Source: a virus
Direction: 5' to 3' (one strand)
Length of the DNA stretch: 64,000 bases
IMG/VR virus record: IMGVR_UViG_3300043411_000942
Span: 62,001-126,000 of that record
In this document: piece after piece, positions 1 to 64,000 of the stretch
Layout: each line of letters opens with the position of its first letter
How positions within the stretch are numbered: position 1 is the first letter of the stretch
Notes under the pieces: model-generated
The model's input: the letters and a program-made list of their open reading frames with translations, nothing else
Told to the model about the DNA's origin: nothing
Database searches by the model: none
Made by a program: the position numbers and the translations under genes

Positions 1-16
1 GGTAAGGGTTGAACCA

Positions 17-277
17 GTGATCTTCGAGCCAGGCTACTACTGGATCAAAGGTCATGGTGTCTGTAAGTACTCCCATGCCACTGGAGGGCTAGCTTACAAC
101 ACTGGGGAGCCTACTCACGTTGTGAACCCCTACCAGTTCGATTCAAACAAATTTGAAGGGAACCTCTACATCGAAACTTCGGACATCACCAGACCAGCGT
201 CTGAAAAAGAAGCCAAGTCGTACAAGGCAGCAGTTCGGAGAAAGCTCACGTCTTCAGGCGTGAAAAGAAAAAACTAG
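17..277 (+). CDS. Hypothetical protein, 86 aa, possibly 5'-incomplete
   Basis: The reading frame starts at a GTG (MIFEPGYYWIKG) but stays open to the left edge of the window, so the true start may lie outside. The protein is rich in Tyr, Gly and Asn up front and ends in a basic tail. The stop codon TAG overlaps the -35 of the promoter driving the next gene. No family recognised. Confidence 0.6.
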   Translation: MIFEPGYYWIKGHGVCKYSHATGGLAYNTGEPTHVVNPYQFDSNKFEGNLYIETSDITRPASEKEAKSYKAAVRRKLTSSGVKRKN

Positions 278-305
278 TTAAGGCCGTTACCCCAAAGGAC
301 GTAGG
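277..305 (+). promoter_or_regulatory. ECF-like phage promoter, copy 1
   Basis: GTTAAG at 277-282, 16-base spacer, ACGTAGG at 299-305, then 7 bases to the ATG at 313. It matches the consensus seen 39 times in the window (-35 GTTAAR, -10 NCGTANG). Confidence 0.8.
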
Positions 306-312
306 TCTCTAC

Positions 313-426
313 ATGAACTACGATGACTGGAAAGCGACGGACCCCCGAGACACTGACCGCGACTATGACCTCGAAGGAGAGGAAGACCACTTCGAGATCG
401 AAAAAGACTACTCTGGTGAAGACTGA
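313..426 (+). CDS. Small acidic hypothetical protein, 37 aa
   Basis: A 37-codon ORF (starts MNYDDWKATD) begins exactly 7 bases after a promoter copy. About one third of residues are Asp or Glu, and it ends in SGED. Its size is below most gene-calling limits; the promoter spacing is the main support. Function unknown. A small acidic phage protein could be an inhibitor or DNA mimic, but nothing in the sequence shows that. Confidence 0.6.
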   Translation: MNYDDWKATDPRDTDRDYDLEGEEDHFEIEKDYSGED

Positions 427-452
427 TTCCGTGTGACCGTGTACTCCTGGGA

Positions 453-535
453 TACCCAACAGGTGACGGCTCTGCCTTAGGGAGCGTTAACAACGTCTAT
501 TCAACCAACCCGGCACGGGTGTAGAGTATTGGGTA
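453..535 (+). other. Candidate structured RNA 1
   Basis: TACCCAA at 453-459 is the exact complement of TTGGGTA at 529-535, enclosing small hairpins (GCTC/GAGC and CCC/GGG pairs). The strand of transcription is not known. Confidence 0.3.
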
Positions 536-572
536 AGTGCTGACACCTCGGAAAGACGGGGAAATTTCTTAA

Positions 573-640
573 CTCCTACTGGCGAGACACGTTAAGTGTC
601 GGGACACATGTGAACTAGAGTCACAGAACCAACGTAGGAG
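573..640 (+). other. Candidate structured RNA 2
   Basis: CTCCTAC at 573-579 pairs with GTAGGAG at 634-640. The interior holds GACAC-GTTAA-GTGTC and GTGA/TCAC hairpins. The 3' side, GTAGGAGCTGTAGT, recurs with one change at 20928-20941. Confidence 0.3.
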
Positions 641-756
641 CTGTAGTCAACCTAGCAAGTCAAAACGTAGACTCCGGAAGGTAGCCAACCCTCTTCGGAC
701 GAGTCAGACCCAAGTAGGATGGCGAAGGGTAAAGCCGAGAGGCGAGCAAAACCCAT

Positions 757-789
757 GCCCCGAATTTGCTGCGGGGCGCTTTTCTTACT
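757..789 (+). terminator. Rho-independent terminator
   Basis: GCCCCG at 757-762 pairs with CGGGGC at 772-777 across a 9-base loop and is followed by a T-rich tract (GCTTTTCTT). Confidence 0.5.
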
Positions 790-868
790 TTGAGAGTTGA
801 AATGCACATCCGTGACTGGGTTGCCGTAACCTGAGGGTCTCATCCTTCCTCTAGCCTCGGCAATTCGG

Positions 869-970
869 AGCACACCCACAGGCCTGATGAACCTGGACGG
901 TTCGGTTCAAACCCGTGTGTAATGGGACACTAGCTCCCACGTCATGTGCTAGGGTTACGGGTGTGCTTTT
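869..970 (+). other. Candidate structured RNA 3
   Basis: AGCACACCC at 869-877 is a perfect complement of GGGTGTGCT at 959-967, followed by TTTT. The interior can form three arms: CAGG/CCTG, ACGG/CCGT and CTAGC/GCTAG. This gives a cloverleaf-like outline, but no anticodon or T-loop fits a tRNA. Confidence 0.4.
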
Positions 971-1005
971 CAACTTTCCAAGTAACTACAAGCACTTTTC
1001 TTCTT

Positions 1006-1112
1006 CATAGGTCTGGAAGCCAAGCGGTCTAGTTTGAGGAGACTGATCCTCTCTGTGAACTAGGACGTGGGGTCAACGCACGGGAAAACCTAGCCCTGCT
1101 TCCAGACCTATG
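1006..1112 (+). other. Candidate structured RNA 4, closed by a 15-bp perfect stem
   Basis: Bases 1006-1020 (CATAGGTCTGGAAGC) are perfectly complementary to 1098-1112, with 77 bases between. Inside, CTAGTT/AACTAG encloses GAGGA/TCCTC, and CGTG/CACG forms another arm. A perfect 15-bp closing stem around nested arms is unlikely by chance and suggests a stable RNA. Confidence 0.5.
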
Positions 1113-1351
1113 GGGTAGGGGACTTCTTAACTACCGAGGATAAAAATGAGAGATATAGTTGATTGGACCGAAATGACACCAGAAGAGGAGGCGGAGTTGG
1201 CGGACAGAAGAATGAGGACGTGCCAGGCATGCATGGGCTTTGGTGGCCACGGAATCTCCGGCACAGCTCAGTGGTCCGAATGCTCCGCATGTGGCGGTAC
1301 TGGGGCACGACGCTCATCTAAGCACGGGAAAACCTAGCCCTGCTTTCAGAC
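1078..1351 (+). repeat. 30-base direct repeat, 1078-1107 and 1322-1351
   Basis: The two copies match at 29 of 30 bases (begin GCACGGGAAAACC, end CAGAC). The first is the 3' side of structured RNA 4. The second spans the stop codon of the zinc-ribbon gene at 1146 and the bases after it. Each copy can fold as a bulged hairpin (AGCA..GGG/CCC..TGCT in the second). Confidence 0.7.
1146..1337 (+). CDS. Small zinc-ribbon protein with DnaJ-type CxxCxG repeats
   Basis: The 63-aa protein has an acidic N-terminus (TPEEEAEL), then CQACMGFGG and CSACGGTGA, two CxxCxGxG motifs like those of the DnaJ cysteine-rich domain, and a basic tail. Two motifs would bind one zinc ion. The start follows GAGG at about 7 bases. 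There is no J domain, so it is not a DnaJ. The last codons and stop lie in the 30-base repeat copied from structured RNA 4, so the C-terminus may be recently altered. Role unknown. Confidence 0.65.
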   Translation: MRDIVDWTEMTPEEEAELADRRMRTCQACMGFGGHGISGTAQWSECSACGGTGARRSSKHGKT

Positions 1352-1372
1352 TTGGTTCTTTTGTCTATTGTA

Positions 1373-1401
1373 GTTAAAGACACCTCCAAGCCGTACGTAG
1401 G
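1373..1401 (+). promoter_or_regulatory. ECF-like phage promoter, copy 2
   Basis: GTTAAA 1373-1378, 16-base spacer, ACGTAGG 1395-1401, 7 bases to ATG 1409. Confidence 0.8.
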
Positions 1402-1408
1402 TCTCTAT

Positions 1409-1651
1409 ATGAACGACTCAAGCTACCTCGCTCTCTGGCAAGCTGGAAACAACGAGGGGGACGGCTACATCCCCGACTTCGGAGGCGATGACGTGCATGC
1501 AGCTGCCGCAGCCTATGAGGGTGAGGGGGCCACCGTGATCCACTGGTCTACCACGGACGATGACGTGACGGTTCTGGACTACTACGGTGTAATGATCGCC
1601 ATTGGGGACGCTCACGGTCCTTGGGCTGTCACGATCGACCGGGGTATCTAA
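1409..1651 (+). CDS. Hypothetical acidic protein, 80 aa
   Basis: The open frame extends up to 1352, but the upstream codons (ending YVGLYM) are simply the promoter read as protein. The promoter places the start at 1409 (MNDSSYLALWQ). The protein is acidic, with a GGDD stretch, an Ala-rich helix and IHWSTTDDD. No family recognised. Confidence 0.7.
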   Translation: MNDSSYLALWQAGNNEGDGYIPDFGGDDVHAAAAAYEGEGATVIHWSTTDDDVTVLDYYGVMIAIGDAHGPWAVTIDRGI

Positions 1652-1653
1652 CC

Positions 1654-1701
1654 ATGCGCTACATTGGAAAACGACGAAAGCTTCGTCAGTGGGTGGTTTG
1701 A
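1654..1701 (+). CDS. Possible 15-aa basic micro-ORF
   Basis: ATG two bases after the previous stop opens a 15-codon frame (MRYIGKRRKL then RQWVV) that ends one base before the next GTTAAA. Translation is not proven; it may be only spacer. Confidence 0.25.
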   Translation: MRYIGKRRKLRQWVV

Positions 1702-1730
1702 GTTAAACTTCCTAGACAACTCTTCGTAGG
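1702..1730 (+). promoter_or_regulatory. ECF-like phage promoter, copy 3
   Basis: GTTAAA 1702-1707, 16-base spacer, TCGTAGG 1724-1730, 7 bases to ATG 1738. Confidence 0.8.
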
Positions 1731-1737
1731 TACAGAC

Positions 1738-2001
1738 ATGAACACCTCCTCTAAGATTACGGTTGGCTCCTCGGTGAAGATCCTGAAGGGCTGTAAGGCT
1801 AGGAACGTTTCCGTGGGGTCTGCTACGATCAAGGACGTGACCGAGCTGGGGAAGGATTACGGTTACTCCGTACGGGTCCTCCTCGCCTACAATGGACGGC
1901 TTATCGCTTTCTACGCGAGGCACCCTAACCGGCTGGCTGACCCTCAGGTTAGCCTCAACGATGGGAACCCCCTCCACAACATCAAGATTTGCCTTTCTTA
2001 A
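1738..2001 (+). CDS. Hypothetical protein, 87 aa
   Basis: Starts 7 bases after a promoter copy. The beta-rich pattern (VGSSVKIL, SVGSATIKDV, YSVRVLLAYNGRLIAFY) suggests a small barrel of SH3/KOW type, which is inference only. Monocistronic: a new promoter follows. Confidence 0.7.
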   Translation: MNTSSKITVGSSVKILKGCKARNVSVGSATIKDVTELGKDYGYSVRVLLAYNGRLIAFYARHPNRLADPQVSLNDGNPLHNIKICLS

Positions 2002-2019
2002 CGTAATTGGTAGAGTGAG

Positions 2020-2048
2020 GTTAACTCGAACCTCACTCATTACGTAGG
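2020..2048 (+). promoter_or_regulatory. ECF-like phage promoter, copy 4
   Basis: GTTAAC 2020-2025, 16-base spacer, ACGTAGG 2042-2048. There is no ATG at the usual distance; the next is 2073. Confidence 0.7.
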
Positions 2049-2072
2049 TCTCTACGGACAACTCAAGTTACG

Positions 2073-2105
2073 ATGAAATTCATTACAAAGGACGAACTAC
2101 GATGA
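2073..2105 (+). CDS. 10-aa leader micro-ORF
   Basis: ATG at 2073 opens MKFITKDELR and stops in an ATGA overlap with the next gene's start at 2102. Similar micro-ORFs between promoter and gene occur at 11870 and 37524, suggesting translational coupling. Confidence 0.4.
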   Translation: MKFITKDELR

Positions 2106-2287
2106 ACCCCCCTACGGTTGCAGAGCTTCGCAAAGTGTACTTCGCAGGTTTCTTGGAATCTGCGAGAGATGTAAACTCTAAGGAGGACCCGAGGGATGCA
2201 GGATACCGGGCCTTGTTTGAGTTCGGGCGAGCTTACGGGCGAGATTACAAGGACTCAAGGGACCCAACCACTCAGGCCCCAGAATGA
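2102..2287 (+). CDS. Hypothetical protein, 61 aa
   Basis: Helical, with ELRKVYFAGFLESA and a charged C-terminal half. It is coupled by ATGA overlaps to the micro-ORF before it and the gene after it, so it is the second member of a four-gene operon from the 2020 promoter. Confidence 0.65.
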   Translation: MNPPTVAELRKVYFAGFLESARDVNSKEDPRDAGYRALFEFGRAYGRDYKDSRDPTTQAPE

Positions 2288-2517
2288 AAGTCCCCTGCTT
2301 CCAAATTTACCACACTTACCTGGACAATGGTAAGTACCTCTTCTCATCTCTTTTCGCCCCGAGTTGTCCAACCACGGAGGTGGCTAGGGGTTCCGCAGAC
2401 TCAGTGGTTGCTGCCTACTACGGGCTTCGTAGTTTGTACCTAATCCCTCCACCACTCTGTAGCAACCTCACTAGATTACCGATCCCTCCAACCCCACCAT
2501 TGGTGGGTATCAAGTAG
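2284..2517 (+). CDS. Hypothetical protein, 77 aa
   Basis: ATGA overlap with the previous gene. The N-terminal half has Tyr-rich strands and an Ala/Val helix (ADSVVAAYYGL). The C-terminus is Pro-rich (LPIPPTPP). No family recognised. Confidence 0.55.
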   Translation: MKVPCFQIYHTYLDNGKYLFSSLFAPSCPTTEVARGSADSVVAAYYGLRSLYLIPPPLCSNLTRLPIPPTPPLVGIK

Positions 2518-2522
2518 GGCCT

Positions 2523-2834
2523 ATGGGAGTCAAACTAGCCATTACTCCTGGTGCCGCCCGTGTAAATTCGGCGTACATAGCTCACACGGCTCCCAACATT
2601 GTGTGCATCGAGATCGACATGCACTCCAAGTATGCCGTCAGTGAGTCCTCCGAGGATGGAGACCAGGACTTTGCGCCAGCGATCTACATTGAGGCGGACG
2701 AGAGAACCCTCCATAAGCATACCAGATTCAAGAGGGATACTCGGGTAGCCTTCCCGGAGTTCAAGGGCTGGAAGATTTACCTCCAGAGTTGTTGTCGCTA
2801 CACATGCCGTGTAGTTTTGGTTCGAGGAGCGTAG
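2523..2834 (+). CDS. Hypothetical protein, 103 aa
   Basis: Starts MGVKLAITPG five bases after the previous stop. The middle is acidic (SESSEDGDQD) and the C-terminal part is beta-rich with CCRYTC. No known family. Confidence 0.6.
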   Translation: MGVKLAITPGAARVNSAYIAHTAPNIVCIEIDMHSKYAVSESSEDGDQDFAPAIYIEADERTLHKHTRFKRDTRVAFPEFKGWKIYLQSCCRYTCRVVLVRGA

Positions 2835-2844
2835 GTTTATTTTT

Positions 2845-3165
2845 ATGCAAGACGTTTTTTGGGTATCCCAGCCGCCGCCAAACATTGGAATTCACCGTAA
2901 CATCACATCTCAACTAATTTCAATTCAAGGTATCCTTTGTGCTCTCGTCGTTCCGACCCGCGTAGCGATCCTACAGGCTATCGCGGAGAGCCCACTCACC
3001 ATGGGCGTCCTCGCCAAGCGGGTGGGGAAATGCCAAGCTACCATTTCAAGTCATGTGAAAATTCTTGAGGCTGCTGGGCTCGTCACGGTGACGTGTAAGG
3101 GGCGAAGGAGCTTTGTCAAGGCCAGATACAAGGACATCAGGCTCGTCTGCGATGTGATGGTGTGA
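2845..3165 (+). CDS. ArsR-like winged-helix regulator
   Basis: The 106-aa protein carries a winged helix-turn-helix: VPTRVAILQAIAES (helix 1), MGVLAKRVGKCQATISSH (HTH, about residues 53-70), then KILEAAGLVTV and a basic wing. This is the ArsR order, including the typical -S.H-..L..AGLV signature. The first 30 residues are unrelated extension. No metal-binding CxC is seen. Ends just before a promoter copy. It probably binds DNA; the target is unknown. Confidence 0.7.
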   Translation: MQDVFWVSQPPPNIGIHRNITSQLISIQGILCALVVPTRVAILQAIAESPLTMGVLAKRVGKCQATISSHVKILEAAGLVTVTCKGRRSFVKARYKDIRLVCDVMV

Positions 3166-3170
3166 AACCA

Positions 3171-3199
3171 GTTAAGAGCCACTCTCAAGAAAACGTAGG
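3171..3199 (+). promoter_or_regulatory. ECF-like phage promoter, copy 5
   Basis: GTTAAG 3171-3176, 16-base spacer, ACGTAGG 3193-3199, 7 bases to ATG 3207. Confidence 0.8.
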
Positions 3200-3206
3200 T
3201 CTCAAT

Positions 3207-3431
3207 ATGAGCAATCGTAAAGACTCCCAAGGCTTCGATACGAAGGTGACCTTTCTGGGAAAGGGTTACGGGGTTCGAGTTCTCCGAAACGGCAAAGTCG
3301 TGTCGGAAGCTACGGCACCTACAAAACTTCAAATCGGTTCGACCATCAAAGACATGCTCCGCATGATCGACAAGTGCGGGAACCCAAGCGAGATGGCTAG
3401 CTCCTCTCGCGACCGCAGAAAGACTGCTTGA
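3207..3431 (+). CDS. Hypothetical protein, 74 aa
   Basis: The frame is open from 3162, but the promoter sets the start at 3207 (MSNRKDSQGF). The fold looks like a small alpha/beta protein with TIKDMLRMIDKCG near the end. ATGA overlap with the DUF262 gene, so the two are co-transcribed. Confidence 0.7.
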   Translation: MSNRKDSQGFDTKVTFLGKGYGVRVLRNGKVVSEATAPTKLQIGSTIKDMLRMIDKCGNPSEMASSSRDRRKTA

Positions 3432-4132
3432 TGCTCTTTAGAGATATCCCGCCATTCACTAGGTCATCCAGCTACATGGTCAACGTGGGGCTGGATTACC
3501 TGTCTGCTCACTACGCTCGGTACGTCATACATTACGGGCTCGACGTGAATCCAGACTTCCAACGCAACTATGTCTGGACTCCGGAGCAAAAGACTCGATT
3601 CATGGAGTACTTCCTTCGAGGGGGTACGTCAGGGTTGGACATCTACGTGAACTCCCCAACGTTCCACGGTGGGAACTTGGGTCCAGAACACCCTGAGTCC
3701 TGGTGTGTTCTCGTGGACGGCAAGCAACGTCTGGACGCGGCCCTTGGGTTCCTCAACAACGAGGTCCCTGTTTTTGACGGACACTATTTCCGAGACTTCA
3801 CGGACAAGCCAAGGTTCACTCAGTGCAACTTTCGCTGGCATGTCAATGACTTGAAGACTCGCGAGGAGTGTCTTCAGTGGTACCTGGACCTCAACTCTGG
3901 TGGGACGGTCCACCAGCCTGAGGAGCTAGACAAGGTACGAGAGCTTCTGGCTAAGAATGAGCCGTACGCTAAGCCGTCTCACGAAACCATCCTAAGTCAG
4001 TCTCGACTCGACCGTCCATCGGTCCAGGAAGAGGTCCAACTGATTGCTGTAGAGCAGGAGAAGTACCGCCTCACGGCTGAAACGCGAAAGCAGAGCCCAC
4101 CTCCCATCAAAAAGAAAAGTAACAAGAGGTGA
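3428..4132 (+). CDS. DUF262 / ParB-like domain protein
   Basis: 234 aa. It shows the DUF262 (GmrS N-terminal, ParB-like) motifs in order: NPDFQRNYVWTPEQ near residue 42, FMEYFLRGG, VDGKQRLDAALGF near residue 97, and YLDLNSGGTVHQPEE. Known members are ParB-fold NTPases or nucleases, often paired with a DUF1524 HNH domain in GmrSD-type restriction of modified DNA. No DUF1524 partner is visible, and the C-terminus is a short basic tail. It may act alone, for instance as a decoy or nuclease regulator (inference). Co-operonic with genes on both sides. Confidence 0.75.
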   Translation: MMLFRDIPPFTRSSSYMVNVGLDYLSAHYARYVIHYGLDVNPDFQRNYVWTPEQKTRFMEYFLRGGTSGLDIYVNSPTFHGGNLGPEHPESWCVLVDGKQRLDAALGFLNNEVPVFDGHYFRDFTDKPRFTQCNFRWHVNDLKTREECLQWYLDLNSGGTVHQPEELDKVRELLAKNEPYAKPSHETILSQSRLDRPSVQEEVQLIAVEQEKYRLTAETRKQSPPPIKKKSNKR

Positions 4133-4359
4133 ACCAAGTTATGTATAGGAGCCTCAGAGGTCGTCTATGTGAGGCACAGAAAGAAGTTAAAGCGCTGAAG
4201 GCGGAGCTTCTGGCCCTACGGGAGGTAGTATGGGAGGTCGTAAACGACATGGCTCCCTCCGAGGCCTATGTCTACTACACTCCGCAGAGGGAAGCCCTTC
4301 GGGCCGCTCTCGTCAAGGCACCTAAGTCCACTGACCCAGCAAATAATAACGCAGGTTAG
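4129..4359 (+). CDS. Small coiled-coil protein
   Basis: Begins at GTG in a GTGA overlap with the DUF262 gene (an ATG at 4141 is the alternative). LCEAQKEVKALKAELLALRE is a clear heptad coiled coil. The stop TAG touches the next -35. Confidence 0.6.
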   Translation: MNQVMYRSLRGRLCEAQKEVKALKAELLALREVVWEVVNDMAPSEAYVYYTPQREALRAALVKAPKSTDPANNNAG

Positions 4360-4387
4360 TTAAGTCTCCACTCGCTAGTTACGTAGG
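4359..4387 (+). promoter_or_regulatory. ECF-like phage promoter, copy 6
   Basis: GTTAAG 4359-4364, 16-base spacer, ACGTAGG 4381-4387, 7 bases to ATG 4395. The -35 begins at the last base of the upstream stop codon. Confidence 0.8.
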
Positions 4388-4394
4388 GTCTAGC

Positions 4395-4592
4395 ATGAGA
4401 GTTAAAAACCAGATCGTCGAGTGTGAGCTGACAGAGGAAGACATGGCTGTTCTGAGGGACATGGCCTTCGAGTTCAAACGACGAGCTTGGAGGCTTCTCA
4501 AGAACTCAAACCCTGACTTGAGTGGGACGGCTACCGAGTCGGTAGCCACGCACCTATGTAACGACCTGATCAAAGAGGTTCAATTCCGATGA
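4395..4592 (+). CDS. Hypothetical helical protein, 65 aa
   Basis: First gene after promoter copy 6. Mostly helical (ELTEEDMAVLRDMAFEFKRR), with a second helix ending in LIKEVQFR. ATGA overlap with the next gene. Confidence 0.65.
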   Translation: MRVKNQIVECELTEEDMAVLRDMAFEFKRRAWRLLKNSNPDLSGTATESVATHLCNDLIKEVQFR

Positions 4593-4876
4593 GCACCTCA
4601 AAGTTTCGAGTCTGCGTTAAGCTACACAAGACTGAAGAGCGAAAGTCTTACTTCGAGGGTCCCTGGAGGAAGTCTCCTGAAGCTGCCCTTGACTCCTTTA
4701 CGAAGGTGCTTGTAAAGCACTCCTTGCAGGAGAAGACCCTCTACGAGCCATTCATTATTGAGTGGGATGGGGTTAAGGCTTCAGTTCGAAGTCGGGGTGT
4801 TGCCTCCGGTCTTACCGATCGTGGGTTGGTTGTAGACTCCCCACTGAGCAGCAACGAAATGAAAACGGTCCCGTGA
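4589..4876 (+). CDS. Hypothetical protein, 95 aa
   Basis: Starts MSTSKFRVCVKL in an ATGA overlap and ends in a GTGA overlap. FEGPWRKSPEAALDSF resembles the 'strand then helix' start of many small phage proteins. No family recognised. Confidence 0.65.
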   Translation: MSTSKFRVCVKLHKTEERKSYFEGPWRKSPEAALDSFTKVLVKHSLQEKTLYEPFIIEWDGVKASVRSRGVASGLTDRGLVVDSPLSSNEMKTVP

Positions 4877-5193
4877 AAGTACGTACAGTCAACCACATCC
4901 TAAATGACTTGCTGGCAGCTCTCATTGCTGCTCAATGGTCTGGAGGTGCCTACCCAGGACCAAGGTGTTACTGCCATGGGGATGGTTCACCTTGCTGCCC
5001 CTCCTGTGAGGCACTCGCAACGAGGTGTGCAATCGATCCTAGACGTACCGCAACTGAGCCGAACGAGCACAAGCCAAACTGTGCCTACATGGCCCTCATG
5101 CGGGAAGCTCAAGCCTATCTGGATGTTGAGAACACTCTCGCGAAGGAGAGAGGCGAAGAGCCGATCGAGGAATCTCATCTGAATTGGACTTAG
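4873..5193 (+). CDS. Cysteine-rich hypothetical protein, 106 aa
   Basis: GTG start overlapping the previous stop. CYCHGDGSPCCPSCEALATRC about residues 32-52 is a dense Cys/His cluster that could hold one or two zinc ions, followed by a helical C-terminus. Last gene of the operon from 4359. Confidence 0.65.
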   Translation: MKVRTVNHILNDLLAALIAAQWSGGAYPGPRCYCHGDGSPCCPSCEALATRCAIDPRRTATEPNEHKPNCAYMALMREAQAYLDVENTLAKERGEEPIEESHLNWT

Positions 5194-5195
5194 GG

Positions 5196-5224
5196 GTTAA
5201 GTCTAACCCTCAGACCTACGTAGG
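5196..5224 (+). promoter_or_regulatory. ECF-like phage promoter, copy 7
   Basis: GTTAAG 5196-5201, 16-base spacer, ACGTAGG 5218-5224, 7 bases to ATG 5232. Confidence 0.8.
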
Positions 5225-5231
5225 TGTTTAC

Positions 5232-5387
5232 ATGGGCAGCATCAAAACCTTCCGAGTTGAGTTCACTGTTGAGACCCGTAAGGGAAGCACCAAGCGGGTC
5301 GCTCTTGAGGGCAAGCGCCTTGAGCCCCTCCTGAAGAAGATCGCGCAGCGTGACGGATACAACGTCCTGACAAGCTACGAAGTGTAG
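5232..5387 (+). CDS. Hypothetical basic protein, 51 aa
   Basis: The frame is open from 5184; the promoter fixes the start at 5232 (MGSIKTFRVEF). A beta-beta-alpha pattern with KRLEPLLKKIAQRDG. Fifteen bases upstream of the L7/L12-like gene. Confidence 0.65.
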   Translation: MGSIKTFRVEFTVETRKGSTKRVALEGKRLEPLLKKIAQRDGYNVLTSYEV

Positions 5388-5402
5388 AAAGAAGAAGACC
5401 AA

Positions 5403-5684
5403 ATGAAAATCGAGATTTCCCAGGCCGAGCTTTCCGAGTTGATTCTCCAGCTGAAGGCCGTCCAGAGTGACAACGTGCCCAGCAACCCAGAAATGGACGG
5501 CTTCCAGCAGAACAGGAAGACCGCTTTTATGCGAGAGTTCTCCTGCTTGGTTAAGGCTATCAGCAGCAAGCATAAGATCTCTGCGATTCGTGCCGTTCGA
5601 GCTATGAGCGGGATGGGACTCAAGGAGGCGAAGGATGTCGTGGAGAGTGTTGACGACACGTTCTGGTATCCGCCTCAGGGCTAA
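5403..5684 (+). CDS. Protein with ribosomal L7/L12 C-terminal-like domain
   Basis: 93 aa. The C-terminal KISAIRAVRAMSGMGLKEAK-DVVE (about residues 58-82) matches the L7/L12 CTD signature K..vIk.vR..tglGLKEAK.lVE, which binds translation factors on the ribosome. The N-terminal half is a helical linker, not the L7/L12 dimerisation domain. A second protein with the same domain is encoded at 28163-28570. Possible link to translation; unproven. Confidence 0.75.
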   Translation: MKIEISQAELSELILQLKAVQSDNVPSNPEMDGFQQNRKTAFMREFSCLVKAISSKHKISAIRAVRAMSGMGLKEAKDVVESVDDTFWYPPQG

Positions 5685-5687
5685 GAA

Positions 5688-5903
5688 ATGAGTTTCCCAA
5701 CGTTCGTCGCCTACCACGAGCATGGTCTTGGTCGTGCAGACAAGTACCGAGTTGAAACCAGCAGAGAAGCTGCAATTCAACACGCTACAACTTACGGCCC
5801 TGGTCGTATCGTAGTCCTGGACGAGAGTGGGAGTCTTCAGGTCTGGGTTGTCGAGGCAGTTATTACTTACAAGGCAACCCAGTGTAACCCTAATGTTGAA
5901 TGA
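5688..5903 (+). CDS. Hypothetical protein, 71 aa
   Basis: Starts MSFPTFVAYHEHG three bases after the previous stop. The alpha/beta pattern includes TSREAAIQHATTYGPG and VWVVEAVITY. Overlaps the start of the next gene by 11 bases. Confidence 0.65.
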   Translation: MSFPTFVAYHEHGLGRADKYRVETSREAAIQHATTYGPGRIVVLDESGSLQVWVVEAVITYKATQCNPNVE

Positions 5904-6108
5904 TCGGATAGACGCCCTCGCTGCCTACCTCTCGCGTATCCAAGAGATTCGCGAGAGGCGGGAAGAGTACAAGAGAACTGCTATCGCTCTCTCCAAAGAG
6001 CACTGCCCGGTGTACTACATGGAGAGGGAATGCTCTGACTGTGCCCTCAACATAAGACTTGCGGTAATGACTCGTGTCCGTAAAGACACTGGGTCTACCT
6101 GCCCCTAA
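5893..6108 (+). CDS. Hypothetical protein with Cys cluster, 71 aa
   Basis: The frame is open from 5827; ATG 5893 (MLNDRIDALAAYL) is chosen because it gives a small overlap with the previous stop. A coiled-coil-like helix is followed by CPVYYMERECSDC, with a further Cys near the end. Confidence 0.6.
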   Translation: MLNDRIDALAAYLSRIQEIRERREEYKRTAIALSKEHCPVYYMERECSDCALNIRLAVMTRVRKDTGSTCP

Positions 6109-6124
6109 ATCCACATCAGGATCC

Positions 6125-6832
6125 ATGTTCACCATTGAGAAGACTGAGCCTAGTGTGCGGTACCGATTGCTCTTGGTACCCATCGAACAAATTTCGCCGT
6201 CTATGTACAGAAAGGACCGGCTACATGTTACCACCTCTGTGGCTCAGTATGCTACGCGTGAGGACATAGTTGCGCTGATACCTGAGGACCGAATCAGCCC
6301 AACAAGCCCTCCGTCACCCGAATGGCACGCATGGCATCAGACCCAGATGGCGATCGATTACCACCGTCGAGTTGACGAGCCTGGATCGGATACCGTACGC
6401 CGCCTAGCGAGGGAGCGAGATACAGCTAACGTTGAGGTGAAGGCTCTGAAGGCAGAGGTGAAGGCTCTGAAGGCAGATCTTGAGCGTCAGCAAAGTGATG
6501 CTAAGCTTTGCATCGAAGACCTGGAAAGGTCACTCGATTTCCAGACTAAACGTTGCGAGTGGCAAAGGTCAGAGATGGGGGTCCTAGAGGACCGGGCGGC
6601 AAAGGCCGAGCGGCAATGCGTAGATCGCATTGCCGCTATTCGACAAGAACAATGCCTTTTGACGAAGGCTGTCTCATTGAAGGTGGCCCTAGATATCGCA
6701 CCTTGCTCTGAAAATCCATATTGTTGGAGGATTCTCTACAACAATAAAGGGACGCACGGTATTTCAGCAGGTGACCCCTCCGAGGTCCACAGTAAAGTGG
6801 CTTCAATCCTAGCTAGATTCGAAAACAGTTAA
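6125..6832 (+). CDS. Coiled-coil protein, about 235 aa
   Basis: ATG 6125 follows AGGA; a GTG at 6074 is the alternative. The centre (about residues 100-195) is a long coiled coil containing a perfect 21-base tandem duplication, encoding EVKALKA twice, at 6434-6475. The C-terminal 45 residues look globular (NPYCWRILYNNKG). The stop TAA lies inside the next GTTAAA. Confidence 0.65.
   Translation: MFTIEKTEPSVRYRLLLVPIEQISPSMYRKDRLHVTTSVAQYATREDIVALIPEDRISPTSPPSPEWHAWHQTQMAIDYHRRVDEPGSDTVRRLARERDTANVEVKALKAEVKALKADLERQQSDAKLCIEDLERSLDFQTKRCEWQRSEMGVLEDRAAKAERQCVDRIAAIRQEQCLLTKAVSLKVALDIAPCSENPYCWRILYNNKGTHGISAGDPSEVHSKVASILARFENS
6434..6475 (+). repeat. Two perfect 21-base tandem repeats in a coiled coil
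   Basis: Two identical 21-base units (6434-6454, 6455-6475), each exactly seven codons, add one heptad to the coiled coil without breaking frame. Confidence 0.9.
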
Positions 6833-6856
6833 ACCTCCACCACCCAGTTACGTAGG
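6828..6856 (+). promoter_or_regulatory. ECF-like phage promoter, copy 8
   Basis: GTTAAA 6828-6833, 16-base spacer, ACGTAGG 6850-6856, 7 bases to ATG 6864. TAA 6830-6832 is the upstream stop. Confidence 0.85.
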
Positions 6857-6863
6857 GTTCTAC

Positions 6864-7127
6864 ATGACAACCCGAGTAAAGTCTGCTGAGGAAATGGCGC
6901 TTGAAACTGAATTCCAGCGTCGACGGAACATGGTGAGCTGCAACGTCCTCTATGAGCAGGGGGGCAAGCGCTCCACGTCCGTTACCCTTACCGTTCTTGG
7001 TGTAGAGATCGGTACCCGTACCGAGTTCACCACTCGCGGTAAGGTGTCCTCGGTCCTCATCACTCTCCCTTCGCTGGACCGCCTTAACGCGCTCCTTTCC
7101 CTTCCTGTCGCTGGCACGGAAGCTTAG
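6864..7127 (+). CDS. Hypothetical protein, 87 aa
   Basis: Starts 7 bases after promoter copy 8. N-terminal charged helix, then beta strands rich in Thr/Val (SVTLTVLGVEIGTRTEF). No family recognised. About 108 non-coding bases follow, with a CCGGG/CCCGG inverted repeat. Confidence 0.7.
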   Translation: MTTRVKSAEEMALETEFQRRRNMVSCNVLYEQGGKRSTSVTLTVLGVEIGTRTEFTTRGKVSSVLITLPSLDRLNALLSLPVAGTEA

Positions 7128-7235
7128 CCACTTGGGTAATTACGGGAACCGGGTGTGGGTGTACCACTGAAGTGTGTCCCGGATCTGGGAAGCCCACCAT
7201 TCTCTAGGATTCTTGGAGGGGGAGGTTAAAGACCT

Positions 7236-7436
7236 ATGAGTAAAGTGAGGCAATACGTAACCACGGGAGCCAGTTTATACGATACGGACGATCGAGGGTA
7301 TAGGGTGTACCTAGAGCCAAGGATGGTACCCGACCCCGTTCCTCCTGACTTTACTGACACCTGGGATCTAAAGTCGTCCATTGAGTATGACGGCAACGTT
7401 CTTTGGTTTTGGCAAAGGGATGTGGAGTCCAGTTAA
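7236..7436 (+). CDS. Hypothetical protein, 66 aa
   Basis: ATG 7236 follows GGAGG at 7217-7221, a longer gap than usual. Contains PDPVPPDFTDTWDL and LWFWQRD. Its TAA stop lies in the next -35. Confidence 0.6.
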   Translation: MSKVRQYVTTGASLYDTDDRGYRVYLEPRMVPDPVPPDFTDTWDLKSSIEYDGNVLWFWQRDVESS

Positions 7437-7460
7437 ACTTCCCCCTCCCATACCCGTAGG
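7432..7460 (+). promoter_or_regulatory. ECF-like phage promoter, copy 9
   Basis: GTTAAA 7432-7437, 16-base spacer, CCGTAGG 7454-7460, 7 bases to ATG 7468. TAA 7434-7436 is the upstream stop. Confidence 0.85.
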
Positions 7461-7467
7461 TGCTGCT

Positions 7468-7665
7468 ATGTGCGAATGTTATCAAGTTGGAGGTCCGTGG
7501 ATTGCAGAGGACCCAAACTGCCCTACTCATGGAGATGAGGCTCGATCGCGAGCTACCAAAGCTGCCAGTCTTGAGGATGAGGTCGAGCACCTTGAGGCCG
7601 AGGTTGCTCATCTTACGCGAAGACTCGAAGCTTTGGAGCGTGCTGTCTTTGGGAAGACCTTATGA
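7468..7665 (+). CDS. Small coiled-coil protein, 65 aa
   Basis: The promoter selects ATG 7468 (MCECYQVGGPW) within a longer open frame. N-terminal CEC plus a later CPTH could bind metal. The C-terminal half (LEDEVEHLEAEVAHLTRRLE) is a leucine-zipper-like coiled coil. ATGA overlap with the next gene. Confidence 0.7.
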   Translation: MCECYQVGGPWIAEDPNCPTHGDEARSRATKAASLEDEVEHLEAEVAHLTRRLEALERAVFGKTL

Positions 7666-7925
7666 AAGCTCGTAACCCGTTGCCATTCGTCACCCCTCCA
7701 TCCAATGGGAGCCGTATCCTCCTGGAGGGTACCAAGGAGGTCCTTGGGTTGTTCTTTGGCTCCTACTCCAGGGACTATCACCTTGCGAGGTATACGCCCT
7801 ACGGTGGAGGCCCTAGAGACACTCTCTGTAGTCAGTACGTTGGCATACTGACCTCCTCGGCTAGTCCCGAAGGCCTCACTTGCAAGATTTGCATCAAGAA
7901 TGCAAGAAAGATTATCAATGCCTGA
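7662..7925 (+). CDS. Hypothetical protein with C-terminal CxxC, 87 aa
   Basis: ATGA overlap with its neighbour. A beta-rich centre, then a C-terminal TCKICIKNARK that looks like half of a zinc ribbon. Confidence 0.65.
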   Translation: MKARNPLPFVTPPSNGSRILLEGTKEVLGLFFGSYSRDYHLARYTPYGGGPRDTLCSQYVGILTSSASPEGLTCKICIKNARKIINA

Positions 7926-8187
7926 CACGAAGCCTTGGCACCCTATGGATGCCAACCTAGAGCCAGAGAGGGCCGAGAAACTTACCCCTGACATATCTAC
8001 TGAAGTAGGTTGCGAGGAGGGGAGCGCTGATACTCCTGAGGCTGGGGTCGGTTTGGAGACAGTTGCGATCGAGATGCCAGTTGTAATGCTGGAACTGAGC
8101 GAGGGGTACGAACAGTTCCCGTTGCCGTATGATAAGTGGGTTATCTTGGTGACTCGGTTTACTAGGCTCCACAACAAGCTCAAGTAG
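7918..8187 (+). CDS. Hypothetical acidic protein, 89 aa
   Basis: ATG 7918 (MPDTKPWHPMD) overlaps the previous gene by 8 bases. Acidic through the middle, with a hydrophobic C-terminus (YDKWVILVTRFTRL). No family recognised. Confidence 0.6.
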   Translation: MPDTKPWHPMDANLEPERAEKLTPDISTEVGCEEGSADTPEAGVGLETVAIEMPVVMLELSEGYEQFPLPYDKWVILVTRFTRLHNKLK

Positions 8188-8189
8188 TC

Positions 8190-8993
8190 ATGTACAAATA
8201 CACAGCACACATACGCCTACTTGATACTTCAAAGATCACGTACCGTCCTGAGCTGCATGGAGAGCTTACGCGAAGCTCTGTGTTAGCCACGCGGCTCAGT
8301 AAAGCCCTTGCCAAGGTGATTTTTGCCTCCAAAGCCCTCCAACTTCTAAAGACTGAGGAAGCTAGAGCCGCACACAATAGGGCGGTTCTAGCTCTACTCA
8401 AAGTGGAGGGAGAGCTGCTCGAAAATGTAGAAAAGTGCGGGAGTCAGAGGCGCTCGGTAACCACAACCCGAACCGCAGTTACTACCACTAATCCAACGTG
8501 GCCTAAGCACAAAGCCCCTGACCCAGTCCGTAAGCATGCGAAACTTCTAGAAGCTGTCTTCCAGCCAGGGGATGGCCCACAGGATCTTGTGGGTAAGCTA
8601 ACGTGTGAGGCTACCCAAGGGAAGCCTCTCGAAGAGCGCTTCTGGAGAGAAATTGTAGGCTTCCGTAGGCTACGGCACGACACTCGTCTCACTGTGGCCA
8701 AGAAATTCCTGGAGAGATCCGTGACATCCCAGATTACTCATGTAGCAATCAAGTTTGGTCTTCGGGTAGAGTGTCTCCCCCGACCCAATCGACACCACCA
8801 TGTGCTGCATGCCATCAACCTCAAGGGTGGTCGCAGAGAAGAGCGTGGGGTGGAGGGGTTTCTCACAAGCGATGGAGACTTTCTCACTCGGGAAGAAGCG
8901 TACACGCTTGCGAAGCGAAATGGGCAGTTTGCACGTCAAATGAGGCCAGGTTGCTATGACGGCCCCAAGCTTTTCTCAGAAGACCTGTGGTAG
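8190..8993 (+). CDS. Hypothetical protein with GFLTSDGxFLxRxEA motif, 267 aa
   Basis: The N-terminal 85 residues are helical and basic, then a Thr-rich linker (TTTRTAVTTTN), then a globular C-terminal part. The end carries GFLTSDGDFLTREEAYTLA-KRNGQ, a short 'GFlTs.G.F..R.EA...A...gQ' module that I know from many phage proteins of unknown function. Last gene before promoter copy 10. Confidence 0.65.
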   Translation: MYKYTAHIRLLDTSKITYRPELHGELTRSSVLATRLSKALAKVIFASKALQLLKTEEARAAHNRAVLALLKVEGELLENVEKCGSQRRSVTTTRTAVTTTNPTWPKHKAPDPVRKHAKLLEAVFQPGDGPQDLVGKLTCEATQGKPLEERFWREIVGFRRLRHDTRLTVAKKFLERSVTSQITHVAIKFGLRVECLPRPNRHHHVLHAINLKGGRREERGVEGFLTSDGDFLTREEAYTLAKRNGQFARQMRPGCYDGPKLFSEDLW

Positions 8994-8995
8994 TC

Positions 8996-9023
8996 GTTAA
9001 ACTTCCAGCTTGGGCTACGTAGG
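8996..9023 (+). promoter_or_regulatory. ECF-like phage promoter, copy 10
   Basis: GTTAAA 8996-9001, 15-base spacer, ACGTAGG 9017-9023, 7 bases to ATG 9031. Confidence 0.8.
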
Positions 9024-9030
9024 AGACTAC

Positions 9031-9252
9031 ATGTACATATACCTATTGAAGCAGACCTCTCAAGCGAGTTTCGACAACAACGAAGCCTTCGTTGTTCGAG
9101 CAAAGAACTTCACGGAAGCTCGCGAAATCGCCTCAAAAGCATGTGGAGATGAGGGGCCTCATCTGTGGTTGGATAAGAATCGGTCTTCCTGTAAGCGCGT
9201 CAACCCAGTGGGTAAGTCGGAACTTATCCTGAATTCCTACAAGAGCGGATAA
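9031..9252 (+). CDS. Hypothetical protein, 73 aa
   Basis: The promoter places the start at 9031 rather than 9010. MYIYLLKQ... EAFVVRAKNFTEAREIAS resembles small phage alpha/beta proteins with a 'VvvA.n..eAr.iA' strand-helix unit. No precise family. Confidence 0.7.
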   Translation: MYIYLLKQTSQASFDNNEAFVVRAKNFTEAREIASKACGDEGPHLWLDKNRSSCKRVNPVGKSELILNSYKSG

Positions 9253-9258
9253 CCCTAC

Positions 9259-9528
9259 GTGGCTGCCATAGAAGAATCATTCAAGAAGCGTGGATTTAAG
9301 CCTCAGGACATCCTTAAGGTTGCTGAGAAGCACGTACGACTCTACGAGCGTAGAATCGCCCGAGGTGGGTCTTGGGTGCGTATTGACGAGTGTCAAGCAC
9401 TCCTACAGCTTTGGCAAGGCGTTGTCCGAGGGCAAGGAGAAGTTCTCACGCCAACCCAGATGTGCGAGATTTTGGATGCGGATGACGCAGGTGAATTCGA
9501 GGAATTCACCATAGTAATCAAAGAGTAG
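9259..9528 (+). CDS. Hypothetical helical protein, 89 aa
   Basis: GTG start. Mostly helical (DILKVAEKHVRLYERRIARGG, then ECQALLQLWQGV). Sits 2 bases before the AlkB-like gene and is probably co-transcribed with it. Confidence 0.6.
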   Translation: MAAIEESFKKRGFKPQDILKVAEKHVRLYERRIARGGSWVRIDECQALLQLWQGVVRGQGEVLTPTQMCEILDADDAGEFEEFTIVIKE

Positions 9529-9530
9529 CC

Positions 9531-10088
9531 ATGCTCCCCCCTACCGTTTTATACTACTCACGCTTTCTGCGAGAACCCGGCCCGGTCTTTGACGCGCTCC
9601 GGGTTGCTTCGGCTTGGGAGCAGAAGAGCGTCACAATCTATGGGAAGTCGATTCCGCAGCCTCGCTTGATCGCGTGGTACGGGGACCCTGGTACCTCGTA
9701 CACCTACTCGGGGCTCAGAGTAGACCCCAACCCCTGGTTCCCTGCCCTGGCCTCTCTGAAGGCTGAGGTTGAGCGAGCTACGGGAGCCACCTTCAACTCG
9801 GTACTTCTTAACCTGTACCGTAACGGGTCGGATTCCGTAGCCTGGCATGCAGATGATGAGCCAGAACTTGGCTCGAATCCTACGATCGCCTCGGTAAGTC
9901 TTGGAGCTACACGTAAGTTTCAGCTCAAGCACAACCTTACCAAGGAGGTTTTCAGTGTAGACCTAACCTCAGGTAGTCTTCTCGTGATGTCTGGGAGCAC
10001 CCAGGAGACTTACAAACACGCGGTTTTGAAGACGACACGTCCTGTTGGAGAAAGGATCAACCTGACGTTTAGGCGAATTTTCAGTTAA
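9531..10088 (+). CDS. alkB-like: AlkB-like 2-oxoglutarate/Fe(II) dioxygenase
   Basis: 185 aa, close to the length of ALKBH2/3-type proteins. The Fe(II) ligands are H106 and D108 in WHADDEPELG and H163 in YKHAVLK. R175 and R181 in GERINLTFR match the 2-oxoglutarate-binding RxNxTFR signature, and LNLYRNGSDSVAWH matches the family's N.Y.dG.d.i.WH. Such enzymes remove alkyl groups from nucleic-acid bases. In a phage it could repair or edit phage nucleic acid. The TAA stop lies in promoter copy 11. Confidence 0.9.
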   Translation: MLPPTVLYYSRFLREPGPVFDALRVASAWEQKSVTIYGKSIPQPRLIAWYGDPGTSYTYSGLRVDPNPWFPALASLKAEVERATGATFNSVLLNLYRNGSDSVAWHADDEPELGSNPTIASVSLGATRKFQLKHNLTKEVFSVDLTSGSLLVMSGSTQETYKHAVLKTTRPVGERINLTFRRIFS

Positions 10089-10112
10089 GCCTCCCGCAAG
10101 GGGATCCGTAGG
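10084..10112 (+). promoter_or_regulatory. ECF-like phage promoter, copy 11
   Basis: GTTAAG 10084-10089, 16-base spacer, CCGTAGG 10106-10112. The gap to ATG 10133 is 20 bases and contains its own GAGG ribosome site. TAA 10086-10088 is the AlkB stop. Confidence 0.75.
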
Positions 10113-10132
10113 GACTCTCAGAGGCACTGAAA

Positions 10133-10345
10133 ATGTCGGACTATCGAAAGTGGATCAAGAAGGTGGTTGCGCTTGTGAGTAAGCTCGGCTGGAAGGTCGA
10201 CCAGAAGAACCACTACAAGTTCAAGTCCCCTAATGGCGGCACGACCGTGATCGCGCCTTGTACTCCCAGTAGTTACAACGCCATGTGGACGGTTCGACGA
10301 GATTTTCGTAAGGCTGGGCTCGAATTGGACATGAGCAGCCTCTAG
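10133..10345 (+). CDS. HicA-like (YcfA) dsRBD-fold protein
   Basis: 70 aa. The order KKVVALVSKLGWKV, NHYKFKSPNGG, TTVIAPCTP, then VRRDFRKAGLEL matches the HicA toxin fold: helix, beta-hairpin with the catalytic His (here NHYKF), strands, C-terminal helix. HicA is an mRNA interferase normally paired with HicB, but no HicB follows; a tRNA gene does. It may be a solo RNA-binding protein. Confidence 0.65.
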   Translation: MSDYRKWIKKVVALVSKLGWKVDQKNHYKFKSPNGGTTVIAPCTPSSYNAMWTVRRDFRKAGLELDMSSL

Positions 10346-10352
10346 TGTATTC

Positions 10353-10425
10353 GGGACCTTAGCTCAGTTGGTAGAGCTGCGGACTTTTAATCCGTAGGTC
10401 GTGGGTTCAAGTCCCACAGGTCCCA
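10353..10425 (+). tRNA. tRNA-Lys(TTT)
   Basis: Complete cloverleaf: acceptor GGGACCT/AGGTCCC, D-arm GCTC/GAGC, anticodon stem GCGGA/TCCGT with loop CTTTTAA (anticodon TTT), T-arm GTGGG-TTCAAGT-CCCAC, discriminator A. CCA is not encoded, so the CCA-adding enzyme at 42648-43880 or the host must add it. Lys-TTT is a common target of host anticodon nucleases, fitting the RNA-repair genes nearby. Confidence 0.97.
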
Positions 10426-10580
10426 CTAACTGGATACTGTCTTAGCGAAGGTGTGCACCCTGAGCTATGATCGGACTCCAGCGAGGAGCTACCCGTTCCC
10501 ACGTAGATAGAGTGAGTCGCCCATCCCCCACTGGACTTGTTAAGCCCAACCGGATGGTCAACGACCCACTTAAACGGTAG
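10426..10580 (+). other. Non-coding stretch after tRNA-Lys
   Basis: No ORF. Contains an inverted repeat CCATCC/GGATGG around position 10550 and ends in a strong terminator. Possibly the tRNA precursor's 3' trailer or another structured RNA. Confidence 0.4.
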
Positions 10581-10620
10581 AGAGGGGGGCTAGTATGCAG
10601 CTAGCCCCCTCTTGTTTTTT
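10581..10620 (+). terminator. Strong Rho-independent terminator
   Basis: AGAGGGGGGCTAG pairs with CTAGCCCCCTCT (one-base bulge) across a 7-base loop, followed by TTGTTTTTT. Ends the tRNA/HicA-like transcript. Confidence 0.9.
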
Positions 10621-10651
10621 CTCTTACGCCTGTGTGAGACTGGAGGTGCAA

Positions 10652-10834
10652 GTGTCTAACGTAAACGAGGTTACTGGTACTGACCATGACGGGCTGTGTG
10701 AGGAATGCGACACAACCTTGACGCACGAGAATCTCATTGAGAGCAGACTGGGTTTCTACTGTTCCGAGACATGCAAGGCTACGGCAGAGGACTACCCATA
10801 CGCCCCTTACCGCGAGGACTTCCACGCAGATTGA
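10652..10834 (+). CDS. Small zinc-ribbon protein, 60 aa
   Basis: The frame is open back through the terminator to 10595; GTG 10652 after GGAGG is preferred. CEECDTTL about residue 15 and CSETC about residue 36 form a treble-clef or zinc-ribbon pair. It sits just upstream of the HNH gene. Confidence 0.6.
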   Translation: MSNVNEVTGTDHDGLCEECDTTLTHENLIESRLGFYCSETCKATAEDYPYAPYREDFHAD

Positions 10835-10841
10835 ATGCAGC

Positions 10842-11165
10842 ATGTCAAAAAAGAACGTGAGGCAGAAGTTCAGGGACTTGGTCTTCACTCGGGACAAGCA
10901 TGTTTGCCGGGTCTGTAGGGCCTTAGGTGAGCTAGATGCTCACCACATTACAGATCGCAACCTGATGCCGGGTGGGGGCTATGTGCCGGGGAACGGAATT
11001 TCCCTGTGCAAAGATTGTCACTTAAAGGCAGAGCATTTCCACTCAACAGGTGAGAGCTTGCCAGGGTTTTCTCCAGAGGACCTGTACCAACTAATCGGTT
11101 CAAGTTATGCCGAAGCTCTTGAAGCTTCGAGACTCCATGAGAGATTTAAGCACCTCTCTGGTTAA
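10842..11165 (+). CDS. HNH endonuclease
   Basis: 107 aa starting MSKKNVRQKF (the open frame extends to 10737 but overlaps the previous gene). DKHVCRVCRALGELDAHHI, then GNGISLCKDCHLKAEH, is the HNH core: two CxxC pairs and the HH metal/catalytic dyad. A free-standing HNH of this kind is typical of mobile homing endonucleases of phages. The TAA stop lies in promoter copy 12. Confidence 0.85.
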   Translation: MSKKNVRQKFRDLVFTRDKHVCRVCRALGELDAHHITDRNLMPGGGYVPGNGISLCKDCHLKAEHFHSTGESLPGFSPEDLYQLIGSSYAEALEASRLHERFKHLSG

Positions 11166-11188
11166 GCCGCACTAGCAGAATCCGTAAG
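11161..11188 (+). promoter_or_regulatory. ECF-like phage promoter, copy 12
   Basis: GTTAAG 11161-11166, 15-base spacer, CCGTAAG 11182-11188, 7 bases to ATG 11196. TAA 11163-11165 is the HNH stop. Confidence 0.8.
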
Positions 11189-11195
11189 GCTTTAC

Positions 11196-11558
11196 ATGAC
11201 CGACTACAACCTATCTAAGATCGATCAACTCTTCGTGTCCGGTTTGGAAGCCCACATCGAGATGATGAAAGCTACTCCTGGTGAGGATGGCGTTACGCGT
11301 CAACTCGAAGCTCAAGCTCTTTTGCAGACGTTCAAGACCTTGGGGGCAACCCTAATCTTGCGGGTTGTACACGATGCACTAGCTGCGTCTACTGGGGAGC
11401 AAGAACAAACCATTGGTCTTGACTCGGCTTCCGTGGATTGGCACTTGAACCAACTCGTCACAAGTCTGGGTCGGGCACGAACAATTACCTCGAACTTGAG
11501 TCGACGCACTGCTAGTGAACTCCAGGGTATTCAGGCAAAATGGTCGAGCATTCTATGA
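11196..11558 (+). CDS. Hypothetical helical protein, 120 aa
   Basis: Almost entirely helical: IDQLFVSGLEAHIEMMK, then a long Ala/Leu helix, then LNQLVTSLGRARTI. No family recognised. Confidence 0.7.
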   Translation: MTDYNLSKIDQLFVSGLEAHIEMMKATPGEDGVTRQLEAQALLQTFKTLGATLILRVVHDALAASTGEQEQTIGLDSASVDWHLNQLVTSLGRARTITSNLSRRTASELQGIQAKWSSIL

Positions 11559-11600
11559 CAACAGGAGGTTCGCCGAACCTCCTTCAACCCCTCCCAGGAT

Positions 11601-11828
11601 TTGGGTTTCGGTCAACGCCAACACAAGGGGGTCTGTAAGTCGTGCCACCATGTGATGTTGGAGGTGGATGGGACTTTCTACCACAACGCGGTAGCTGGGG
11701 ATGGTAAACCCTACCGGTGTGAGTACGTACGTCAGGGTAGAACCCAATTCAAATTCGGAGACCCTGAGGTCCTACCGTTCCTCCGTAAGCGGGACCGTCG
11801 CTCAAACAAAAGAGCCGAAAAGTTCTAG
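11601..11828 (+). CDS. Small zinc-binding protein, about 75 aa
   Basis: TTG 11601 after CAGGA keeps the CKSCHHVM pair in the protein; ATG 11652 would lose it. A single CxxC with a later YRCEY and a very basic C-terminus (RKRDRRSNKRAEK) suggest nucleic-acid binding. Confidence 0.5.
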   Translation: MGFGQRQHKGVCKSCHHVMLEVDGTFYHNAVAGDGKPYRCEYVRQGRTQFKFGDPEVLPFLRKRDRRSNKRAEKF

Positions 11829-11833
11829 TTCCA

Positions 11834-11862
11834 GTTAAGCTCTCACCTTGAAGGTCCGTAGG
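11834..11862 (+). promoter_or_regulatory. ECF-like phage promoter, copy 13
   Basis: GTTAAG 11834-11839, 16-base spacer, CCGTAGG 11856-11862, 7 bases to the micro-ORF ATG 11870. Confidence 0.8.
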
Positions 11863-11869
11863 TACCCAT

Positions 11870-11914
11870 ATGGAAGACGAGAGAGTTTGCAACTGGACGA
11901 TTGACTCCGAGTAA
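11870..11914 (+). CDS. 14-aa leader micro-ORF
   Basis: ATG exactly 7 bases after the promoter opens MEDERVCNWTIDSE and stops 15 bases before the next gene. Promoter spacing says this start is used. Confidence 0.45.
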   Translation: MEDERVCNWTIDSE

Positions 11915-11929
11915 GACAAGGAAACTAAC

Positions 11930-12127
11930 ATGGAAAATCGAGCCACCCACCACGTCACCATTGATGGCGTTGAGACGACCCTCACCTTCGACTCGTTCTC
12001 TCAGGGGAGAGGGTACCAGTACCTGACCCCAGGGAACGCTTCTAGTCACGCCTTCAATTGGCCACTGACCCAGCAGCTTGGTCGCAAGTTTTCGACCAAC
12101 GGCCACGTTTACCAGGTTCTTGATTGA
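11930..12127 (+). CDS. Hypothetical protein, 65 aa
   Basis: Preceded by AAGGA. A beta-rich sequence (HHVTIDGVETTLTFDSF) followed by GKVY-like strands (HVYQVLD). Probably a small beta barrel. No family recognised. Confidence 0.65.
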   Translation: MENRATHHVTIDGVETTLTFDSFSQGRGYQYLTPGNASSHAFNWPLTQQLGRKFSTNGHVYQVLD

Positions 12128-12128
12128 G

Positions 12129-12157
12129 GTTAAGGACCCCTTCAACCCCTACGTAGA
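12129..12157 (+). promoter_or_regulatory. ECF-like phage promoter, copy 14
   Basis: GTTAAG 12129-12134, 16-base spacer, ACGTAGA 12151-12157, 7 bases to ATG 12165. Confidence 0.75.
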
Positions 12158-12164
12158 GTGGGAC

Positions 12165-12350
12165 ATGGAATCAGTAGAAATTACCTACAAGGACGATCCT
12201 GTCTTTGAGTTTTGCGAGTACTTGCGCAAACGTGGGGGTTGGGTTTCGTGTGCGGTTATGGCTAGGGGCCTATCAAATTGGGTGTCCGGCTGCTACGCAA
12301 CACCTAACTTTGCGCTCCAGGCGGCTATTCGAGAGACCTACGGAGATTAG
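12165..12350 (+). CDS. Hypothetical protein, 61 aa
   Basis: The promoter selects ATG 12165 (MESVEITYKDD) over the longer frame from 12078, which overlaps the previous gene. Two helices separated by WVSCAVMARGLSNW. Confidence 0.65.
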   Translation: MESVEITYKDDPVFEFCEYLRKRGGWVSCAVMARGLSNWVSGCYATPNFALQAAIRETYGD

Positions 12351-12352
12351 AG

Positions 12353-12595
12353 ATGGCGAAGCGATTCCGTGACGGACTAGAAACCGACTTTTACGTTCGT
12401 GTAGATGGAGGTAGTGAGACAGACTACGAGTTATTTCCAAGGGAGACAGCAGCTCAGGCAGCAAAAGAGTTCTTCCTGACGTTCTACTACGGCAACAATA
12501 TCCAAGCACCCCAACGATTTCATGTACGGCATCCAAACGGCACTGTGCAGACTTTCGACGTCAAGGCTGTAATTGAAGTCACTGAGGTAGCTTAG
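12353..12595 (+). CDS. Hypothetical protein, 80 aa
   Basis: Follows two bases after the previous stop. Strand-helix-strand pattern (FYVRVDGG, AAQAAKEFFL, RFHVRHPNG) like the small 'sequence-to-amide' phage proteins. No precise family. Confidence 0.65.
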   Translation: MAKRFRDGLETDFYVRVDGGSETDYELFPRETAAQAAKEFFLTFYYGNNIQAPQRFHVRHPNGTVQTFDVKAVIEVTEVA

Positions 12596-12597
12596 CC

Positions 12598-12774
12598 TTG
12601 TGGGAAGTCTACTGGGGAGTTCTTGGGGAGTGGTACCTAGTAGCCTGCAACTCCGAAGAAGAGGCCTTAGAGCTACAGGACGACCTGCTTGGTTACGCTG
12701 GCTACGTGGACATTGAGGTCTACATTAGGCCAGCTCTACCCGTGTACTTAACTCGTTACGCAAAGCTACCATGA
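12598..12774 (+). CDS. Hypothetical protein, 58 aa, TTG start
   Basis: A 59-codon frame from TTG fills the gap between two genes exactly, starting 2 bases after one stop and ending in an ATGA overlap with the next start. Sequence starts WEVYWGVLGEWYLVAC after the initiator and contains EEEALELQDDLL. The fit of both ends argues for a real gene. Confidence 0.55.
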   Translation: MWEVYWGVLGEWYLVACNSEEEALELQDDLLGYAGYVDIEVYIRPALPVYLTRYAKLP

Positions 12775-13088
12775 TCGAAGACTCCCGCCCCCCGTCCAGC
12801 GTTCGATCTGCTACTGCTCAGGAGCTTGCTCCAAAAGCGTACGAGGTTTTTGTCTCTAAGTACCCAACCACAACTCCTATCTTGGGGTGGCCAGACCTAG
12901 CTAAGGCCTATCGACGTTGGTGGGTATTCAAGATTGAAGCTGCTTTACAGCTAATCTCGAAAGAGCAGCTGAGGGGAACTAACGAGGGTCACGTAGCCAG
13001 ACTTACATTGCTACTTTGGGATAGGTGGGAGGACTGTGGCGCCCAAGGACCGTGTTGGATAGCGGTCGCAAGGTCCCTTTTGGGTTAG
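12771..13088 (+). CDS. Hypothetical protein, 105 aa
   Basis: ATGA overlap with its neighbour. Pro/Ser-rich N-terminus, then helices rich in Trp (AKAYRRWWVFKIEAALQL, LLLWDRWEDCG). No family recognised. Confidence 0.65.
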   Translation: MIEDSRPPSSVRSATAQELAPKAYEVFVSKYPTTTPILGWPDLAKAYRRWWVFKIEAALQLISKEQLRGTNEGHVARLTLLLWDRWEDCGAQGPCWIAVARSLLG

Positions 13089-13096
13089 GAGTTCGT

Positions 13097-13393
13097 ATGC
13101 GATGGTATAAAAACCTATCGAAGTCCCCAACCGGTACACGGATTGTGTACCGGTTGGGAGGGGACGACTACTTCTCTGCGGAGATTAGGGTAATCAGTAG
13201 GGGAGTAAGCGTGAACACCACAAGCATGAACGATGCCTACCTCCGAGAGTTTCGAGACATGCTCCACCTTGCCAAATGCCAGTACCAAAAGCTAAGTCAA
13301 GGCCTCCCGCCTTTGACCATAGTTGAAGAGAGAGACGTCCTAAGTGACATGCTCTCTCCGGTCATACTTGAGCCGGTAAAGGCTCAAGTATGA
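13097..13393 (+). CDS. Hypothetical protein, 98 aa
   Basis: ATG 13097 (MRWYKNLSKS) follows TAGGAG and removes a 63-base overlap that the longer frame would have. Beta-hairpin start (TRIVYRLGGDDYFSAEIRV), then helices. ATGA overlap with the next gene. Confidence 0.65.
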   Translation: MRWYKNLSKSPTGTRIVYRLGGDDYFSAEIRVISRGVSVNTTSMNDAYLREFRDMLHLAKCQYQKLSQGLPPLTIVEERDVLSDMLSPVILEPVKAQV

Positions 13394-13746
13394 GGGCTCT
13401 TAACTTTGAGGAGCTAGTGCAGGCCTGCAATAACGTTGGAGTTGACCTCCAGTGTGGAGCTTGCGCAGCCATATTTTTCACTGGGGTTGGGCTACCTCAC
13501 GACAATCACACCTGTAAAAAGAGCGATATCATGAACATCTGGGATTCTAGACCGAACATTGGCGATGTGGTTTACCTGGAAGGGAACCCGCATGTGGCCA
13601 TGACTGTTGTGGAGGTAGACATTCCGTTCCCATCGGAGACTACCAACGTAGAAAACAAGGCTACCGTTTTCTGGTTGGACACGCGTAGGGCTCCGTGTAG
13701 GGCCATCTTCCCTCTCGTGTGTCTCGCAAAGTATACGACCCGCTAG
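13390..13746 (+). CDS. DUF2158-like small barrel protein, 118 aa
   Basis: N-terminal half has Cys-rich LQCGACAAIFF and a TCKK turn. From about residue 57, IGDVVYLEGNPHVAMTVVEV and then ATVFWLDTRR...FPLVCL follows the pattern GDvVyLkSGgp.MTV....v.C.W......fp...L of DUF2158 (YodC-like) barrels. Function unknown. Confidence 0.6.
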   Translation: MRALNFEELVQACNNVGVDLQCGACAAIFFTGVGLPHDNHTCKKSDIMNIWDSRPNIGDVVYLEGNPHVAMTVVEVDIPFPSETTNVENKATVFWLDTRRAPCRAIFPLVCLAKYTTR

Positions 13747-13752
13747 AAACTA

Positions 13753-13781
13753 GTTAAGGCTTACAGGACTAGTTACGTAGG
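13753..13781 (+). promoter_or_regulatory. ECF-like phage promoter, copy 15
   Basis: GTTAAG 13753-13758, 16-base spacer, ACGTAGG 13775-13781, 7 bases to ATG 13789. Confidence 0.8.
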
Positions 13782-13788
13782 ATTAGAC

Positions 13789-13974
13789 ATGGAAAACCTG
13801 AAAGTTTGGCTGGTGTTCTCATCTTACGGGTACGGCGACGGCACCAAAGTGGAAGCTGTCTACACTTCGGAAGAATCTGCTCGTGCCTTTATGGCGCAAC
13901 GTAACCGCGAGTATGTGGACAATCTCGTGGGTCCTGGCACGTTTTGGGTTGAGCAGAAAGAGGTTCAGTCGTGA
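13789..13974 (+). CDS. Hypothetical protein, 61 aa
   Basis: Pattern VWLVFSSYGYGDGTKVEAVYTSEESARAF is typical of small phage proteins with a strand, turn, strand, 'se..A..f' helix. Ends in a GTGA overlap with a 30-aa ORF. Confidence 0.7.
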   Translation: MENLKVWLVFSSYGYGDGTKVEAVYTSEESARAFMAQRNREYVDNLVGPGTFWVEQKEVQS

Positions 13975-14063
13975 AAGACACTTACAAGGATAGTTGGAAC
14001 ACGTCCTTCCGACTGCTCGTGCAACAAGAAGGCGTTGTACGAGGAGAAGAAGATTTAGGTTAA
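13971..14063 (+). CDS. Small protein, 30 aa
   Basis: GTG in a GTGA overlap opens MKDTYKDSWNTSFRLLV and runs to the TAA inside the next GTTAAG. Both junctions fit the local gene grammar. Function unknown. Confidence 0.5.
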   Translation: MKDTYKDSWNTSFRLLVQQEGVVRGEEDLG

Positions 14064-14087
14064 GACTGAACCCTCCTCCACCGTAGG
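14059..14087 (+). promoter_or_regulatory. ECF-like phage promoter, copy 16
   Basis: GTTAAG 14059-14064, 16-base spacer, CCGTAGG 14081-14087, 7 bases to ATG 14095. TAA 14061-14063 is the upstream stop. Confidence 0.8.
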
Positions 14088-14094
14088 GGTTCAT

Positions 14095-14331
14095 ATGAAC
14101 AACCTGAAGATCTCCGGAGACCAAGCTGCACTTCACATCATGCTCGGGCCGGGCTCTGCTAAGGCCAAGCAGGCAAAGCTGACGCAGCTTGCTAGCAAGC
14201 TGCGGGAAGTTGTGACCAACACCATGCCGTGCCCCTCGTGTGATCACACGGGACCGCATGAGGATAACGGTTCCACCCGAGAGTTGACTTACCTATGTGT
14301 CCAGTGTGGAGAGCAGTGGGATGCAGAGTAG
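14095..14331 (+). CDS. Zinc-ribbon protein, 78 aa
   Basis: Helical N-terminal half (KAKQAKLTQLASKLREVV), then CPSCDHTGPHED about residues 46-57 and LCVQCGEQWD about residues 68-77: a classical zinc ribbon. A strong terminator follows. Confidence 0.7.
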   Translation: MNNLKISGDQAALHIMLGPGSAKAKQAKLTQLASKLREVVTNTMPCPSCDHTGPHEDNGSTRELTYLCVQCGEQWDAE

Positions 14332-14347
14332 CTCAGATGCAAGCATG

Positions 14348-14377
14348 AAAGGGGCGGAGCTAATTCCGCCCCTTTTT
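14348..14377 (+). terminator. Rho-independent terminator
   Basis: GGGGCGGA at 14351-14358 pairs with TCCGCCCC at 14365-14372 (A/T pairs extend it) and is followed by TTTTT. Confidence 0.9.
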
Positions 14378-14413
14378 CGTTCCTAAATCCAACCCGTTGG
14401 TGTAGTAGATTAA

Positions 14414-14812
14414 ATGAAGTTCCAGTGGACGAAGAGTGTGACACGCCCTCAGATTCGAAGGCTTGTGGTGGCAGTGACGTCGCTAGATGACGGTTGCTGT
14501 GAGAACCACGAAGAGCTTACGGAAGAGGACCTAGAGAACCTCAACGTGGAGTCAATGCAAGAGCTACTTGCAGTGGTTCGAGAACGAGACACCTTGAAAG
14601 ATAGGGTAAATCTTCTGGAGCTTACAGCTACGCCTTGGTTGAACAAGCCACTCCCAGAGGACGATGAGATTATAGCTGCCTTCCCAACTCGCTCAAATCG
14701 ACATGACCTCTATCAAGAGGCTGTGCGGCTTGTAGGGGCTAGGTCCTCGAAGGCGTCGCTTGTGGCTCTGGTTACTTGGCTACTACTTCGTATCGAGAAA
14801 GCAAAAGGGTAA
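14414..14812 (+). CDS. Hypothetical protein, 132 aa
   Basis: Acidic, with a coiled-coil-like segment (EELTEEDLENLNVESMQELL). The C-terminal half is helical and ends in LVTWLLLRIEKAKG. No promoter copy precedes it; the terminator 40 bases upstream suggests a separate, unrecognised promoter. Confidence 0.65.
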   Translation: MKFQWTKSVTRPQIRRLVVAVTSLDDGCCENHEELTEEDLENLNVESMQELLAVVRERDTLKDRVNLLELTATPWLNKPLPEDDEIIAAFPTRSNRHDLYQEAVRLVGARSSKASLVALVTWLLLRIEKAKG

Positions 14813-14817
14813 ATACT

Positions 14818-15693
14818 ATGTGTGTCTCTATACATGCAAGCGAAATGCGTGCGACAAAAATCTACGCTGGTGAGGCGATTCGAGATGGAAAGTACGTACA
14901 CGTACTTTCCTACCAGAACGAAGCCGTGAGCTTAAGCTCAGGTCCAAACGCCATGATCCTACCCATCCCAGCAGTAGGAGAGTTGGGACCTAAGAACGCG
15001 ATCGACACTCGACAGTTCCCCAAGTTCATCGGAGACATAGCCGAGACTACTAAGCTCCCTATGCGTAGCTTTGGGGGAAAGAGCCTACATAGTGAAGCTC
15101 AGGCAGCTCAGGTATTTGACGTAGGGAACTACACGGTTGCTTTGGGCTCAAGCATTTGGAATGCCCTGGAAGCTTGCCTTTCTATCCCTACGGACAAACG
15201 CCCTACTGGAATCAACCCAGAGATAGTCAACAACCTGGCCAAGCTTTACAAGGATTGGTCTTTCGCAATTTGTTGCTGGAAGGGTGACATCAAGCCAGAG
15301 CCCCTGCTTTGGTGGTTTGAGCCCAAGTACCCTCATGTCTTGTTTGCCCCTGGACTTGACGCCCATGACGGCAACCCACCTTTGGCAGGATCTCCAGTAC
15401 CTGTAGATACCATTATCACCTTTGGCTCTACCCTGAAGCCGACAGGGTTTGCCCCCATTCGGTACTCAGGGAAGATTCCCACAGAGGTTGCAAGCCTCCT
15501 ACCGACCTACGCGGTTGGTCAAAAGATCAACTCGCTACTCCTCAACGGTGACTACTCTTACCCTACGGCGAACTTCACCGGGACTGTAGGGTGGGACACT
15601 CTCCCCTCCCCAGCACTTCGAGTTTTCCCCGAGTGGGGAAGTAAGGGGTCTGCCTCCACCCTGAAAGAGCTTACGCTTAACTCCTGGTGCTAG
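14818..15693 (+). CDS. Unknown globular protein with Cys at residue 2, 291 aa
   Basis: Starts MCVSIHASEMRATKIYAGEA. The open frame extends to 14776, but that would overlap the upstream gene, and ATG 14818 gives Cys2. Contains NAMILPIPAVG, VFDVGNYTVALGS, a helix, WSFAICCWKG and PLLWWFEPKYPHVLFAPGLDAHDG. A Cys exposed after Met removal resembles Ntn-hydrolase precursors, but no wider match is seen, so this is only a suggestion. Complete and well-formed. Function unknown. Confidence 0.7.
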   Translation: MCVSIHASEMRATKIYAGEAIRDGKYVHVLSYQNEAVSLSSGPNAMILPIPAVGELGPKNAIDTRQFPKFIGDIAETTKLPMRSFGGKSLHSEAQAAQVFDVGNYTVALGSSIWNALEACLSIPTDKRPTGINPEIVNNLAKLYKDWSFAICCWKGDIKPEPLLWWFEPKYPHVLFAPGLDAHDGNPPLAGSPVPVDTIITFGSTLKPTGFAPIRYSGKIPTEVASLLPTYAVGQKINSLLLNGDYSYPTANFTGTVGWDTLPSPALRVFPEWGSKGSASTLKELTLNSWC

Positions 15694-15699
15694 AATTTA

Positions 15700-15728
15700 G
15701 TTAAGCCCGGACCCTCTACCTACGTAGG
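15700..15728 (+). promoter_or_regulatory. ECF-like phage promoter, copy 17
   Basis: GTTAAG 15700-15705, 16-base spacer, ACGTAGG 15722-15728, only 5 bases to ATG 15734. Confidence 0.75.
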
Positions 15729-15733
15729 TCTCT

Positions 15734-16012
15734 ATGAAGGGCAGGTTCCAAATGAGTCTTCAAGGTTATTACGACAACTTCCGCTCGGGTTACTGGGCAG
15801 ACTCTGACCCCTCCAAGTGCGCTTGTCACGGTCACGGTTACGCTCTTTCGGAGGTGGATACTTGGCACGAGTGCCCCATCCACCATGTGAAGGGGCAGCG
15901 TCATCCGGAAGATGATTGCGATGGCACGGAGGAGGGCTGCTACGAGGTTGAGGCTGCTCCAGCCTACAAGCCAGAACCTGTAACGTTCGATGACGATTCT
16001 GTTCCGTTTTGA
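15734..16012 (+). CDS. Cys/His-rich acidic protein, 92 aa
   Basis: Starts MKGRFQMSLQGYYDN (ATG 15752 is the alternative). KCACHGHGYA, HECPIHH and EEGCYE make a Cys/His cluster about residues 28-75. The C-terminus is acidic (FDDDSVPF). A 12-bp perfect terminator follows. Confidence 0.65.
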   Translation: MKGRFQMSLQGYYDNFRSGYWADSDPSKCACHGHGYALSEVDTWHECPIHHVKGQRHPEDDCDGTEEGCYEVEAAPAYKPEPVTFDDDSVPF

Positions 16013-16018
16013 AACTTA

Positions 16019-16055
16019 AGAGGGGTGGTAGTTAGTACTACCACCCCTTCTTTCA
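16019..16055 (+). terminator. Rho-independent terminator
   Basis: AGGGGTGGTAGT (16021-16032) pairs perfectly with ACTACCACCCCT (16037-16048), loop TAGT, then TCTTTC. Confidence 0.85.
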
Positions 16056-16068
16056 CATAAGGTAATGT

Positions 16069-16332
16069 ATGGCAAGTCTGAGTCCTGACTGGGAACCCTA
16101 TCTTTTTACGAACAGCGTCCTATTTCGTAAGCGTGATGCACGTAGTAGTGCCAAGGCCGGGAAGGACTTCCTCCGGTTGTGGGGGCATGTGCAACCCACT
16201 CCTAGTTGGTTGACCCCACCTCCCCTCCCACCTCTATCGAAAGCTGCTGTAACCAAGCTGACTCAACTTTTTGAGCTAGCCAGCTCCGTGGTAGTTGTAA
16301 GGAGCCCTGTCTCAAAGAAGGAGGGCACATGA
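16069..16332 (+). CDS. Hypothetical protein, 87 aa
   Basis: Starts MASLSPDWEP after AAGG. Pro-rich centre (PPPLPPLS), helical ends. ATGA overlap with the frameshift gene. Confidence 0.6.
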   Translation: MASLSPDWEPYLFTNSVLFRKRDARSSAKAGKDFLRLWGHVQPTPSWLTPPPLPPLSKAAVTKLTQLFELASSVVVVRSPVSKKEGT

Positions 16333-16647
16333 AGTACGAAATCAAGAACGAAGTCAAAGACAAAATCAGGGACGTCGTCTCCGATTGGATGGGTCTCAAC
16401 CTAACCGAAGCTCAAGTGGAAGAGATTCTGTGTCCCCTCCCTCCGAGGCGAAATCGAGGAATGGGGTATCAGCGATACCGTGACCCGAGAGAAGATCGGG
16501 GACTTCCTAGCTCGGAAGATCGTAGGTCGTTCCTGGCCTATGAATGGGGAAGACCAGAAAGGCAAAGATGCCTTCTACGCGTCCTTTGATACCCGAGCCA
16601 AGGAGCTTGGGTATCAGCTTCGTAGACAGTCCCAAAGGGCCAAATGA
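16329..16647 (+). CDS. Hypothetical protein, 105 aa if a +1 frameshift occurs at CCC-C-TCC
   Basis: Zero frame: MKYEIKNEVKDKIRDVV ... TEAQVEEILCP reads as a normal helical protein to codon 36, then turns Arg-rich and stops at 16589. From 16438 the +1 frame reads SLRGEIEEWGISDTVTREKIG and continues to a stop in ATGA overlap with the next gene, the local norm. The join falls at TGT-CCC-C-TCC (16431-16440). A Pro tRNA on CCC can re-pair one base forward, a known +1 slip type. A sequencing indel is the alternative. Confidence 0.55.
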
Positions 16648-16841
16648 GTAAGTACTCAGTTACGGTTCGTCAGTTTGAGGACCAATTGGTGGAAGCAGAA
16701 GCTCGGGTTCGTAGGTTGGAGCTAGAAAACGAGGAGCTAAGGTGCTACATCAAGGACTACAGGATCAACCTGCAACGTGCACTAGACAACCTGCAACGTG
16801 CACTAGACCTTATAAAGGCTCCAGGTGTAGGCTTAAAGTGA
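16644..16841 (+). CDS. Coiled-coil protein, 65 aa
   Basis: ATGA overlap at the start, GTGA at the end. FEDQLVEAEARVRRLELENE is a coiled coil. NLQRALD is repeated exactly through a 21-base tandem duplication at 16767-16808. Confidence 0.65.
   Translation: MSKYSVTVRQFEDQLVEAEARVRRLELENEELRCYIKDYRINLQRALDNLQRALDLIKAPGVGLK
16767..16808 (+). repeat. Two perfect 21-base tandem repeats
   Basis: Units 16767-16787 and 16788-16808 are identical and encode seven residues each, a heptad-length expansion like that at 6434-6475. Confidence 0.9.
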
Positions 16842-17470
16842 GTACTTCAACTACCATTGACTCTCGTATTGACGGCATTCAAACCAACTCCTATCGTGAC
16901 TTCCATGCTCGCGGACTCGACTACCTCTGTATTCGTCGAGATCTTGAGCTAACACTCAAGGTGTACTTCTTCGATGGGGACGCGTCGAAAATTGGCGAGG
17001 TCGTAAATCCGCATGACCATCGTTATCACTTTGAAAGTCGTGTACTTGCAGGAGAGGTAGAGAACGTTATCTACTCTGAGACGAATGAGCCAGCCGAACA
17101 CTTCGACTTGTTCCACTACACGACTCCGCTCAACGGCTCGACACAGCCAGGGTTCAAGTATCTGAGAACCGCTCAACTCAAGCGAGATCGCACGGACAAC
17201 CACCAAGCTGGAGCTGTCTGGGACAGCAGGTCGGCTGCAATCCACACGCTATCGATCCGTAAACCTGGTACCGTTTTGTTCCTTCGTCAGTACGTTGACG
17301 TGCTTCCGATTGGTACACCAACCCGAACCTTCGTTCCTGCTGACCGTGGGGCTCCATCGTTGCAGGGACTCTATCGACGCTTCACGAGAGACGAGATCGT
17401 AGCCAAGGTAGCAGAGTTGGAGGCACGTACAGGTAAGACTGTTGACGACCTCCTTAGGCATACGGTGTAG
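16838..17470 (+). CDS. Cupin-like protein, 210 aa
   Basis: GTG 16838 in a GTGA overlap. VNPHDHRYHFESRVLAGEVE about residues 48-67 resembles a cupin metal-binding motif (HxH... then Phe/Gly), and HTLSIRKPGTVLFLRQY about residues 138-154 could be the second cupin strand. The C-terminus (RFTRDEIVAKVAELEART) is helical. Substrate unknown. Confidence 0.6.
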   Translation: MSTSTTIDSRIDGIQTNSYRDFHARGLDYLCIRRDLELTLKVYFFDGDASKIGEVVNPHDHRYHFESRVLAGEVENVIYSETNEPAEHFDLFHYTTPLNGSTQPGFKYLRTAQLKRDRTDNHQAGAVWDSRSAAIHTLSIRKPGTVLFLRQYVDVLPIGTPTRTFVPADRGAPSLQGLYRRFTRDEIVAKVAELEARTGKTVDDLLRHTV

Positions 17471-17520
17471 TATCGGTATGCCTCAAGACTCAGCTTTCAA
17501 TAGGGTTGTACGAGTGGACC

Positions 17521-17823
17521 ATGCGTTGTAAAGATAAGTGGCATGGGGAACTTGTACTGACGTTCCAACGACTTGCAGGTAAACCTCCTAAGGGCTGTCG
17601 ATGGAATCGTGCTTGGAGACGTAGATTACTCTCAAGCTTTGACTACCACACGGATGTTGCTGCGAGAGTTATGGCTGCGGAAATGGAGCGGGTCGAGAAT
17701 GGCCGGATATTGAACGACCTAATCAGCATGACTAAAGCCCATTGGGACGACACTCATGCTGTCCCGTACGACCTAGAAACTGCTGAAGGTTTGTACCTCA
17801 ACTATGACTACCAAATCGACTAA
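17521..17823 (+). CDS. Hypothetical protein, about 100 aa
   Basis: ATG 17521 (MRCKDKWHGEL) is used; TTG 17506 is possible. Basic N-terminal half, then VAARVMAAEMERVENGRILN and HAVPYDLETAEGLYL. A 17-codon ORF at 17478-17531 overlaps its start and may be a leader. Confidence 0.55.
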   Translation: MRCKDKWHGELVLTFQRLAGKPPKGCRWNRAWRRRLLSSFDYHTDVAARVMAAEMERVENGRILNDLISMTKAHWDDTHAVPYDLETAEGLYLNYDYQID

Positions 17824-18646
17824 ACCAGGCGAAACCATCAAAGTTGCAGTAGCCAACAACGTCCTTCTAGAGGTTCCCATTTGGGAGGCTCACTTTCGAG
17901 GATCCAATTGGATGGCTGTAATTAACGTAGACGGGTCCAGTCCTGGAGGGCTGAGTCGTAGGTTTATGCCAAGGGGTAAAGGGGATTGCTTCTACTTGAT
18001 TGAGCAACTCCAGCTCTTCGACCCGATCGAATTTGGTGCGGACTACACGACCTCGGTTGGAACTAAGAAACGAGACCGTTGGTACGGTGTGGTCACTGCG
18101 GTCACAGACGGGCACCTAAGCATCGAGAGGGCCTCGACAGGGGTAGCGGCCGTCCTGAGAGCCAAAGAGGCTAGAGAGTCCCCTAGAGATAGAGCAATGG
18201 CCCTTCGTGAGACCCTTCAGGCTCACCTAGACCAGGTGGTTGCCATTGAGAGGGAAATTCACGAGCTTGACCGGACCCCCGTGGAGTCTGAAGTGCCAGC
18301 AGATCTACCTACGGTACCGTTTTCCGTAGAAGACTACCAAGCGCCTGCGGTCCCACCTACAGCTGAGCAGCTAGCCGATTTGTTTAGCGAAGTCGAGCGT
18401 ACAAAAGATTGCGTTGTGAGAGTTTGGGTATCCCCAACGAGTGTTCGAGCCTTGAAGTCACTTCCAGGCTTTACCCTGTGCTCTAGCCTCACCCCTGAGG
18501 TCTTTGGAAGTCTCTGGGGAGCAACGTTTTTAGTATCCCCAAAGATCCCACATGGGAGGGTATACCTTACCCCAGGCAAACTTGAGGATGCCGATCTGGT
18601 ACCAGAGTGGACCCCGGTACCAGAAGAATTGCAATCTTGGGGTTAA
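17804..18646 (+). CDS. Hypothetical protein, 280 aa
   Basis: N-terminal globular part (WEAHFRGSNWMAVINVDG, GKGDCFYLIEQLQLFDP), a central coiled-coil-like helix (RETLQAHLDQVVAIEREIHEL), a Pro-rich linker, then VVRVWVSPTSVRAL... LWGATFLVSPKIPHGRVYL. Its TAA stop is in promoter copy 18. No family recognised. Confidence 0.7.
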   Translation: MTTKSTKPGETIKVAVANNVLLEVPIWEAHFRGSNWMAVINVDGSSPGGLSRRFMPRGKGDCFYLIEQLQLFDPIEFGADYTTSVGTKKRDRWYGVVTAVTDGHLSIERASTGVAAVLRAKEARESPRDRAMALRETLQAHLDQVVAIEREIHELDRTPVESEVPADLPTVPFSVEDYQAPAVPPTAEQLADLFSEVERTKDCVVRVWVSPTSVRALKSLPGFTLCSSLTPEVFGSLWGATFLVSPKIPHGRVYLTPGKLEDADLVPEWTPVPEELQSWG

Positions 18647-18669
18647 AGATTCCTGACCCTCTCCGTAGG
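18642..18669 (+). promoter_or_regulatory. ECF-like phage promoter, copy 18
   Basis: GTTAAA 18642-18647, 15-base spacer, CCGTAGG 18663-18669, 7 bases to ATG 18677. TAA 18644-18646 is the upstream stop. Confidence 0.8.
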
Positions 18670-18676
18670 GTAGAGT

Positions 18677-18997
18677 ATGAAAACCACCACGAAGTTTACG
18701 GTTGAGCGCGACGGGCGTGAAGTTACCCTCCTGGTGGAGGCGGATTACTACCCTGGTTCTCCAGGAAGGACCTACGGACCTCCTGAGAACTGCTATCCCC
18801 CTGAGGGGTCGGAACTCGTGATCTCCAAGCTGACTCTGAACGGCCAGGTTTGGGATGACGCCCTCACGGATGAGGAAGAGGACGACATCGTTAACACCAT
18901 GTTGATGGAGGCGGACGCCGCTGAGGAGGAAAGTCCGGAGTACGAGGAATACGAGTACGACGATCCCCCCTGCGAGGACTACTGCGACTACGAGTGA
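18677..18997 (+). CDS. Hypothetical protein with very acidic C-terminus, 106 aa
   Basis: N-terminal beta strands (TKFTVERDGREVTLLVEADY) with a 'v.r.G.ev.l.v.gdy.pg.pg..ygpPe.cyP.eg..v' pattern seen in small phage proteins. The last 40 residues are mostly Glu/Asp with three Cys. Followed by a terminator. Confidence 0.7.
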   Translation: MKTTTKFTVERDGREVTLLVEADYYPGSPGRTYGPPENCYPPEGSELVISKLTLNGQVWDDALTDEEEDDIVNTMLMEADAAEEESPEYEEYEYDDPPCEDYCDYE

Positions 18998-19006
18998 GCC
19001 TCAAAC

Positions 19007-19045
19007 AAAAGCCGAGTGTGGGAAGTCCCACACTCGGCTTTTTAC
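19007..19045 (+). terminator. Rho-independent terminator
   Basis: Bases 19007-19023 pair perfectly over 17 bp with 19026-19042, with a 2-base loop and flanking A4/T5. Works on either strand. Confidence 0.9.
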
Positions 19046-19060
19046 GTACTGGAAAGAAGT

Positions 19061-19363
19061 ATGAACCCTAGGAACCCTAAATCCAAGTCGCCTCTTTCCT
19101 CCTCAGCCGAGGAGGCTCGTGAGGAGCTTCTGCATAGACTTCACACAAAGCGAAGAAGGGGGAGGTTGCTAGAACAGATCTACACTCTCGCTGGGGAGCT
19201 TCTGCATTTCAAGAAGACAGTCCCCAAGAACGACTCGCACGGATTCAGTGGAGGGTTGGTTGGACATTCGCTGCTCGAAGAGCCTCTAGGATTTTCTCGG
19301 CCTGGTACTTCACGAAGCCAGCTTGAATTACATCCTTCGGGGGGAGGTCTAGTCCTTGGGTAA
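19061..19363 (+). CDS. Hypothetical protein, 100 aa, convergent overlap
   Basis: Starts MNPRNPKSKS after the terminator. AEEAREELLHRLHTKRRRGRLLEQIY is a strongly basic helix and looks coding. The last 40 codons overlap the minus-strand gene ending at 19245 and look like its shadow, so the real C-terminus is doubtful. Confidence 0.45.
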   Translation: MNPRNPKSKSPLSSSAEEAREELLHRLHTKRRRGRLLEQIYTLAGELLHFKKTVPKNDSHGFSGGLVGHSLLEEPLGFSRPGTSRSQLELHPSGGGLVLG

Positions 19364-19553
19364 GTAAACAACTTACCGTCTCCTGGATGTAGGACTCTCG
19401 TATACGTTCTGAATCTACCGCCCACACCCCATCAGGGCTCGTAAAGCCTACCCTTGTGCGCGATGGTAAGGTAGGGTGGACTTTGGATGCACCATGAATT
19501 CGGCATTGCTCTGTAAGCTTAGTGAGGAATTCCTCGAAGGTGTAAGTGCTCAC
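19245..19553 (-). CDS. Hypothetical protein, 102 aa
   Basis: GTG start in a GTGA overlap with the DUF3846-like gene. Helix-strand order: TFEEFLTKLTEQCRIH, RTRVGFTSPDGVWAVDSER, then helices. Last gene of a leftward operon. Confidence 0.65.
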   Translation of the reverse strand: MSTYTFEEFLTKLTEQCRIHGASKVHPTLPSRTRVGFTSPDGVWAVDSERIRESYIQETVSCLLTQGLDLPPKDVIQAGFVKYQAEKILEALRAANVQPTLH

Positions 19554-19897
19554 TTGACCAGCCTTGTATTGGCTACAACCATAGCCTCTTTGTGCGTTAG
19601 ACCTTCAAGATAGCCAGGACTAGCCCCCACAACCAAGAAGTTACCGTACATTGCTCTCCCGCTAGGTACGAAGCGATTGAACGGTAGGCGCTGAATGTCT
19701 CTGTTTGAAAGGACACTGAACACCCCCTCTCGAATAAGCTCTAAGTTTGCACCACCAAGGAGGAAGTGAGCTTCCTGGAAGAGACGACCGTCACGTCGAC
19801 CTAAGTCAACGATTTTAGGCTTATCGCCAACTCGGTATAGTACGGCCTTAGACTTGGGACTAGGAGTTGAGTTTAGGTTCGGGTTGGTTTTATGCAA
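19550..19897 (-). CDS. DUF3846-like phage protein, 115 aa
   Basis: TTG start. LYRVGDKPKIVDLG, then LFQEAHFLLGGANLELI, NRDIQRLPFNRFVPSG and YGNFLVVGASPG follow the DUF3846 order (LqeavgG.iE..., ...lp.NR.......i.Gn.lvvg). Function unknown. Confidence 0.6.
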   Translation of the reverse strand: MHKTNPNLNSTPSPKSKAVLYRVGDKPKIVDLGRRDGRLFQEAHFLLGGANLELIREGVFSVLSNRDIQRLPFNRFVPSGRAMYGNFLVVGASPGYLEGLTHKEAMVVANTRLVK

Positions 19898-19906
19898 GTC
19901 AATGCC

Positions 19907-20131
19907 TCAGTCTCGATCTGGTAGCTTACCGGTCACTGCCAACAACACCCAGGTTGCGAACATGAGAGCAAGATACATGGCCGGAGGAATGAAAACTACG
20001 TACCCTCTTACCATAGGGATAACGCCTACGACAAGGAGAGCTACTAGGAGAAAGTTGGTAAAGTACGCAACAAAGAAGGTTGAGATGACCCACTTAACAA
20101 GCGCATCAGATTCAGCCTTGCTTTGACTCAT
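19907..20131 (-). CDS. Membrane protein, two transmembrane segments
   Basis: 74 aa. After a charged start, VISTFFVAYFTNFLLVALLV (about residues 15-34) and FIPPAMYLALMFATWVLLAV (about residues 47-66) are hydrophobic spans. Overlaps the zinc-ribbon gene by an ATGA-type junction. Could be an inner-membrane accessory or holin-like protein; no specific evidence. Confidence 0.65.
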   Translation of the reverse strand: MSQSKAESDALVKWVISTFFVAYFTNFLLVALLVVGVIPMVRGYVVFIPPAMYLALMFATWVLLAVTGKLPDRD

Positions 20132-20586
20132 GGGTAACGGTTACCTGTCCAGGTATTTGTTGTAAGATCCCACTCCATCGGGGTGTCGATAATGACCTCT
20201 GGGTCCTTCCGCCAGGTAGAGAGCCGAAAGGTTCCTCTGGGGCCTATAATCTGCCTAGTCTTTTGACTATCTCCTGTATCTAGGTTGAAGAGACCAACCC
20301 AAACCCGTTGAGCTACTGGTAAAAACCCTTCTCGTGGGGCAAGCTGTTTGGCTTCCCATTCGAGTAGCTTCTCTATGGTCACGTCAGCAAACCCTGGTAG
20401 TTCTTGGATGTTGCGGTACCGACACTCGAAAAGCTTTGGGCGGAGCTTTAGCGCGTCAATAACCGCCTGCTTGCACTGAGGGCACCAGGTGCTGTCATTC
20501 AATGGAGCGTCACAACCATGCCCACTTCCTTGGTAGCTGTATCGAGTGCCGCAATGAGAGCAGCGCTTGAGCCGATGAGTTGTCAT
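20128..20586 (-). CDS. Zinc-ribbon protein, 152 aa
   Basis: N-terminal CSHCGTRYSYQGSGHGCD and WCPQCKQAV form Cys pairs (about residues 9-42). The C-terminal half (VWVGLFNLDTGD, GTFRLSTWRKD) is beta-rich. Start ATG at 20586. Confidence 0.65.
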   Translation of the reverse strand: MTTHRLKRCSHCGTRYSYQGSGHGCDAPLNDSTWCPQCKQAVIDALKLRPKLFECRYRNIQELPGFADVTIEKLLEWEAKQLAPREGFLPVAQRVWVGLFNLDTGDSQKTRQIIGPRGTFRLSTWRKDPEVIIDTPMEWDLTTNTWTGNRYP

Positions 20587-20594
20587 ACACTCCG

Positions 20595-20771
20595 TTACAC
20601 CAACTTTGACTCAAGCTCCACTGGAGTTGGCTGAAAATTAGGTTGAGATGCCGTAAGCACCCAATTCAAGTAGGCGTCATACCCGATCGTACCAAAGGAC
20701 TTCCACGCAAGAGCTTCACGGGAAGGCTTCTCATTCAGGTTCGGCTTCGGGCAGTCGGGTCGAGTAATCAT
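20595..20771 (-). CDS. Hypothetical protein, 58 aa
   Basis: The promoter on the minus strand selects ATG 20771 (MITRPDCPKPN) instead of the upstream ATG 20789. First gene of the leftward group. Contains IGYDAYLNWVLT. Confidence 0.65.
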   Translation of the reverse strand: MITRPDCPKPNLNEKPSREALAWKSFGTIGYDAYLNWVLTASQPNFQPTPVELESKLV

Positions 20772-20778
20772 ACCAGTA

Positions 20779-20807
20779 ACTACGAACATTGGACTCAGCT
20801 ACTTAAC
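20779..20807 (-). promoter_or_regulatory. ECF-like phage promoter, copy 19
   Basis: Minus strand: GTTAAG (20807-20802), 16-base spacer, TCGTAGT (20785-20779), 7 bases to ATG 20771. Confidence 0.75.
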
Positions 20808-21260
20808 TACTTTATAGGTAATCTACTTAGCACATGCAGAATAGGTGCGGTTCGACACGCCTAGCCACTTTTGCAGTCTAATGTAGAGCTTCACCAAAGG
20901 GGTTGCCCCCCAACGCACGGGTCTAAAGTAGGAGCCGTAGTAAAATTCGTCTAACATCCGGGACTACTTACGCTAACTCCGCTTGGTAGTCAAATGCTAG
21001 CATGCAGAAAGGCCTACCCGTTTTTAGGTAGGCCTTCTTCCAGGCAGGTGAAGAGACTTGTGGTCTCTTCCGAGGAGCCTAACTCTTGATCAGAAAGCTA
21101 GGGTTCCTCTGCAAGCGGACTCCCTCCGCACGATTATATTCATTGAGGTCTCTTTCATCGCTACAAGGTTAACCTCAGGTAGGACCGAGTCCATACTCTA
21201 GAGGTGCTCTGGTTAAGGTGGCCAACCTCTCCAGTCATGTTACTTACGTTCGTCTCGTCC
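20808..21260. other. Non-coding island with hairpins
   Basis: No credible ORF. It shares CAACGCACGGG (20911-20921 versus 1074-1084) and GTAGGAGC[CT]GTAGT (20928-20941 versus 634-647) with the 427-1145 island. Contains hairpins GACTAC/GTAGTC, GAAGAGAC-TTGTG-GTCTCTTC (21050-21070), GCGGA/TCCGC and a terminator. Confidence 0.55.
21009..21040. terminator. Bidirectional terminator
   Basis: AAGGCCTACC (21009-21018) pairs with GGTAGGCCTT (21027-21036) around a T-rich loop, followed by CTTC. Probably ends transcription within the island. Confidence 0.6.
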
Positions 21261-21266
21261 TACGCT

Positions 21267-21638
21267 TTAACCAAGATCTTCGATTTTATCACCTGCGGTT
21301 AGCGTCTCGATCGTGTCTAGGATCCAACGTAGATCTCTACTGGGGGAGTTTAGCTCGATGTCAGACCTATCTTCAAGGTTTGAGCCAGACAGTCGAGCAG
21401 TCTCAGAAAGGAAGCAAAGGTCGAACGACCAACTTTTGGTTGACCATTCTGCTTGAACTCCACCCTCTGGCGTTGGGTAGATGTAAACTCTGGCCTCTAG
21501 GATATCTTCCACACGGGGGAGATACTCTCGTGCTGTCTCTACAGCTGCCCTCGAAGGTGCGAACCCCCAGCCATCTAGCCACCCATCTTTGAGCTTGAGC
21601 AACTCAGTTAGCTGAGCGTTGATCGTTTCCAGGCTCAT
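21267..21638 (-). CDS. Hypothetical protein, 123 aa
   Basis: LTELLKLKDGWLDGWGFAPS followed by helices and VYIYPTPEGGVQAEW belongs to a widespread small family of the form l..l..g.Wd..ga..p.....a...l......p.i.p.p.Ggv..eW. Its role is unknown. Overlaps its upstream neighbour by 4 bases. Confidence 0.7.
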   Translation of the reverse strand: MSLETINAQLTELLKLKDGWLDGWGFAPSRAAVETAREYLPRVEDILEARVYIYPTPEGGVQAEWSTKSWSFDLCFLSETARLSGSNLEDRSDIELNSPSRDLRWILDTIETLTAGDKIEDLG

Positions 21639-21835
21639 GACTTACCAAGCTTTGCTAAAGCCAAGGAGTAACCTTCATGTCGTTGACGTTCCAACTCCAA
21701 CTGAGACGCAACGTCCCAACCTTCGAGAAGGGCTGACTCAAGTCGAACGATAGCCTCATCCGTGCTCGCGAGAAGCCTGGAGAGCCTTTCCACTGGGGAG
21801 CCGCGTTGAATCAACCTTGAAGTTACAGTGACCAT
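21635..21835 (-). CDS. Hypothetical helical protein, 66 aa
   Basis: After MVTVTSRLIQRG the rest is one or two amphipathic helices (VERLSRLLASTDEAIVRLES). Coupled to the gene downstream by an ATGA overlap. Confidence 0.6.
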   Translation of the reverse strand: MVTVTSRLIQRGSPVERLSRLLASTDEAIVRLESALLEGWDVASQLELERQRHEGYSLALAKLGKS

Positions 21836-21843
21836 ACAATCCC

Positions 21844-22104
21844 CTACGGGTTCGAGGTGATCTTGCTTAACTTTTCTTTCAGCTCTTGAGCAGAAATGTC
21901 GAGTTCGATCAAGCTGCTAAAGAGTGCGAGAACTTCGAGTGTCTTAGAGTGACTCAAAGTAACCTCGTCGAAGGCTGTCTTTGTCGTAACCGCTAGGTGC
22001 TTCCACCTCTCGGTCTCGGATCGCCAGTAGCTAACTTGGGCGCTTTTGTACATGTAGGTCAGCCCGATAGTTACAAGCAAACCAGCGAAAATCAAAACTA
22101 CCAC
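21844..22104 (-). CDS. Single-span membrane protein with coiled coil, 86 aa
   Basis: GTG start. MVVLIFAGLLVTIGLTYMY is one N-terminal membrane span; the rest (SETERWKHLAVTTKTAFDEV...) is helical and would lie on one side of the membrane. Confidence 0.65.
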   Translation of the reverse strand: MVVLIFAGLLVTIGLTYMYKSAQVSYWRSETERWKHLAVTTKTAFDEVTLSHSKTLEVLALFSSLIELDISAQELKEKLSKITSNP

Positions 22105-22123
22105 TTAGGCTTCTCCTCTAGAC

Positions 22124-22223
22124 TCAGGTATGTACCGTGAAGTTCACCGAGTAAAGACACGTCTGCCGGATCCCGACTTGATGATCGACTTGGGCGATGG
22201 TGACGCGTGTTGCCATCCAGCAG
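22124..22223 (-). pseudogene. Decayed partial duplicate of the neighbouring gene
   Basis: Two blocks resemble the 3' half of the gene at 22224-22556: CA[TC]CCAGCAGCTAAGGC and CTGCCGG[AG]TCC on the plus strand, in the same order but with a shorter interval. A 30-codon ORF (22124-22216, starts MATRVTIAQVD) crosses it. Best read as a truncated tandem copy. Confidence 0.35.
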
Positions 22224-22556
22224 CTAAGGCAACAGACTACGATCTGCATCGGAACTAACCTCTGGACTCAAGTATACCTCTGCCGGGTCCTCTAGAATCA
22301 GACTCAGTCTGGACCTACCTCGAATTTGAATAGGCGGGTTAGGTCCTGGACGAGTCCAATCTAGGGTCTGAGTCGCCATTGTAGCTTCGAGGTGGTCAAG
22401 GTCCCACCCAGCAGCTAAGGCCACAACAACGCCGACCCGAATCGCAGACAACTTCAGAGTATCACCTTCGCGGGGGTACCAGCTAACTACTGGACCCCTC
22501 GCATACTCTGGGAAGGCTGCGAGTACAGCGTTAAAAACTTCAGGGGGCAACTTCAT
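22224..22556 (-). CDS. Hypothetical protein, 110 aa
   Basis: ATG 22556 (MKLPPEVFNAV) is preferred to TTG 22571. Contains AIRVGVVVALAAGWDLDHL and LILEDPAEVYLSPE. Its 3' part is duplicated just downstream. Overlaps the upstream gene. Confidence 0.6.
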   Translation of the reverse strand: MKLPPEVFNAVLAAFPEYARGPVVSWYPREGDTLKLSAIRVGVVVALAAGWDLDHLEATMATQTLDWTRPGPNPPIQIRGRSRLSLILEDPAEVYLSPEVSSDADRSLLP

Positions 22557-22863
22557 TACTGGCGGGCTCAACTTCCTCGATGTCGTTGATATCTGCCATA
22601 CACCAGTAGCGACCTCGACCTACCCAAACAATTTGAGGGTTTTGTGCGGGGACCGTTTGACCGTGGAGGGGGTAAGCATCACTGCCAGGCATAAGATGAT
22701 GCACGCGCACCTTACGTCGCTTGGTGTTGATCACGGGGTCACCGTAACCCCCTCGACCCATGTCCACAATCAAGATGTCAGCCTTAAGGGTCACAACATC
22801 CCCCTTCTTAAGGGGGAGCTTACGCTCGTCATGGTAGCCAAGGTACTTTTTGGTGGTGCTCAT
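22540..22863 (-). CDS. Hypothetical barrel-like protein, 107 aa
   Basis: LPLKKGDVVTLKADILIVDMG, then TKRRKVRVHHLMPG and QIVWVGRGRYWCM suggest a small beta barrel (KOW-like). Driven by promoter copy 20. Confidence 0.65.
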   Translation of the reverse strand: MSTTKKYLGYHDERKLPLKKGDVVTLKADILIVDMGRGGYGDPVINTKRRKVRVHHLMPGSDAYPLHGQTVPAQNPQIVWVGRGRYWCMADINDIEEVEPASNEVAP

Positions 22864-22870
22864 AGAGTGT

Positions 22871-22899
22871 AGTACGAGATGGAGGGCTAGGCCCTTAAC
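22871..22899 (-). promoter_or_regulatory. ECF-like phage promoter, copy 20
   Basis: Minus strand: GTTAAG (22899-22894), 16-base spacer, TCGTACT (22877-22871), 7 bases to ATG 22863. Confidence 0.7.
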
Positions 22900-22985
22900 C
22901 TAGATCGACGGAGACAGGAAGGGCTTGATTTTTTCAGACAGGTGCTGTAAGCTAACCCTTAGAAACTCTAACTGAAAAGGTATTT

Positions 22986-23738
22986 GTGTACTCAGAAGAC
23001 GCGTATATTTCCGTGGGTCGACCTGGAGCTGGATCTTGCGTAGTGCGGGCTAAAACGTGGCCTGGAGACGAGAAGCTAATAGAGAGGTTCTCCCGGAACT
23101 ATCCACCAGGCACTATTATCGCGCACAAAGGTTTGCGATGGGTGATTCGGTCAGGGGGAGCACTGGAGGCGGTGGCAGCGACCCCAGCCCTACCAACGAC
23201 CGTGACTCCGAGCTACGTACCTCCAAGCCCCCAAGTAACTGGACCTGGACCTGGACCTCAAGTGCAGCAGCTACCCGTCCAAGTTGAAGTTGACGAAGAG
23301 TTCTTGCTTGAACGCACGAAGCTCCACAGACCTTACGCTCCAGTAGATGTAAAGCCTCCAGTTTTCAGTGAGTACCCTACGCTAGAGGGTCTGGTGCGCC
23401 CAGATACTCACTACCCTCAATACCTCAAGGGTAGTGAGTTAGTGCAGCTAACTCAAAGCGAAGCGCTGGCTCGAATCAAAGAGCTTGAAGCTAAGGTTAG
23501 CCTACTTGAGGCGTATATCCAGAGGTTGGACCCTAATACGAGCGTTGAGACTCCGCCCGTAGCAGATGTTGTAAGCGCTCAACCTACAACCATCAACCCT
23601 GGTGAGGTGTGGGTTTCCAAGGACCCTAGAAGGTCGACTCCATTTACCGTGCAGTCTGTAGATGAAGATAACTTCTACACGACCGCTGGCCGATCAATCA
23701 ACCTTAGCCGCCTCCACTGCTACCGTAGGGTCAGCTAA
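22986..23738 (+). CDS. Multidomain hypothetical protein ending in a GEVWxSKDxRR domain
   Basis: 250 aa, GTG start. N-terminal globular part, a Pro-rich linker with GPGPGP (three 6-base repeats), a coiled coil (ALARIKELEAKVSLLEAYIQ), and a C-terminal 48-residue domain GEVWVSKDPRRSTPFTVQSV ... INLSRLHCYRRV. The same domain ends the protein at 33731-34372. Convergent with the next gene, overlapping by 45 bases. Confidence 0.7.
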   Translation: MYSEDAYISVGRPGAGSCVVRAKTWPGDEKLIERFSRNYPPGTIIAHKGLRWVIRSGGALEAVAATPALPTTVTPSYVPPSPQVTGPGPGPQVQQLPVQVEVDEEFLLERTKLHRPYAPVDVKPPVFSEYPTLEGLVRPDTHYPQYLKGSELVQLTQSEALARIKELEAKVSLLEAYIQRLDPNTSVETPPVADVVSAQPTTINPGEVWVSKDPRRSTPFTVQSVDEDNFYTTAGRSINLSRLHCYRRVS

Positions 23739-24041
23739 GTCTACCCACTCATAGTGGTTCTGAGGGATCAGAGTAGCGTCAAGCTTGCTAAGGTAGGACT
23801 TGACGCTACTGATTTCTTGAGCACTTAGATGGCCATACCACCCAGGACTTCCGAGGTAGACCCAGTCATCCAGGTTAATCTGTTTTGAACCGTACGTACC
23901 GTAAGGTAGTGGGACGTAGTTGTCGTGCGCTCTCTCCAGGTCCGATGGGTTTTGATCTGGTCGCATCCCATAGGGGATCCCCCAGAGCACGAGATCCTTA
24001 CCTCGATAGAGCACTCGAATAGAAGCTAGCTTCTGGTCCAT
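23694..24041 (-). CDS. Hypothetical protein, 115 aa
   Basis: Starts MDQKLASIRVLYRGKDLV from promoter copy 21. Contains LVLWGIPYGMRPD and QINLDDWVYLGSPGWYGHL. No family recognised. Confidence 0.65.
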   Translation of the reverse strand: MDQKLASIRVLYRGKDLVLWGIPYGMRPDQNPSDLERAHDNYVPLPYGTYGSKQINLDDWVYLGSPGWYGHLSAQEISSVKSYLSKLDATLIPQNHYEWVDLADPTVAVEAAKVD

Positions 24042-24047
24042 GCCTAC

Positions 24048-24075
24048 CCTACGTAATGCAAACGCCAGCGTTAAC
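24048..24075 (-). promoter_or_regulatory. ECF-like phage promoter, copy 21
   Basis: Minus strand: GTTAAC (24075-24070), 15-base spacer, ACGTAGG (24054-24048), 6 bases to ATG 24041. Confidence 0.75.
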
Positions 24076-24280
24076 TTGTTTTTGTGTACACCCTAGGCTT
24101 GTACACCCAGTACTCGTTCGACACGTAACCTACAATCGCAGTACCTGTAGCTATCTTATCGTAGGCGATTAGCCAGTCTTTGATCTTCCTCTCAGCTAGC
24201 ACCATGGACAACTCAGACAAGCTCTCGGCTTGGAGCGTAACATCTCCCTGTAGGCCTCCACGGTAGTCGGCGAACACCAT
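24071..24280 (-). CDS. Hypothetical protein, 69 aa
   Basis: ATG 24280 (MVFADYRGGLQG) overlaps the previous stop as TGATG. Ends VYKPRVYTKTS at the next promoter. The longer frame from 24382 runs over the upstream gene and is rejected. Confidence 0.6.
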   Translation of the reverse strand: MVFADYRGGLQGDVTLQAESLSELSMVLAERKIKDWLIAYDKIATGTAIVGYVSNEYWVYKPRVYTKTS

Positions 24281-24510
24281 CACCGCTCTTCCCGTATTTC
24301 CGACTTGGCGGCTCTCCTGGCGGCCTTCCGTGGTTTCCGCCTCACCCGAGCCCGCTCCGATGCTGACGTGATGAACACACACCCGCCTCGGTCCGCGATG
24401 CGCTCGGGCTTGGACATGTCCGTGTTTGGTTTTGTACCGTAAGCCTTCATGCGGTTCGGCTTTGAGCGTTTACGCTTTACTGGCTCATGCTTTTTCTTGG
24501 TGTCACTCAC
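24280..24510 (-). CDS. Very basic protein, 76 aa
   Basis: GTG start in overlap with the CYTH gene. Lys/Arg-rich at both ends (KKKHEPVKRKRSKPNR; RVRRKPRKAARRAAK), with a short GGCVFITSA in the middle. Likely binds nucleic acid. Confidence 0.6.
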   Translation of the reverse strand: MSDTKKKHEPVKRKRSKPNRMKAYGTKPNTDMSKPERIADRGGCVFITSASERARVRRKPRKAARRAAKSEIREER

Positions 24511-25004
24511 GTCCTCACCTCAACCCCCATAGGAGAGTCTGCTAGGCTAGAATTCGTGTACCGAGCATCAAGAGTCACCTCTTCTCCGAGCCACCCTGGA
24601 AACGAGAACGCTTCATACTCACTAGTCAGCTCAATTTCAGCCATAACTAGTCCCGCGTTCGCTCCATGGAACTCGTCAATCTCCCAAATGTGACCCTCTG
24701 GTCGGTGGGGTTGGTGGTGGTAGCGGTACCGAGTCTTAGATACGATCGACCGGGTACAACGAGCTAACAACTCCTTTGCATCCCGTATTGGAATCTCGTA
24801 CTCGAACTCAGCACGCTTGAGCTTTCCTGCTCCCTTGATCGTAAGGTACCCAGTGCCGCCCCACTTACTCCCAACGGTTCGTATTCGCAGAAGGTGACGG
24901 TTATCTTCTAGAAGATAACCCTGCTCGTAGAGCTTTCCAGCCTCTGCAAATGCTCTCCAGGTGTCGTTCACAACGAGGAACTTGCGTTCAATCTCAATTC
25001 CCAC
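24507..25004 (-). CDS. CYTH-domain phosphatase
   Basis: GTG 25004 (MGIEIERKFLVVN) is chosen because GAGG lies 5 bases before it. EIERKFLV is the CYTH signature (ExExK). Downstream strands LLRIRTVG, YLTIKGAGKLKRAEFEYEIP, IWEIDEFHGANAGLVMAEIE and YTNSSLA follow the CYTH tunnel-fold order with its alternating Glu/Arg/Lys. Known members hydrolyse inorganic triphosphate or thiamine triphosphate, or cyclise ATP. Triphosphatase is most likely by similarity to short bacterial CYTH proteins. Confidence 0.85.
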   Translation of the reverse strand: MGIEIERKFLVVNDTWRAFAEAGKLYEQGYLLEDNRHLLRIRTVGSKWGGTGYLTIKGAGKLKRAEFEYEIPIRDAKELLARCTRSIVSKTRYRYHHQPHRPEGHIWEIDEFHGANAGLVMAEIELTSEYEAFSFPGWLGEEVTLDARYTNSSLADSPMGVEVRT

Positions 25005-25257
25005 GCCCACCTCCAATGTCAAACGTCAAAGTGTTACCGTCAACCTTCGTGATGAGGGAGGCTTTACCTCCAAACAGGAGGTAAGACTCAACCAGAGTGG
25101 GGTCTGTAACCCCATAGGCCACGGACTGAGCAGCCTCGTAGAGATCGTGGTCTGGAAACCTAAGCCCTAGTTGCACCTCAGCTACGAACTTCATTGCCGC
25201 AGCAACCAGGAACTGCTCAATCACACCAGCGTTCTCTAGTTCTCTAACTTGTCGCAT
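24994..25257 (-). CDS. Hypothetical protein, 87 aa
   Basis: ATG 25257 (MRQVRELENAG) follows GAGG. Helical with FPDHDLYEAAQSVAYGV. Overlaps both neighbours slightly, so it is part of the same operon. Confidence 0.6.
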   Translation of the reverse strand: MRQVRELENAGVIEQFLVAAAMKFVAEVQLGLRFPDHDLYEAAQSVAYGVTDPTLVESYLLFGGKASLITKVDGNTLTFDIGGGRGN

Positions 25258-25786
25258 TTTCCTCTTTGGAGTCAAGCTCAATGTCCGCCTTCAACAGCTC
25301 AACGAATCTTGGCCACACTCGCTCACAGAAGTGAGTGCATCCAACGTGGTCGTGAGTACTGATCTCCTCATACCAACTGGGACGGTAGCTTGGCAAGGCT
25401 GTCTCACCATTTCTCCAGTCACTAATACCAAGCTCCGTAGAAAAGTCAGCTGCTTCTAGCAACCTCGTCTCTTTTTCGTACTCTGCTGTACCCTTCGGCC
25501 AGATACCCGAGATGAGCGTAGTCATGTTACGCTTCGTCTCCCGCTCGTCAATTCGGTCTGGCACTCCAGTAGGCTTCAGCTTCCCGTAGAGGTAAGTACT
25601 ATCGCACTGAGTAAGGAACTCTCGGAACTCACAGCCTGGTTGGCTCCAGACGTAGACGTAGCTGCCATTATCTGACATGGCAGAGAAGAAGCCAATCGAC
25701 GTGTCGATAACAATGATAGCCCAACCGCTTCGAGCGTCTCTCGGCAAGAAGAACCGTTTCAGATTGGGTTTTGCTAGGTCAGCCAT
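25244..25786 (-). CDS. Conserved phage protein, 180 aa; paralogue at 53770
   Basis: GWAIIVIDTSIGFFSAMSDN then GSYVYVWSQPGCEFREFL matches GWAVVVLDLKDGYFSTVSDW and GNYSYMWPNIGEGLDFRQFL of the gene at 53770-54291. The pattern GwA.ivid...G.fs..SD.G.Y.Y.W......FreFL is, to my knowledge, common in phages of Gram-negative bacteria. Function unknown. Confidence 0.75.
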   Translation of the reverse strand: MADLAKPNLKRFFLPRDARSGWAIIVIDTSIGFFSAMSDNGSYVYVWSQPGCEFREFLTQCDSTYLYGKLKPTGVPDRIDERETKRNMTTLISGIWPKGTAEYEKETRLLEAADFSTELGISDWRNGETALPSYRPSWYEEISTHDHVGCTHFCERVWPRFVELLKADIELDSKEENATS

Positions 25787-26076
25787 TAGCGCCTGCCTAC
25801 CTCGGGGTAAGTGTGTTCCGTTTCAGTAAGCAATGAGGTGAAGCTCATGTACTTAGCCTCTGGTCCAAGAATCCTTAGTAGTACCATGAACGCAGGTTGA
25901 CATATCTTTAAGCAGGCGGGGCAAATCCACTTGATATTCAACCCATCGTAGGCAACGAAGATAGACGTAAACCCAGCTGCCTCGGCCTCTACGGTAGGGT
26001 AACTGCTACCACTAAGAGATGTGAAAGACTTCCCACAATGACAAGAGTGGGTCACCATTTTTTCGGAGTGATTCAT
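25786..26076 (-). CDS. Zinc-ribbon protein, 96 aa
   Basis: HSCHCGKSFTSLSG about residues 10-23 and WICPACLKICQP about residues 50-61 form a split zinc ribbon. Overlaps both neighbours by stop-start junctions. Confidence 0.65.
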   Translation of the reverse strand: MNHSEKMVTHSCHCGKSFTSLSGSSYPTVEAEAAGFTSIFVAYDGLNIKWICPACLKICQPAFMVLLRILGPEAKYMSFTSLLTETEHTYPEVGRR

Positions 26077-26231
26077 GTTTTCGCCAGTATCCGATCCGGT
26101 CCTGTAACGTTCAACGCTGTGAGCTGCTGAAGGGCTGAGCTGTAGCTCAGTTCATTCGACTTCCACTGTCGGAGCACCTCCCGTACTGCATCGTTAGCCC
26201 AGCGCATCAGGGTAGCTCTTCTGAGCTTCAC
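26073..26231 (-). CDS. Small helical protein, 52 aa
   Basis: GTG 26231 follows GAGG. The frame (MKLRRATLMRWANDAVREVL...) ends in an ATGA overlap with the zinc-ribbon start. It fills an otherwise empty 150-base gap and has basic, amphipathic helices. Confidence 0.6.
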   Translation of the reverse strand: MKLRRATLMRWANDAVREVLRQWKSNELSYSSALQQLTALNVTGPDRILAKT

Positions 26232-26246
26232 GGTAACCTCGTAAGG

Positions 26247-26279
26247 CTAGGCCCTACTATCTCGGATAGTAGGGCCTAG
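26247..26279. terminator. 15-bp hairpin terminator
   Basis: CTAGGCCCTACTATC (26247-26261) pairs perfectly with 26265-26279, loop TCG. It follows the 3' end of the leftward gene at 26287. No T-run on that strand, so strength is uncertain. Confidence 0.6.
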
Positions 26280-26286
26280 TTCTGTT

Positions 26287-26481
26287 TCAGAGTTTGGCGA
26301 TTCCGTCTCGAATGGCCTTCTGAGTGGCGGCATTCCAGCGGTAGGACTTGGCGTCCATTTGAAGGTTCATGAACGCATCGCTCTTGCTCATCCCATCGAG
26401 GGAGCCGAGAAAATTCTGGACCGCGATGGTCTTGACGTCTTTGCGGGTAGAGAGCTTCTGGATGATTTCTGCGGTAAGCAT
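26287..26481 (-). CDS. Hypothetical protein, 64 aa
   Basis: MLTAEIIQKLSTRKDVKTIA... SKSDAFMNLQMDAKSYRWNA is mostly helical, with 'a..NfL..l....s..dA..Nl..da..Y.Wn..T..AI..GI', a pattern of a small phage family. Starts from promoter copy 22 with a 20-base leader that contains AAGGAGA. Confidence 0.7.
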   Translation of the reverse strand: MLTAEIIQKLSTRKDVKTIAVQNFLGSLDGMSKSDAFMNLQMDAKSYRWNAATQKAIRDGIAKL

Positions 26482-26501
26482 TGTGTGTCTCCTTGCCTGA
26501 T

Positions 26502-26530
26502 ACTACGAAGTGAGACCAGAAAGCTTTAAC
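26502..26530 (-). promoter_or_regulatory. ECF-like phage promoter, copy 22
   Basis: Minus strand: GTTAAA (26530-26525), 16-base spacer, TCGTAGT (26508-26502). A 20-base leader with its own ribosome site precedes ATG 26481. Confidence 0.7.
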
Positions 26531-26556
26531 CGACTTCTACGATTTTCTTCTTCGGC

Positions 26557-26789
26557 TGGTAGGGTTGGTGGGAGTCGAACCCACTTGGTAGCTGCAAAGT
26601 CATGAGGGAAACGCGCTTCCTTCTATGGGCAGGTATCGGCCGTACCCCCAACTGTTACCAGGTGGGGCCATAGTCAGTGCATCCGCAACCTCACTTCAAT
26701 TCTGAAGCTCCTCTCCGAGCTTCCTACTCCAGCTATGGCTTTCGCCCCTCGATCCGTTTTTGAGTGCCTTTCCGTCAGGCTCCAACCCT
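26557..26789 (-). ncRNA. tRNA-like structured RNA with encoded CCA, 233 nt
   Basis: Read on the minus strand, the 3' end is T-arm GTGGG-TTCGACT-CCCAC (26584-26568), acceptor strand CAACCCT (26567-26561), then ACCA. The matching 5' strand AGGGTTG is at 26789-26783, followed by a D-arm-like GCC-loop-GGC hairpin. Between lie GGC-GAAA-GCC, GAAGCTC/GAGCTTC, CCCCA/TGGGG and GGAA/TTCC hairpins. Position 8 is G, not T, and no anticodon stem is clear. No tmRNA tag ending in Ala-Ala is visible. It may be an intron-bearing tRNA or a tmRNA-like molecule. Confidence 0.5.
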
Positions 26790-26930
26790 AAAGTGCCGGT
26801 CTTTCCCGGCTGTCACTTGACTCACCCAATTCACCGTACGTCAAGAGTAAGGACGAAGGAGACTCAACACAACCACTTCCGTTGGGTGCCCCGATTCCAC
26901 TACCCGCACACCACCACGACACCACACCAC
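26790..26930 (-). other. Non-coding stretch 5' of the tRNA-like RNA
   Basis: No ORF. Contains GCCGG-GAAAGA-CCGGC just upstream of the RNA; a similar CCGG-loop-CCGG hairpin occurs near 31285 on the minus strand. Could be a 5' leader. Confidence 0.35.
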
Positions 26931-27104
26931 TTAATTAGTCCCGCCTACTTTACCGCAAGCTGTACACACTCCATGCTTCATTGCTGAAGCCCCGTCATGG
27001 TACACATGAGTGCAACGCACCTGTAGGTGTTTTAGCTCTTCCTCGAAGTCCTTTATAGCCTTCTGGAGGTGCTCCTTCAAGGCCTTAGCCGACTCAGCCT
27101 TCAA
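26931..27104 (-). CDS. Small zinc-binding coiled-coil protein, 57 aa, TTG start
   Basis: From TTG 27104 the frame reads MKAESAKALKEHLQKAIKD, then ELKHLQVRCTHVYHDG and GVCTACGKVGG. The C-terminal CxH...CxxCG is a typical phage zinc-binding tail. Overlaps the end of the HTH gene by 11 bases with GAGG before the start. Confidence 0.6.
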   Translation of the reverse strand: MKAESAKALKEHLQKAIKDFEEELKHLQVRCTHVYHDGASAMKHGVCTACGKVGGTN

Positions 27105-27360
27105 CTTGGCCTCGCTCGGTAATGACCCTACTCACCTCTTCTAGTAGGAATCGCAGTACAAGATTGGACGCTGGAGGGATGACAACTCCTCGCCTCCAAC
27201 GACTTACAATAGGCCTACTTGTATCGAAGACTATTGCCGCCTGAGCGTCGTTGAGTCCTAACGCATCGCAACCTCTAGTGAATAAGCTAGTAAACACCTC
27301 ATTTGCGGACGCAGGACTTACAGCTTGTAGATCAGCTCGCAAGGCTTCCAGAGGAGTCAC
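27094..27360 (-). CDS. XRE-like helix-turn-helix protein
   Basis: 88 aa. LNDAQAAIVFDTSRPIVSRW about residues 36-55 is a helix-turn-helix (A..f..Sr..vSRW..G...P), followed by an amphipathic C-terminal helix. Likely a small DNA-binding regulator. Coupled to the gene upstream by an ATGA-type overlap. Confidence 0.7.
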   Translation of the reverse strand: MTPLEALRADLQAVSPASANEVFTSLFTRGCDALGLNDAQAAIVFDTSRPIVSRWRRGVVIPPASNLVLRFLLEEVSRVITERGQVEG

Positions 27361-27656
27361 AGGCTAATGACCCCCACAATCCAATCCCCATTGATCTCCA
27401 CATGGCCGGTAGGGCAAGTACACCCGTAGGGGTGAACGAGGGGGAGATCTGATGGGTCGTCAGGGTCCACGTAGACCATGACTACCGTTGGGTTGACTGG
27501 GTCGTCAGCACGAAAGTGACGACAAGTGCCAACAACTTGACGCTGAGTCACCCCAAACTTCAGTTGCATTCCAGCAAGGGACGATGGGGGGTCGTTTGCT
27601 TTGAACCACCGGGCTCGAATCTTCGAGCCCTTGGTGATGTAGGGTGCTTTGCTCAT
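27357..27656 (-). CDS. Hypothetical protein, 99 aa
   Basis: Begins MSKAPYITKGSKIRARWFK from promoter copy 23. Beta-rich (VVGTCRHFRAD, TVVMVYVDPDD) with YGCTCPTGH near the end. Probably a small barrel. Confidence 0.65.
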   Translation of the reverse strand: MSKAPYITKGSKIRARWFKANDPPSSLAGMQLKFGVTQRQVVGTCRHFRADDPVNPTVVMVYVDPDDPSDLPLVHPYGCTCPTGHVEINGDWIVGVISL

Positions 27657-27662
27657 ACAGAC

Positions 27663-27691
27663 CTTACGTACCTCGTACTGAGACCTTTAAG
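27663..27691 (-). promoter_or_regulatory. ECF-like phage promoter, copy 23
   Basis: Minus strand: CTTAAA (27691-27686), 16-base spacer, ACGTAAG (27669-27663), 6 bases to ATG 27656. TAA inside the -35 is the upstream stop. Confidence 0.75.
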
Positions 27692-28166
27692 TGTAGCTGG
27701 CAAAAAGACGATCGGCTGCCTCTTTTACCGAGAGGCCTTCCTCAAAGACAGTAAAGGGTTGCCCCACTGGGACTTTCTTCCGCTTGACTCTCTTATACTC
27801 TACCACGTCCACGCACATAAGTACCTGAGCAAGGTCGTTTGGAGGGTCTTGGGGGGCTCCAAAAATGAACCGGGCGTTTGGGACTGGAGCGAGCATCAAG
27901 CTGTGGTGAGACTCGAACATCTTCTTTATAGCCTGGAACCTAGGTTTCAGGTCTACTTGACTATCCACCTTGAACGTCGACTTTGAGGGCTGACGGTCTT
28001 GCTCAGCCTGTTCGGCTATGAGCTTCAGACAAGTCTTGCACTTCGGTACGAGGTGAGGGGCCACGTACTTAGGGTCAATGTTACGACCACACCACATGGC
28101 GTCCTCGGTTTCAAGTAACGCATGAGCAACGAGGTGCCCCGAGACGATACCTAGAATCCACTTCAT
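27687..28166 (-). CDS. Hypothetical protein, 159 aa
   Basis: ATG 28166 (MKWILGIVSGHLVAHALL) makes an ATGA overlap with the L7/L12-like gene; the longer frame to 28217 is rejected. Contains MWCGRNI and PKCKTCLKLIAEQ (possible metal site) and a C-terminal FEEGLSVKEAADRLF. Confidence 0.65.
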   Translation of the reverse strand: MKWILGIVSGHLVAHALLETEDAMWCGRNIDPKYVAPHLVPKCKTCLKLIAEQAEQDRQPSKSTFKVDSQVDLKPRFQAIKKMFESHHSLMLAPVPNARFIFGAPQDPPNDLAQVLMCVDVVEYKRVKRKKVPVGQPFTVFEEGLSVKEAADRLFASYT

Positions 28167-28570
28167 TGCGGCACCTTGAGTCCTTCTACGAGGTCTTTCG
28201 CCTCTTTGAGTCCACACCCTGTGAGCGATCGAACAAGGCGAATCTTTTCAAGCTTATTGTTAAAAGTCGCAGATTTTACCCAGAGGGTGAGCAGGTCACG
28301 AAGATCCGAAAGCTTCTCGGTCTCCATTCTCAATAGAACGTCAATGACCTCCTTAGGAGCCATACGTACATACACGCTCGTATCCGTGAAAGAGTTGTCG
28401 GCAAGTCCTTTACCGACCCGCCTCAGGTACTCTTTTCCACCGTCCACTGCGATGTTACCGCAAGTGCAAGTGAGGTAGTGGTGAACACTTACGCTCTCAA
28501 TTTCTGAGAGGCAAATGTGGCACTTGACCGAGTTGCGAGAAATTTTGATACTATCGTGGTCTGTGAGCAT
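28163..28570 (-). CDS. Zinc-ribbon plus ribosomal L7/L12 C-terminal-like domain
   Basis: 135 aa. N-terminal VKCHICLSEIES and LTCTCGN make a zinc ribbon. The C-terminal KLEKIRLVRSLTGCGLKEAK-DLVE (about residues 105-129) is the L7/L12 CTD signature, as in the protein at 5403-5684. Two phage proteins with this translation-factor-binding module suggest interference with or support of host ribosomes (inference). Confidence 0.75.
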   Translation of the reverse strand: MLTDHDSIKISRNSVKCHICLSEIESVSVHHYLTCTCGNIAVDGGKEYLRRVGKGLADNSFTDTSVYVRMAPKEVIDVLLRMETEKLSDLRDLLTLWVKSATFNNKLEKIRLVRSLTGCGLKEAKDLVEGLKVPQ

Positions 28571-28579
28571 AGTCTTTCT

Positions 28580-29092
28580 TTAGCCCCAAGTGAGGGCGCC
28601 AGCCCCGAGTTCATCAAGGGGCACTCTATCGAGAATAGGTTGTACGGCTTCGATGGCCTTCGTCATACCCAAGAGCCGGGACAGGTTGTGCGGGTCCTGC
28701 CTGAGGCTTTCGTAGGCCCTTTGGACCCTAAGCCAGGGGAGTGCTCGGGTACCCCCGAGTTCGAGTCCACGGTCTACCTGGGAGAAGTAGAACATCATCC
28801 AATCCGTGACTTGTTGCACATCGCGCAAGTGCTTGGTTGTCCACACCAGAGCTACTGCAAGCCTGTGCTTACAGTGATTACCCCGTTGGGAGTCTTCGCA
28901 GGTGCAGGTAGATCGACTTCCGTGCACATGGACGAGATAGTCTCCCTTGACCCCCTCTACAGCGTAACAGCCCCCCATGTCGTAAACCTCTCCGACAAGA
29001 GCCAGAGCGCGTTGGATACGACCCTGCAACTTTGGGTTCTTCTCCGTCCAAAGTTGAGCTAGCTCGTTCATCTGCTTCGCGGGGTTACTCAT
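28580..29092 (-). CDS. SWIM zinc-finger protein
   Basis: 170 aa. VHGSRSTCTCEDSQRGNHCKH about residues 56-76 is a SWIM finger (CxC-x8-CxH), a nucleic-acid or protein binding module. The flanks are helical. Driven by promoter copy 24, monocistronic. Confidence 0.8.
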   Translation of the reverse strand: MSNPAKQMNELAQLWTEKNPKLQGRIQRALALVGEVYDMGGCYAVEGVKGDYLVHVHGSRSTCTCEDSQRGNHCKHRLAVALVWTTKHLRDVQQVTDWMMFYFSQVDRGLELGGTRALPWLRVQRAYESLRQDPHNLSRLLGMTKAIEAVQPILDRVPLDELGAGALTWG

Positions 29093-29099
29093 GGCAGGT

Positions 29100-29128
29100 A
29101 CTACGTAGGTTGACGTGGGGTCTTTAAG
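29100..29128 (-). promoter_or_regulatory. ECF-like phage promoter, copy 24
   Basis: Minus strand: CTTAAA (29128-29123), 16-base spacer, ACGTAGT (29106-29100), 7 bases to ATG 29092. TAA in the -35 ends the upstream gene. Confidence 0.75.
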
Positions 29129-29351
29129 GCAAAATGCACTCCTCAGCTGGATCTTCCAGCAGCGGCTCTAGCATAAATCCAGTCAAAGGTGTCCCTTTAG
29201 CTGGGTGAAACCTCTTCGCTGCTTTTTTGGCTTCGTGCTTCGTGCGGAACACAGTTGCGTTCTCGACGAACCCAGGTTTACAACCAGAGGAGTGCACCTC
29301 TAAGTAAGAGGCAGTGCCAATGATTCGAACGAGGTACCCTACTTGGGTCAT
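29124..29351 (-). CDS. Hypothetical protein, 75 aa
   Basis: GYLVRIIGTASYLEVHSSG, then ATVFRTKHEAKKAAKRFHP is a beta-beta-alpha pattern. ATGA overlap with the upstream gene. Third gene of the operon from promoter copy 25. Confidence 0.65.
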   Translation of the reverse strand: MTQVGYLVRIIGTASYLEVHSSGCKPGFVENATVFRTKHEAKKAAKRFHPAKGTPLTGFMLEPLLEDPAEECILP

Positions 29352-29539
29352 ATCGGACGGACATTCTCAGGGGCGAGTCGAAGGATCCTACCTGAGCGGT
29401 CCATCTTCACATGGACCAAGTTTTTCTTGTCCAGCTTACGAATAGTTCCGAACCGGTCCCCTCGCATCCAAGCATCCGTGCCAGGATGTAACTCAACCCT
29501 CTGAGGGGGGAGAGTCTCTACTACAGGATCACTTGCCAT
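29348..29539 (-). CDS. Small SH3-like barrel protein, 63 aa
   Basis: ATG 29539 (MASDPVVETL) follows GAGG by 8 bases; TTG 29557 in a TTGA overlap is the alternative. LHPGTDAWMRGDRFGTIRKL and HVKMDRSGRILRLAPENV fit a small barrel, the 'G..W.rGdr.G.v.......v.v.lDkSG...r..peni' phage family. Confidence 0.65.
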   Translation of the reverse strand: MASDPVVETLPPQRVELHPGTDAWMRGDRFGTIRKLDKKNLVHVKMDRSGRILRLAPENVRPI

Positions 29540-29553
29540 GAATTCGTCCTCAT

Positions 29554-29922
29554 TCAAGGATAGGCTTTACACTGGGATGGGAGCAAGCGTACCTGCTGCT
29601 CACGTCGCACTTGGTTCCCATCATGACTGCGCAAGATGGTCACACACAGGGATGCCCCGAGTTCGATGTACGGGCGCTCACTAAGGGGGACGGCTGAGAG
29701 GGGCATGGTTGCGATAGCTTCCTCCCCCTTAGATGAGACCGTTCGGAGTCGAAGCTCGACACCCTCGATAGCTTCGATGTAACACTCGAAGCACTCCTCA
29801 ACCACCTCAGTGCTTGGGGTCTTAGCTACCGCTTCTCGCAGTTCACTGATGCGCTCACCACCCTTGCGATGACTCCGACCCCGCCAAGCCGTTCGCTCAG
29901 GGTTGTGCTTAGTCCTCTTCAT
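29554..29922 (-). CDS. Hypothetical protein, 122 aa
   Basis: Basic N-terminus (MKRTKHNPERTAWRGRSHRK), then a helix with FECYIEAIEG and C-terminal beta strands. First gene after promoter copy 25. Confidence 0.65.
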   Translation of the reverse strand: MKRTKHNPERTAWRGRSHRKGGERISELREAVAKTPSTEVVEECFECYIEAIEGVELRLRTVSSKGEEAIATMPLSAVPLSERPYIELGASLCVTILRSHDGNQVRREQQVRLLPSQCKAYP

Positions 29923-29929
29923 GTGAAGT

Positions 29930-29958
29930 CCTACGTAGCGGAGTTGTGGGGATTTAAC
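29930..29958 (-). promoter_or_regulatory. ECF-like phage promoter, copy 25
   Basis: Minus strand: GTTAAA (29958-29953), 16-base spacer, ACGTAGG (29936-29930), 7 bases to ATG 29922. Confidence 0.85.
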
Positions 29959-30210
29959 CTACCGTTTCACTAGAGTTCCAGGTCGGACCTGCAACGCATT
30001 GATACAAGCGTCATCTCGCCTTACGTCGGGTCCCCTCACCCACAGAACTTGGTTAAACAAGTCGCAGCGAGTTCTTGCTTCCGAGAGATTTTGAGTATTC
30101 GGGGCTACATTTCGTTGCAAGTGGGCGCACGTTCCACAGTGGGTAGGATCGAAACCCACTTCAATTACCCTCTCTACCCAAATCTTCAAGGTCCTCTGAT
30201 CGTCTCTCAA
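29959..30210 (-). CDS. Cysteine-containing protein, 83 aa
   Basis: VERVIEVGFDPTHCGTCAHL about residues 12-31 and later RCDLFNQVLW and DDACINA give four Cys that could bind zinc. ATGA overlap with the gene upstream. Confidence 0.65.
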   Translation of the reverse strand: MRDDQRTLKIWVERVIEVGFDPTHCGTCAHLQRNVAPNTQNLSEARTRCDLFNQVLWVRGPDVRRDDACINALQVRPGTLVKR

Positions 30211-30410
30211 CTTCGACCTCTATTTCCACCTAGCGAGTCTCCACAGTCGAGGCAGGTTGCTCCACCATGGAACATTGGTTTCTGGTTCAGGTGCTTACAG
30301 TTTGCGTCTGCCACCAGGGGCAGGTCATCCAGTCGAATTCCTCGTGGCTTCGAAGGCAAGCTGTTGAGGTCACGGACGCCTTGTCGAGTCACTTTGCTTT
30401 TTTTGCTCAT
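30207..30410 (-). CDS. Small zinc-ribbon protein, 67 aa
   Basis: ATG 30410 (MSKKSKVTRQG) is used; the longer frame overlaps its neighbour. ANCKHLNQ and ATCLDCGDSLG form the metal site, with a basic N-terminus. Confidence 0.65.
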   Translation of the reverse strand: MSKKSKVTRQGVRDLNSLPSKPRGIRLDDLPLVADANCKHLNQKPMFHGGATCLDCGDSLGGNRGRS

Positions 30411-30418
30411 TGTCTTCT

Positions 30419-30781
30419 CTACGCAGCCATCAGGCTTTTGATTTGCTCCCGAGTGGGGTCCTCTACTACTACACCCCATTCCCAACTGTGAAGGTAATTT
30501 CCGCAGTTGCCAGCGCAAGTAGTGTCGACCGTCGCAGTGGCCTGAGCATCTTCTTCCGTTTCGCCTTCAGCAATGGCCTCCAAGTAGGCCTCCTGTACCT
30601 GGGCATCACACAGGAGACCAGGGGCGTTATCTACAATCCAGTCGACGGCAACGTCCAAAGCCGTGTCCAGACTGTTCCCCCAGACCATAAGCTGAGTGCC
30701 ACCGTAAGCCCCGAACCACAAGATGTATCGGTGCTTTACCCAGGATCGATCCGTACCATTTACAATGTGAATCATGCTCAT
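30419..30781 (-). CDS. Hypothetical protein, 120 aa
   Basis: HRYILWFGAYGGTQLMVWGN, then helices (LDTALDVAVDWIVDNAPG; VQEAYLEAIAEGETEEDA) is the pattern of a phage family with 'y.l.fgayg.t.l.Vwa.sl.dAle.a..wl...apG'. Function unknown. CAGNCGNYLHS adds a Cys pair. Confidence 0.7.
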   Translation of the reverse strand: MSMIHIVNGTDRSWVKHRYILWFGAYGGTQLMVWGNSLDTALDVAVDWIVDNAPGLLCDAQVQEAYLEAIAEGETEEDAQATATVDTTCAGNCGNYLHSWEWGVVVEDPTREQIKSLMAA

Positions 30782-30784
30782 GTC

Positions 30785-31009
30785 TCAAGTTGGAATGTGA
30801 AGAGGAGGGGAAATCCGATTGACGTGGTCGTAGAAGGATGGGCCCCTCCGACGTCCCTTCCCCGCAGTAAACGTACGAATCCAAGCCCAAGCTTCTCTGG
30901 TGCAAGGGCCACACACAATGAACGTAGGGCTGTAAACACAGCCTGTTGCGGGATGGGCTGGTCCATCACAGGTGCGGCAACGATGACTTACAAACTCTGA
31001 GTTGTCCAC
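30785..31009 (-). CDS. Zinc-ribbon protein, 74 aa
   Basis: GTG start. HRCRTCDGPAHPATGC and IVCGPCTREAWAW give two CxxC pairs. Three bases upstream of the next gene. Confidence 0.65.
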   Translation of the reverse strand: MDNSEFVSHRCRTCDGPAHPATGCVYSPTFIVCGPCTREAWAWIRTFTAGKGRRRGPSFYDHVNRISPPLHIPT

Positions 31010-31010
31010 T

Positions 31011-31166
31011 TTAGTCTCGGTATCTGGAGTACCACACGGTGAGGTAACCGTTTACGAAATCTCGACAAGACTTTGTAGCCTCAACCATCACAAGAAAGAG
31101 GTCAGCTTCCTCGTCGCTATCGAACACCTTCTTGAAGTCGTAGTGCTCGCCATCGATCTTGTACAT
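31011..31166 (-). CDS. Small protein, 51 aa
   Basis: Starts MYKIDGEHYDFKKVF six bases after promoter copy 26 and ends YSRYRD. It fills a gap with no longer ORF; the promoter spacing supports it. Acidic helix in the centre (DSDEEADLFLVMVEA). Confidence 0.65.
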   Translation of the reverse strand: MYKIDGEHYDFKKVFDSDEEADLFLVMVEATKSCRDFVNGYLTVWYSRYRD

Positions 31167-31172
31167 AACTAA

Positions 31173-31201
31173 CTTACGGATGGGACACTCAAACCCTTAA
31201 C
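31173..31201 (-). promoter_or_regulatory. ECF-like phage promoter, copy 26
   Basis: Minus strand: GTTAAG (31201-31196), 16-base spacer, CCGTAAG (31179-31173), 6 bases to ATG 31166. Confidence 0.8.
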
Positions 31202-31205
31202 GAGA

Positions 31206-31238
31206 AAGAGGCGTAGGTTTTTTTCACCTACGCCTCTT
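31206..31238. terminator. 13-bp hairpin terminator
   Basis: AAGAGGCGTAGGT pairs perfectly with ACCTACGCCTCTT around a T-rich loop. It separates the RNA-ligase operon from the next leftward unit. The 124 bases to 31362 hold no gene. Confidence 0.7.
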
Positions 31239-31362
31239 AACTTTTCAGGTAGTTACTTGCCTTACCCAACTGGGTCCGGTCTTTCTCCGGATGGCATCAT
31301 ACAGTGCTCCTCGCGTTGTTACCTTTCGGGATACTTTTAGCTTACTTGCGTCTCAGCTCAAG

Positions 31363-31662
31363 TCAAGTGGATTTTGCCTCTTTTGGGGCGATGTTCGCGT
31401 TATTGACTGCCTCTTGTACGATAGCGTCAGCAGCGTCCATGATGCCAATTCCAGTTGACCAGTACATGGGTACAGCACGCTTACCGAGTTGCTTGCAAAT
31501 CCAATACTGAAGCTCAAGACCTTGCGTCTCGTTGAGTTCAGAGGTTGAGTAGGTTCCACGAGGAAGCAACTTCAGGGGTGGGCGTTTGCCTACCATGGTG
31601 GCAATCGCATCCCCACATGGGTCCTTGATGCCCTCGAAGTAGTAATGGGTTCGCACAATCAA
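31363..31662 (-). CDS. Hypothetical protein, 99 aa
   Basis: IVRTHYYFEGIKDPCGDAIA, then LPRGTYSTSELNETQGLELQ and helices. Overlaps the gene upstream by 4 bases; last gene of the RNA-ligase operon. No family recognised. Confidence 0.65.
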   Translation of the reverse strand: MIVRTHYYFEGIKDPCGDAIATMVGKRPPLKLLPRGTYSTSELNETQGLELQYWICKQLGKRAVPMYWSTGIGIMDAADAIVQEAVNNANIAPKEAKST

Positions 31663-31892
31663 CCTCCCAGCTTTAGGTGAGTCTTCGCCAGCAACTTTGC
31701 CTGGATTCGAGTCTTCCCGTCACGAGTACTAATCTGAATCCAAGCAGGTTTTCCTGGGATGGCCCAGAACCAGAGGTGAGATAGAAGATTCCACCAAGAC
31801 TTTGCATGCGTAAGCCAAACACCCCCCTTAGCGTCGATCACAATCATGCCATGAAGGGCGTAGGCTTTCGCTCGAATGATTTCGACTGTCAT
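31659..31892 (-). CDS. Hypothetical protein, 77 aa
   Basis: Trp-rich centre (WWNLLSHLWFWAIPGKPAW) flanked by strands. Overlaps the RNA ligase stop by 4 bases, so it is co-translated with the ligase. Confidence 0.65.
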   Translation of the reverse strand: MTVEIIRAKAYALHGMIVIDAKGGVWLTHAKSWWNLLSHLWFWAIPGKPAWIQISTRDGKTRIQAKLLAKTHLKLGG

Positions 31893-32593
31893 GACTCCTC
31901 AAGAAACGACCATCGGTCGGCTAACTTGTTCCTGGCAATTTCTTGGTGTGACCAGTGGTCGCTTGTAGATACGTGATCTTTTCGAACCCACTTGGCGACT
32001 GAGGTGGAGAACTCCGAGTCGCCAAAAGAGCCAGCAACCCGAACCACTACTCCCTCACGGACTCCCCCTAAAGCCGAGGGAGCTGTAGTAAACCTATCGG
32101 TAACCTCCTTGAGTTGATTCTCGGTTGTAACTGAGAACCTACCTAGTAGCGGAACCGTAGCTACTTCTAGTTGCTCTGCCCAGTCCTCAACCAACTCCCA
32201 AGGCTCCCAGCTACGGGTAACTCTAGTTGAGTGTAGCCCGTCGACCAAGTCTAAGTGCCGCACCCCAAAAAGTAGTAAGTAGCTTGGTAGTCTTGTGTAC
32301 TCAATGCTATGCTTTGCGTAGCACCACTCTCCAAAGATCTGGATCCCCTCAGGAATACCAGATTTCACTTGAGCGTGCAACGCCTTCAAAGCATCAAAGC
32401 TTGGGTGTTTTGGGGCCTTAGCATGGCTCCGTGCGTACACTGCGTCATGCTCAAGACAGACGTTAGACCCATCCACCTTCTCAGTGATAACGATCTCTCG
32501 GTTGAGTAGCCCATCAAGGGTTACGATCCTCTTGTCGTCGTTAGTCCCGCCAGGAGACCAGGTGAGATGAGGAGTTCTATTGTACTTGTCCAT
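31889..32593 (-). CDS. RNA ligase (Rnl2-like nucleotidyltransferase domain)
   Basis: 234 aa. Motif I is EKVDGSN with the adenylation Lys at residue 39; motif IIIa-like FGEWCYAKHS near residue 88; motif IV REGVVVR near 180; motif V VAKWVRKDHV near 200. This is the core of RNA_ligase family members that seal 3'-OH/5'-phosphate nicks using ATP. It sits with a cyclic-phosphate receiver protein and an RlaP-type nucleotidyltransferase within 4 kb, a known RNA-repair association. Likely substrate: tRNA cut by host anticodon nucleases. Confidence 0.9.
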   Translation of the reverse strand: MDKYNRTPHLTWSPGGTNDDKRIVTLDGLLNREIVITEKVDGSNVCLEHDAVYARSHAKAPKHPSFDALKALHAQVKSGIPEGIQIFGEWCYAKHSIEYTRLPSYLLLFGVRHLDLVDGLHSTRVTRSWEPWELVEDWAEQLEVATVPLLGRFSVTTENQLKEVTDRFTTAPSALGGVREGVVVRVAGSFGDSEFSTSVAKWVRKDHVSTSDHWSHQEIARNKLADRWSFLEES

Positions 32594-32616
32594 AACACTG
32601 GCCTTTCTTACTAGTA

Positions 32617-32645
32617 CCTACGAAAAGCCAGTGCTTGGACTTAAC
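32617..32645 (-). promoter_or_regulatory. ECF-like phage promoter, copy 27
   Basis: Minus strand: GTTAAG (32645-32640), 16-base spacer, TCGTAGG (32623-32617); 23-base leader with AAAGG before ATG 32593. Confidence 0.75.
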
Positions 32646-32661
32646 TACTTTCTACCGATCG

Positions 32662-33228
32662 TTACGGGTACAACGGAAATTGCGCCTTCACCTCAGGAGG
32701 CTCGCTGGGCTGAGTGGGCATAATGGCCTCGACCATCACGTCGCGCTCCGCCGTCAGGTCCTTTTCCGTAAGACGCCACCTACCAACCCCAAAGTTCTGC
32801 AAAACCCCCCTATTGCGTAGAGTGGTGATGAACCCTCGAACCTTAGGTAGGCGAAGGGGGTCAGAGGGTCCGTAAACGATAGATGCAATCTCGCCTACGC
32901 TTGCCCCCGGATTGTCTCTAAAGGCTGTGACAATCGACTTTACGATAGTACCCTTAGGTGTGTATGGCTTGTTGGCCTTCACCTTACGAGCCTTCTTGGT
33001 AGCCTTGGGGGTGGCCTTCTCTTGTGTACTTGGATTAGCGCCCTTCCTCTTGAATACAGCAAGAGCCTCAGCCATAATTGCTGGGACTTTGAGAGCCCCA
33101 CAACCAGCAATTATGGCAAGTACTTCAGCATCCTCTCGGGTCAGAAACGGATGGTAGCGACTCGTAATAGCATTCAGGTCTGCTACCACATGAGCAGGCA
33201 GATTTCTCTTCATTTGATCCTTCTTCAT
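32662..33228 (-). CDS. Winged-helix protein with basic linker, 188 aa
   Basis: ATG 33228 follows AAGGATCAAA; a second ATG at 33213 has the same AAGGATCAA context. N-terminal helical region, then a Lys/Ala/Pro linker (KATPKATKKARKVKANK) like histone-H1 tails, then a winged helix (GTIVKSIVTAFRDNPGASVG ... LPKVRGFITTLRNRGVL ... GRWRLTEKD). Probably binds DNA. Confidence 0.7.
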   Translation of the reverse strand: MKKDQMKRNLPAHVVADLNAITSRYHPFLTREDAEVLAIIAGCGALKVPAIMAEALAVFKRKGANPSTQEKATPKATKKARKVKANKPYTPKGTIVKSIVTAFRDNPGASVGEIASIVYGPSDPLRLPKVRGFITTLRNRGVLQNFGVGRWRLTEKDLTAERDVMVEAIMPTQPSEPPEVKAQFPLYP

Positions 33229-33279
33229 TTTGATCCTTTTTTTTTCCGCTAGGGGACTTGTGTAGGTTACACCAACCAC

Positions 33280-33594
33280 CTAGCTAGCCCAGAACTTTTC
33301 AGCCATTTTCATGGCCCTTTGAATGTTTGCCAAACCCACCGGGTTTGCCGAGTGCACTCTCCACGTTATTGAGCGTAGGGTCCCAAAGTAAGCTCTCTTC
33401 TCGATAAACTGGGCTACCAGGTATCCTGTACCTGAAGTGCTTCCGAGGTCATGATCAAAGTCGATCTCGGTAACCTCACCTCTTGCCAAAATTCGACAAG
33501 CCTCCATAGCGGAAGAGACTCCCACCCAACCCTGAGGTGGGTGCCGGTCAGGGGTCGACGGGTCCTCAATTTGGTCATCAAGCCACAACTTCAT
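33280..33594 (-). CDS. Cyclic-phosphate-processing receiver-domain protein
   Basis: 104 aa. KLWLDDQIEDP at the N-terminus, ACRILARGEVTEIDFDHDLG about residues 32-51, and HSANPVGLANIQRAM near residue 81 match the receiver-like family predicted to process 2',3'-cyclic phosphates (LwLDD.R.P...iSlDHDLG...HSaNP.G). It is encoded between the RNA ligase and RlaP genes, fitting end-healing before ligation. Confidence 0.75.
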   Translation of the reverse strand: MKLWLDDQIEDPSTPDRHPPQGWVGVSSAMEACRILARGEVTEIDFDHDLGSTSGTGYLVAQFIEKRAYFGTLRSITWRVHSANPVGLANIQRAMKMAEKFWAS

Positions 33595-33595
33595 G

Positions 33596-33676
33596 TTATC
33601 GACTCATTGGGTCATGAGGGGACGAGAAGTTCCCTACTCGGAGACCATTCTTCAGGGTGACAATGGGGATGCTCAT
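33596..33676 (-). CDS. 26-aa protein
   Basis: ATG 33676 lies 7 bases after promoter copy 28. Sequence MSIPIVTLKNGLRVGNFSSP ends at TAA one base before the next ATG. The 'lkNGl.vGNFSSPH' string looks like the N-terminus of a longer phage protein family, so this may be a truncated member or a leader peptide. Confidence 0.5.
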   Translation of the reverse strand: MSIPIVTLKNGLRVGNFSSPHDPMSR

Positions 33677-33683
33677 ACTCACG

Positions 33684-33712
33684 CCTACGGATTCTTGCAG
33701 GTTAGGCTTAAG
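33684..33712 (-). promoter_or_regulatory. ECF-like phage promoter, copy 28
   Basis: Minus strand: CTTAAG (33712-33707), 16-base spacer, CCGTAGG (33690-33684), 7 bases to ATG 33676. It lies just past the 3' end of the gene at 33731. Confidence 0.75.
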
Positions 33713-33730
33713 GTAAAACTGACGTGCCGA

Positions 33731-34372
33731 TCACTTCAGCTTACGGTAACGGCTCATACGACTCAGTTTGATCGTCCGGTGGTCGGAGGTGTGGACCTCC
33801 CCATCCTTGAGGTTTACCGAACGTACCGTAAAGTAGTTGGCACGTCTACGATCTTTGGAGATCCAAACCTCCCCGAACTTCGGGATAAGGTTAGAGTCAG
33901 TCTCGTTGATTTCTATCGGAGACACTACCTCGTTGTCCTTAACGGTGGGGTACTCAAGGTCAAGAAGGTCATTGAATTCTTGGAATTCTTGGATGGGCTT
34001 CTGATCGAGCTTGCCACCTACGGTGCCCTCCTCCGCTGGTGCACCTGGGTCGACCGCTGTAGCCGCATCATCATAAACAAGAAACCCCTTGTCAGTGGCG
34101 GCCGTTGGGTCAGTAGCCGTACATACGTCCAAGTCATTACGGAGCCATGACGTGCACCTATTGACCCCAGCGAACTCTCTCACGTCCTCCTTAAGAGGGC
34201 CACCTACGAGCCGCTCTAAGCTGGCTCGTTTATTTACCGTGACGGCCTCATCTGATAAACGAGCGTTCCGCCACTCGGTAGGGTCTTCTCCAGCCAACCA
34301 AGCAGCGTAAGCTCCCGCTGCACAGGCCCACTCCATGAGAGTGAGCCCCTCAGAATTTTTCTTATTGCGCAT
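33731..34372 (-). CDS. Multidomain protein ending in the GEVWxSKDxRR domain
   Basis: 213 aa. N-terminal LTLMEWACAAGAYAAWLAGE then DPTEWRNAR is a phage module (eW...AG.....W..GEDPtEWr). The middle is low-complexity. The C-terminal GEVWISKDRRRANYFTVRSV ... IKLSRMSRYRKLK parallels the end of the protein at 22986-23738. Confidence 0.7.
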   Translation of the reverse strand: MRNKKNSEGLTLMEWACAAGAYAAWLAGEDPTEWRNARLSDEAVTVNKRASLERLVGGPLKEDVREFAGVNRCTSWLRNDLDVCTATDPTAATDKGFLVYDDAATAVDPGAPAEEGTVGGKLDQKPIQEFQEFNDLLDLEYPTVKDNEVVSPIEINETDSNLIPKFGEVWISKDRRRANYFTVRSVNLKDGEVHTSDHRTIKLSRMSRYRKLK

Positions 34373-34386
34373 ACCTAGTACTACAC

Positions 34387-35115
34387 CTACCAGCGACGCC
34401 GCTGCTGCTTTTTGGTTTTCACTACAGGACCTTTACCCTGAATCCAAGCATCAAGATCCGCCACGGTGCAGAGCATCGAGTTGTAAATGTCTTGCTGCAT
34501 AGGATTGAGCCAGAACTGAACAGTACCATCCGTCGCAAGTCTCGGGGACAAGGCAAAGTACTTCAACCCAGCGGCTTTGATGCGATCAGCAATCCCAGTC
34601 TCTTCTGCGGCCTTACGAAGAGCGTTTCGATCTTCGTCCGCCTTTTTCCAAGCTTGCTTGACTTCCGTAGGGAGGTTCGATGCCACTCCGATGCACAACC
34701 CTGCGTTATCGAAGACTCCCCCACCCCCAAGCCAAATGACAGCGTCGTTTGACTTGATTGCCTCGTAGATCACAAGGAGCTGCTTGATGATTTTGGGGTC
34801 TCCACTGAAAATCCCAAAGGAACCCTCATCCCATGCGCCCCAGGTAACCGTCCCCTTCATGGGTGTAGGGGGCTTTTGGTCCCTCCAAGTGGGGAGGAAT
34901 ATACCCTGAAACCCCTCGCCATTGAACCAGGTGAGTGCTGCTGGTACGGTATGCGTAAGCCGGGACGCTACACCGCACTCATCATCCTTGCAGTCAAAGT
35001 ATCGCCTCAGCAGTTTGATGCCCCACTCGTGCTCAGCACACAGGTCTGATCCAAGGTTTACTGCGACAACCTTGGATTTGCGAGCCACTACCTCTGCTTT
35101 TCGTCCGATTCTCAT
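34387..35115 (-). CDS. Hypothetical globular protein, 242 aa
   Basis: The promoter selects ATG 35115 (MRIGRKAEVVARKSK), 23 codons inside the longest frame. Contains EHEWGIKLLRRYFDCKDDEC, a Gly-rich WLGGGGVFDNAGLCIG and a basic tail KTKKQQRRRW. No known family. Confidence 0.65.
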   Translation of the reverse strand: MRIGRKAEVVARKSKVVAVNLGSDLCAEHEWGIKLLRRYFDCKDDECGVASRLTHTVPAALTWFNGEGFQGIFLPTWRDQKPPTPMKGTVTWGAWDEGSFGIFSGDPKIIKQLLVIYEAIKSNDAVIWLGGGGVFDNAGLCIGVASNLPTEVKQAWKKADEDRNALRKAAEETGIADRIKAAGLKYFALSPRLATDGTVQFWLNPMQQDIYNSMLCTVADLDAWIQGKGPVVKTKKQQRRRW

Positions 35116-35122
35116 GTCTAGC

Positions 35123-35151
35123 CCTACGGAAGTAGAGAGAGTAAGCTTAAC
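35123..35151 (-). promoter_or_regulatory. ECF-like phage promoter, copy 29
   Basis: Minus strand: GTTAAG (35151-35146), 16-base spacer, CCGTAGG (35129-35123), 7 bases to ATG 35115. The stop of the RlaP-like gene touches the -35. Confidence 0.85.
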
Positions 35152-36293
35152 TAAAATCTCGCCTGTTGGGCCAGGTCGATACACAGGCCGTCTATTCTGT
35201 GCAGGTCTGGCTTCTTAGGGAGCTTCGACACCTTAGCCAGCTCGGTTAGCTCCACGTCTTGCTTCGCTGCCCACTCGACAAGCTCGTAATAGTTCCAAGC
35301 CCCTGCTCGAATGCGTAGCAGGTCCTCAGCGTCCGGACGTCGCACAACAACCTTACCTTCAGTGAGGATTTCGCGGCACATTCGTAGGAGTCTCACTAGG
35401 TGCATGGCATGTTTCGTGTCGTACCCAAACTGCTCTTCTAGTTTCGCACGATCTGGATTGCGATTCTTCTTCCAATCTTGAAATTGCTGCCACTCTCGCA
35501 GTTTACTCGTGTAGCGTCGCTCCAAGTCGAGCAACTCAATGAAGTTCGTTGAAAACCCAAGGGAGTTCGCTGCTGCGTTCCAGGTCTTCTCTTCGACGTC
35601 TTTCCAGGACCACTTGGTGATCTCTAGCAGCCTACGGTAGAACTCGTCCTTAATGGATTGCCGGTTGGCTGGACCAAGCTCCTCTAGCTCGTGCCAATTC
35701 CACTCGTCCATGCGCTTATTGATTGTAGCGGAGGCAGCTGCAAGCTGATCTGCCGGGATAAGCGTGTGCTCAGGTAGATTAAACTCTGCTCGTGTTGGAG
35801 GCGCTACAGGAGGAGTCTTAATCCATCTGTAGTGAGTGTTGATTCTCTTGAGTTGTTGAGTCGCATACCCACTGAACGTGTGCTTTGCACGCTGAGAGAG
35901 GAACAGCTCGCGACTCCCCAGGAGGGTTGTCCCCAATGGGGACACGACCAGGTGGTCACTTTCGTCCGTGTAGAGGATCTCAAGAACGTTTGGATTACAC
36001 TCAGCCGCAAGTTTCATGAACTTGCGGAGTTCGAAGATCGTCAAGTCAGGCTCGGACTGAGTGACCTGCTCTACCGTGTTCAAAAACCCTAGGTAGTACT
36101 CACGCGGAGCGATCATGACTCCGCGTAGATCAAGATCGCTTGTAGGGAGGTTCGTCCCATAGGCGTGACTACCGTGACGAGTCAGGTAGATTGTCCGACT
36201 CGGTACCCACGATAAGTTACCTGAATACACGGGCTTCCAATCAAAGAGAAGCGTACTCTTGACTGGGATCAAGTCACTCCTTGGTGTATCCAT
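35151..36293 (-). CDS. RlaP-like nucleotidyltransferase (RNA-ligase-associated)
   Basis: About 380 aa from ATG 36293 (GTG 36311 possible). RHGSHAYGTNLPTSDLDLRG about residues 39-58 is the nucleotidyltransferase signature hGSh.yGt..p.SDiDlrgv, with metal-binding Asp residues at 53 and 55, then P..YYLGF and FELRKFMKLAAECNPNVLEI. This is the RlaP (PF10127-like) family that co-occurs with RNA ligases in RNA-repair operons. The C-terminal half is helical with KHAMHLVRLLRMCREIL, as in the family. Confidence 0.85.
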   Translation of the reverse strand: MDTPRSDLIPVKSTLLFDWKPVYSGNLSWVPSRTIYLTRHGSHAYGTNLPTSDLDLRGVMIAPREYYLGFLNTVEQVTQSEPDLTIFELRKFMKLAAECNPNVLEILYTDESDHLVVSPLGTTLLGSRELFLSQRAKHTFSGYATQQLKRINTHYRWIKTPPVAPPTRAEFNLPEHTLIPADQLAAASATINKRMDEWNWHELEELGPANRQSIKDEFYRRLLEITKWSWKDVEEKTWNAAANSLGFSTNFIELLDLERRYTSKLREWQQFQDWKKNRNPDRAKLEEQFGYDTKHAMHLVRLLRMCREILTEGKVVVRRPDAEDLLRIRAGAWNYYELVEWAAKQDVELTELAKVSKLPKKPDLHRIDGLCIDLAQQARF

Positions 36294-36447
36294 GGAACCA
36301 CCCTTCTCCACGCGTGTCCGGACGCTGGCAGTGGGCCTGAGCCTCAGCTAGACTCAGGCCTCGCTTACCTCGCACAGCCTTGGGTGGGCCATTGAAGGTA
36401 AACTTGACGATCTTGTATGTATCGTTCGAGGTAGGCTTGCTGCTCAT
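36274..36447 (-). CDS. Internal product, 57 aa, from nested promoter
   Basis: ATG 36447 (MSSKPTSNDTYKIVKF) lies 7 bases after promoter copy 30 and is in frame with the larger ORF, which reads through the promoter as VKSPALLSVGGLM. The short product equals the conserved '...lsLaeAqaHc..p.t.g.gWf.gy' phage protein. A two-gene fusion by loss of a stop is the likely origin. Confidence 0.6.
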   Translation of the reverse strand: MSSKPTSNDTYKIVKFTFNGPPKAVRGKRGLSLAEAQAHCQRPDTRGEGWFHGYTKE

Positions 36448-36852
36448 AAGCCCACCTACGGAAAGTAGAGCTGGGCTCTTAACTCCTTTCTCCACCTCAA
36501 GTTTTATGTACGCAATACATGCCGCCTGGAGCTTTGAGAGGTACTTTCCACATTCTAAGCCATGGAAATGTAAGTCTTTTTTGGGGGATCCTATGGCTGA
36601 CTCTAGAGTTACAGCCATCTGCATCGCTGCCTCCACAAGCTCTTGCGTAACGGCACGTTTACGGTTCGGAGTTAGTCGGAGGATACGAGCGGCTGGGAAA
36701 TCTTCCTGGGCGACTCGGCAAACATCTTGAGCTTCCTCAAGTTCGTGCGCTCCCCAACGTTTCGGCTTAACCTGCATCCCAAAGTAGGGGCCCCCAGGCT
36801 TCCCCGAGTAGGACAGAACGTAACCTAGTAGTTCTTGAGACTTGCGGCCCAT
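36274..36852 (-). CDS. Phage protein, 192 aa, with an internal promoter
   Basis: ATG 36852 (MGRKSQELLGYVL) overlaps the Nudix gene by 28 bases. N-terminal part SGKPGGPYFGMQVKPKRWG, helical centre, then a C-terminal domain KIVKFTFNGPPKAV ... LSLAEAQAHCQRPDTRGEGW that I know as a stand-alone phage protein. A full promoter copy lies inside the frame and starts the C-terminal domain on its own (see 36274-36447). Confidence 0.6.
   Translation of the reverse strand: MGRKSQELLGYVLSYSGKPGGPYFGMQVKPKRWGAHELEEAQDVCRVAQEDFPAARILRLTPNRKRAVTQELVEAAMQMAVTLESAIGSPKKDLHFHGLECGKYLSKLQAACIAYIKLEVEKGVKSPALLSVGGLMSSKPTSNDTYKIVKFTFNGPPKAVRGKRGLSLAEAQAHCQRPDTRGEGWFHGYTKE
36455..36483 (-). promoter_or_regulatory. 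ECF-like phage promoter, copy 30 (inside an ORF)
   Basis: Minus strand: GTTAAG (36483-36478), 16-base spacer, CCGTAGG (36461-36455), 7 bases to ATG 36447. Confidence 0.8.
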
Positions 36853-37259
36853 AGTTGATCCGTTAGCGTGGGAGCCCAAGGGGACTCTAGTAAAAATCTA
36901 AAGAGGTTGAGATTGTACTCTCGAAAAGAGCAAGCCTCCCCCAAGAGCCGTTTGGGATGAACCCAAGAGACAAACACCCCTGGCTCCAGTGTAGCAGGGT
37001 CCCCTTGCCACTGAGTAATCATGTAGGTCCAAACCAAGCATTTACTTACGGAGTCTACCCGAGTAAGTACATGCTCAGCCCTGAGGACCTTTACTCCAGT
37101 CTCCTCCTGGACCTCTCTCACTAGAGCGTCAAATGGCGTCTCGTCGATTTCTAGCTTACCTCCAGGTAACCCTAGATCGTACTGGTTACCTCTTCTGGAA
37201 ACAGCTAGAAGAGCCTCCTCGTGGAGGAGTAGCCCAACTACAGCGATAGGTTTTTGCAT
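36825..37259 (-). CDS. Nudix hydrolase
   Basis: 144 aa, a usual single-domain length. The Nudix box is complete: G34 KLEID E40 TPFDALV R48 E49 VQ E52 E53 TG (GX5EX7REUXEEXGU). Such enzymes hydrolyse nucleoside diphosphates linked to another group (dNTPs, ADP-ribose, NAD derivatives, caps). Substrate not deducible. Overlaps its upstream neighbour by one base. Confidence 0.9.
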   Translation of the reverse strand: MQKPIAVVGLLLHEEALLAVSRRGNQYDLGLPGGKLEIDETPFDALVREVQEETGVKVLRAEHVLTRVDSVSKCLVWTYMITQWQGDPATLEPGVFVSWVHPKRLLGEACSFREYNLNLFRFLLESPWAPTLTDQLWAASLKNY

Positions 37260-37489
37260 TACCGCAGCCTTGTTGGGTTGTCGGAGTTGACTGCGTCTAC
37301 AAGGTCATCGTAGAACCGTAGCTCGTCGAATCTCCCTGGAATAGCCACGGCGTCCCGACTTTGACCTAGACTGTCTGCGTACGCTAGAGCTGCTTCCTCG
37401 GAGTAGAAAACTCTTCGAGTAGCTAGAGTGTAACGACCCAGACTATTGTCCTCCTTGCGGTCTTCTCTTGCAATTACGATAAACTTCAT
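37259..37489 (-). CDS. Hypothetical protein, 76 aa
   Basis: ATG 37489 (MKFIVIAREDRKED) is in ATGA overlap with the 12-aa micro-ORF. The strand, then EEAALAYADSLGQSRDA helix, is a common small phage fold. Confidence 0.65.
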   Translation of the reverse strand: MKFIVIAREDRKEDNSLGRYTLATRRVFYSEEAALAYADSLGQSRDAVAIPGRFDELRFYDDLVDAVNSDNPTRLR

Positions 37490-37524
37490 TTGACTAGACA
37501 CTGACAATCCTCGCACCAACCCAT
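37486..37524 (-). CDS. 12-aa Cys-rich leader micro-ORF
   Basis: ATG 37524 lies 6 bases after promoter copy 31 and opens MGWCEDCQCLVK, ending in an ATGA overlap with the next start. The best example of a translated leader in the window. Three Cys in 12 residues. Confidence 0.5.
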   Translation of the reverse strand: MGWCEDCQCLVK

Positions 37525-37530
37525 ACGACC

Positions 37531-37559
37531 CCTACGATTTTCCCACTTAGAGGTTTAAC
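37531..37559 (-). promoter_or_regulatory. ECF-like phage promoter, copy 31
   Basis: Minus strand: GTTAAA (37559-37554), 16-base spacer, TCGTAGG (37537-37531), 6 bases to the micro-ORF ATG. Shares its -35 with the divergent plus-strand promoter. Confidence 0.8.
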
Positions 37560-37581
37560 CTCGCAATGTTAGGATCGTAGT
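37553..37581 (+). promoter_or_regulatory. Divergent ECF-like promoter, copy 32
   Basis: Plus strand: GTTTAA at 37553-37558, 16 bases, TCGTAGT 37575-37581, 7 bases to ATG 37589. The -35 is degenerate and overlaps that of the minus-strand promoter (near-palindrome GTTTAAC). Confidence 0.55.
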
Positions 37582-37588
37582 TACTAGT

Positions 37589-37885
37589 ATGAAGCGAGCT
37601 AGTACAAAAGCGTCTCGTGCGGTCGACGCTATGATGGTAAAGAAGGTGGACGTCCACAAGCTCTACCTTGTCGAACATCCGAACATATACGAGAAGTTGG
37701 TGCTGGAACTATCTACGGAGATTGAAAAGCAGCGCAGCGGTCCTAATTACACCTGTGTGTCATGGACTGCTCAGATGGAGGCAGCGAACTACTTTAACGA
37801 GCACGGGTTTTCTGACACGTTGACGCACATGCTCAAGCTGCGAGAATCTTCCGTCCCAGTAAGCACTGAGACGGAAGAAACCTAA
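37589..37885 (+). CDS. Hypothetical protein, 98 aa
   Basis: Basic N-terminus (MKRASTKASRAVDAMMVKK), then YLVEHPNIYEKLVLELSTEI, mostly helical, with an acidic end. Single plus-strand gene between two leftward blocks. Confidence 0.65.
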   Translation: MKRASTKASRAVDAMMVKKVDVHKLYLVEHPNIYEKLVLELSTEIEKQRSGPNYTCVSWTAQMEAANYFNEHGFSDTLTHMLKLRESSVPVSTETEET

Positions 37886-37888
37886 CTC

Positions 37889-38200
37889 TCAGTACTCGTC
37901 TCGCTCGTTGTTCCTGCGACCCTTCGTCGATCGGGGCTTCTTCCCCTCTCCTCCCACAAACTCTACATACTTGGACGTAGCTGGGGTTGGAGGGGCAGAT
38001 GTCGAGTAGCTCCCAAAGGCTGGAGCTTGAGGCGTCTCACCAGCTCTCCGCGCTTTGTTGGCAGCCACACAGGACTTACAACGCTTCGGAGGGGTGTACC
38101 CCTTCGAGGCAAAGAACTCTTGGTCCCTTACCGAGTGGATGAATTGCGCACGACAGTTGGGTTCAATGCAAGTGAGAGTGAGATCAGACGGAGCGTTCAT
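37889..38200 (-). CDS. Zinc-ribbon protein (zf-trcl-like), 103 aa
   Basis: LTCIEPNCRAQFIHSVRDQE, then FFASKGYTPPKRCKSCVAAN matches the probable zinc-ribbon family C..C...F.fs..dQ.Ffa.kG...PkrC..Cr. The C-terminal half is a disordered Pro/Ser-rich and basic tail. Confidence 0.75.
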   Translation of the reverse strand: MNAPSDLTLTCIEPNCRAQFIHSVRDQEFFASKGYTPPKRCKSCVAANKARRAGETPQAPAFGSYSTSAPPTPATSKYVEFVGGEGKKPRSTKGRRNNERDEY

Positions 38201-38215
38201 GAACGTAGCGGTTCC

Positions 38216-38440
38216 TTATTTGTGGAGAGTTTCGAGAAGTTGCGTAACAAAGGCGTCTCGTTCGCTTTCAATTCGAACGAGGTCCTCACTGAGTCGACAA
38301 GCCCTGCTTAACATAGCCTCAATTTCCTTAGCTTGCAACTCTACGTCGAGAGATGTAGAATCTGCTAGTCGTTGTCGAGCTTCGTCCAACTCTCGGCCCT
38401 TCTCCTCTATTCGAGTCGAGTACAGACCTAAGGTGGACAT
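38216..38440 (-). CDS. Coiled-coil protein, 74 aa
   Basis: ATG 38440 (MSTLGLYSTRIEEKG) is preferred to the longer frame, which would run into the divergent gene. The rest is one long coiled coil. Confidence 0.6.
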   Translation of the reverse strand: MSTLGLYSTRIEEKGRELDEARQRLADSTSLDVELQAKEIEAMLSRACRLSEDLVRIESERDAFVTQLLETLHK

Positions 38441-38443
38441 TGC

Positions 38444-38983
38444 TTGGCTATCGACCTTACCGAAGAAGTAAGAGTCAAGGTGCGTAGGACCCATCCTTCC
38501 CCATATACACTAGACACTAGCGCTCGTCTAGGTTTTTCGCACTTGTTGGGCCTAGACGGTGTAAGAGTACCCATGCCACTCGACTTTGACTTCAAGTATG
38601 ATGAGCGCACTGACGCAATCCAAAGGCTTGGGCACTACTCGTCTGCCAGTAATCGTGAGGCAACCCGCGAAGAAGCTTTGATGTGGGATCGTATTCAGGA
38701 GCTAGAGAAGCTTCTAGAGAAGGATTGGCCAAAGCCGTTCCGGTCTCTCTTCGACCAGATTCTTACGGTAACCACTCCTTGCGTTGAGCTAAGCGCTGCT
38801 GATATAGGGAGGCTCCTAAGGTACGCAGCTCATTACACCCAGACTGTAACTGACCTTAACTTAACTCGTAAGCAGATTATATGCTCCATTCGACTCATGG
38901 TGGACGGACACCCCACAGTGATTTGGATTAAGCCGAGCACGGAGGTCCCAAGTGGTACGATTCGTGAGGCACCTGGTTGGTAA
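38444..38983 (+). CDS. Hypothetical protein, 179 aa
   Basis: TTG 38444 gives a protein that reads smoothly from the start (TEEVRVKVRRTHPSPYTLDT). ATG 38573 is a safer but shorter choice. Contains MWDRIQELEKLLEKDW and helical CVELSAADIGRLLRYAAHY. Ends in a TAATG junction. Confidence 0.55.
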   Translation: MAIDLTEEVRVKVRRTHPSPYTLDTSARLGFSHLLGLDGVRVPMPLDFDFKYDERTDAIQRLGHYSSASNREATREEALMWDRIQELEKLLEKDWPKPFRSLFDQILTVTTPCVELSAADIGRLLRYAAHYTQTVTDLNLTRKQIICSIRLMVDGHPTVIWIKPSTEVPSGTIREAPGW

Positions 38984-39177
38984 TGTCAACTCCTAAGTTC
39001 CAAATACGTACCGTCATTGTTCGAGGTAACACTTACCTACGAGTCGAGGACGTAGCTGAGTATATTCGGGAGTGTGGGTATGGAGAGGAGACTGATGTAC
39101 GTAACCGATTGAAGAAAGCTGCCGATACCCTTACCGACCAGACCTGGTACTTAGATGGATCTCAAACTCCTACTTGA
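38983..39177 (+). CDS. Hypothetical protein, 64 aa
   Basis: ATG overlaps the previous stop by one base. RTVIVRGNTYLRVEDVAEYI, then a helix, resembles a small HTH or 'excisionase-like' start, but evidence is thin. Overlaps the J-domain gene by 23 bases. Confidence 0.6.
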   Translation: MSTPKFQIRTVIVRGNTYLRVEDVAEYIRECGYGEETDVRNRLKKAADTLTDQTWYLDGSQTPT

Positions 39178-39559
39178 GATGGGTATTACAGTGGAGAGTC
39201 TACGGGAGGTAGATCAAGCTCCATCTCTAGCTGTAGCCAGCTCTAAGCTAGAGGCCCTTAAGCTTCGATTCAAGAGGGAGTTCAATCGGCTTGCCCTAAG
39301 CCTTCACCCCGACCAGACCGGAGGGGATCCCAAAAAGACGGAGAAGTTTAAGCGCCTCTGTCAACTGAAGGTGGAATTTGAAACACTTCAGGCGAAGGAG
39401 CCTACCGTAGCTCCTACGGAGGATGACCTAACCCCTCCTCCTATTCGTATTCGATACTACCCAGTCGCTCGGAAAGTTGATCCAGTGAGTCCAGACCAAA
39501 AAGCCTACCGAACGGCGAACATGACTCCCTCTGACGTAAGGCCTAAACGTGACAGATGA
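39155..39559 (+). CDS. J-domain (DnaJ-like) protein
   Basis: 134 aa. LKLRFKREFNRLALSLHPDQ, then TGGDPKKTEKFKRLCQLKVE about residues 34-75 is a J domain with an intact HPD tripeptide on its loop and a 'G....f..i..A...L' like fourth helix. It would stimulate host DnaK. The C-terminal tail is disordered. No zinc-finger or CTD of full DnaJ. Confidence 0.75.
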   Translation: MDLKLLLEMGITVESLREVDQAPSLAVASSKLEALKLRFKREFNRLALSLHPDQTGGDPKKTEKFKRLCQLKVEFETLQAKEPTVAPTEDDLTPPPIRIRYYPVARKVDPVSPDQKAYRTANMTPSDVRPKRDR

Positions 39560-39899
39560 GCTAAGTACCCCAATCGACCTACCAGACTTTACACATCTGT
39601 CCGTGCCGGAGCTAACGTCCCTCCGGAATCACATTGCGATGCAGACAAAGGAGGCCAGAAAGAAGGCCAACGTAGCCATAGCTAAAACAGGCTCACCTAC
39701 CCTCAAGTCTCTTTGGATGAACTACGTTAGCCTACGTTCGGATACGAGTGCTGAGGATCGTCGAGCCACTAGTAAGCCTTTCTACAATGAGCTTTTGCGG
39801 CACCCGATAGCCTTCCTTGCTTACTCCTACGTGAACTCTCTCCTGATCCTGGATCAAGCGATCGTTCAGGACATGCTACGTAGGTCAAAAGTAGGTTAA
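39549..39899 (+). CDS. Hypothetical helical protein, 116 aa
   Basis: GTG start overlapping the J-domain gene by 11 bases. Helical with HIAMQTKEARKKANVAIAK. The TAA stop lies in promoter copy 33. Confidence 0.6.
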   Translation: MTDELSTPIDLPDFTHLSVPELTSLRNHIAMQTKEARKKANVAIAKTGSPTLKSLWMNYVSLRSDTSAEDRRATSKPFYNELLRHPIAFLAYSYVNSLLILDQAIVQDMLRRSKVG

Positions 39900-39923
39900 A
39901 CCTTCCACCAAAGATTACGTAGG
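39895..39923 (+). promoter_or_regulatory. ECF-like phage promoter, copy 33
   Basis: GTTAAA 39895-39900, 16-base spacer, ACGTAGG 39917-39923, 9 bases to ATG 39933. TAA 39897-39899 is the upstream stop. Confidence 0.8.
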
Positions 39924-39932
39924 GGTTAGCAT

Positions 39933-40676
39933 ATGCGAATTCGAGTAGTGTCTGACCTGCATTGTGAGATGCACAGGGACCGAGGTTGGACCTTGGCCGT
40001 AGAGATTTGCCAAGACCTTGCATTTGACGTCCTAGTTCTTGCTGGGGACATTGCAACGGATGCGACACTAGATCCAGTACTCACAATGTTCTGCGAGCTG
40101 GTTGCACCTAAGCCCGTTCTATTCGTACTAGGAAACCACGAGTACTACGGCGGTTCCGTAGCTGGTACCGAGACAAAAGCTAGAGCGGTAGCGGAAGTGT
40201 TCCCCAACCTTCACGTCTTGGAGGGGGATATCGTAGAACTCCAGGGCCAAAGGTTCCTGGGGTGTACCCTTTGGTACGAGCACCCTAACTGGCTTCCCTC
40301 AGACGCAGACTTCGGGGACTTCAATCACATTGAAGGGTTTGCTGACTTTGTCCACCAGCAAGCAATGGACTCAGCAGACTTCCTTCGGTCCTCGATTCAA
40401 CCTGGTGACGTAGTAATCACACACTTTCTACCTCACCAGGATAGTATCGCACCTAAGTACAGGTTCTCGTCCTCGAATGGGTACTTCCTGCACAACGTGT
40501 CAGACATCGTAAGGTGTGGGGAGGCCAAGCTCTGGATCCACGGTCACACGCATAGCAGCGTAGATTACACGATTAACCAGACTAGGGTAATCTGCAACCC
40601 ATTCGGGTACGCTACAAAACCATACCCAGGAGAGCCAAATCCTGAGTTCAAGTCTCTACTTACAGTGAGGGTTTAG
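39933..40676 (+). CDS. Metallophosphoesterase
   Basis: 247 aa. The calcineurin-like motifs are complete: SDLHCE (residues 7-12), LAGDIA near 36-41, GNHEYY near 68-73, THFLPH near 166 and GHTHS near 208. It binds two metal ions and cleaves phosphoesters. In RNA-repair settings such enzymes remove terminal phosphates, but DNA or cyclic nucleotide substrates are equally possible. Confidence 0.9.
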   Translation: MRIRVVSDLHCEMHRDRGWTLAVEICQDLAFDVLVLAGDIATDATLDPVLTMFCELVAPKPVLFVLGNHEYYGGSVAGTETKARAVAEVFPNLHVLEGDIVELQGQRFLGCTLWYEHPNWLPSDADFGDFNHIEGFADFVHQQAMDSADFLRSSIQPGDVVITHFLPHQDSIAPKYRFSSSNGYFLHNVSDIVRCGEAKLWIHGHTHSSVDYTINQTRVICNPFGYATKPYPGEPNPEFKSLLTVRV

Positions 40677-40678
40677 CG

Positions 40679-40864
40679 ATGGGTATTTTTTGGGAAGCTG
40701 CTTTCAATGCTGCATTGTCAGCGTTAGTCAGCAAGGAGTACCATGACTCCCCTTCAAGCAGGGAGGCGCTGGTCCGGAGGGCTGGTGAGATTGCTACCGC
40801 AGCAGAAGCCGAGAGGGACCGACTAACGAGGCTCTTACTAGAGGACACGCCTTATCGAGGGTGA
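40679..40864 (+). CDS. Hypothetical protein, 61 aa
   Basis: Starts two bases after the phosphoesterase stop. MGIFWEAAFNAALSALVSKE, then Ala/Glu-rich helix. No family recognised. Confidence 0.6.
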   Translation: MGIFWEAAFNAALSALVSKEYHDSPSSREALVRRAGEIATAAEAERDRLTRLLLEDTPYRG

Positions 40865-40866
40865 AG

Positions 40867-41130
40867 TCACTTACAGTAACGGTGTAAGTTAGCACCAAAG
40901 GGGAACTCCACGTCCTCGGTGCTCGGGATTGGCCCGTGGACGAAAAGCTCCATAGCCTCTGGATTCCCACACCTACCTGAATTTAAGCGATGGGGGTAAT
41001 GGTAGGCACCACACCTGCAAATTACCCCTTTCTCTTTACGCCTCCACCTACAAAGCGGTCGACCCAAGCGACACTTCGCAGAGTGTCGCTTGGGTCCATG
41101 GCATTTTGTTGGCTTGGGGTTACTTCCCAA
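40867..41130 (-). CDS. Cys/His-rich protein, about 87 aa
   Basis: TTG 41130 is the best start; the longer frame overlaps the membrane gene by about 100 bases. Cys and His occur in CHGPKRHSAKC, RPLCRW, VICRCGAYHYPH and RCGNPEAM, enough for two zinc sites. Confidence 0.55.
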   Translation of the reverse strand: MGSNPKPTKCHGPKRHSAKCRLGRPLCRWRRKEKGVICRCGAYHYPHRLNSGRCGNPEAMELFVHGPIPSTEDVEFPFGANLHRYCK

Positions 41131-41581
41131 TACGATCAAACCTAGTGGTGTACTTAGCGGTAGGCTTGTCAGACTTGTTGCGTTTAGCTCGTTTGCGTCG
41201 AGGTACCTCAGCGGCACCTTCCGCAGTTTCAGTCCCCTCAGCCACCTCCGCGAGTCTAATCTGTTCCTCGTAACCTACACGAGCGTCTGCTAATCGCCTC
41301 GCCTCCTCCTGAGCCTGCCGTTCCCGCCTCTCGTAGCTTTTCTTGGCTTTTTCGTAGTTTTCTCTAGGGATCGGGTCATACTTTGGAGTTAACCCCAGTA
41401 AGACTAGGGTTGTCCAACAACCCCAAATGACCGTAACCACAAAGACAAAGTTGGATGTTACAGGTGTGACCTCGAACCACCAATGGGGGCAAAGTCTGGA
41501 CTTGAGTAGCCACAGCACGATGGCAGTTAGAGTAACCCACAAGTAGGTTTGTAGGTACTCCACCAAGTGAGTCTTCAACAT
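41120..41581 (-). CDS. Membrane protein with two spans and basic coiled-coil tail
   Basis: 153 aa. Membrane spans about residues 11-28 (QTYLWVTLTAIVLWLLKS) and 43-64 (SNFVFVVTVIWGCWTTLVLLG), then a long charged coiled coil (AKKSYERRERQAQEEARRL) and a Lys/Arg-rich end. Could anchor a cytoplasmic complex. No specific family. Confidence 0.65.
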   Translation of the reverse strand: MLKTHLVEYLQTYLWVTLTAIVLWLLKSRLCPHWWFEVTPVTSNFVFVVTVIWGCWTTLVLLGLTPKYDPIPRENYEKAKKSYERRERQAQEEARRLADARVGYEEQIRLAEVAEGTETAEGAAEVPRRKRAKRNKSDKPTAKYTTRFDRIGK

Positions 41582-42042
41582 GTCAGCTCCATGGGGATTA
41601 CGTAGATTGGCTTACCTGACTTTGACGCCATTTGCAAGGTTTGATAGGTGCCAGATTTGTAATCCTCAGCCCGCCAGAACCCGACTAGGAATGCGCAGTT
41701 GTCAACTAAGTATTGGTTCCTAGTCCTGTAACTCGACTTCAAGTGAAGTGGGTTCTGCAACTCTACGATGCGATCTGCCTTCCTTGACCACTCCTGAGTA
41801 GCTCTGGGTTGGTTCTCAAGGACGTCTGGGACGACAACGACAAGAGAAGGAGTTGCCTTCCCTGAAAGGGCTCTAATCTCTAATGCAGCTTTGAGGGCCT
41901 CCGTGTCCGCACCTAAGGCACCTCCAAAGTAGATGGCGTCTACGTTCGTATTGCCGACAAGACCTCGCATTGCGTTGAATATCCTGAGGGTATCCTTGTA
42001 GGTTACCTGTCGATGTCCCGTGATTGCAGCGACTCTAGGCAC
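41575..42042 (-). CDS. SLOG-superfamily (DprA/LOG-like) nucleotide-binding protein
   Basis: GTG 42042 (MPRVAAITGHRQV) follows GAGG; the TTG at 42078 is the alternative. ITGHR, YFGGALGADTEALKAAL, a Rossmann core, YRTRNQYLVDNCAFLVGFW and GTYQTLQMASKSGKPIYV give the SLOG order, with the GG.lGaD and sGT..tl motifs that bind nucleotide or cytokinin-like ligands. In bacteria SLOG proteins sense or process nucleotide signals in defence. Here a counter-defence or sponge role is possible. Confidence 0.75.
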   Translation of the reverse strand: MPRVAAITGHRQVTYKDTLRIFNAMRGLVGNTNVDAIYFGGALGADTEALKAALEIRALSGKATPSLVVVVPDVLENQPRATQEWSRKADRIVELQNPLHLKSSYRTRNQYLVDNCAFLVGFWRAEDYKSGTYQTLQMASKSGKPIYVIPMELTC

Positions 42043-42113
42043 AGCTACCTCGCAAGAGCCAGTTACTCTGTATGGCAAAGCGCCTAACCTCTAGGGGGTC
42101 TATGGGGAGTACT

Positions 42114-42148
42114 AGGTTGGACTTGGAGTGTAACTCAAGGTCCAACCT
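42114..42148. other. 9-bp hairpin in intergenic gap
   Basis: AGGTTGGAC (42114-42122) pairs with GTCCAACCT (42140-42148). It lies in the 149-base gap between two leftward genes and probably marks a transcript end or RNA-processing site. No T-run. Confidence 0.45.
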
Positions 42149-42191
42149 ATGTGGAAAGCAAGCATGTTTTTCCGTGAGGAGGGTCCAGAAG

Positions 42192-42455
42192 TTACATCGG
42201 GGACACTTTGTCATCGCTTTTCAAATCAGCTTGCAGCTTGAGCAGGGCTGCAACAACCTCGTCAAGGTGTTTGAGAGCAAATCCGCTTCCCTGGTCACAC
42301 CAAGAACCTCGCTCAGTTTCTCCTGGTTGAAGGTAATCATGGCGGAAGTGAACTCCATGAGGGGTAGTCTCTATTACGAACCAATCTCGCCACTGCTCCT
42401 CGGGTGGGAGATCGTCATGTACTGTCGTTGTTTCAATGTCCGCAAGAATCGTCAC
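42192..42455 (-). CDS. Hypothetical protein, 87 aa
   Basis: GTG 42455 follows GGAGG and overlaps the previous stop. Acidic, with EEQWRDWFVIETTPHGVHFR and KHLDEVVAALLKLQADL. No family recognised. Confidence 0.6.
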   Translation of the reverse strand: MTILADIETTTVHDDLPPEEQWRDWFVIETTPHGVHFRHDYLQPGETERGSWCDQGSGFALKHLDEVVAALLKLQADLKSDDKVSPM

Positions 42456-42651
42456 TTGAGTTCTCCTCCTTAGGCTCTTCTTCGTCGGGTAGTAAGAACA
42501 CACTCTTACGCATAGAGCCTAACTGGAGGCTGGCTATTAGCTCAAGGTGAGCTTTGGCAAGCTCTTGTACACCAGTAAGGCACTCTGTAAGTACCTTACT
42601 GGTGGCTTCGAGGTAAGCTTTCGCTACTTTGTTACTCTTCTGGTTACTCAC
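42433..42651 (-). CDS. Hypothetical protein, 72 aa
   Basis: GTG start in a GTGA overlap with the CCA-adding enzyme. Helical (SNKVAKAYLEATSKVLTECL), with an acidic tail ending SSDDSCGH. Confidence 0.6.
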   Translation of the reverse strand: MSNQKSNKVAKAYLEATSKVLTECLTGVQELAKAHLELIASLQLGSMRKSVFLLPDEEEPKEENSSDDSCGH

Positions 42652-43880
42652 GAGATGCCCAAGTATCGCATAGCTACTCGCGTCGTTAGGGGTTCGGAGA
42701 ACTTACTCCCAAGTTCCACCTCAACCTGAGCTTCAAGGGCTTGGGGGTTCAAGGTAGGGTTTGCGAGTAGTTGTTGGCGTGCCACCTGGAGTACTACGTT
42801 TCTCTCTTTCGGGGGAATCGAGTACTTGGCGAACAGCCTCTGTTGGTCAACAGGAGGCTTCTTGAGAGCCTCTACAAGAGCTACACCGTCTGAGGGGGGT
42901 AGCGCAAGAAGAAGCACCCTCAGTCGCTGCTGAGCAGCTCTATCGAGGAATGATAGAGGGGTTCGGATAACCCAACCAAGGTCAAGCAAGTCCAGCAACA
43001 GCTCAGCTTGCTTGTCATTCACATTCCTGCCAAGGGCCGCAGCAAAACCTGGCTCTGCCTCCAACATCTCCTTGATAGCGTCCGACAACCCCAACTGCAC
43101 TAGCAGCTCAACGCTCTTCCTTGGGGCAGGTCCCCCCAGGATATCCCCTACGAGGATTGAGCGCACAGCATCCCACGGCATTTTCTTGAGGCTTGGAGCA
43201 TTCTTTCGAATGCTGGCTACCATGTCCGGAGGAATCTTGAATCCGTACTTCGCTACGAACTTGATTGCACGTAGCATTCGGGTGGGGTCGTCTGAGAAGG
43301 TCTTGTCTGGATTCACCGGGGTCTTGAGCAACCTCTCTTCGAGGTGCTGCTTCCCTAGTCCCGTGAGGTCCAAAACCTCAGCTCGATCTGGACCGTGCTC
43401 AAGATCCAGTAAGCGCCACAACAGCGTGTTGAAGGTGAACTCACGCCGCTTGAGGTCCTCTTCGATGGTCGCAGGTTCCACCATGTGGGGCTTGTAGCCC
43501 TTACCACCCTCTCCGCCATAACTCTCCTTACGAGCGTTGGCAATCTCGATTACCTCGCCCTTTAGGTCATGACCGTCAAGGATCCAAGATTCCGAGATAG
43601 AGAGGATTGCGACCCCGTACTGATTGGTCGTCAGGTTGCATCGAGCGGGAATGAACTCCGAAACCTTCTTGGCAAACCAATCCGAGTCTCGGCCCTTCCC
43701 AGCAGCAACGCTGTCAAATACAACGTCGATGTCCTTGATGGGCTCCTTGAGGATCCAGTTTCGGACTGCCCCGCCTACAACGTAGACGTTCTCTGCAACA
43801 CCCAAGGATCGTGCCACCTTGGACAGGAACTTCATCAGGGCGACAGATCGATCGTGTAGGGAAGATGCGGTAATCATCAT
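42648..43880 (-). CDS. CCA-adding enzyme / poly(A) polymerase family (class II)
   Basis: 410 aa. VVGGAVRNWIL (residues 34-44) and KDIDVVFD (49-56) form the GGxxR..DxD catalytic site, ARKESYG follows, EEDLKRREFTFNTL and DDPTRMLRAIKFVAKYGFKI are the B/C/D nucleotide-recognition motifs. It adds CCA to tRNA 3' ends or tails RNA. The phage tRNA-Lys lacks encoded CCA. The C-terminus ends TTRVAMRYLGIS, a motif shared with the ends of several other proteins here. Confidence 0.9.
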   Translation of the reverse strand: MMITASSLHDRSVALMKFLSKVARSLGVAENVYVVGGAVRNWILKEPIKDIDVVFDSVAAGKGRDSDWFAKKVSEFIPARCNLTTNQYGVAILSISESWILDGHDLKGEVIEIANARKESYGGEGGKGYKPHMVEPATIEEDLKRREFTFNTLLWRLLDLEHGPDRAEVLDLTGLGKQHLEERLLKTPVNPDKTFSDDPTRMLRAIKFVAKYGFKIPPDMVASIRKNAPSLKKMPWDAVRSILVGDILGGPAPRKSVELLVQLGLSDAIKEMLEAEPGFAAALGRNVNDKQAELLLDLLDLGWVIRTPLSFLDRAAQQRLRVLLLALPPSDGVALVEALKKPPVDQQRLFAKYSIPPKERNVVLQVARQQLLANPTLNPQALEAQVEVELGSKFSEPLTTRVAMRYLGIS

Positions 43881-43912
43881 CGTAGTTCCAAGCTTGTGAG
43901 TTAGAGCAGAGG

Positions 43913-44176
43913 CTACCGAAACTGGTAGGAGAAAACCTCTCCCTCCTCCTCTAAGAGTCTCTTATAGTACTTAATTTGCTTTTCGACCCCTTGTACAGGG
44001 CACCCCTTGAAGTGCTTACCTGCTACACTCAAGGCTGGGTCGGTAATCCCACACTGCTTACATTTCCAGTAGGGGTTACCCTTACCGCTTCGAACGTGGT
44101 TCACATCCAAAAAGTATTGAAGGTCTGTTATACGAGACCTCAACCGAACACTTCTGGGGATGTGGTTCTGTCTCAT
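43913..44176 (-). CDS. Zinc-finger protein, 87 aa
   Basis: The promoter selects ATG 44176 (MRQNHIPRSVR). YWKCKQCGITD about residues 36-46 with later HFKGC gives a CxxC...H...C finger. Helical C-terminus. Confidence 0.7.
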   Translation of the reverse strand: MRQNHIPRSVRLRSRITDLQYFLDVNHVRSGKGNPYWKCKQCGITDPALSVAGKHFKGCPVQGVEKQIKYYKRLLEEEGEVFSYQFR

Positions 44177-44185
44177 ATGGTACAC

Positions 44186-44213
44186 CCTACGAAAGGTAAC
44201 GGTGTAACTTAAC
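44186..44213 (-). promoter_or_regulatory. ECF-like phage promoter, copy 34
   Basis: Minus strand: GTTAAG (44213-44208), 15-base spacer, TCGTAGG (44192-44186), 9 bases to ATG 44176. Confidence 0.75.
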
Positions 44214-44215
44214 CG

Positions 44216-44542
44216 ATGGCTCTAAGAATTCCACCAGTAACTCAACTAATTCGAGAGTTCCTAGCTGAAAACCCAGGCTCTACCGCCACTCAAGTTGCTA
44301 ACGGTATTGGACTAAAGTCCGCCAGCATCTCGTCTAAACTTACAGCTCAAGTTAACGAGGGGAAGCTGATCCGTGTAGCTGGAGAAGGGGTACGTGGAGG
44401 GTATGGGTACTATCTACCCCCCCCACGTATCCGCCTTCTAGTCCCCCGTACCCTACTAGGTGGGACAGACTTTTCAGCGCTGACTTTGAACAAAGTCCCA
44501 GTCACTCTGAGCATCCGCCATCGTCATCCCAACGATAGCTGA
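44216..44542 (+). CDS. Winged-helix DNA-binding protein, 108 aa
   Basis: TQLIREFLAENPGSTATQVA, then GLKSASISSKLTAQVNEGKL and a basic wing (RGGYGYYL) form a winged helix about residues 9-68. It is divergent from the 43913 gene, whose promoter -35 lies 3 bases from its start. The last 20 codons overlap the convergent gene. Confidence 0.65.
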   Translation: MALRIPPVTQLIREFLAENPGSTATQVANGIGLKSASISSKLTAQVNEGKLIRVAGEGVRGGYGYYLPPPRIRLLVPRTLLGGTDFSALTLNKVPVTLSIRHRHPNDS

Positions 44543-44821
44543 CTCGAAGAAGTGCTCGTTCTTGCGCTCAGCCTCCATCTCAGCGCTCTCGGGCTTCGTC
44601 TCCGGGTGGAAGATCTCCCGGTAGTACTGCTTCGTGGCCTCTCGCTGGCTCTCAAGCGTCCCAGGGGGGCACTTCGTCACGGAGGCGCTCACCACCCCAT
44701 CAACCTCCTGGACCTTGCCGTTCTTGACGGAACGGCAGTAGGACTTCGCAAGAGTCTCCGTGGGGAAGGTTGCGGAACCGGTGGAGCCATTCTTCTGAGT
44801 GAACGTAACGCGGAAGGCCAT
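44474..44821 (-). CDS. Hypothetical protein, 115 aa
   Basis: ATG 44821 (MAFRVTFTQKNGSTG) follows AGAGG in a 22-base leader. The N-terminal 35 residues look like a small beta unit (AFRVTFTQKNGSTGSATFPT) with an 'A..yc.s...G.v..v' helix. Acidic helical C-terminus. Confidence 0.65.
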   Translation of the reverse strand: MAFRVTFTQKNGSTGSATFPTETLAKSYCRSVKNGKVQEVDGVVSASVTKCPPGTLESQREATKQYYREIFHPETKPESAEMEAERKNEHFFESAIVGMTMADAQSDWDFVQSQR

Positions 44822-44843
44822 GTGGACACCTCTTTCAAGTCTC

Positions 44844-44872
44844 CCTACGTAAGTCACGGCTGACGAGTTAAC
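44844..44872 (-). promoter_or_regulatory. ECF-like phage promoter, copy 35
   Basis: Minus strand: GTTAAC (44872-44867), 16-base spacer, ACGTAGG (44850-44844). A 22-base leader precedes ATG 44821. Confidence 0.75.
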
Positions 44873-45195
44873 TACTTTTTAGAACCCAGATCAAAACCAA
44901 GCCTCAGTAGATGCAACACGAGCCACTCTGCATCCGCCCATTGGACCTTGGTCTCGATAGCTGTAAGTTGAGGTGCGAGACCAACGCGAAGATCTCCTAC
45001 CTGTAAGTAGTTGTAGCTTCGATCCTCAGAGCGACGGACCACTGCTGAGGCTACGTCCCGCAGGGGAAATGGTTCGTTTGGGGTTAGAAACGACTGGAGG
45101 CTCTTTAGAGCCTGGTCTCGTTCGGGGGAGGGCTCAGACCCTGGGGATCCCTCGGCAGTAAGGGTGGAGATGAGGATTTCTAGTTCTTTACGCAT
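44872..45195 (-). CDS. Hypothetical protein, 107 aa
   Basis: ATG 45195 (MRKELEILISTLTAEG) is used; GTG 45210 is possible. Helical N-terminus, DVASAVVRRSEDRSYNYLQV, and a C-terminal helix. The stop touches promoter copy 35. Confidence 0.6.
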   Translation of the reverse strand: MRKELEILISTLTAEGSPGSEPSPERDQALKSLQSFLTPNEPFPLRDVASAVVRRSEDRSYNYLQVGDLRVGLAPQLTAIETKVQWADAEWLVLHLLRLGFDLGSKK

Positions 45196-45212
45196 CCTAA
45201 CCTTATACACCG

Positions 45213-45241
45213 GTTAAGTTTGCAGCGAGGCCTTACGTAAG
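45213..45241 (+). promoter_or_regulatory. ECF-like phage promoter, copy 36
   Basis: GTTAAG 45213-45218, 16-base spacer, ACGTAAG 45235-45241, 7 bases to ATG 45249. Confidence 0.8.
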
Positions 45242-45248
45242 GGTACAC

Positions 45249-45548
45249 ATGACCCCCCAAGACGAGCCTGAGTACGCTTCGGTTGAAGCTTTGGCAGAAT
45301 TTCTTATGGACGACAATCGAGACAGTTTCTCGGTTGAGGATGTCATCAAGCTCGCGGAACGTACCCAAGGCTCCAACCTCAAGATCATTCACGAGTTGAA
45401 GGCCTACGGTCTGAAAATGGTAGCAAGGCAGCCAGTGAGGGTCGTTCGAGGCTTCAAGTCGAACTCCCATGATCGTTGGACTGCCTACCCATCTCATGGC
45501 GGATCAGGTTGGGAACAAATTACCGGGTGTGCGGGTAAGCCTGGGTGA
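45249..45548 (+). CDS. Conserved hypothetical protein, 99 aa
   Basis: SVEALAEFLMDD, a helix, HELKAYGLKMVARQPVRVVR, then GFKSNSHDRWTAYPSHGGSG and WEQITG. The C-terminal 'vRGf.sN.hDRw.....hGGsGweqI.G.aG..G' block is one I know as a conserved small phage/bacterial protein of unknown function. Confidence 0.75.
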   Translation: MTPQDEPEYASVEALAEFLMDDNRDSFSVEDVIKLAERTQGSNLKIIHELKAYGLKMVARQPVRVVRGFKSNSHDRWTAYPSHGGSGWEQITGCAGKPG

Positions 45549-45602
45549 TTAGATTTCATCCTTTTACTATTGACCGCTACACCTAAGGAGGTACAATGGT
45601 GG

Positions 45603-46286
45603 ATGCCTCTCAAAGACCCAGTCAAGCGCAAAAAGTACCTTCAAGAGTATAGAGCAAAAAGGCAGGCGGACGCCCCCATTATCCTATGTGGTTGTGGGTG
45701 CGGTACCTCGATCTACTCAGCCGATGGGAACGGAGTGCAAAGAGGGTTTGCATTTGGTCATAAAACTCCTCTCCCGGCTGATCACATCGCGAAACGAATT
45801 GCCAATGCAACTCTAATTCAGTGCGGGTGCGGGTGCGGAGAAACACTTCGCGACCGTAACAAACACGGAAACAAGCAATTGTATATCTATGGTCACGTTG
45901 CAAACAAGCAGTATGTGACGATTGCCCCACCGATTTCGTTACTGGCTCGCTCTGGAGGGGCTAAGCAGGTAAACCTTCGAGGCTTAAAGTGGGCTCGTAA
46001 GATTACGATACTAACCTACTACAGCGGAGGTCAGCCAACGTGCTCTTGTTGTGGGGAGACAGACCCTATTTTCCTAGCTTTAGATCACCTAGACGGTGGC
46101 GGCAACATGCACCGTAAGGCCACTAACACGAAGGGTGGGAGTGGTACTTACAATTGGATAGTAAAAGCGGGGTTCCCGCCTGGATTTAGAGTTCTTTGTC
46201 ACAACTGTAACATGGCATTTGGTGCTTACGGTTACTGCCCGCACTCTCCTCCGATACTAGATGGAGTCGAACAGGCAAACGGCTAG
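45603..46286 (+). CDS. HNH homing-type endonuclease with two GCGCG zinc modules
   Basis: ATG 45603 (MPLKDPVKRKKYLQEYR) is in frame with TTG 45570. Two copies of a short module, LCGCGCGTSI...FGH and QCGCGCGETL...YGH, act as DNA-binding zinc units. The C-terminal HNH core is CSCCGETDPIFLALDHLDGG ... YNWIVKAGFPPGFRVLCHNC NMAFG. This architecture is typical of phage homing endonucleases. Confidence 0.85.
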   Translation: MPLKDPVKRKKYLQEYRAKRQADAPIILCGCGCGTSIYSADGNGVQRGFAFGHKTPLPADHIAKRIANATLIQCGCGCGETLRDRNKHGNKQLYIYGHVANKQYVTIAPPISLLARSGGAKQVNLRGLKWARKITILTYYSGGQPTCSCCGETDPIFLALDHLDGGGNMHRKATNTKGGSGTYNWIVKAGFPPGFRVLCHNCNMAFGAYGYCPHSPPILDGVEQANG

Positions 46287-46288
46287 CA

Positions 46289-46544
46289 TCACTTAGAGGT
46301 AGGAGTCTTCAAGATTTCCGAGTACAACTCCTGAAGACGCTCTCTCCTACCAACACGCTCTGGGTGCTTGGCTAGCTCCTCAGGGTCCGTTTGAAGGAAG
46401 TTGTAGATCTGCTCCCAGTACCGGTCCTCTATTTGATTGAGAAGTTGCTTGGATGGGGTCTGTGGGGTCTGCCAGGTCATCCTTAGTTTTCTCGTAGGTC
46501 TCCAAGTAAAGACGGATGAATTCTGGTGGTACTGGTGTAGCCAT
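46289..46544 (-). CDS. Hypothetical protein, 84 aa if a +1 frameshift occurs at CCC-A-TCC
   Basis: From ATG 46544 the frame reads MATPVPPEFIRLYLETYEKT KDDLADPTDP, then loses protein character and stops at 46380. The +1 frame from 46453 reads SKQLLNQIEDRYWEQIYNFL and on to ILKTPTSK (stop 46289). The join falls at GAC-CCC-A-TCC (46460-46451). Alternatively the second part starts at ATG 46480, but that start has a poor ribosome site and a 101-base overlap. The same CCC-N-TCC context occurs in the gene at 16329. Confidence 0.5.
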
Positions 46545-46548
46545 AGAG

Positions 46549-47505
46549 ATGCTCCATCCTAACCCTAAGATGCTGTTACGCATAGCCCAAGGTGACGCCT
46601 TTGGTATGGCGTGTGAATTTCGAACCGACAACCTGAAGGCAGCGTTGGAGTTCGATCGGTATATCCGTCATCCTGAGTGGGGTCCGGAAGCAGGTCATTA
46701 CACCGATGACACTCAGATGTCTATCGCAGTAGCCGAGAGCCTTATCCACCCACAAGGCCGTCGTCCTCCGAAATACGCACGCCCTGAAGACCTAACAAAA
46801 GAGGCTTTTGCTGAGGCCTTCGTCCAAGCATACAAGAGAGACCCACGACCTGGGTATGCGGTAAAGTTCCAGGCCTTCCTAGACTCAGTAAGCTCTGGTG
46901 CCGAATTCCTCTTGAAGATAAACCCGGAGTCAGATAAGAACGGTGCCGCAATGCGCTCCGTTCCGCTTGGCGTTATCTTACACGAACCCAATCTACTAGA
47001 GGTAGCTGCAACGCAAGCGAGCCTGACTCACAACACAGAGGGAGGTATTACCTCTTCTCAGATGGTAGCCCTTGCATCTAGGTTCGCCTTGTACGAGAGT
47101 GCTCCACTCACGGAGATTTTCGATTACATTGGAGACTGGCTACACCTGAGCAACCTACGGTGGGAGGGCGGTCCTGTAGTAGGACCTAACCTGGGGATGC
47201 TCACTGCAAGGGCAGCTATTACCCTAGTAATTGGTGAACCTAACTTACTGAGTATTGCAAAGAAGGCTCTTATCTGGGGTGGAGACACTGACTCTGTGCT
47301 AGCTATCGCCTGGGGTATTGCTAGTGCTCGAAAGGACGGAGCGGAGCTTCCCGACTTCTTCCATAGAGACCTAGAGAACGGACCTTACGGTCGAGACTAC
47401 CTAGCAGGGTTAGGTAGAGCCTTGATGGGTTACTTTGCTCCACCTGGGTTTGCTGCTGAGTTTGTTGTAAGCAAGAACGCGGTCTTGCCCCTCAAGAAGG
47501 ACTGA
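46549..47505 (+). CDS. ADP-ribosylglycohydrolase family protein
   Basis: 318 aa from ATG 46549. RIAQGDAFGMACEF, GHYTDDTQMSIAVAESLI (about residues 49-66, with the TDDT metal site) and IWGGDTDSVLAIAWGIASA near residue 248 (second metal DxD) define the family, which removes ADP-ribose from proteins or nucleic acids, or cleaves ADP-ribose derivatives. In a phage it could reverse host ADP-ribosyltransferase defences. Divergent from the gene at 46544 with 4 bases between starts. Confidence 0.85.
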   Translation: MLHPNPKMLLRIAQGDAFGMACEFRTDNLKAALEFDRYIRHPEWGPEAGHYTDDTQMSIAVAESLIHPQGRRPPKYARPEDLTKEAFAEAFVQAYKRDPRPGYAVKFQAFLDSVSSGAEFLLKINPESDKNGAAMRSVPLGVILHEPNLLEVAATQASLTHNTEGGITSSQMVALASRFALYESAPLTEIFDYIGDWLHLSNLRWEGGPVVGPNLGMLTARAAITLVIGEPNLLSIAKKALIWGGDTDSVLAIAWGIASARKDGAELPDFFHRDLENGPYGRDYLAGLGRALMGYFAPPGFAAEFVVSKNAVLPLKKD

Positions 47506-47506
47506 G

Positions 47507-48112
47507 ATGAGTATACTTACCGGTAGCAAGATCAAGAGTGAAGTTGAGGCTGGTAACATCCGTATTACCCCATACTCAGAGGACCAACTCAACCCAGCTA
47601 GCTATGACCTTACCCTTGGGGATGAGCTTAGGGTCTACAAGGATTGGGTAGGGTACAATGAGCACGCTAGCCCCCCAAGGGCTGGTCAGGACATGTTCCC
47701 TTGCGCCAAGGTGTGTGATGTCAAGCAAGAGCTTGAAACGGTAAGTTTCCAGATCCCACCTACGGGATGGGTACTAAGACCAGGTATCGGCTACCTCTTA
47801 CACACAGTAGAGCAAGTGTGGACACGGAATTACGTGCCAATTGTAGATGGGAAGTCTTCGATTGGTAGGCTATTTGTCCTCATCCACTTCACGGCTGGAT
47901 TCGGGGACCCAAACTTTGACGGCCAGTACACTCTAGAGGTGTCTGCTCTCCACCCAGTACGAATCTACCCAGGTATGCGTATAGGTCAGATTCGATTCCA
48001 TACGGTTGAGGGGGAGTTGGACCGACCGTATGAAGGTAACTACAAGGAGGGTACCGCGAGGGGAGCTGTAGCCTCAAGGTCGTGGAATCAATTCCCTAAG
48101 AAAGATGACTAA
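47507..48112 (+). CDS. dcd-like: dCTP deaminase / dUTPase-family protein
   Basis: 201 aa, typical dcd length. NPASYDLTLGDE (29-40) and VDGKSSIGRLFVLIHFTAGF about 112-131, followed by GDPNFDGQYTLE and GMRIGQIRF, match dCTP deaminase motifs, including the catalytic-site E of TLE and the KSSxxR nucleotide site. It would make dUMP/dUTP precursors for thymidylate. One base after the glycohydrolase stop. Confidence 0.85.
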   Translation: MSILTGSKIKSEVEAGNIRITPYSEDQLNPASYDLTLGDELRVYKDWVGYNEHASPPRAGQDMFPCAKVCDVKQELETVSFQIPPTGWVLRPGIGYLLHTVEQVWTRNYVPIVDGKSSIGRLFVLIHFTAGFGDPNFDGQYTLEVSALHPVRIYPGMRIGQIRFHTVEGELDRPYEGNYKEGTARGAVASRSWNQFPKKDD

Positions 48113-48635
48113 CATGCTCATGCCCAAGCGCTTGCCTATCCGATACTACCCAGATGCCATCCTCCACCAGAAGTGTGCACCCGTAACCGAGGTTACGGAG
48201 AGCGTGAAGCAGCTAGCTTCCGACATGCTTCTTACGATGATGCAGTGTCGAGGGCTGGGGTTGGCTGCACCTCAAGTTGGGGTGCCTATTCGACTTTTCG
48301 TTGTTGACGTAGAGTGGCCAGATGGCGTAGAGAACTCCACCTCCTACATATTCATCAACCCTACTTTGAGGTTGCTTGAACCCACTGTAAAGTCTGTCGA
48401 GGGCTGCATCTCGTTCCCAGGAGAACGATTTGAGCTGACTCGTGCAAGTCGCATCGAGGTTGACGCGCTAGACCTCGATGGTAAGCCCTTCACTCTCGAA
48501 GCAGAAGGGCTCCTTGCTGTAGCTATCCAACACGAGTACGACCACCTAGAGGGAAAGACTGGAGCGGAAAGTCTTTCCTGGCTAAAGCGGAACCTACTAC
48601 GTAAGAAGGTCGAGAAGCTTACGAAGCGTGGCTAA
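48105..48635 (+). CDS. def-like: Peptide deformylase
   Basis: 176 aa. The three motifs are complete: GLGLAAPQVG (50-59), EGCISFPG (99-106) and QHEYDHLEG (142-150; HExxH metal site with catalytic Glu). It removes formyl from nascent proteins. The C-terminal helix is short and basic. Overlaps the deaminase gene by 8 bases. Phage deformylases are known and may act on phage proteins. Confidence 0.92.
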   Translation: MTNMLMPKRLPIRYYPDAILHQKCAPVTEVTESVKQLASDMLLTMMQCRGLGLAAPQVGVPIRLFVVDVEWPDGVENSTSYIFINPTLRLLEPTVKSVEGCISFPGERFELTRASRIEVDALDLDGKPFTLEAEGLLAVAIQHEYDHLEGKTGAESLSWLKRNLLRKKVEKLTKRG

Positions 48636-49312
48636 TCCAGCATCACGCAGCGAGTACTGCCGTTGTGCCCGTGAATCTTCATGAGAGTCTCTAAGTTAGC
48701 GTAGTTCCCAGTGCTTGCGTGCTCGGTCAACCAAGACAGTACGCAAGCACCTGTGGAGAACTGAACGCCCTCTGCGATCACGCCTACCCCACTGATCCCG
48801 CTATGGTCGTGGTCTCTAAGTAGGTAGAACCGCTTAGACTTTGCTTCGGGTAGTGGTGAGATTGTCTGCGGGTAACTGTACCTTTGAACTTGAATTGGAG
48901 CAGAGCCTTCTTCAGGCTTGAACCGCTGGACTACCAGCGTGTTGGCAGACCGCACACCTAAGGACTCGTATATGATACGTTGAGCCAAGTCGGCATCGAA
49001 GTCCTTACAGGAGAATGCATCCAAGGCGAAGTACTTCTGAAGGGGCCAGGCGTGCAAGCTCAAGTGAGAGGTGGAAATCACCTGAACGGTAGAAATCCCC
49101 CCCTCATCCTCGAAGTTACCCGTGAGCTTCACTCTAGCAAGTATCGCAGGGTCTACGGGTACTTCGTAGACCTGAATCTTATCCAGAGCTTGCATACCTA
49201 AGGCTTCGACTATGCTTGCGAATAGTCGAGTTAGGTGTTCCTTCGTGAACACAGCTGAGTCTTCCACTCTAGCGTCCATGATCAAGTGGAGCCCAGCCGA
49301 ATCATTTCCCAT
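48632..49312 (-). CDS. speD-like: S-adenosylmethionine decarboxylase fused to a C-terminal 'HGHNGST' domain
   Basis: 226 aa. ISTSHLSLHAWPL (79-91) and FSCKDF (100-105) place S82, H87 and C102 at the spacing of the catalytic Ser/His/Cys of prokaryotic SpeD. The residue before the cleavage Ser is Thr, not the usual Glu, which may alter self-processing. From about residue 158, KRFYLLRDHDHSGISGVGVI ... IHGHNGSTRCVMLD is a separate domain, RyyL.RdhD.SG.SG.G.vaeGv.f..G......HG..g.t, known from phage proteins. The fusion links SAM/polyamine chemistry to an unknown activity. Confidence 0.8.
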   Translation of the reverse strand: MGNDSAGLHLIMDARVEDSAVFTKEHLTRLFASIVEALGMQALDKIQVYEVPVDPAILARVKLTGNFEDEGGISTVQVISTSHLSLHAWPLQKYFALDAFSCKDFDADLAQRIIYESLGVRSANTLVVQRFKPEEGSAPIQVQRYSYPQTISPLPEAKSKRFYLLRDHDHSGISGVGVIAEGVQFSTGACVLSWLTEHASTGNYANLETLMKIHGHNGSTRCVMLD

Positions 49313-49362
49313 TGCCTACCTCACCTCGTTAGCAATGGACCTGAGATAAAACCATTATGGTT

Positions 49363-50202
49363 TCAGAACTCTGTACCGAGAGTTGGAACCCAAAGGTCAG
49401 AGGTGTTTTCCCACGTAATGTAATCTGGAGTCAGTAGTGCGAACCCACCATCCCTCCAGTGCTTACCCCATGAATTTTTCACGAGGAAATTGCCGTCTAC
49501 GTACCCTACGATCATCATAGCGTGCCCACCTGCGGTAGCTCCCTTCGGGGGGTCTACGATCGAGGGTCCAAGGCGCTGCAAAAAGGGGTGGTCGACAAGG
49601 GTGCCGAAAACAACGGGGTGCTTTGCTTGCAGTGCCGACTTGATTGCCTCAAGTCGGTCATCTCCAGTCTCCCTGATTCGGTAGTAGGAGTGGATGCGAT
49701 GACCTACCGCCTGACGCATAGCCTTGATGCTAGGGGCCGTGTAGACCTTAGACTCGTCGTAGGCCCAAATGTTCTCGTCGCAGACTCCAAAGCGACTGAG
49801 CACCTCAAAGCAATTTCGGATGTAGGTCCCCTCATCCTTGTCAATGTCACCCTGGCCATCCCCGTCATCGTCCATCATCCCACGAGCTAGAGCGTAGATG
49901 AATAGACGAGAGACCTGAATCGTAGGGCGAGGGCTTCGCTTCTCAGAGACAGCTAGAGTAGCCTCTCGGATAGCGTTAAGTAACTCAATGCTATCTGCTG
50001 TAGCGTTTCCCGCACAGGAGGACAGCCCGAACTGATTGGTCTCAGTGGTGAAGCTAGATAGGTCCACGTCCCCATCCGCCATCACTAGACTTGGCTTGAG
50101 GTTGGTGGTGAAGTCCAGGTCCTTAGCGAGCCAATCGAACTCGTTCCCATTCTCATCAATACCTACAGTAGGGTCTGGCTTATATCCGAATAGAGTGGTC
50201 AT
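49363..50202 (-). CDS. Papain-like (C1) cysteine protease
   Basis: 279 aa without a signal peptide. QFGLSSCAGNATAD (Q57, C63) gives the oxyanion Gln and catalytic Cys; GGHAMMIVGYVDG gives the His near residue 230; VKNSWGKHWRDGGF the Asn near 245. All four catalytic positions are present. A DxDxDG-like acidic loop (DDDGDGQGDIDKDEG near residue 110) could bind calcium. Role unknown: virion maturation, host protein cleavage or entry. Confidence 0.85.
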   Translation of the reverse strand: MTTLFGYKPDPTVGIDENGNEFDWLAKDLDFTTNLKPSLVMADGDVDLSSFTTETNQFGLSSCAGNATADSIELLNAIREATLAVSEKRSPRPTIQVSRLFIYALARGMMDDDGDGQGDIDKDEGTYIRNCFEVLSRFGVCDENIWAYDESKVYTAPSIKAMRQAVGHRIHSYYRIRETGDDRLEAIKSALQAKHPVVFGTLVDHPFLQRLGPSIVDPPKGATAGGHAMMIVGYVDGNFLVKNSWGKHWRDGGFALLTPDYITWENTSDLWVPTLGTEF

Positions 50203-50204
50203 GC

Positions 50205-50624
50205 CTAAGTACCTCTGATAGAAGAGTTAGCGGTCTCAGTAGACACTACCGTAAGTTCCAGTGTTTTCGGCGGGGCTGGGGCAACTGAGCCGGGGACCTC
50301 GATTGAGTGGTCCGTTACTAGCTGTATGCGACCCTCAGTGGTGCGTAGAGCGTCATAAATAGTCCTAGCGATACCCTCAGGGATCTTTGTACTCAGGGCA
50401 AAGTGTTTGACTCTAGTTAGCTTGATACCCCAAGATGGGGGTTCGGATTCGCAGATTCCGTCATAGTCTGGATTGAGACATTGAGTGCAAGTACAGTCCT
50501 CCTTTGCCCCCCATGCAAGGATCAGTTGCTGGGGTTGGTCTGCAAGCTCAACCTTACCTCCAGCTTTCGTGTAAGCTCTAACGTCACGTAACAACTCAAG
50601 AATATCCGTGTACATTGTCAACAT
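50205..50624 (-). CDS. Hypothetical protein, 139 aa
   Basis: Starts MLTMYTDILELLRDVR (ATG 50615 is possible). CTCTQCLNPDYDGICE about residues 43-58 is a Cys cluster. The C-terminal third is Pro/Thr-rich and looks flexible. Two bases upstream of the protease, so probably co-transcribed. Confidence 0.6.
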   Translation of the reverse strand: MLTMYTDILELLRDVRAYTKAGGKVELADQPQQLILAWGAKEDCTCTQCLNPDYDGICESEPPSWGIKLTRVKHFALSTKIPEGIARTIYDALRTTEGRIQLVTDHSIEVPGSVAPAPPKTLELTVVSTETANSSIRGT

Positions 50625-50683
50625 GTGGTTAGTATACTCTATGTTAGCTCAATACACAATCCTTTCATACCCTATCCAGGGTT

Positions 50684-51028
50684 ATGAGAACCCTACTAGC
50701 AGTGGCCACCGCCCTAACTCTACTTGGCTGTCCCGGTCGAGAGGCGCCTGGTCCAAATCCCGTCACACCTCCGGATACGGATCTTTGCGGAAAGATGTGT
50801 AAACACCTTGGACCAAAGGTTGACGGGGGGCTGGGATGCGAAGAAGGCATGCCAGTGTATGACTCCGACCGTCCAGGCCCCAAGGATGTCCCCAACATGA
50901 GTTGCGAGACCTTTTGCCGTACAGCTCAGGATCGTGGAGCCTTCCTTAACCCTCGATGCCTGACTCTCGTGAAGAGCTGTGAGGAAATCGAAATCGCAAG
51001 GAAGCGCAAACCTGAAACTTGTAATTAA
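50684..51028 (+). CDS. Predicted lipoprotein, 114 aa
   Basis: MRTLLAVATALTLLGCPGRE is a type II signal peptide with lipobox LLGC (acylated Cys16). After it, a Pro-rich linker and a domain with conserved-looking Cys pairs (CGKMCKHLG, GLGCEEG, SCETFCRTA, CLTLVKSC). Phage lipoproteins often act in superinfection exclusion or lysis (outer spanin). The Cys-rich globular form argues against a simple spanin. Confidence 0.75.
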   Translation: MRTLLAVATALTLLGCPGREAPGPNPVTPPDTDLCGKMCKHLGPKVDGGLGCEEGMPVYDSDRPGPKDVPNMSCETFCRTAQDRGAFLNPRCLTLVKSCEEIEIARKRKPETCN

Positions 51029-51110
51029 GTCGCACACTTAGCTCTAACTTAAGCTAGGTGTGGGTAAAGACTACCCATTTCAAAACTTCTACTTATACCC
51101 TACAAGGAGT

Positions 51111-51656
51111 ATGGCCTTCGACCATCTATTTGAAGGTATTGTTACGGCTCTGGTGTCAGGGGGTGGTACAGCTTCGTCCACAATCCTATTTTTCCGCGAC
51201 TTGAAGTCTCGCGTGGAGGTTCTTGAGAAGCTTGTAGGGACAGCCGACCATAAGACTGGACTCAGTCACACCGTACACGAACTCTCTCAGAAACACGATA
51301 AGAGTGAAGATCAACACGACTCTATGGGTGGGCGAGTTGAACGTCTTGAGGCTCTATGCAGTAGAGTTGATCGTCTTGAAGGGGAGTCTTCCGCCAATAG
51401 GCGGAAGTCTTTCCCAGGGGGGGAGTCTCTGGAAGAGGCTCAAATTAGAGAGCTTAATCGTCGACTGAAGGACGCAGAAGAGACGATTACTCGACTTGAA
51501 GCTCGACAGAAACGATATGTACTTGCGGATGATCTTGATGCGTCTGATCGTCAACGAGCTGACGAAATTGGACATCTCAAGAACACTCTCGCCCAAATGC
51601 ATGGTTTGCTTCAGGGGCTGCAAACCGCACTTGGGTACCATCACTTGAAACGTTAA
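51111..51656 (+). CDS. Membrane-proximal coiled-coil protein, 181 aa
   Basis: ATG 51111 follows AAGGAG. FEGIVTALVSGGGTASSTILFF is a possible short membrane segment, followed by three coiled-coil stretches (LKSRVEVLEKLVG; GRVERLEALCSRVDRLEG; REL NRRLKDAEETITRLEARQ). Resembles holin-associated or cell-wall structural proteins, without clear family. Confidence 0.6.
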   Translation: MAFDHLFEGIVTALVSGGGTASSTILFFRDLKSRVEVLEKLVGTADHKTGLSHTVHELSQKHDKSEDQHDSMGGRVERLEALCSRVDRLEGESSANRRKSFPGGESLEEAQIRELNRRLKDAEETITRLEARQKRYVLADDLDASDRQRADEIGHLKNTLAQMHGLLQGLQTALGYHHLKR

Positions 51657-51675
51657 CCAACACTGGAGATTAAGA

Positions 51676-51849
51676 ATGTCAAGCCCGGAGCCCAAGCTAT
51701 TTAAGCGTCAATCTCAACAGATGCGTGCAGTAAGAACAGAAGCCACGCATCTCGTAGAGGAGCTGACAGCGTTCCTTGAGCGAGCTAAGACTGAACCCCC
51801 TCCAGTTTACGTAGACAACGAGTATCAAGAGTACGGTAAGTCAGCCTAG
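51676..51849 (+). CDS. Small helical protein, 57 aa
   Basis: ATG 51676, 20 bases after the previous gene. MSSPEPKLFKRQSQQMRAVR, then an acidic helix and PPPVYVDNEYQEYG. The start lacks a strong ribosome site. Its end overlaps the convergent minus-strand gene by 65 bases. Confidence 0.5.
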   Translation: MSSPEPKLFKRQSQQMRAVRTEATHLVEELTAFLERAKTEPPPVYVDNEYQEYGKSA

Positions 51850-52021
51850 GCACTGGCAACTCACTCTCAGTCATTGCATTGCGCCTACGGTGAAACGCGG
51901 ACCATTTTGACGATGGGCCCCCGCACTCATCACACTTGCAATACTTCCAGTAGTTACGCCCCTGGTCTGACCTGCGGACCCAGTGATTCGTTCGCTTGGG
52001 TCGTCGTGCCGAGCGGCTCAC
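51785..52021 (-). CDS. Small zinc-binding protein, 78 aa
   Basis: GTG 52021 (MSRSARRPKRTNHWV) is preferred. YWKYCKCDECGGPS about residues 30-43 is a metal site, and the N-terminus is strongly basic. The C-terminal part overlaps the plus-strand gene and may be unreliable. Confidence 0.5.
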   Translation of the reverse strand: MSRSARRPKRTNHWVRRSDQGRNYWKYCKCDECGGPSSKWSAFHRRRNAMTESELPVPRLTYRTLDTRCLRKLEGVQS

Positions 52022-52023
52022 CG

Positions 52024-53757
52024 CTATGTCGCTTTCCAATACAAGACCGGTAGTGGAGTCTCCACGTCTTCAGGGGTACTTACAGCTGCGAGTACTGATC
52101 GGAAACTCTCCACCTGATCTCGACTCATGTCCACTTCAAGTACATAGTGGGCAAACACCTCAGCGAACGCCTCATCAATGTTACTAGCTCCGTAGGTGGA
52201 GACGGGTGCCACTGGAGCGGGGTTGTTCTCGTAGCTCTCAAGCCAAGCTTTTGTAGCAGGGTCGTTCTTTGCTTTTTGATGTGCTTGCTCGTTGTGGGCT
52301 ACCACAGCTGAGTCTAGGTAGATGAGAGCCTCGGTCACCAGGGTACGCACCAAGACTAAGGCCTCTGCTGTCCATGTGGCCTTCGTTTCGTCCGTAACCC
52401 CGTAGAAGTCATCTACGTGCTCGTGGAGCTTCGCACGAGTACGGTAAACCTCGTCTTTAGCCTTGTCTACTTCTGGGGTCGTATCGAACTCTGGAGTGGT
52501 TATAGCGTCAACAATCTCGTTACTGAATTGCCGACTCAGGTCCGTAAGTTTACTCTCATCCCCTAGTTCGCTGTACTTCATTACCGCGCTCTCTAGGTTA
52601 CTACCCCAGGTGTCGACAGCTTTACGGTAAGGTTGGATCGTACTCTCACGTACCAGCTTAACCTCAACTGGTTTCGAGGGTCTTGATACCGTGTGCGTCT
52701 TTACTAGAGACTCGAACTTTGCTCGCTGCGAAGTTCGCATTTGTTTGAACCAGTACCTGTGTCCAAGCTCATGTACGACAAGCTCAACGATAAAGGAAGA
52801 TGGTCGACTGAAAATTGAGACAGTGTCCTCCCCAATAACGTAGTGACCGCCAACCCCCCCTCCGTTATTGGAGTTCACCCCTCCGCACTCACTGCACTGG
52901 ATGAACACGGTACCGTACCAAGCCTTTGCGAACCCCTTAGCCTTCAACTTGTTGAAGGCTGCGTCCAAATGGCGTACGTACTTCTTGATGTCGTCTGGGA
53001 GTAGGGTAGTGTCGTCTACGACAACTTTCATTCCGTACAGGTCGAACTCCCTGAATCCAGCAGGGGAGTTCTCGATAGCCTTCTGAGAGTAGTTCGCCTC
53101 CAACATTACAAGTATACGGTCGACCCAGTCGGTGAAGTCCAACTCAAGCTTGGTTCGACTTAGAGCCTTCAATGCTGACGCCTCAAAGTTGATGGACTCT
53201 AGGAACGCGTACTTACGATGGTATTGACCCTCATCAGTAAGGGCCTCCATTTGACCTGGAGTTGCAGCCTTCAAGGTCCTAGCTACAAGCCGATCAACCA
53301 TCTTCTCGTCGATATACCAAGAGTACCTGAACAAGTACCCTATGGTCTTGGCTGACGCTTTGATCTTGCCGAAGATAGCGTTTATCGCGTACCATCGAAG
53401 GTAATCTACAGGGTCGTTGAAGTTGACGTAACTATGGTCTTTGGGTAGCTTCTGGGCCACTGCTTCAATGTAGCGTCTGATGGACGCTACTCGGTCTTTG
53501 ATGGACTCCAACGCCTGAGCGGCTATGGGCCCAGAGCCAACCTGCTTCCGAAAGTCATTTAGGAAGTCGTCGAAGAAGAAGATGAGCTTCTCGTCGATGA
53601 TGTTCGGCCAGTCGTTGACGTCGCTCGACAGAGACTTTTGGAGACGTTGCTTAAGGTCTTTGCTACGCTCCTTGAACCAGGATTGAGGTAGCGTAGCCGC
53701 TACCTTGACGTAGTACCTAGTGGCAACTCGAAGGGCAATACTCACACCTGGGATCAT
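52024..53757 (-). CDS. Large HExxH metallopeptidase-like protein, 577 aa
   Basis: VELVVHELGHRYW gives HELGH at 329-333; NIDEAFAEVFAHYV near residue 525 supplies a third zinc ligand (gluzincin-like ExxxE/H). Upstream CSECGGVNSNNGGG may bind another metal. The N-terminus MIPGVSIALRVATRYYVKVA carries the RVAxRY motif shared with neighbours. About 300 helical residues precede the catalytic part. No signal peptide. Probably virion-borne or maturation-linked by analogy with large-phage proteins (inference). Confidence 0.75.
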   Translation of the reverse strand: MIPGVSIALRVATRYYVKVAATLPQSWFKERSKDLKQRLQKSLSSDVNDWPNIIDEKLIFFFDDFLNDFRKQVGSGPIAAQALESIKDRVASIRRYIEAVAQKLPKDHSYVNFNDPVDYLRWYAINAIFGKIKASAKTIGYLFRYSWYIDEKMVDRLVARTLKAATPGQMEALTDEGQYHRKYAFLESINFEASALKALSRTKLELDFTDWVDRILVMLEANYSQKAIENSPAGFREFDLYGMKVVVDDTTLLPDDIKKYVRHLDAAFNKLKAKGFAKAWYGTVFIQCSECGGVNSNNGGGVGGHYVIGEDTVSIFSRPSSFIVELVVHELGHRYWFKQMRTSQRAKFESLVKTHTVSRPSKPVEVKLVRESTIQPYRKAVDTWGSNLESAVMKYSELGDESKLTDLSRQFSNEIVDAITTPEFDTTPEVDKAKDEVYRTRAKLHEHVDDFYGVTDETKATWTAEALVLVRTLVTEALIYLDSAVVAHNEQAHQKAKNDPATKAWLESYENNPAPVAPVSTYGASNIDEAFAEVFAHYVLEVDMSRDQVESFRSVLAAVSTPEDVETPLPVLYWKAT

Positions 53758-53769
53758 TCAACAAGAAGG

Positions 53770-54291
53770 TTAACCCTTCGAGATTAACCCCTCAGCTGCC
53801 AACTCTTCTTGGAGTAGTAACCTAAGCCTAGGTAGAACCTTCTCGACAAAGGACCAAGATTGACCTTCGCGTTTGCATACTAGAATGTCAACCCAATCCT
53901 GGTAGTCCAGGTCTGAGTCACTAGACCAACTTTCTAGACTAGACCAGTCTTCTACCGTGGAGAGTAGATCACGAGCCCCCTCCATAATCTCTATGTCTAT
54001 CTTCCCTGCCACTAGCATGCCATCAAGCTTTAACTGCATGGCTTTTTGGGTAGCGTCTACGTCCCAAACCCAAGCCTCACGACCTTGCGTAATTTTTCCC
54101 CAGAAGGAGTCAGGAGCCGTACTACATAGGAACTGCCTAAAGTCCAACCCCTCCCCGATGTTGGGCCACATGTACGAGTAGTTCCCCCAGTCGCTCACGG
54201 TGGAGAAGTACCCGTCCTTCAGATCCAATACAACGACAGCCCAACCCTCGCCATTGATCGAGGGGATGTTGTAGCGACGAAAAGAGGTCAT
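53770..54291 (-). CDS. Conserved phage protein, 173 aa; paralogue of 25244
   Basis: GWAVVVLDLKDGYFSTVSDW then GNYSYMWPNIGEGLDFRQFL and SFWGKI parallels the protein at 25244-25786 residue for residue in its N-terminal half. The C-terminal half differs. Sits between two metallopeptidase genes. Confidence 0.75.
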   Translation of the reverse strand: MTSFRRYNIPSINGEGWAVVVLDLKDGYFSTVSDWGNYSYMWPNIGEGLDFRQFLCSTAPDSFWGKITQGREAWVWDVDATQKAMQLKLDGMLVAGKIDIEIMEGARDLLSTVEDWSSLESWSSDSDLDYQDWVDILVCKREGQSWSFVEKVLPRLRLLLQEELAAEGLISKG

Positions 54292-54309
54292 CCTAGGTAG
54301 GACACCAAT

Positions 54310-55581
54310 TCAGTGACTGTCTGCCAAGAATCTACCCAAAACTCGCGCCTCAATCTGACTTGAGGCCACCTTTACAGCTCCAGGCATAGCCGTGTCGAGC
54401 CACCAGCGTACCTTCTCGTGGACCGCCCTAGGGCCGTAGGCTACGAGTAACCCAATCGCCTCGCAGAAGGCTTCCTCTGGATTCTTGTCGGCATAACCAG
54501 TGATAGGAGTCTTCGGAACTCGGATCTTACGCTCCCCCCTATCGTAGAGCTTTTGGAAGTCCTCCTTGGTGTTGAGGTGATCATCCTTTATCGACTCGAC
54601 TTGGAGCGCTAAGATAGGGTCAGAGTCTCCTAGGTACTTCGTGAAATCGAAGGACCAAGCGCCTTCAGGCCACTTATCCAATAACTCCTTGAGGTCAAGG
54701 TCCCCGTAGTCCCCTTTGATCGTCTGGTACCAAAAGTCCTGAGCCTCTTTGGCGAGGTAGGACTTCCAAATGTGGTGCCCCATCTCGTGTGCCATTACAT
54801 GAGCTACCCAAGAGGGTCCTTTGGATACCGAGGACATGTACAGGTTAATGTACCCCGCAGAGTTGTACTCGCCTCCCTTGTCTAAGGTAGACTTGAACTC
54901 ACACACTACCGGAAGTTGCTTCCTGAGGAGGATTGGAGCTACCATCCCTGCCCGCTTACGGTACAGACTCAAACCAGCCTTAAGAGTTTCAAGGTCTTGC
55001 TGGTTGTGCTCATCGTCTGGCTTAAAGCCATTCATGACAAGCTTGAAGCCCTCTATGGTGGCATTCTCTACAGTAGGAAGGTCGGTCTCCAAGTCACCGT
55101 GGACCCGCTGAAGGTACTCAATAACATCCTTCATCGCCTTCCAGAAGACTTGGGCTTTACGTTGCACCCTAACCTTCCATTGAGGGTACTCTCGCTCAAA
55201 GTTGACGAACCTAGCCCCCTCCGTGTAGTACTCGTCCTGATGCCCAACGGGGAGTCTCAGATCTGATGAGAATTCCCAAGCAACTGATCTCAACTTATCG
55301 TTGATATAGGAGGCGTGATTAGCTAGCTTGGGGTCCTCTTTCAGACTCTTGTTCAGGAACGCCTCGAAGAAGACCGCATCAAACCTATTCCGGTAGATTT
55401 GGAACGCCTGCTTGACGGTGTGGGCCGTCTTGTAGTCTTTTATCTTGGGGAGGTTCTTCAGGAGCGTGAGGAAGTCCTTTCGAAGGCCCTCTACCCAAGC
55501 CAAGTCCAACTTATGCGTAGCTGCAAACCGTACAACCACGTTTGAGGTAAGCGTATCCATCGTAGTGGAACTAAGCATCAA
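54310..55581 (-). CDS. HExxH metallopeptidase-like protein, 423 aa
   Basis: WVAHVMAHEMGHHIWKS holds HEMGH (265-269); KNPEEAFCEAIGLLVAYG near residue 370 supplies the third ligand. N-terminus has NVVVRFAATH and the C-terminus ARVLGRFLADSH, both of the R-V-x-x-R-[FY] type. ATG 55560 is an alternative start. Paralogous in plan to 52024-53757 but not closely similar. Confidence 0.75.
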   Translation of the reverse strand: MMLSSTTMDTLTSNVVVRFAATHKLDLAWVEGLRKDFLTLLKNLPKIKDYKTAHTVKQAFQIYRNRFDAVFFEAFLNKSLKEDPKLANHASYINDKLRSVAWEFSSDLRLPVGHQDEYYTEGARFVNFEREYPQWKVRVQRKAQVFWKAMKDVIEYLQRVHGDLETDLPTVENATIEGFKLVMNGFKPDDEHNQQDLETLKAGLSLYRKRAGMVAPILLRKQLPVVCEFKSTLDKGGEYNSAGYINLYMSSVSKGPSWVAHVMAHEMGHHIWKSYLAKEAQDFWYQTIKGDYGDLDLKELLDKWPEGAWSFDFTKYLGDSDPILALQVESIKDDHLNTKEDFQKLYDRGERKIRVPKTPITGYADKNPEEAFCEAIGLLVAYGPRAVHEKVRWWLDTAMPGAVKVASSQIEARVLGRFLADSH

Positions 55582-55584
55582 AAG

Positions 55585-55803
55585 TTAATCTCCTGCTAGG
55601 AGGGCCTTACGAGCTTCCACTATCCCAACCTCAGTTACAAAGCAATAGGCTAGGTCGAAGGCATCTCCACCCCTAAGGAGGATCTCCCCGTTCCTTACGT
55701 GCCGCCAATCAATGACGAACCCACCTCCGCAAGTAACGTCGGCTGCCTGGAGGGTGCGTCCTCCAAGCAGAGCTACTGCACAATCAAAGGTGACTGCGTA
55801 CAC
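55585..55803 (-). CDS. Hypothetical protein, 72 aa
   Basis: GTG start. Beta-rich with TLQAADVTCGGGFVIDW and a C-terminal helix VGIVEARKALLAGD. Packed tightly between neighbours. Confidence 0.6.
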   Translation of the reverse strand: MYAVTFDCAVALLGGRTLQAADVTCGGGFVIDWRHVRNGEILLRGGDAFDLAYCFVTEVGIVEARKALLAGD

Positions 55804-56028
55804 TTACCAAGTAACCCCAGACCGGTCAATGTGTTGACCCTCGTGGCCCATTAGGTATTGACAGATATCGAAACAACCCCGTACAAAGAAGTGGGACTCG
55901 TGAGCCTTAACTACATGAACTGCATTGCAAATCTTGAAGTGTCTAGAGCACTGGGGACAGAACCCTGTACGAGGGTGATCCTTAGGCTCCACTAGAGTTA
56001 AGGTATGCAAACACTGAGGACAATTCAC
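55804..56028 (-). CDS. Zinc-ribbon protein, 74 aa
   Basis: GTG start. NCPQCLHTLT and TGFCPQCSRHFKIC give two CxxC pairs, then a His-rich helix (HVVKAHESHFF). Directly abuts the next gene. Confidence 0.65.
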   Translation of the reverse strand: MNCPQCLHTLTLVEPKDHPRTGFCPQCSRHFKICNAVHVVKAHESHFFVRGCFDICQYLMGHEGQHIDRSGVTW

Positions 56029-56039
56029 ACAAAACCTCG

Positions 56040-57122
56040 TTAACGTAGGAACATGGGAGGTGGTTTGGGGGCCTCACCCACCTGAGGTAGTTCCTGCTTT
56101 TCCCAACTATCAATCAGACCGTCGAGTAGTTTGATGTCCTTCTTCAAATCCGAGATAAGACCCGTGGTAGTTTGAATTCGATCCTTGACTCGGTCATCCC
56201 ACTCTCGCTGACCTAGGTCCTCAAGCGTTAGCTTTCTCCCCTGCGTTGTGTACAACACAAGTACCCTGCCAGCTTGGAGGTCACGTAGAGAAGACTCGGA
56301 GTCCCGCACGGAGTCATGCAAGACTTTCACAAGGTGCTGCGTGCCCTTAGGGCTCAGCTCAAACGGCTGGTAGCCAACACCAAGACACCTACCCTGCACT
56401 TGCCCCCAACCTGGACGCTCGTACCCGTGTAGGACGACCATGTAGTCATCCCCTTGACGTTTGAGCTTGATGTTCCGAAAGCAGCAAGGACACGTACCCG
56501 TGTTCTCACGAGTGCGAGGCTTTGACTCCTCACGCTCCCGCTCATACGTGCTCACTCCAAGTGCATTGGACACCTGAGTTAGGAAACTCGTACTCTCTCG
56601 CAACCACTTGCGAATCTCGTAGTATGGTATCTTCTTAGGATCCGAATACTGAACGTAGTAACTCCTACTTGGTAGTAGCTCAAAGACAGCGCCTTCAGGT
56701 GATGTAAATCGAAGCCCGTTTGCACCTACCCACTCAAGGAAGGAGTAGCCGGTTAGGTCGAAGTTAAAGCCCTCGGAGGTAGGAGCAGTTACATCCATCG
56801 TGTAATGCTTCATCGCTTGCGGGCTGGACGGTAGAGACCTTACCTCTAAGTCCTTAGTTAGCTCCCATCTTGCTTGAACCGTTAACGGATTAGAGTCGGT
56901 TTCCAGATTTGGAGCATTAGGATCTTGCGGGTACCCGTGTAGTTGAACCAAGCCGACGAAAGGCTCTACAGTCCAGCCTCCAAGGTACTGAAGAACTTCA
57001 AGTAGTTGCTTCATCGTAATGCTGGAGTCAGCTCCCTTACGGAGCTTGACAAGAAGCGCCTTTACCTTCTCCTCGCTAAGAGCGGCAGCGTAGCGGGAGA
57101 CTACATTTTCTATTAGAGCCAT
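56040..57122 (-). CDS. Phage protein with CPCC zinc site, 360 aa
   Basis: N-terminus MALIENVVSRYAAALSEE carries the V-V-x-R-Y motif. The centre holds GTCPCCFRNIKL about residues 211-222 followed by YMVVLHGYERPGWGQVQGRC, a module 'CP.C...iK......lHGy.RPG.G.v.G.C.G' I recognise from jumbo-phage proteins. The C-terminal third is helical. Function unknown; the shared N-terminal motif suggests a common destination with its neighbours. Confidence 0.7.
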   Translation of the reverse strand: MALIENVVSRYAAALSEEKVKALLVKLRKGADSSITMKQLLEVLQYLGGWTVEPFVGLVQLHGYPQDPNAPNLETDSNPLTVQARWELTKDLEVRSLPSSPQAMKHYTMDVTAPTSEGFNFDLTGYSFLEWVGANGLRFTSPEGAVFELLPSRSYYVQYSDPKKIPYYEIRKWLRESTSFLTQVSNALGVSTYEREREESKPRTRENTGTCPCCFRNIKLKRQGDDYMVVLHGYERPGWGQVQGRCLGVGYQPFELSPKGTQHLVKVLHDSVRDSESSLRDLQAGRVLVLYTTQGRKLTLEDLGQREWDDRVKDRIQTTTGLISDLKKDIKLLDGLIDSWEKQELPQVGEAPKPPPMFLR

Positions 57123-57156
57123 ACACTTAAGGGTTAGGTATCAAATGACTAGGAGA

Positions 57157-57197
57157 CCACACTACGAGTAGGTAACACACTTATACCCGTAGTGTGG
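57157..57197 (+). promoter_or_regulatory. 10-bp hairpin just before the HNH start
   Basis: CCACACTACG (57157-57166) pairs perfectly with CGTAGTGTGG (57188-57197), ending 2 bases before ATG 57200, so it would hide the ribosome site of the endonuclease when the RNA is folded. Confidence 0.6.
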
Positions 57198-57199
57198 GT

Positions 57200-57859
57200 A
57201 TGGGTAAACTAAACGACTTGACCGGTCAAGTATTTGACAGACTGACTGTCCTACAGAAGGTGCCAGCTCCTCCCACTAAGCCAGGACGTAGGCAAAGAAC
57301 AGAGGCATTTTGGGAGTGTGGTTGTTCTTGCGGCAATTCGAAAGTCGTAGCAGGTCCCAATCTTCGCTCTGGTAATACTCGTTCTTGTGGTTGTGCCCAC
57401 AAAGAGCAGTTAGCTGAGCGAAATCGAATTCTACTTACTCTAGACCCATGGGAGTCCGACATGCGACTATACATTCGGAGACTGGGCTACCGTAAGTTAC
57501 GAGCTAAGTTGGGTTCCAACCAATTCCAAGTGTTAGCCAAAACCCCACAACAGGAAGTACACCCTGGGAATGCAGAATCTTGGGCCCTCACTCTAAGTAG
57601 CTACAAACGATTAGTTTTAGGTGTTTGCTACTACTGTGGTAGGGCTCCAGCTCAACCTGTGCATGGAGCTGCTAGTGCTCTTCTACTTAAGAATGGGATC
57701 GATCGCGTAGACAACACTAAGGGGTACGAGGAATCAAATTGCGTGTCTTGTTGTAAATCATGCAACAAGGAGAAGCGGGCTCAATCGTTAACTGTTTTCG
57801 TTGAAAACACTCGTAGGCGTTACCAATGGCTCAAGTCTAAGGGGTTAATCACCAGTTGA
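57200..57859 (+). CDS. HNH homing-type endonuclease
   Basis: ATG 57200 (MGKLNDLTGQVFDRLTV). N-terminal AUMV/NUMOD-like module: LTGQVFDRLTVLQKV, then CGCSCGNSKVV, LRSGNTRSCGC. C-terminal HNH: VCYYCGRAP, NGIDRVDNTKGYEESNCVSC, CKSCNKEKRAQS. The order matches phage homing endonucleases. On the opposite strand to its neighbours, consistent with mobile insertion. Confidence 0.9.
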   Translation: MGKLNDLTGQVFDRLTVLQKVPAPPTKPGRRQRTEAFWECGCSCGNSKVVAGPNLRSGNTRSCGCAHKEQLAERNRILLTLDPWESDMRLYIRRLGYRKLRAKLGSNQFQVLAKTPQQEVHPGNAESWALTLSSYKRLVLGVCYYCGRAPAQPVHGAASALLLKNGIDRVDNTKGYEESNCVSCCKSCNKEKRAQSLTVFVENTRRRYQWLKSKGLITS

Positions 57860-58454
57860 AGTCACCCTCTGCCTTCTTGTTTCTAAGACGAGCAAGCGTT
57901 AACGGCCCGTATGCCATCATAGCATATACACCACCAGCCCAACGTTTTTTGTCATAGTCGCTACCAGTAGTAAAGGCCCGTTCACGGCGCATCTTAATGT
58001 TGAAGGCCGCTGCATCAATCATTTTCTGGCGATAGGGCTCGTAGATAGGGGCGTGAGCTAACACCCATGTTGCATAATCGACTTCCCCCTCATCATAAAA
58101 TGGCTCGACGGACGGAAACTGGCTCAGTGAGCCATGAACCATCTCGTGAGTCAACTTCTCCAAGGTCTGTCCTGGATTACCCTCTACAGAGGAGCACAGA
58201 CTAATCTGCCCACTCACCATGTCGAAGCTCGCTGTAGCTCCACTCATGTGCATCCCATCTGGGAGCTTAAGTATTCTAGGTTGAGGTTCCGTCCCGAAGG
58301 GACCTAGAGCCTCAACCAGAAAACTGTAAATGCGTGGAGCCCAGTCGACCACAAACTGGTCCCAATCCGAGTTGAACACTTGGCATTGAAATGCCTTGCT
58401 CGACGTCTTCATGGAGGCCGACTTGAGGTACCTCTGAGCTTCAGGAGGGAGCAT
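57849..58454 (-). CDS. HExxH metallopeptidase-like protein, 201 aa
   Basis: LEKLTHEMVHGSLSQF gives HEMVH (103-107); YDEGEVDYATW near residue 119 could give the third ligand. N-terminal MLPPEAQRYLKSAS resembles the RY motif of neighbours. Ends in convergent overlap with the HNH gene. Confidence 0.7.
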   Translation of the reverse strand: MLPPEAQRYLKSASMKTSSKAFQCQVFNSDWDQFVVDWAPRIYSFLVEALGPFGTEPQPRILKLPDGMHMSGATASFDMVSGQISLCSSVEGNPGQTLEKLTHEMVHGSLSQFPSVEPFYDEGEVDYATWVLAHAPIYEPYRQKMIDAAAFNIKMRRERAFTTGSDYDKKRWAGGVYAMMAYGPLTLARLRNKKAEGDFNW

Positions 58455-58457
58455 CCC

Positions 58458-59282
58458 TTAGACTTCAGCTCTCTCGTTCTTGACGTCGAAGTGCTTGCGT
58501 AGTACCGACTTGATTTGGTCCTTGTACTTCAACCAAGCTGGGTGCGACATCGGGTTGTTCTTTAGGAACGGGATCATTTGGTCTCGAACAATCTCGGCGT
58601 CCGTATACCCCTGTAGGAGCAAGTCAAAGTAAAGGTCCAGGTCTGGAGTGACCCTGGGGTTTACCTTCCTAGCCAATTCATCTCGGATGTTGTCCAAGTC
58701 ACTCTCTAGAAGGTACTTGTCGAGGTGGTCCCAAGCCCCTGGGTCCTCAATGACCCTCTCAACGCCTTCCAGGTCCGTCATGGAATCCGTGATACTCTTG
58801 TCTTCATCCCCTCTGGTGTCATGCCTAAACTGGTCGATAGCTAGCATGTTGAGGGCCGTAAGGATATAGCTTTCTGCTCTCTTTAGAGGTTGACCTGATA
58901 GGTTCCGTAGGGAGTCAGGCTTAGCTAGAAACTTGAGCATTAGCTCCGTCATCAGGTCTTCTGCTCGGTTCGGATCGCGATGCTTCATGAGTAGCATCTT
59001 GTAAGCCTTCGAGCCAAAGTTGGCGCCGTAACCACTAGGGATCTTACGGTCCATCTCTCGTGCGTTCTGAGGCTTGAAGTTCTCAGCAGGTTGATCCTTG
59101 ATGGGTGGAAGTCCCTCCACCCCGTTCATCAAGAATAACCCGTAGATAACTCTCCCGAACCCAGCAGCGGGCCCAGCTGCTAGCTTCACTAGAAGGTTAG
59201 CCAGCCTATATCCCCATGGAAGGCTGGCATATACCTTACGACCTAACTCACTAGCGACTCTTACTAAGGCGTGTGTATCCAT
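58458..59282 (-). CDS. Sigma-factor-like protein with N-terminal RVA motif, 274 aa
   Basis: About residues 100-160 read as sigma region 2: RDPNRAEDLMTELMLKFLAK then AESYILTALNMLAIDQFRHD TR, with the 'AeDl.qe.....yl...l.N...D..R' pattern. The C-terminal part (LYFDLLLQGYTDAEIVRDQM) could be a weak region 4. N-terminus MDTHALVRVASELGRKVYAS has the RVA motif and a hydrophobic stretch. It may be a transcription factor carried in the virion (inference). Confidence 0.6.
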   Translation of the reverse strand: MDTHALVRVASELGRKVYASLPWGYRLANLLVKLAAGPAAGFGRVIYGLFLMNGVEGLPPIKDQPAENFKPQNAREMDRKIPSGYGANFGSKAYKMLLMKHRDPNRAEDLMTELMLKFLAKPDSLRNLSGQPLKRAESYILTALNMLAIDQFRHDTRGDEDKSITDSMTDLEGVERVIEDPGAWDHLDKYLLESDLDNIRDELARKVNPRVTPDLDLYFDLLLQGYTDAEIVRDQMIPFLKNNPMSHPAWLKYKDQIKSVLRKHFDVKNERAEV

Positions 59283-59308
59283 TACGGATAGTCTACGATA
59301 AAAGGATT

Positions 59309-60472
59309 CTACATCCCCCGAGAGACCATCCGCTGAGTGCCCTTTACGGACAACCCAATGGTGGTTGCAATCTCATTGAGATTGCAACCTTCGCTGAGAA
59401 GCTTAAGGATCTCAGCCTCACGCTCCTGGTTCCCCTCCGCAGACCAGCCCAGAGCCTTGCGGCTAGACTTACCAGAGGCAATCAGCTTCACAGTTTGAGT
59501 AAGGTCCACAATGACCTCTTGCTGGCATCCATGAGGGTCGACGATAGCACTCTCCCATGAGACCTCTTCGCTACCCTCTCTTGGGGTGACAACAATCTCC
59601 TTGTGCCTACGAGACTTGGTTCGCAACCAGTTCACATAGATATTGAAGACAGCTCGGTACAAGTACTGCTTGAAGGTACCACGAGTCCTAGGAAGGTGAG
59701 GAGACCCAGAGGTATCGTAATCAACGACCTTCCGACCTTTGATTCGGAACTCCTCCCGAATCGCCTCGTACTTCTCAATGTCTGCCTTAGAGTAAGTAGC
59801 CTCAGAGGACATGCAATCCCCACTAATAGGAGATGGCGCCCACTGACCCTTTAACCTAGGGCAACAAAAGAGGCACAAGGTGTGCACTTCCGAGAGGGTA
59901 GGTTCAAGACTACTCACTTCCGCATTACCCGTACGGTACAAGTAGAAGTTTTGGAAACGAGAAACCACCCAAAAGACTTGACGGGTCTTAGGGATCCCGA
60001 ACTCCCGCTGAAGGTTCTCTCGTTCCTCCTCTTGAAGGTCCTTGGACATCAACCTAAGCTTGCTAGCATAGGAATTCATGTCGGTACCACAAGAAGAGCA
60101 TACTCCGTGGTCCCTACTCTCCACTTCCTCTAGAAGAGCCTTAGAGGGACGCTCTACCTTCAATCCCTTAGGAAAGACTCCCAAGACGTATCGGTATACC
60201 GCCATCTTGAAAGCACTTTCTTGCATCTTCAGGTAAGCAGCAGCTGAGGAAGCTGTCACAACCTCAGGCAACCTTACCGAGTAGGAGTTGTCATACTTCC
60301 TTAGGAAGTCGGCTTCAAACAACTTGAGCCAGACATGCTGGATGATATCCGCCGAGTTATCAGCTACCTTGTTAGCCTTTCGGATCGCACTACTCACAAA
60401 GGTGGAGTAATGCTTTACGAAGTCGTTGTTGTTCTTAGGTACGTAGTCTTCATCAGTCTTTTTAACAAGCAT
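59309..60472 (-). CDS. ECF-like sigma factor with zinc-binding insertion, 387 aa
   Basis: Promoter copy 37 sets the start at 60472 (MLVKKTDEDYVPKNN), removing a CA-repeat-encoded extension. Region 2: FVKHYSTFVSSAIRKANKVA ... SADIIQHVWLKLFEADF (about 18-56). An insertion with CSSCGTDM and LCLFCCPRLK (about 125-215) probably binds zinc. Region 2.3-like helix YLYRAVFNIYVNWLRTKSR later, and region 4 HTH EAEILKLLSEGCNLNEIATT IGLS near the C-terminus. It is the best candidate to recognise the GTTAAR-N16-CGTA promoters, including its own. Confidence 0.75.
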   Translation of the reverse strand: MLVKKTDEDYVPKNNNDFVKHYSTFVSSAIRKANKVADNSADIIQHVWLKLFEADFLRKYDNSYSVRLPEVVTASSAAAYLKMQESAFKMAVYRYVLGVFPKGLKVERPSKALLEEVESRDHGVCSSCGTDMNSYASKLRLMSKDLQEEERENLQREFGIPKTRQVFWVVSRFQNFYLYRTGNAEVSSLEPTLSEVHTLCLFCCPRLKGQWAPSPISGDCMSSEATYSKADIEKYEAIREEFRIKGRKVVDYDTSGSPHLPRTRGTFKQYLYRAVFNIYVNWLRTKSRRHKEIVVTPREGSEEVSWESAIVDPHGCQQEVIVDLTQTVKLIASGKSSRKALGWSAEGNQEREAEILKLLSEGCNLNEIATTIGLSVKGTQRMVSRGM

Positions 60473-60479
60473 CGTCTTC

Positions 60480-60508
60480 CTTACGGAAGTTGGAGGTGAA
60501 CACTTAAC
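60480..60508 (-). promoter_or_regulatory. ECF-like phage promoter, copy 37 (sigma gene)
   Basis: Minus strand: GTTAAG (60508-60503), 16-base spacer, CCGTAAG (60486-60480), 7 bases to ATG 60472. Suggests autoregulation. Confidence 0.85.
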
Positions 60509-60522
60509 CGAAAACTTGATCC

Positions 60523-60540
60523 CACACACACACACACACA
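60523..60540. repeat. (CA)9 microsatellite
   Basis: Nine CA units just upstream of the sigma promoter; readable as MCVCVC on the minus strand but outside the true gene. Confidence 0.9.
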
Positions 60541-61121
60541 TGACTACTAGGTAGGATTGAGGTACTGAGGAGGGCTGCTCTATCTAGGGGGGTAGGGTTA
60601 GGATGACTGGTTAGGTTGAAAGGGATGTTCGTATCAGGATGATTGGTTTTTGAGTTAGTTTCGCTACACTATACCAAAAAGAATAAGATCTGATCGGTAT
60701 AGGAGGGGTTAAGGATGGTGGTCCTAGGTAGTAACCCCTATCTGAGTCTACTGAGTCCTTGAGGGACTCTTTGGTCGGAGTGAGTTATGAAGTACCTACC
60801 TCAATGCTCACTTACTTACGGGATCTGCCTAACTTTCCACAACTTCATGTTAGACTGGAGCGACTCATCTTTCAGAGCCTCCTCTCCAAGGAGAGGACCT
60901 TAAGAGACCTTCTAGAGGAAAGAAGCTGACCCCTCTAGACTAACCCACACAGGCTTTTCAAGTACTGATCAGGAAGTGCTGTCACTACTTGTCCTACTTT
61001 CTAGTAGGTATGGAACCCTATAACCCATCCCTCGGTCACTGAGGTTGACCCCTCTCGTATAGACCTGAGAAACCCCTAGCGCAAGTCATTTTGTTCTGGT
61101 ACCCTCTCATTGAGGTATTTC
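60541..61121. other. Non-coding divergent region with inverted repeats
   Basis: No credible ORF for 580 bases. Inverted repeats: CTATACC/GGTATAG (about 60669-60701), GAGTCC/GGACTC near 60750, TCCTCTCC/GGAGAGGA (60890-60907). T/G-rich on the left half. Could hold host-type early promoters or a replication or packaging site; nothing decisive. Confidence 0.5.
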
Positions 61122-61451
61122 ATGTACTTAGCTAGTGTTGTCGAGCTATCCGATGTGAAAGATAGCCCAAAACTACGGGTCAACTTACCTAGCCCTCTAC
61201 TTATCGGCTCCAAGGTGACTTTGAGCTGTAAAGTGCAGCGTAGGAGGGGACCTAGGACAGAGGAGCTTTCGATCCAAGGTGAGTTCAGGGTGGTCTCTTG
61301 TGTCTTCGATGTCGCCAAACAGCGTCAGTTAGTTTCTATCGAGACTACCCAGGTAGCTCCAGTGTGGAGGTCCATTCGAAATCCTCCTCAGAGGGGGTTA
61401 GCTCCTACTCACTCTCACTCCATAGTTGACGGTAAGTTATGTCCGACCTGA
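61122..61451 (+). CDS. Hypothetical beta-rich protein, 109 aa
   Basis: ATG 61122 (MYLASVVELSDVKDSPK) follows GAGG by 6 bases. LRVNLPSPLLIGSKVTLSCK, VQRRRGPRTEELSIQGEFRV and QLVSIETTQVAPVWRSIR match a pattern 'LpsPL..g.kv.l...l.R..g.RtE.l.v.GeFRV......d...RQl..v......P.Wr.v' that I know from large phages, probably a virion component. Confidence 0.65.
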   Translation: MYLASVVELSDVKDSPKLRVNLPSPLLIGSKVTLSCKVQRRRGPRTEELSIQGEFRVVSCVFDVAKQRQLVSIETTQVAPVWRSIRNPPQRGLAPTHSHSIVDGKLCPT

Positions 61452-61729
61452 GTATAGGTAAGCTCACTGATGCGCTACCTCTTGCGATCTGGTTACCTCG
61501 TAGTAGCTACGATGTTTACCGGGGGAGCCCATCGGAGATCATCCAAGAACTTACTGGGAACAAGTCTACTTCCATGCGGCAAGCCATCAAGAAGGTCACG
61601 AAAAGTCTTGAGGTGACTCGTCGAGTGAAGCTGGAACTTCCCTGGGGTGAGTCCGATGACGTCCTTGCTACTCTTTTGGTTCACGCTATGCTTCAGTTGA
61701 AAATCAGTCAACCCGTACCATCCGCCTAA
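61439..61729 (+). CDS. Hypothetical protein, 96 aa
   Basis: Overlaps the previous gene by 13 bases. IWLPRSSYDVYRGSPSEIIQ ELTG, then basic helix and VLATLLVHAMLQLKI. No family recognised. Confidence 0.6.
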   Translation: MSDLSIGKLTDALPLAIWLPRSSYDVYRGSPSEIIQELTGNKSTSMRQAIKKVTKSLEVTRRVKLELPWGESDDVLATLLVHAMLQLKISQPVPSA

Positions 61730-61737
61730 GAGGCTTC

Positions 61738-61923
61738 ATGAAACTAGTCAATGCGATTGCTCTCTCCGTTGTTTTTCTTGCCTTGGTAGGTTCCTGCGTC
61801 GCAGGCGTCTACCTCAAGGTCCAGGGTAAACTTACTTGGGCTCCCTTTGGGATCTGGATGCTAACCGCAGGGTGCCTGCTTGCCATGGTTGGTTACATGA
61901 TTCGAGGGTTGAACCAAAAGTGA
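61738..61923 (+). CDS. Membrane protein, two spans, 61 aa
   Basis: MKLVNAIALSVVFLALVGSC and GIWMLTAGCLLAMVGYMI are hydrophobic, separated by a short loop, with a basic C-terminus. Last gene before a bidirectional terminator. A small holin-like size, but no lysis gene is adjacent. Confidence 0.65.
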   Translation: MKLVNAIALSVVFLALVGSCVAGVYLKVQGKLTWAPFGIWMLTAGCLLAMVGYMIRGLNQK

Positions 61924-61928
61924 TTGTT

Positions 61929-61965
61929 CGGTTGCCTCTACCTCCTAACTTGGTAGAGGCAACCG
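61929..61965. terminator. Bidirectional terminator
   Basis: CGGTTGCCTCTACC (61929-61942) pairs perfectly with GGTAGAGGCAACCG (61952-61965). It separates convergent genes (membrane protein and Ku). Confidence 0.85.
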
Positions 61966-61972
61966 ACAGAGC

Positions 61973-62749
61973 TTAGGTTCGGTTGACGGCAGCTTCGATG
62001 CTAGCTTTGAGTGCTGCAAGGAGGTCTGTCATAGGAGCCTGAGCCTTCACTGGGGTGTCGATAGCAAGACCTTCCTGCTTCTTGGCTACAGCCTCCTTCA
62101 CCCGTTTGGCGTAGTTGTCCTCGTACTTCTGAGGCTCGAAGGTCTTGGTAGCCAGAGCTTCCACGAGCATGCAAGCAACCTTCTCTTCTGCTTCCATCAC
62201 TTGAGCTTTGGCAGCAGGGACCTCCCCGAAGTCTCGCACTTCGTTGGCGTAGAACATTTGGTGCATCACCAGACCACCCTCGTAGGGGCGGACAAGCACC
62301 AAGTGCTCTCGCCCTCGGTTGGACCACTGAGCCACAGCGATCTTGCCTTGCTTCTTCATGACCTGACTAAGCAGGTAGTAAGACTTGTCACCACCCTTGT
62401 TGGGACCCAGGTAGTAGGACTTCTCGACCTGGAAGACGTTGAAGGCTTCTGCGGGGATAAACTCCTTTATCTCCATGCTGTTTGCGTTCTCGCTATCGAG
62501 AACAGACAGCTCTTCCTTGCTGAAGCGAACAAGGGTTCCGCCCTTCTCGACTTCGTAACCTCGCCCACATTCGGAGTACTCCACAGGGGCTCCCGTGATG
62601 GAGTCGGTATACTTCTGCTTCACCTTGTTGCCAGCAGGAGTGACCATGCACAGGCTTACGGTCTCTGCACTTGCAGAGAGGTAGATTTTGACCGGAACGG
62701 AAACCAGCCCGAAGGACAGGGTTGCACTAGCGATGGATCGAATGCTCAT
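61973..62749 (-). CDS. ku: Ku DNA-end-binding protein
   Basis: 258 aa, the length of bacterial Ku. Starts MSIRSIASATLSFGLVSVPV, the invariant 'w.g.lsFGLV.iPVk.y' beginning (R replaces W). Later VEYSECGRGYEVEKGG, FIPAEAFNVFQVEKSYYLGP and YEGGLVMHQMFYANEVRDF match the ring core. Bacterial Ku recruits LigD; no ligase D is in the window. Phage Ku proteins (for example in some mycobacteriophages) protect or circularise DNA ends. Confidence 0.95.
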   Translation of the reverse strand: MSIRSIASATLSFGLVSVPVKIYLSASAETVSLCMVTPAGNKVKQKYTDSITGAPVEYSECGRGYEVEKGGTLVRFSKEELSVLDSENANSMEIKEFIPAEAFNVFQVEKSYYLGPNKGGDKSYYLLSQVMKKQGKIAVAQWSNRGREHLVLVRPYEGGLVMHQMFYANEVRDFGEVPAAKAQVMEAEEKVACMLVEALATKTFEPQKYEDNYAKRVKEAVAKKQEGLAIDTPVKAQAPMTDLLAALKASIEAAVNRT

Positions 62750-62756
62750 ATTATCT

Positions 62757-62785
62757 CTTACGGAAAGGTTTAGGTTCGACTTAAC
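62757..62785 (-). promoter_or_regulatory. ECF-like phage promoter, copy 38 (ku)
   Basis: Minus strand: GTTAAG (62785-62780), 16-base spacer, CCGTAAG (62763-62757), 7 bases to ATG 62749. Its spacer resembles that of copy 39. Confidence 0.85.
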
Positions 62786-62806
62786 GTGAATCTGCGGAAC
62801 CCAGGG

Positions 62807-63082
62807 TCACAGGTCTTCACGGATACTTTTGCGATCCCAGTTGTACTTGACAGCAAGTACAACCGCCTCTTGTAGAAGCTCGGAGTTCTTGAGAGTGTTG
62901 TCCAACCCCAGAACCTGAGGTGGGCTAGAGACAAAGCAAAATGCCTCAATAGCCCTTTCGTAGGACTCCCATCGGTAACTCAGGCAGAGACAGTTGATGA
63001 TTTGAACAAGAAGCTTTCGACGCTCCTTGTTCCCACCCTCCGCGTTAACCCAGGCTACCCAAACGCCTTCCAAGTGACTCAT
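62807..63082 (-). CDS. Hypothetical protein, 91 aa
   Basis: MSHLEGVWVAWVNAEGGNKE, then Cys-containing helices (INCLCLSYRWESYERAIEAF). Its promoter is nearly identical to that of ku, so the two are probably co-expressed. Confidence 0.65.
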   Translation of the reverse strand: MSHLEGVWVAWVNAEGGNKERRKLLVQIINCLCLSYRWESYERAIEAFCFVSSPPQVLGLDNTLKNSELLQEAVVLAVKYNWDRKSIREDL

Positions 63083-63089
63083 AGAGTAC

Positions 63090-63118
63090 TATACGGAAAG
63101 ACCTAGGTTCGCCTTAAC
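63090..63118 (-). promoter_or_regulatory. ECF-like phage promoter, copy 39
   Basis: Minus strand: GTTAAG (63118-63113), 16-base spacer, CCGTATA (63096-63090), 7 bases to ATG 63082. Confidence 0.8.
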
Positions 63119-63202
63119 CCTTACCGACCGTACTCATACACAAAAACAGGGATGTCCCGAAGCTGCTCCTGAATGATTGGTTCAATTACACTCCAATCTA
63201 TC
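63119..63202 (-). pseudogene. Possible 3' remnant of a lost gene
   Basis: On the minus strand a frame without any usual start codon reads WSVIEPIIQEQLRDIPVFVY EYGR and stops just before promoter copy 39, at the position where genes normally end. A TAA closes the frame upstream. Looks like the tail of a deleted gene. Confidence 0.3.
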
Positions 63203-63233
63203 CTCCAATCGAGTTATAGGTAAGTGATTGGCA

Positions 63234-64000
63234 TCAATCAGGACTTTCTGAGTTGAAGTAGCCTCGGAGGACGTTGAAAGAGGATCGAAGGTTGCGGTAA
63301 ACCTGAGCCCAGATTTCTTGGACCTTGTTAATATGCTCAAACTCACCATCCTCCCCATTACGATGAGCTACCTCATGGATAAGGGTAAGCAGGACTTCGT
63401 CTTGTTCGAAGCATCTGTGAGAGATGAGGACCTTACCGTTATTGTACTGACCCAGAAGGTCCGACCTGAATTCGACGATACTGACGTCCGAGAGAGTTAC
63501 AGGCTCAACTTCATTGACGACTTTAATTACGTCCAGGAGCTTAGCTTGCTCATCTGTGCTCAAATCTCCCCAAGAGAACGTACGAGTGACTTCCTTCTCC
63601 AGGGACTTCAGGATCTCTTCCTTGGTTCCAAAAGTCTGAGCCAGAACCGCCCCCAGAGGCTTGGAGACAACGATTCCCCGCTTACCCAAGTGTTCTACGC
63701 TCTTGCTTTCTTCCAAGTTGGAGACTGGGATCGCATTTGAACCATAGCGCTCCTGGAAGTTTCCTTGTACATCGTTTGCAATGGACTTGGAAACACCGTA
63801 GTTTGCCGTAACTTCGTCCAGCCCCTCAGTCTCCAAGGTTGGCAGGTCCAACATCTGGATAAACTTAGGGAAAAGGAGGGATGGCTCCTTATTTACCGAA
63901 CTCAGGAAGATGTTACGGCAGTGGTACTTCAGGTTCCACGATTCGACCATCCTACGGTCACGGTCAAGCTCCACATCCTTCAGGTCATACCCAAAGTTGG
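63234..64000 (-). CDS. HExxH protein, 5' end beyond the window
   Basis: The frame stays open through the right edge (NFGYDLKDVELDRDRRMV), so the gene is cut there; the internal GTG 63974 is not a likely start. LLTLIHEVAHRNGEDGEFEH near the C-terminus holds the HExxH site with a downstream Glu/His. The '...fgYdl.DveldRDR.mv..w.l...' block recalls ATPase-plus-peptidase phage proteins. Fourth HExxH protein in the window. Confidence 0.7.
   Translation of the reverse strand, partial: NFGYDLKDVELDRDRRMVESWNLKYHCRNIFLSSVNKEPSLLFPKFIQMLDLPTLETEGLDEVTANYGVSKSIANDVQGNFQERYGSNAIPVSNLEESKSVEHLGKRGIVVSKPLGAVLAQTFGTKEEILKSLEKEVTRTFSWGDLSTDEQAKLLDVIKVVNEVEPVTLSDVSIVEFRSDLLGQYNNGKVLISHRCFEQDEVLLTLIHEVAHRNGEDGEFEHINKVQEIWAQVYRNLRSSFNVLRGYFNSESPD

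What the first reader, a model, noticed from the sequence alone, without database searches (positions are those of the whole stretch)
277..63118. 39 copies of an ECF-type promoter element, GTTAAR-N15/16-NCGTANG, spread over both strands
Reading intergenic gaps, the same element appears 20 times on the plus and 19 times on the minus strand (plus-strand 37553 is weak). The spacer is 16 bases in 34 and 15 in 5. The half-sites (GTTAA, CGTA) and spacing match the layout of ECF-sigma promoters (for example SigW-type -10 CGTA, N16), not host sigma-70. Copies occur both in large multi-gene units and in front of single genes, so this segment looks like one regulon of the phage.
Basis: partly seen in the sequence, partly recalled or inferred. 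Interest (0 to 1): 0.9.

Follow-up and report, generated by a model that had tools for sequence, protein, structure and literature searches.

The report
Phage's own leaderless ECF-type promoter
A huge bacterial virus carries about 75 copies of a 29-base genetic "on-switch" that most often sits so close to its gene that the message would begin at the first letter of the coding region, and most of its relatives examined carry a similar switch spelled in a different, nearly incompatible way.

Summary
In detail: a weight matrix finds 39 good copies in the window (20 plus, 19 minus; spacer 16 in 34, 15 in 5) plus the weak plus-strand 37553. In the whole 232,937-bp record there are 80 sites at >=13 bits against 3.4 in shuffles; about 3 lie inside genes, the chance number. 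The promoter reading is well supported and can be sharpened. In 50 of 80 sites an ATG begins 6-7 bases after CGTARG, where transcription should start, so most messages are predicted leaderless. The other sites mostly have a purine there, followed by a short leader with a Shine-Dalgarno or by a tRNA gene. Relatives lack this sequence, but five of seven examined carry their own bipartite element at the same distance from ATG; the six models are nearly mutually exclusive. These phages share a syntenic pair of divergent ECF-like sigma genes (window 59309-60472, 58458-59282); the first is led by the phage's own element in three phages. No cellular-type RNA polymerase beta subunit was found. Best reading: host RNA polymerase redirected by a fast-diverging phage sigma. 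Start sites, leaderless translation and the sigma-promoter pairing are inferred, not measured.

The parts
277..305 (+). element copy, ATG 7 nt downstream
1373..1401 (+). element copy, ATG 7 nt downstream
1702..1730 (+). element copy, ATG 7 nt downstream
2020..2048 (+). element copy (GTTAAC), no ATG at the predicted start
3171..3199 (+). element copy, ATG 7 nt downstream
4359..4387 (+). element copy, ATG 7 nt downstream
5196..5224 (+). element copy, ATG 7 nt downstream
6828..6856 (+). element copy, ATG 7 nt downstream; stop of ORF 6074-6832 lies in the -35 block
7432..7460 (+). element copy, ATG 7 nt downstream
8996..9023 (+). element copy, spacer 15, ATG 7 nt downstream
10084..10112 (+). element copy with short leader and Shine-Dalgarno (AGAGGCACTGAAAATG)
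11161..11188 (+). element copy, spacer 15, ATG 7 nt downstream; stop of ORF 10737-11165 lies in the -35 block
11834..11862 (+). element copy, ATG 7 nt downstream
12129..12157 (+). element copy (CGTAGA), ATG 7 nt downstream
13753..13781 (+). element copy, ATG 7 nt downstream
14059..14087 (+). element copy, ATG 7 nt downstream
15700..15728 (+). element copy, ATG 5 and 23 nt downstream
18642..18669 (+). element copy, spacer 15, ATG 7 nt downstream
37553..37581 (+). weak copy (GTTTAA/CGTAGT), ATG 7 nt downstream at 37589; overlaps the minus copy 37531-37559
39895..39923 (+). element copy, ATG 9 nt downstream (ORF 39933-40676)
45213..45241 (+). element copy, ATG 7 nt downstream
20779..20807 (-). 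element copy (CGTAGT), ATG 7 nt downstream
21243..21271 (-). element copy, ATG 4 nt downstream
21843..21871 (-). element copy, ATG 7 nt downstream
22871..22899 (-). weaker copy (CGTACT), ATG 7 nt downstream
24048..24075 (-). element copy (GTTAAC), spacer 15, ATG 6 nt downstream
26502..26530 (-). element copy with short leader and Shine-Dalgarno (AAGGAGACACACAATG)
27663..27691 (-). element copy (CTTAAA), ATG 6 nt downstream
29930..29958 (-). element copy, ATG 7 nt downstream
31173..31201 (-). element copy, ATG 6 nt downstream
32617..32645 (-). element copy with short leader and Shine-Dalgarno (AAGAAAGGCCAGTGTTATG)
33684..33712 (-). element copy (CTTAAG), ATG 7 nt downstream
35123..35151 (-). 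element copy, ATG 7 nt downstream
36455..36483 (-). element copy, ATG 7 nt downstream
37531..37559 (-). element copy, ATG 6 nt downstream; overlaps the weak plus copy at 37553
44186..44213 (-). element copy, spacer 15, ATG 9 nt downstream
44844..44872 (-). element copy (GTTAAC) with short leader and Shine-Dalgarno (GAAAGAGGTGTCCACATG)
60480..60508 (-). element copy directly before the ECF-like sigma gene 59309-60472, ATG 7 nt downstream
62757..62785 (-). element copy before the Ku gene, ATG 7 nt downstream
63090..63118 (-). weaker copy (CGTATA), ATG 7 nt downstream
59309..60472 (-). P0001, candidate ECF-like sigma: sigma region 2 split by an insertion with a Zn-finger/HNH-like part; C-terminal HTH
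58458..59282 (-). P0002, second sigma-region-2-like protein directly downstream of P0001; probable paralogue

Best explanation
The element is a bipartite sigma-dependent promoter (-35 block GTTAAR, -10 block CGTARG) for the non-structural and tRNA genes of a huge tailed phage. It is used by host core RNA polymerase carrying a phage-encoded ECF-like sigma, most likely the product of 59309-60472, possibly with or instead of its paralogue 58458-59282. Transcription starts at the purine 7-8 bases after CGTARG. In most units this is the A of the ATG (leaderless mRNA); in a minority a short leader with a Shine-Dalgarno follows, or a tRNA precursor. The sigma gene is itself behind a copy (positive feedback). 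In sister phages sigma and promoter have drifted to other specificities. Shown by sequence: the element, its geometry, its position before genes and tRNAs, the private variants of relatives, and the conserved sigma-like gene pair. Inferred: start sites, leaderless translation, the feedback, and which sigma reads it.
For: 80 sites vs 3.4 in shuffles, intergenic. ATG 6-7 nt after CGTARG in 50 of 80 sites; about 2.5 expected by chance. Copies start tRNA units: predicted start 5-25 nt before the tRNAs at L012 1691, 3298, 6403 and 17614. Of 37 sites without ATG exactly at the 8th base, 28 have a purine there; leadered sites carry a Shine-Dalgarno from the predicted start on, e.g. AGGAGAGAGAAAAATG. 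Relatives: own elements, 13-64 sites vs 0.5-5.75 in shuffles, ATG most often 12-16 nt after the start of the CGT/GTGT/CGG core; each model gives 12-63 hits per 100 kb at home and at most 2 elsewhere. P0001 homologues in eight relatives, P0002 homologues in seven, adjacent; Sigma70_r2 in 6 of 9 P0001-family members, best 1.6e-5; PHROG sigma family for P0002 at 5.2e-5. Own element directly before the P0001 homologue in G000 (22.1 bits), G003 (21.5) and G004 (23.7). No RNAP beta-subunit match in eight records.
Against: No transcription data. P0001's own Sigma70_r2 match is weak (E 0.044) and the Foldseek hits to ECF sigmas are not significant (best E 0.23 and 0.095). The record is a fragment, so another sigma or a polymerase may lie in the missing part. 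Two further sigma-region-4-like proteins exist in the record (about 143.4 and 182.6 kb). If roughly a fifth of genes are led by the element, finding it before the sigma gene in 3 of 6 phages could be chance at about the 10% level (my estimate). The T7-type polymerase search had no positive control.
Confidence: 0.66

Rival explanations
1. Same promoter and leaderless geometry, but it is read by an alternative or unusual primary sigma of the host. Each phage has adapted to its own host, and the phage sigma genes serve another (for example late) gene class.
For: Stretches of the relatives differ widely in G+C (44-66%), so hosts probably differ. A copy in front of a sigma gene also fits a promoter that switches on a later sigma. 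Phage G, a distant relative, uses an ordinary TTTACA/TGATATAAT-like element.
Against: Dozens of strong promoters of one type on a host ECF sigma, usually scarce (general knowledge), would be unusual. The three outgroups without the P0001/P0002 pair lack an ECF-like leaderless element. The correlation rests on few lineages.
Confidence: 0.22
2. The element is a translation signal: TAGG 7 bases before ATG acts as a weak Shine-Dalgarno, and the upstream block is an mRNA feature.
For: CGTAGG-N7-ATG has normal Shine-Dalgarno spacing.
Against: The same element precedes tRNA genes. Leadered sites have a separate Shine-Dalgarno downstream. Relatives have blocks unlike a Shine-Dalgarno (GTGTTC, CGTATT, CGTCT) at the same place. 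GTTAA at a fixed distance is unexplained.
Confidence: 0.03
3. The element is the promoter of a phage-encoded RNA polymerase (multisubunit or single-subunit) rather than of a sigma.
For: Other jumbo phages (AR9, phiKZ) encode their own polymerases (PMC5312081, PMC7598289); part of this genome is missing.
Against: No RNA_pol_Rpb2_6 match in this or seven related records, several of them 400-512 kb, while all 14 control genomes ring. The two-block layout with a 16-17 bp spacer is sigma-like. The T7-type search found nothing but had no positive control.
Confidence: 0.05

Closest known systems
Phage-encoded ECF-group sigma factors of phiEco32/Kuravirus and Privateer (PMC7881722) and the phage sigma of 7-11 (PMC4331800)
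   Same: A phage sigma that redirects host RNA polymerase to phage promoters; in 7-11, promoters of the phage sigma also stand before the sigma gene.
   Different: About 10 promoter copies in 7-11 against about 75 here; other promoter sequence; no leaderless geometry reported in the passages read; here sigma region 2 is split by an insertion and each relative has its own promoter code.
Leaderless middle/late messages of Thermus phage phiYS40 (PMC3594737)
   Same: Most messages of a gene class lack a leader.
   Different: Here an ECF-like bipartite element instead, huge phages that are not known to infect Thermus, and a sigma-like gene pair.
TA-like -10 signals about 10-12 bp before start codons marking leaderless bacterial genes, e.g. 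Actinobacteria and Deinococcus-Thermus (PMC3160421)
   Same: -10 block at a fixed ~12 bp before the start codon.
   Different: There sigma-70-like TANNNT without a described private -35; here CGTARG with GTTAA at a fixed distance.
Group 2 jumbo phages with sigma factors and no own polymerase (PMC7824862)
   Same: Strategy of recruiting host core polymerase by phage sigmas.
   Different: Those sigmas are described as a minimal HTH form or RpoD-like; here an ECF-like pair, one with a split region 2.

Membership tests
ECF-type promoter | Two conserved blocks, spacer about 16-17 bp, CGT-type -10 | tested here: met
ECF-type promoter | -35 block with an AAC core (GGAAC type) | tested here: not met
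   Here GTTAAR. Nearest in relatives: GGAAAAA (G004) and GTGAATC (G007)
ECF-type promoter | Transcribed by an ECF sigma holoenzyme | not testable with these tools
   No experiment possible
ECF sigma factor (P0001) | Sigma region 2 | tested here: inconclusive
   Weak in P0001 itself (E 0.044); 6 of 9 family members match, best 1.6e-5; split by an insertion
ECF sigma factor (P0001) | Sigma region 4 HTH at the C-terminus, no regions 1 and 3 | tested here: inconclusive
   C-terminal HTH by weak GerE and PHROG matches only; no Sigma70_r4 match
ECF sigma factor (P0001) | Autoregulation | tested here: inconclusive
   Own element before the gene in G000, G003, G004; not found before it in G007, G010, G011
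ECF sigma factor (P0001) | Partner anti-sigma gene | not tested
   No search made for an anti-sigma
Leaderless gene | -10 block about 10-13 bp before the start codon | tested here: met
   C of CGTA 13 bp before ATG in most sites
Leaderless gene | 5' end of the message at the start codon | not testable with these tools
   Needs start-site mapping
Leaderless gene | No Shine-Dalgarno upstream | tested here: inconclusive
   Shine-Dalgarno 4-mer in 11 of 50 leaderless-type starts, 38% of other ATG genes, 15% of all ATGs

The most novel reading that the evidence does not exclude
A clade of huge phages, distant kin of phage G, runs two leaderless promoter classes on host RNA polymerase with two paralogous ECF-like sigmas: a fast-evolving class whose -35/-10 code is nearly exclusive to each relative examined, and a conserved class with only a YGGTGTA block 15-17 bases before ATG and no recognisable -35.
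Probability: 0.35. Interest if true: 0.85.

Novelty: new variant of a known kind. Interest (0 to 1): 0.72.

Why it matters
Phage-encoded ECF sigmas and leaderless phage messages are each known. Their combination on this scale (about 75 promoters in one genome fragment, most with the predicted start on the A of ATG) and the replacement of the promoter code from one relative to the next were not found in the papers I searched. The set gives six promoter codes with little cross-matching, each in a phage with homologous candidate sigmas, so how sigma and promoter specificity change together becomes directly testable; they are also candidate orthogonal sigma-promoter pairs. The geometry gives rules for calling gene starts in these phages.

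Tried and rejected
Scan of IMG/VR for a motif-plus-ATG pattern gave 26 contigs with one match each: background. P0001 alone found no relative in viral contigs, and P0001 and P0002 none in the phage collection; relatives came through portal and terminase. The first gene model was overtrained and was replaced. A search for a dyad in the late region of G000 found nothing clear. In G006 the dyad TGGGA/GTAT is not linked to ATG, and in G014 one dyad looks like tRNA T-arms; no private bipartite element was found in these two, only the GGTGTA class. The top dyads of G010 are palindromic repeats; its element is CTTGAA/CGGTGTAGTA. Alignment A1 was too diverse for a collection scan; A3 gave six loci, two of them (L150, L152) from contigs not seen before and adding nothing. 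The translation-signal and own-polymerase readings were considered and set low (see rivals).
Full report
OBSERVATION. A matrix trained on the 55 exact copies of the record finds 39 good sites in the window, 20 plus and 19 minus, from 277 to 63118, with 34 spacers of 16 and 5 of 15, plus the weak plus-strand 37553, which also has ATG 7 bases downstream. The window is positions 62,001-126,000 of a 232,937-bp virus record. Over the record there are 80 sites at >=13 bits against 3.4 per shuffle; the exact pattern read backwards has no match. About three of the 80 lie within genes away from a start, the chance number. Sites run from about 3 kb to 153 kb and are nearly absent from 153-233 kb, which holds terminase (with an intein), portal and head protease genes.

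GEOMETRY. Aligned on the element, the next fixed feature is ATG: in 50 of 80 sites it begins 6-7 bases after CGTARG, against about 2.5 expected. If CGTA is a -10 block, the A of ATG is at +1, so most messages should be leaderless. The other sites point to the same start: of 37 sites without ATG exactly at the 8th base, 28 have a purine there, and several continue directly into a Shine-Dalgarno and ATG, such as AGGAGAGAGAAAAATG, AAGGAGACACACAATG, AAGAAAGGCCAGTGTTATG and AGAGGCACTGAAAATG. Between 126 and 153 kb lies an array of 45 tRNA genes and a tmRNA; four copies there place the predicted start 5-25 nt before a tRNA. A ribosome-binding signal is not needed before tRNA genes, so this speaks for a transcription signal. 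The stop codon of the preceding gene often lies in or next to the -35 block, so the promoter fills the gap between neighbouring genes.

RELATIVES. Portal and terminase searches gave records of up to 512 kb; the portal matches are 44-80% identical. The nearest relatives in the phage collection are an uncultured 485-kb phage (50.8%), Tunturiibacter phage Tunturi_5 (38%) and Bacillus phage G (24%). Fifteen related records have 0-1 exact copies of GTTAAR-N-CGTARG. De novo dyad counts on stretches of seven of them gave another bipartite element in five: G003 GTTGAWTC/GTGTTC (39 sites vs 3.5 in shuffles), G010 CTTGAA/CGGTGTAGTA (39 vs 3.75), G011 CTTAA/CGTA (64 vs 5.75), G004 GGAAAAA/CGTCT (37 vs 2.5), G007 GTGAATC/CGTAAG (13 vs 0.5). 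In each, the commonest place of ATG is 12-16 bases after the start of the core. Scanned against each other the six models are nearly exclusive: 12-63 hits per 100 kb in the home genome, at most 2 elsewhere. G006 and G014 showed no private bipartite element. Three outgroups have other types: phage G an ordinary TTTACA/TGATATAAT, the 485-kb phage CTAAAAAG/CCGATAGG, Tunturi_5 TAATCAC/TGGGTATTA, none with ATG fixed at the predicted start.

WHO READS IT. No RNA_pol_Rpb2_6 match occurs in eight records, so host core polymerase is likely. P0001 (59309-60472) and P0002 (58458-59282) are adjacent. P0001 has the first part of sigma region 2 at residues 19-54 and, by alignment and inspection, the second part (FKQYLYRAVFNIYVNWLRTKSRR) near 266-288, separated by an insertion with paired cysteines for which Foldseek lists an HNH domain among its non-significant hits. 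Six of nine family members match Sigma70_r2, best 1.6e-5. P0002 matches a PHROG sigma family (5.2e-5). The predicted structures of both, of moderate confidence, put ECF sigmas at the top of the PDB list without significance. The P0002 profile hits a P0001 homologue at 3.3e-7 (hhalign E 3.4e-4 but probability only 38%), so they are probably paralogues. Homologues occur in eight relatives for P0001 and seven for P0002, not in the three outgroups. The P0001 gene follows that phage's own element in G000, G003 and G004 (22.1, 21.5, 23.7 bits). This fits autoregulation but also a cascade in which the element switches on a sigma for another class; if about a fifth of genes are led by the element, the coincidence is not decisive. 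The sigma-2 parts are conserved across relatives while the C-terminal HTH varies, which would fit a CGT-like -10 that is largely kept and a -35 that changes.

LITERATURE. Phage ECF-group sigmas are known: that of phiEco32 was shown to bind E. coli RNA polymerase, and the phage subgroup is called an outlier (PMC7881722, citing others); in 7-11, promoters of the phage sigma also precede the sigma gene (PMC4331800). Leaderless phage messages are known from phiYS40 (PMC3594737), and a -10 box 10-12 bp before the start codon is used as the genomic sign of leaderless genes (PMC3160421). Group 2 jumbo phages use sigmas on host polymerase (PMC7824862). The library lacks most subscription journals, so novelty is judged on a partial view.

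VERDICT. My estimates: promoter about 0.95; mostly leaderless about 0.85; read by a phage-encoded ECF-like sigma about 0.7, with P0001 preferred to P0002. The ingredients are known; the scale, the leaderless geometry and the near-exclusive private variants among relatives make it a new variant of a known kind. Start sites, translation without leader, timing class and sigma pairing are all inferred.

Noticed in passing
window 14399(+), 17464(+), 38558(+), 44201(+), 45211(-), 34387(-), 20601(-); also G003, G004, G006, G007, G010, G011, G014: A second, sequence-conserved element YGGTGTA 15-17 nt before ATG, without recognisable -35: e.g. G011 13 at offset 16 vs mean 1.7 per offset, G006 11 vs 2.3, G000 (26-126 kb) 8 at offset 15 vs 1.15. 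Possibly a second leaderless promoter class for another sigma.
   Followed up: partly
record 126-153 kb (L012, L013); window 10353-10426, 42648-43880: Array of 45 tRNA genes plus a tmRNA (tag ANDNAYATPALAAA); the window has one tRNA-Lys and a CCA-adding-enzyme-like gene. Similar arrays in G003 and G006.
   Followed up: partly
window 61973-62749 (-): Ku70/80-type end-binding protein (PF02735, 2.4e-34), led by an element copy.
   Followed up: no
P0001 (window 59309-60472), residues about 75-260: Sigma region 2 appears split by an insertion with CxxC pairs resembling an HNH domain; the cysteines are absent from the G004, G007 and G010 homologues, so this part comes and goes.
   Followed up: partly
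L012 about 17260-17550 (record ~143.4 kb) and L009:1369-1986 (record ~182.6 kb): Two further sigma-region-4-like proteins: a small one directly upstream of an element copy, and one of 205 aa; region-4 matches are found in 11 of 12 records searched, including phage G.
   Followed up: partly
L014:14415-16286: Predicted ORF that joins a NusG-N/KOW match (just below cut-off) to a 5'-3' exonuclease.
   Followed up: no
L043:4390-7749: Terminase large subunit carries an intein with a LAGLIDADG domain.
   Followed up: no
window 54310-55560, 56040-57122, 58458-59282; L041:6327-7394: Several proteins, among them P0002, begin with a similar V-x-R-[FYV]-A stretch; could be a targeting signature. Seen by eye only.
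   Followed up: no
window 37531-37581: Two element copies on opposite strands overlap almost completely: a divergent promoter pair within about 50 bp.
   Followed up: no
G010 stretches L104-L110: Abundant inverted-repeat-like unit (GAGGG-N12-CCTC 51 times vs 1.6 expected), nature unknown.
   Followed up: no
L013:9129-10766; L013:15604-18486; window 46516-47505 (+); window 48105-48635 (+): GroEL-like chaperonin and peptide-deformylase-like protein (both by eye only), class II ribonucleotide reductase, ADP-ribosylglycohydrolase-like protein.
   Followed up: no
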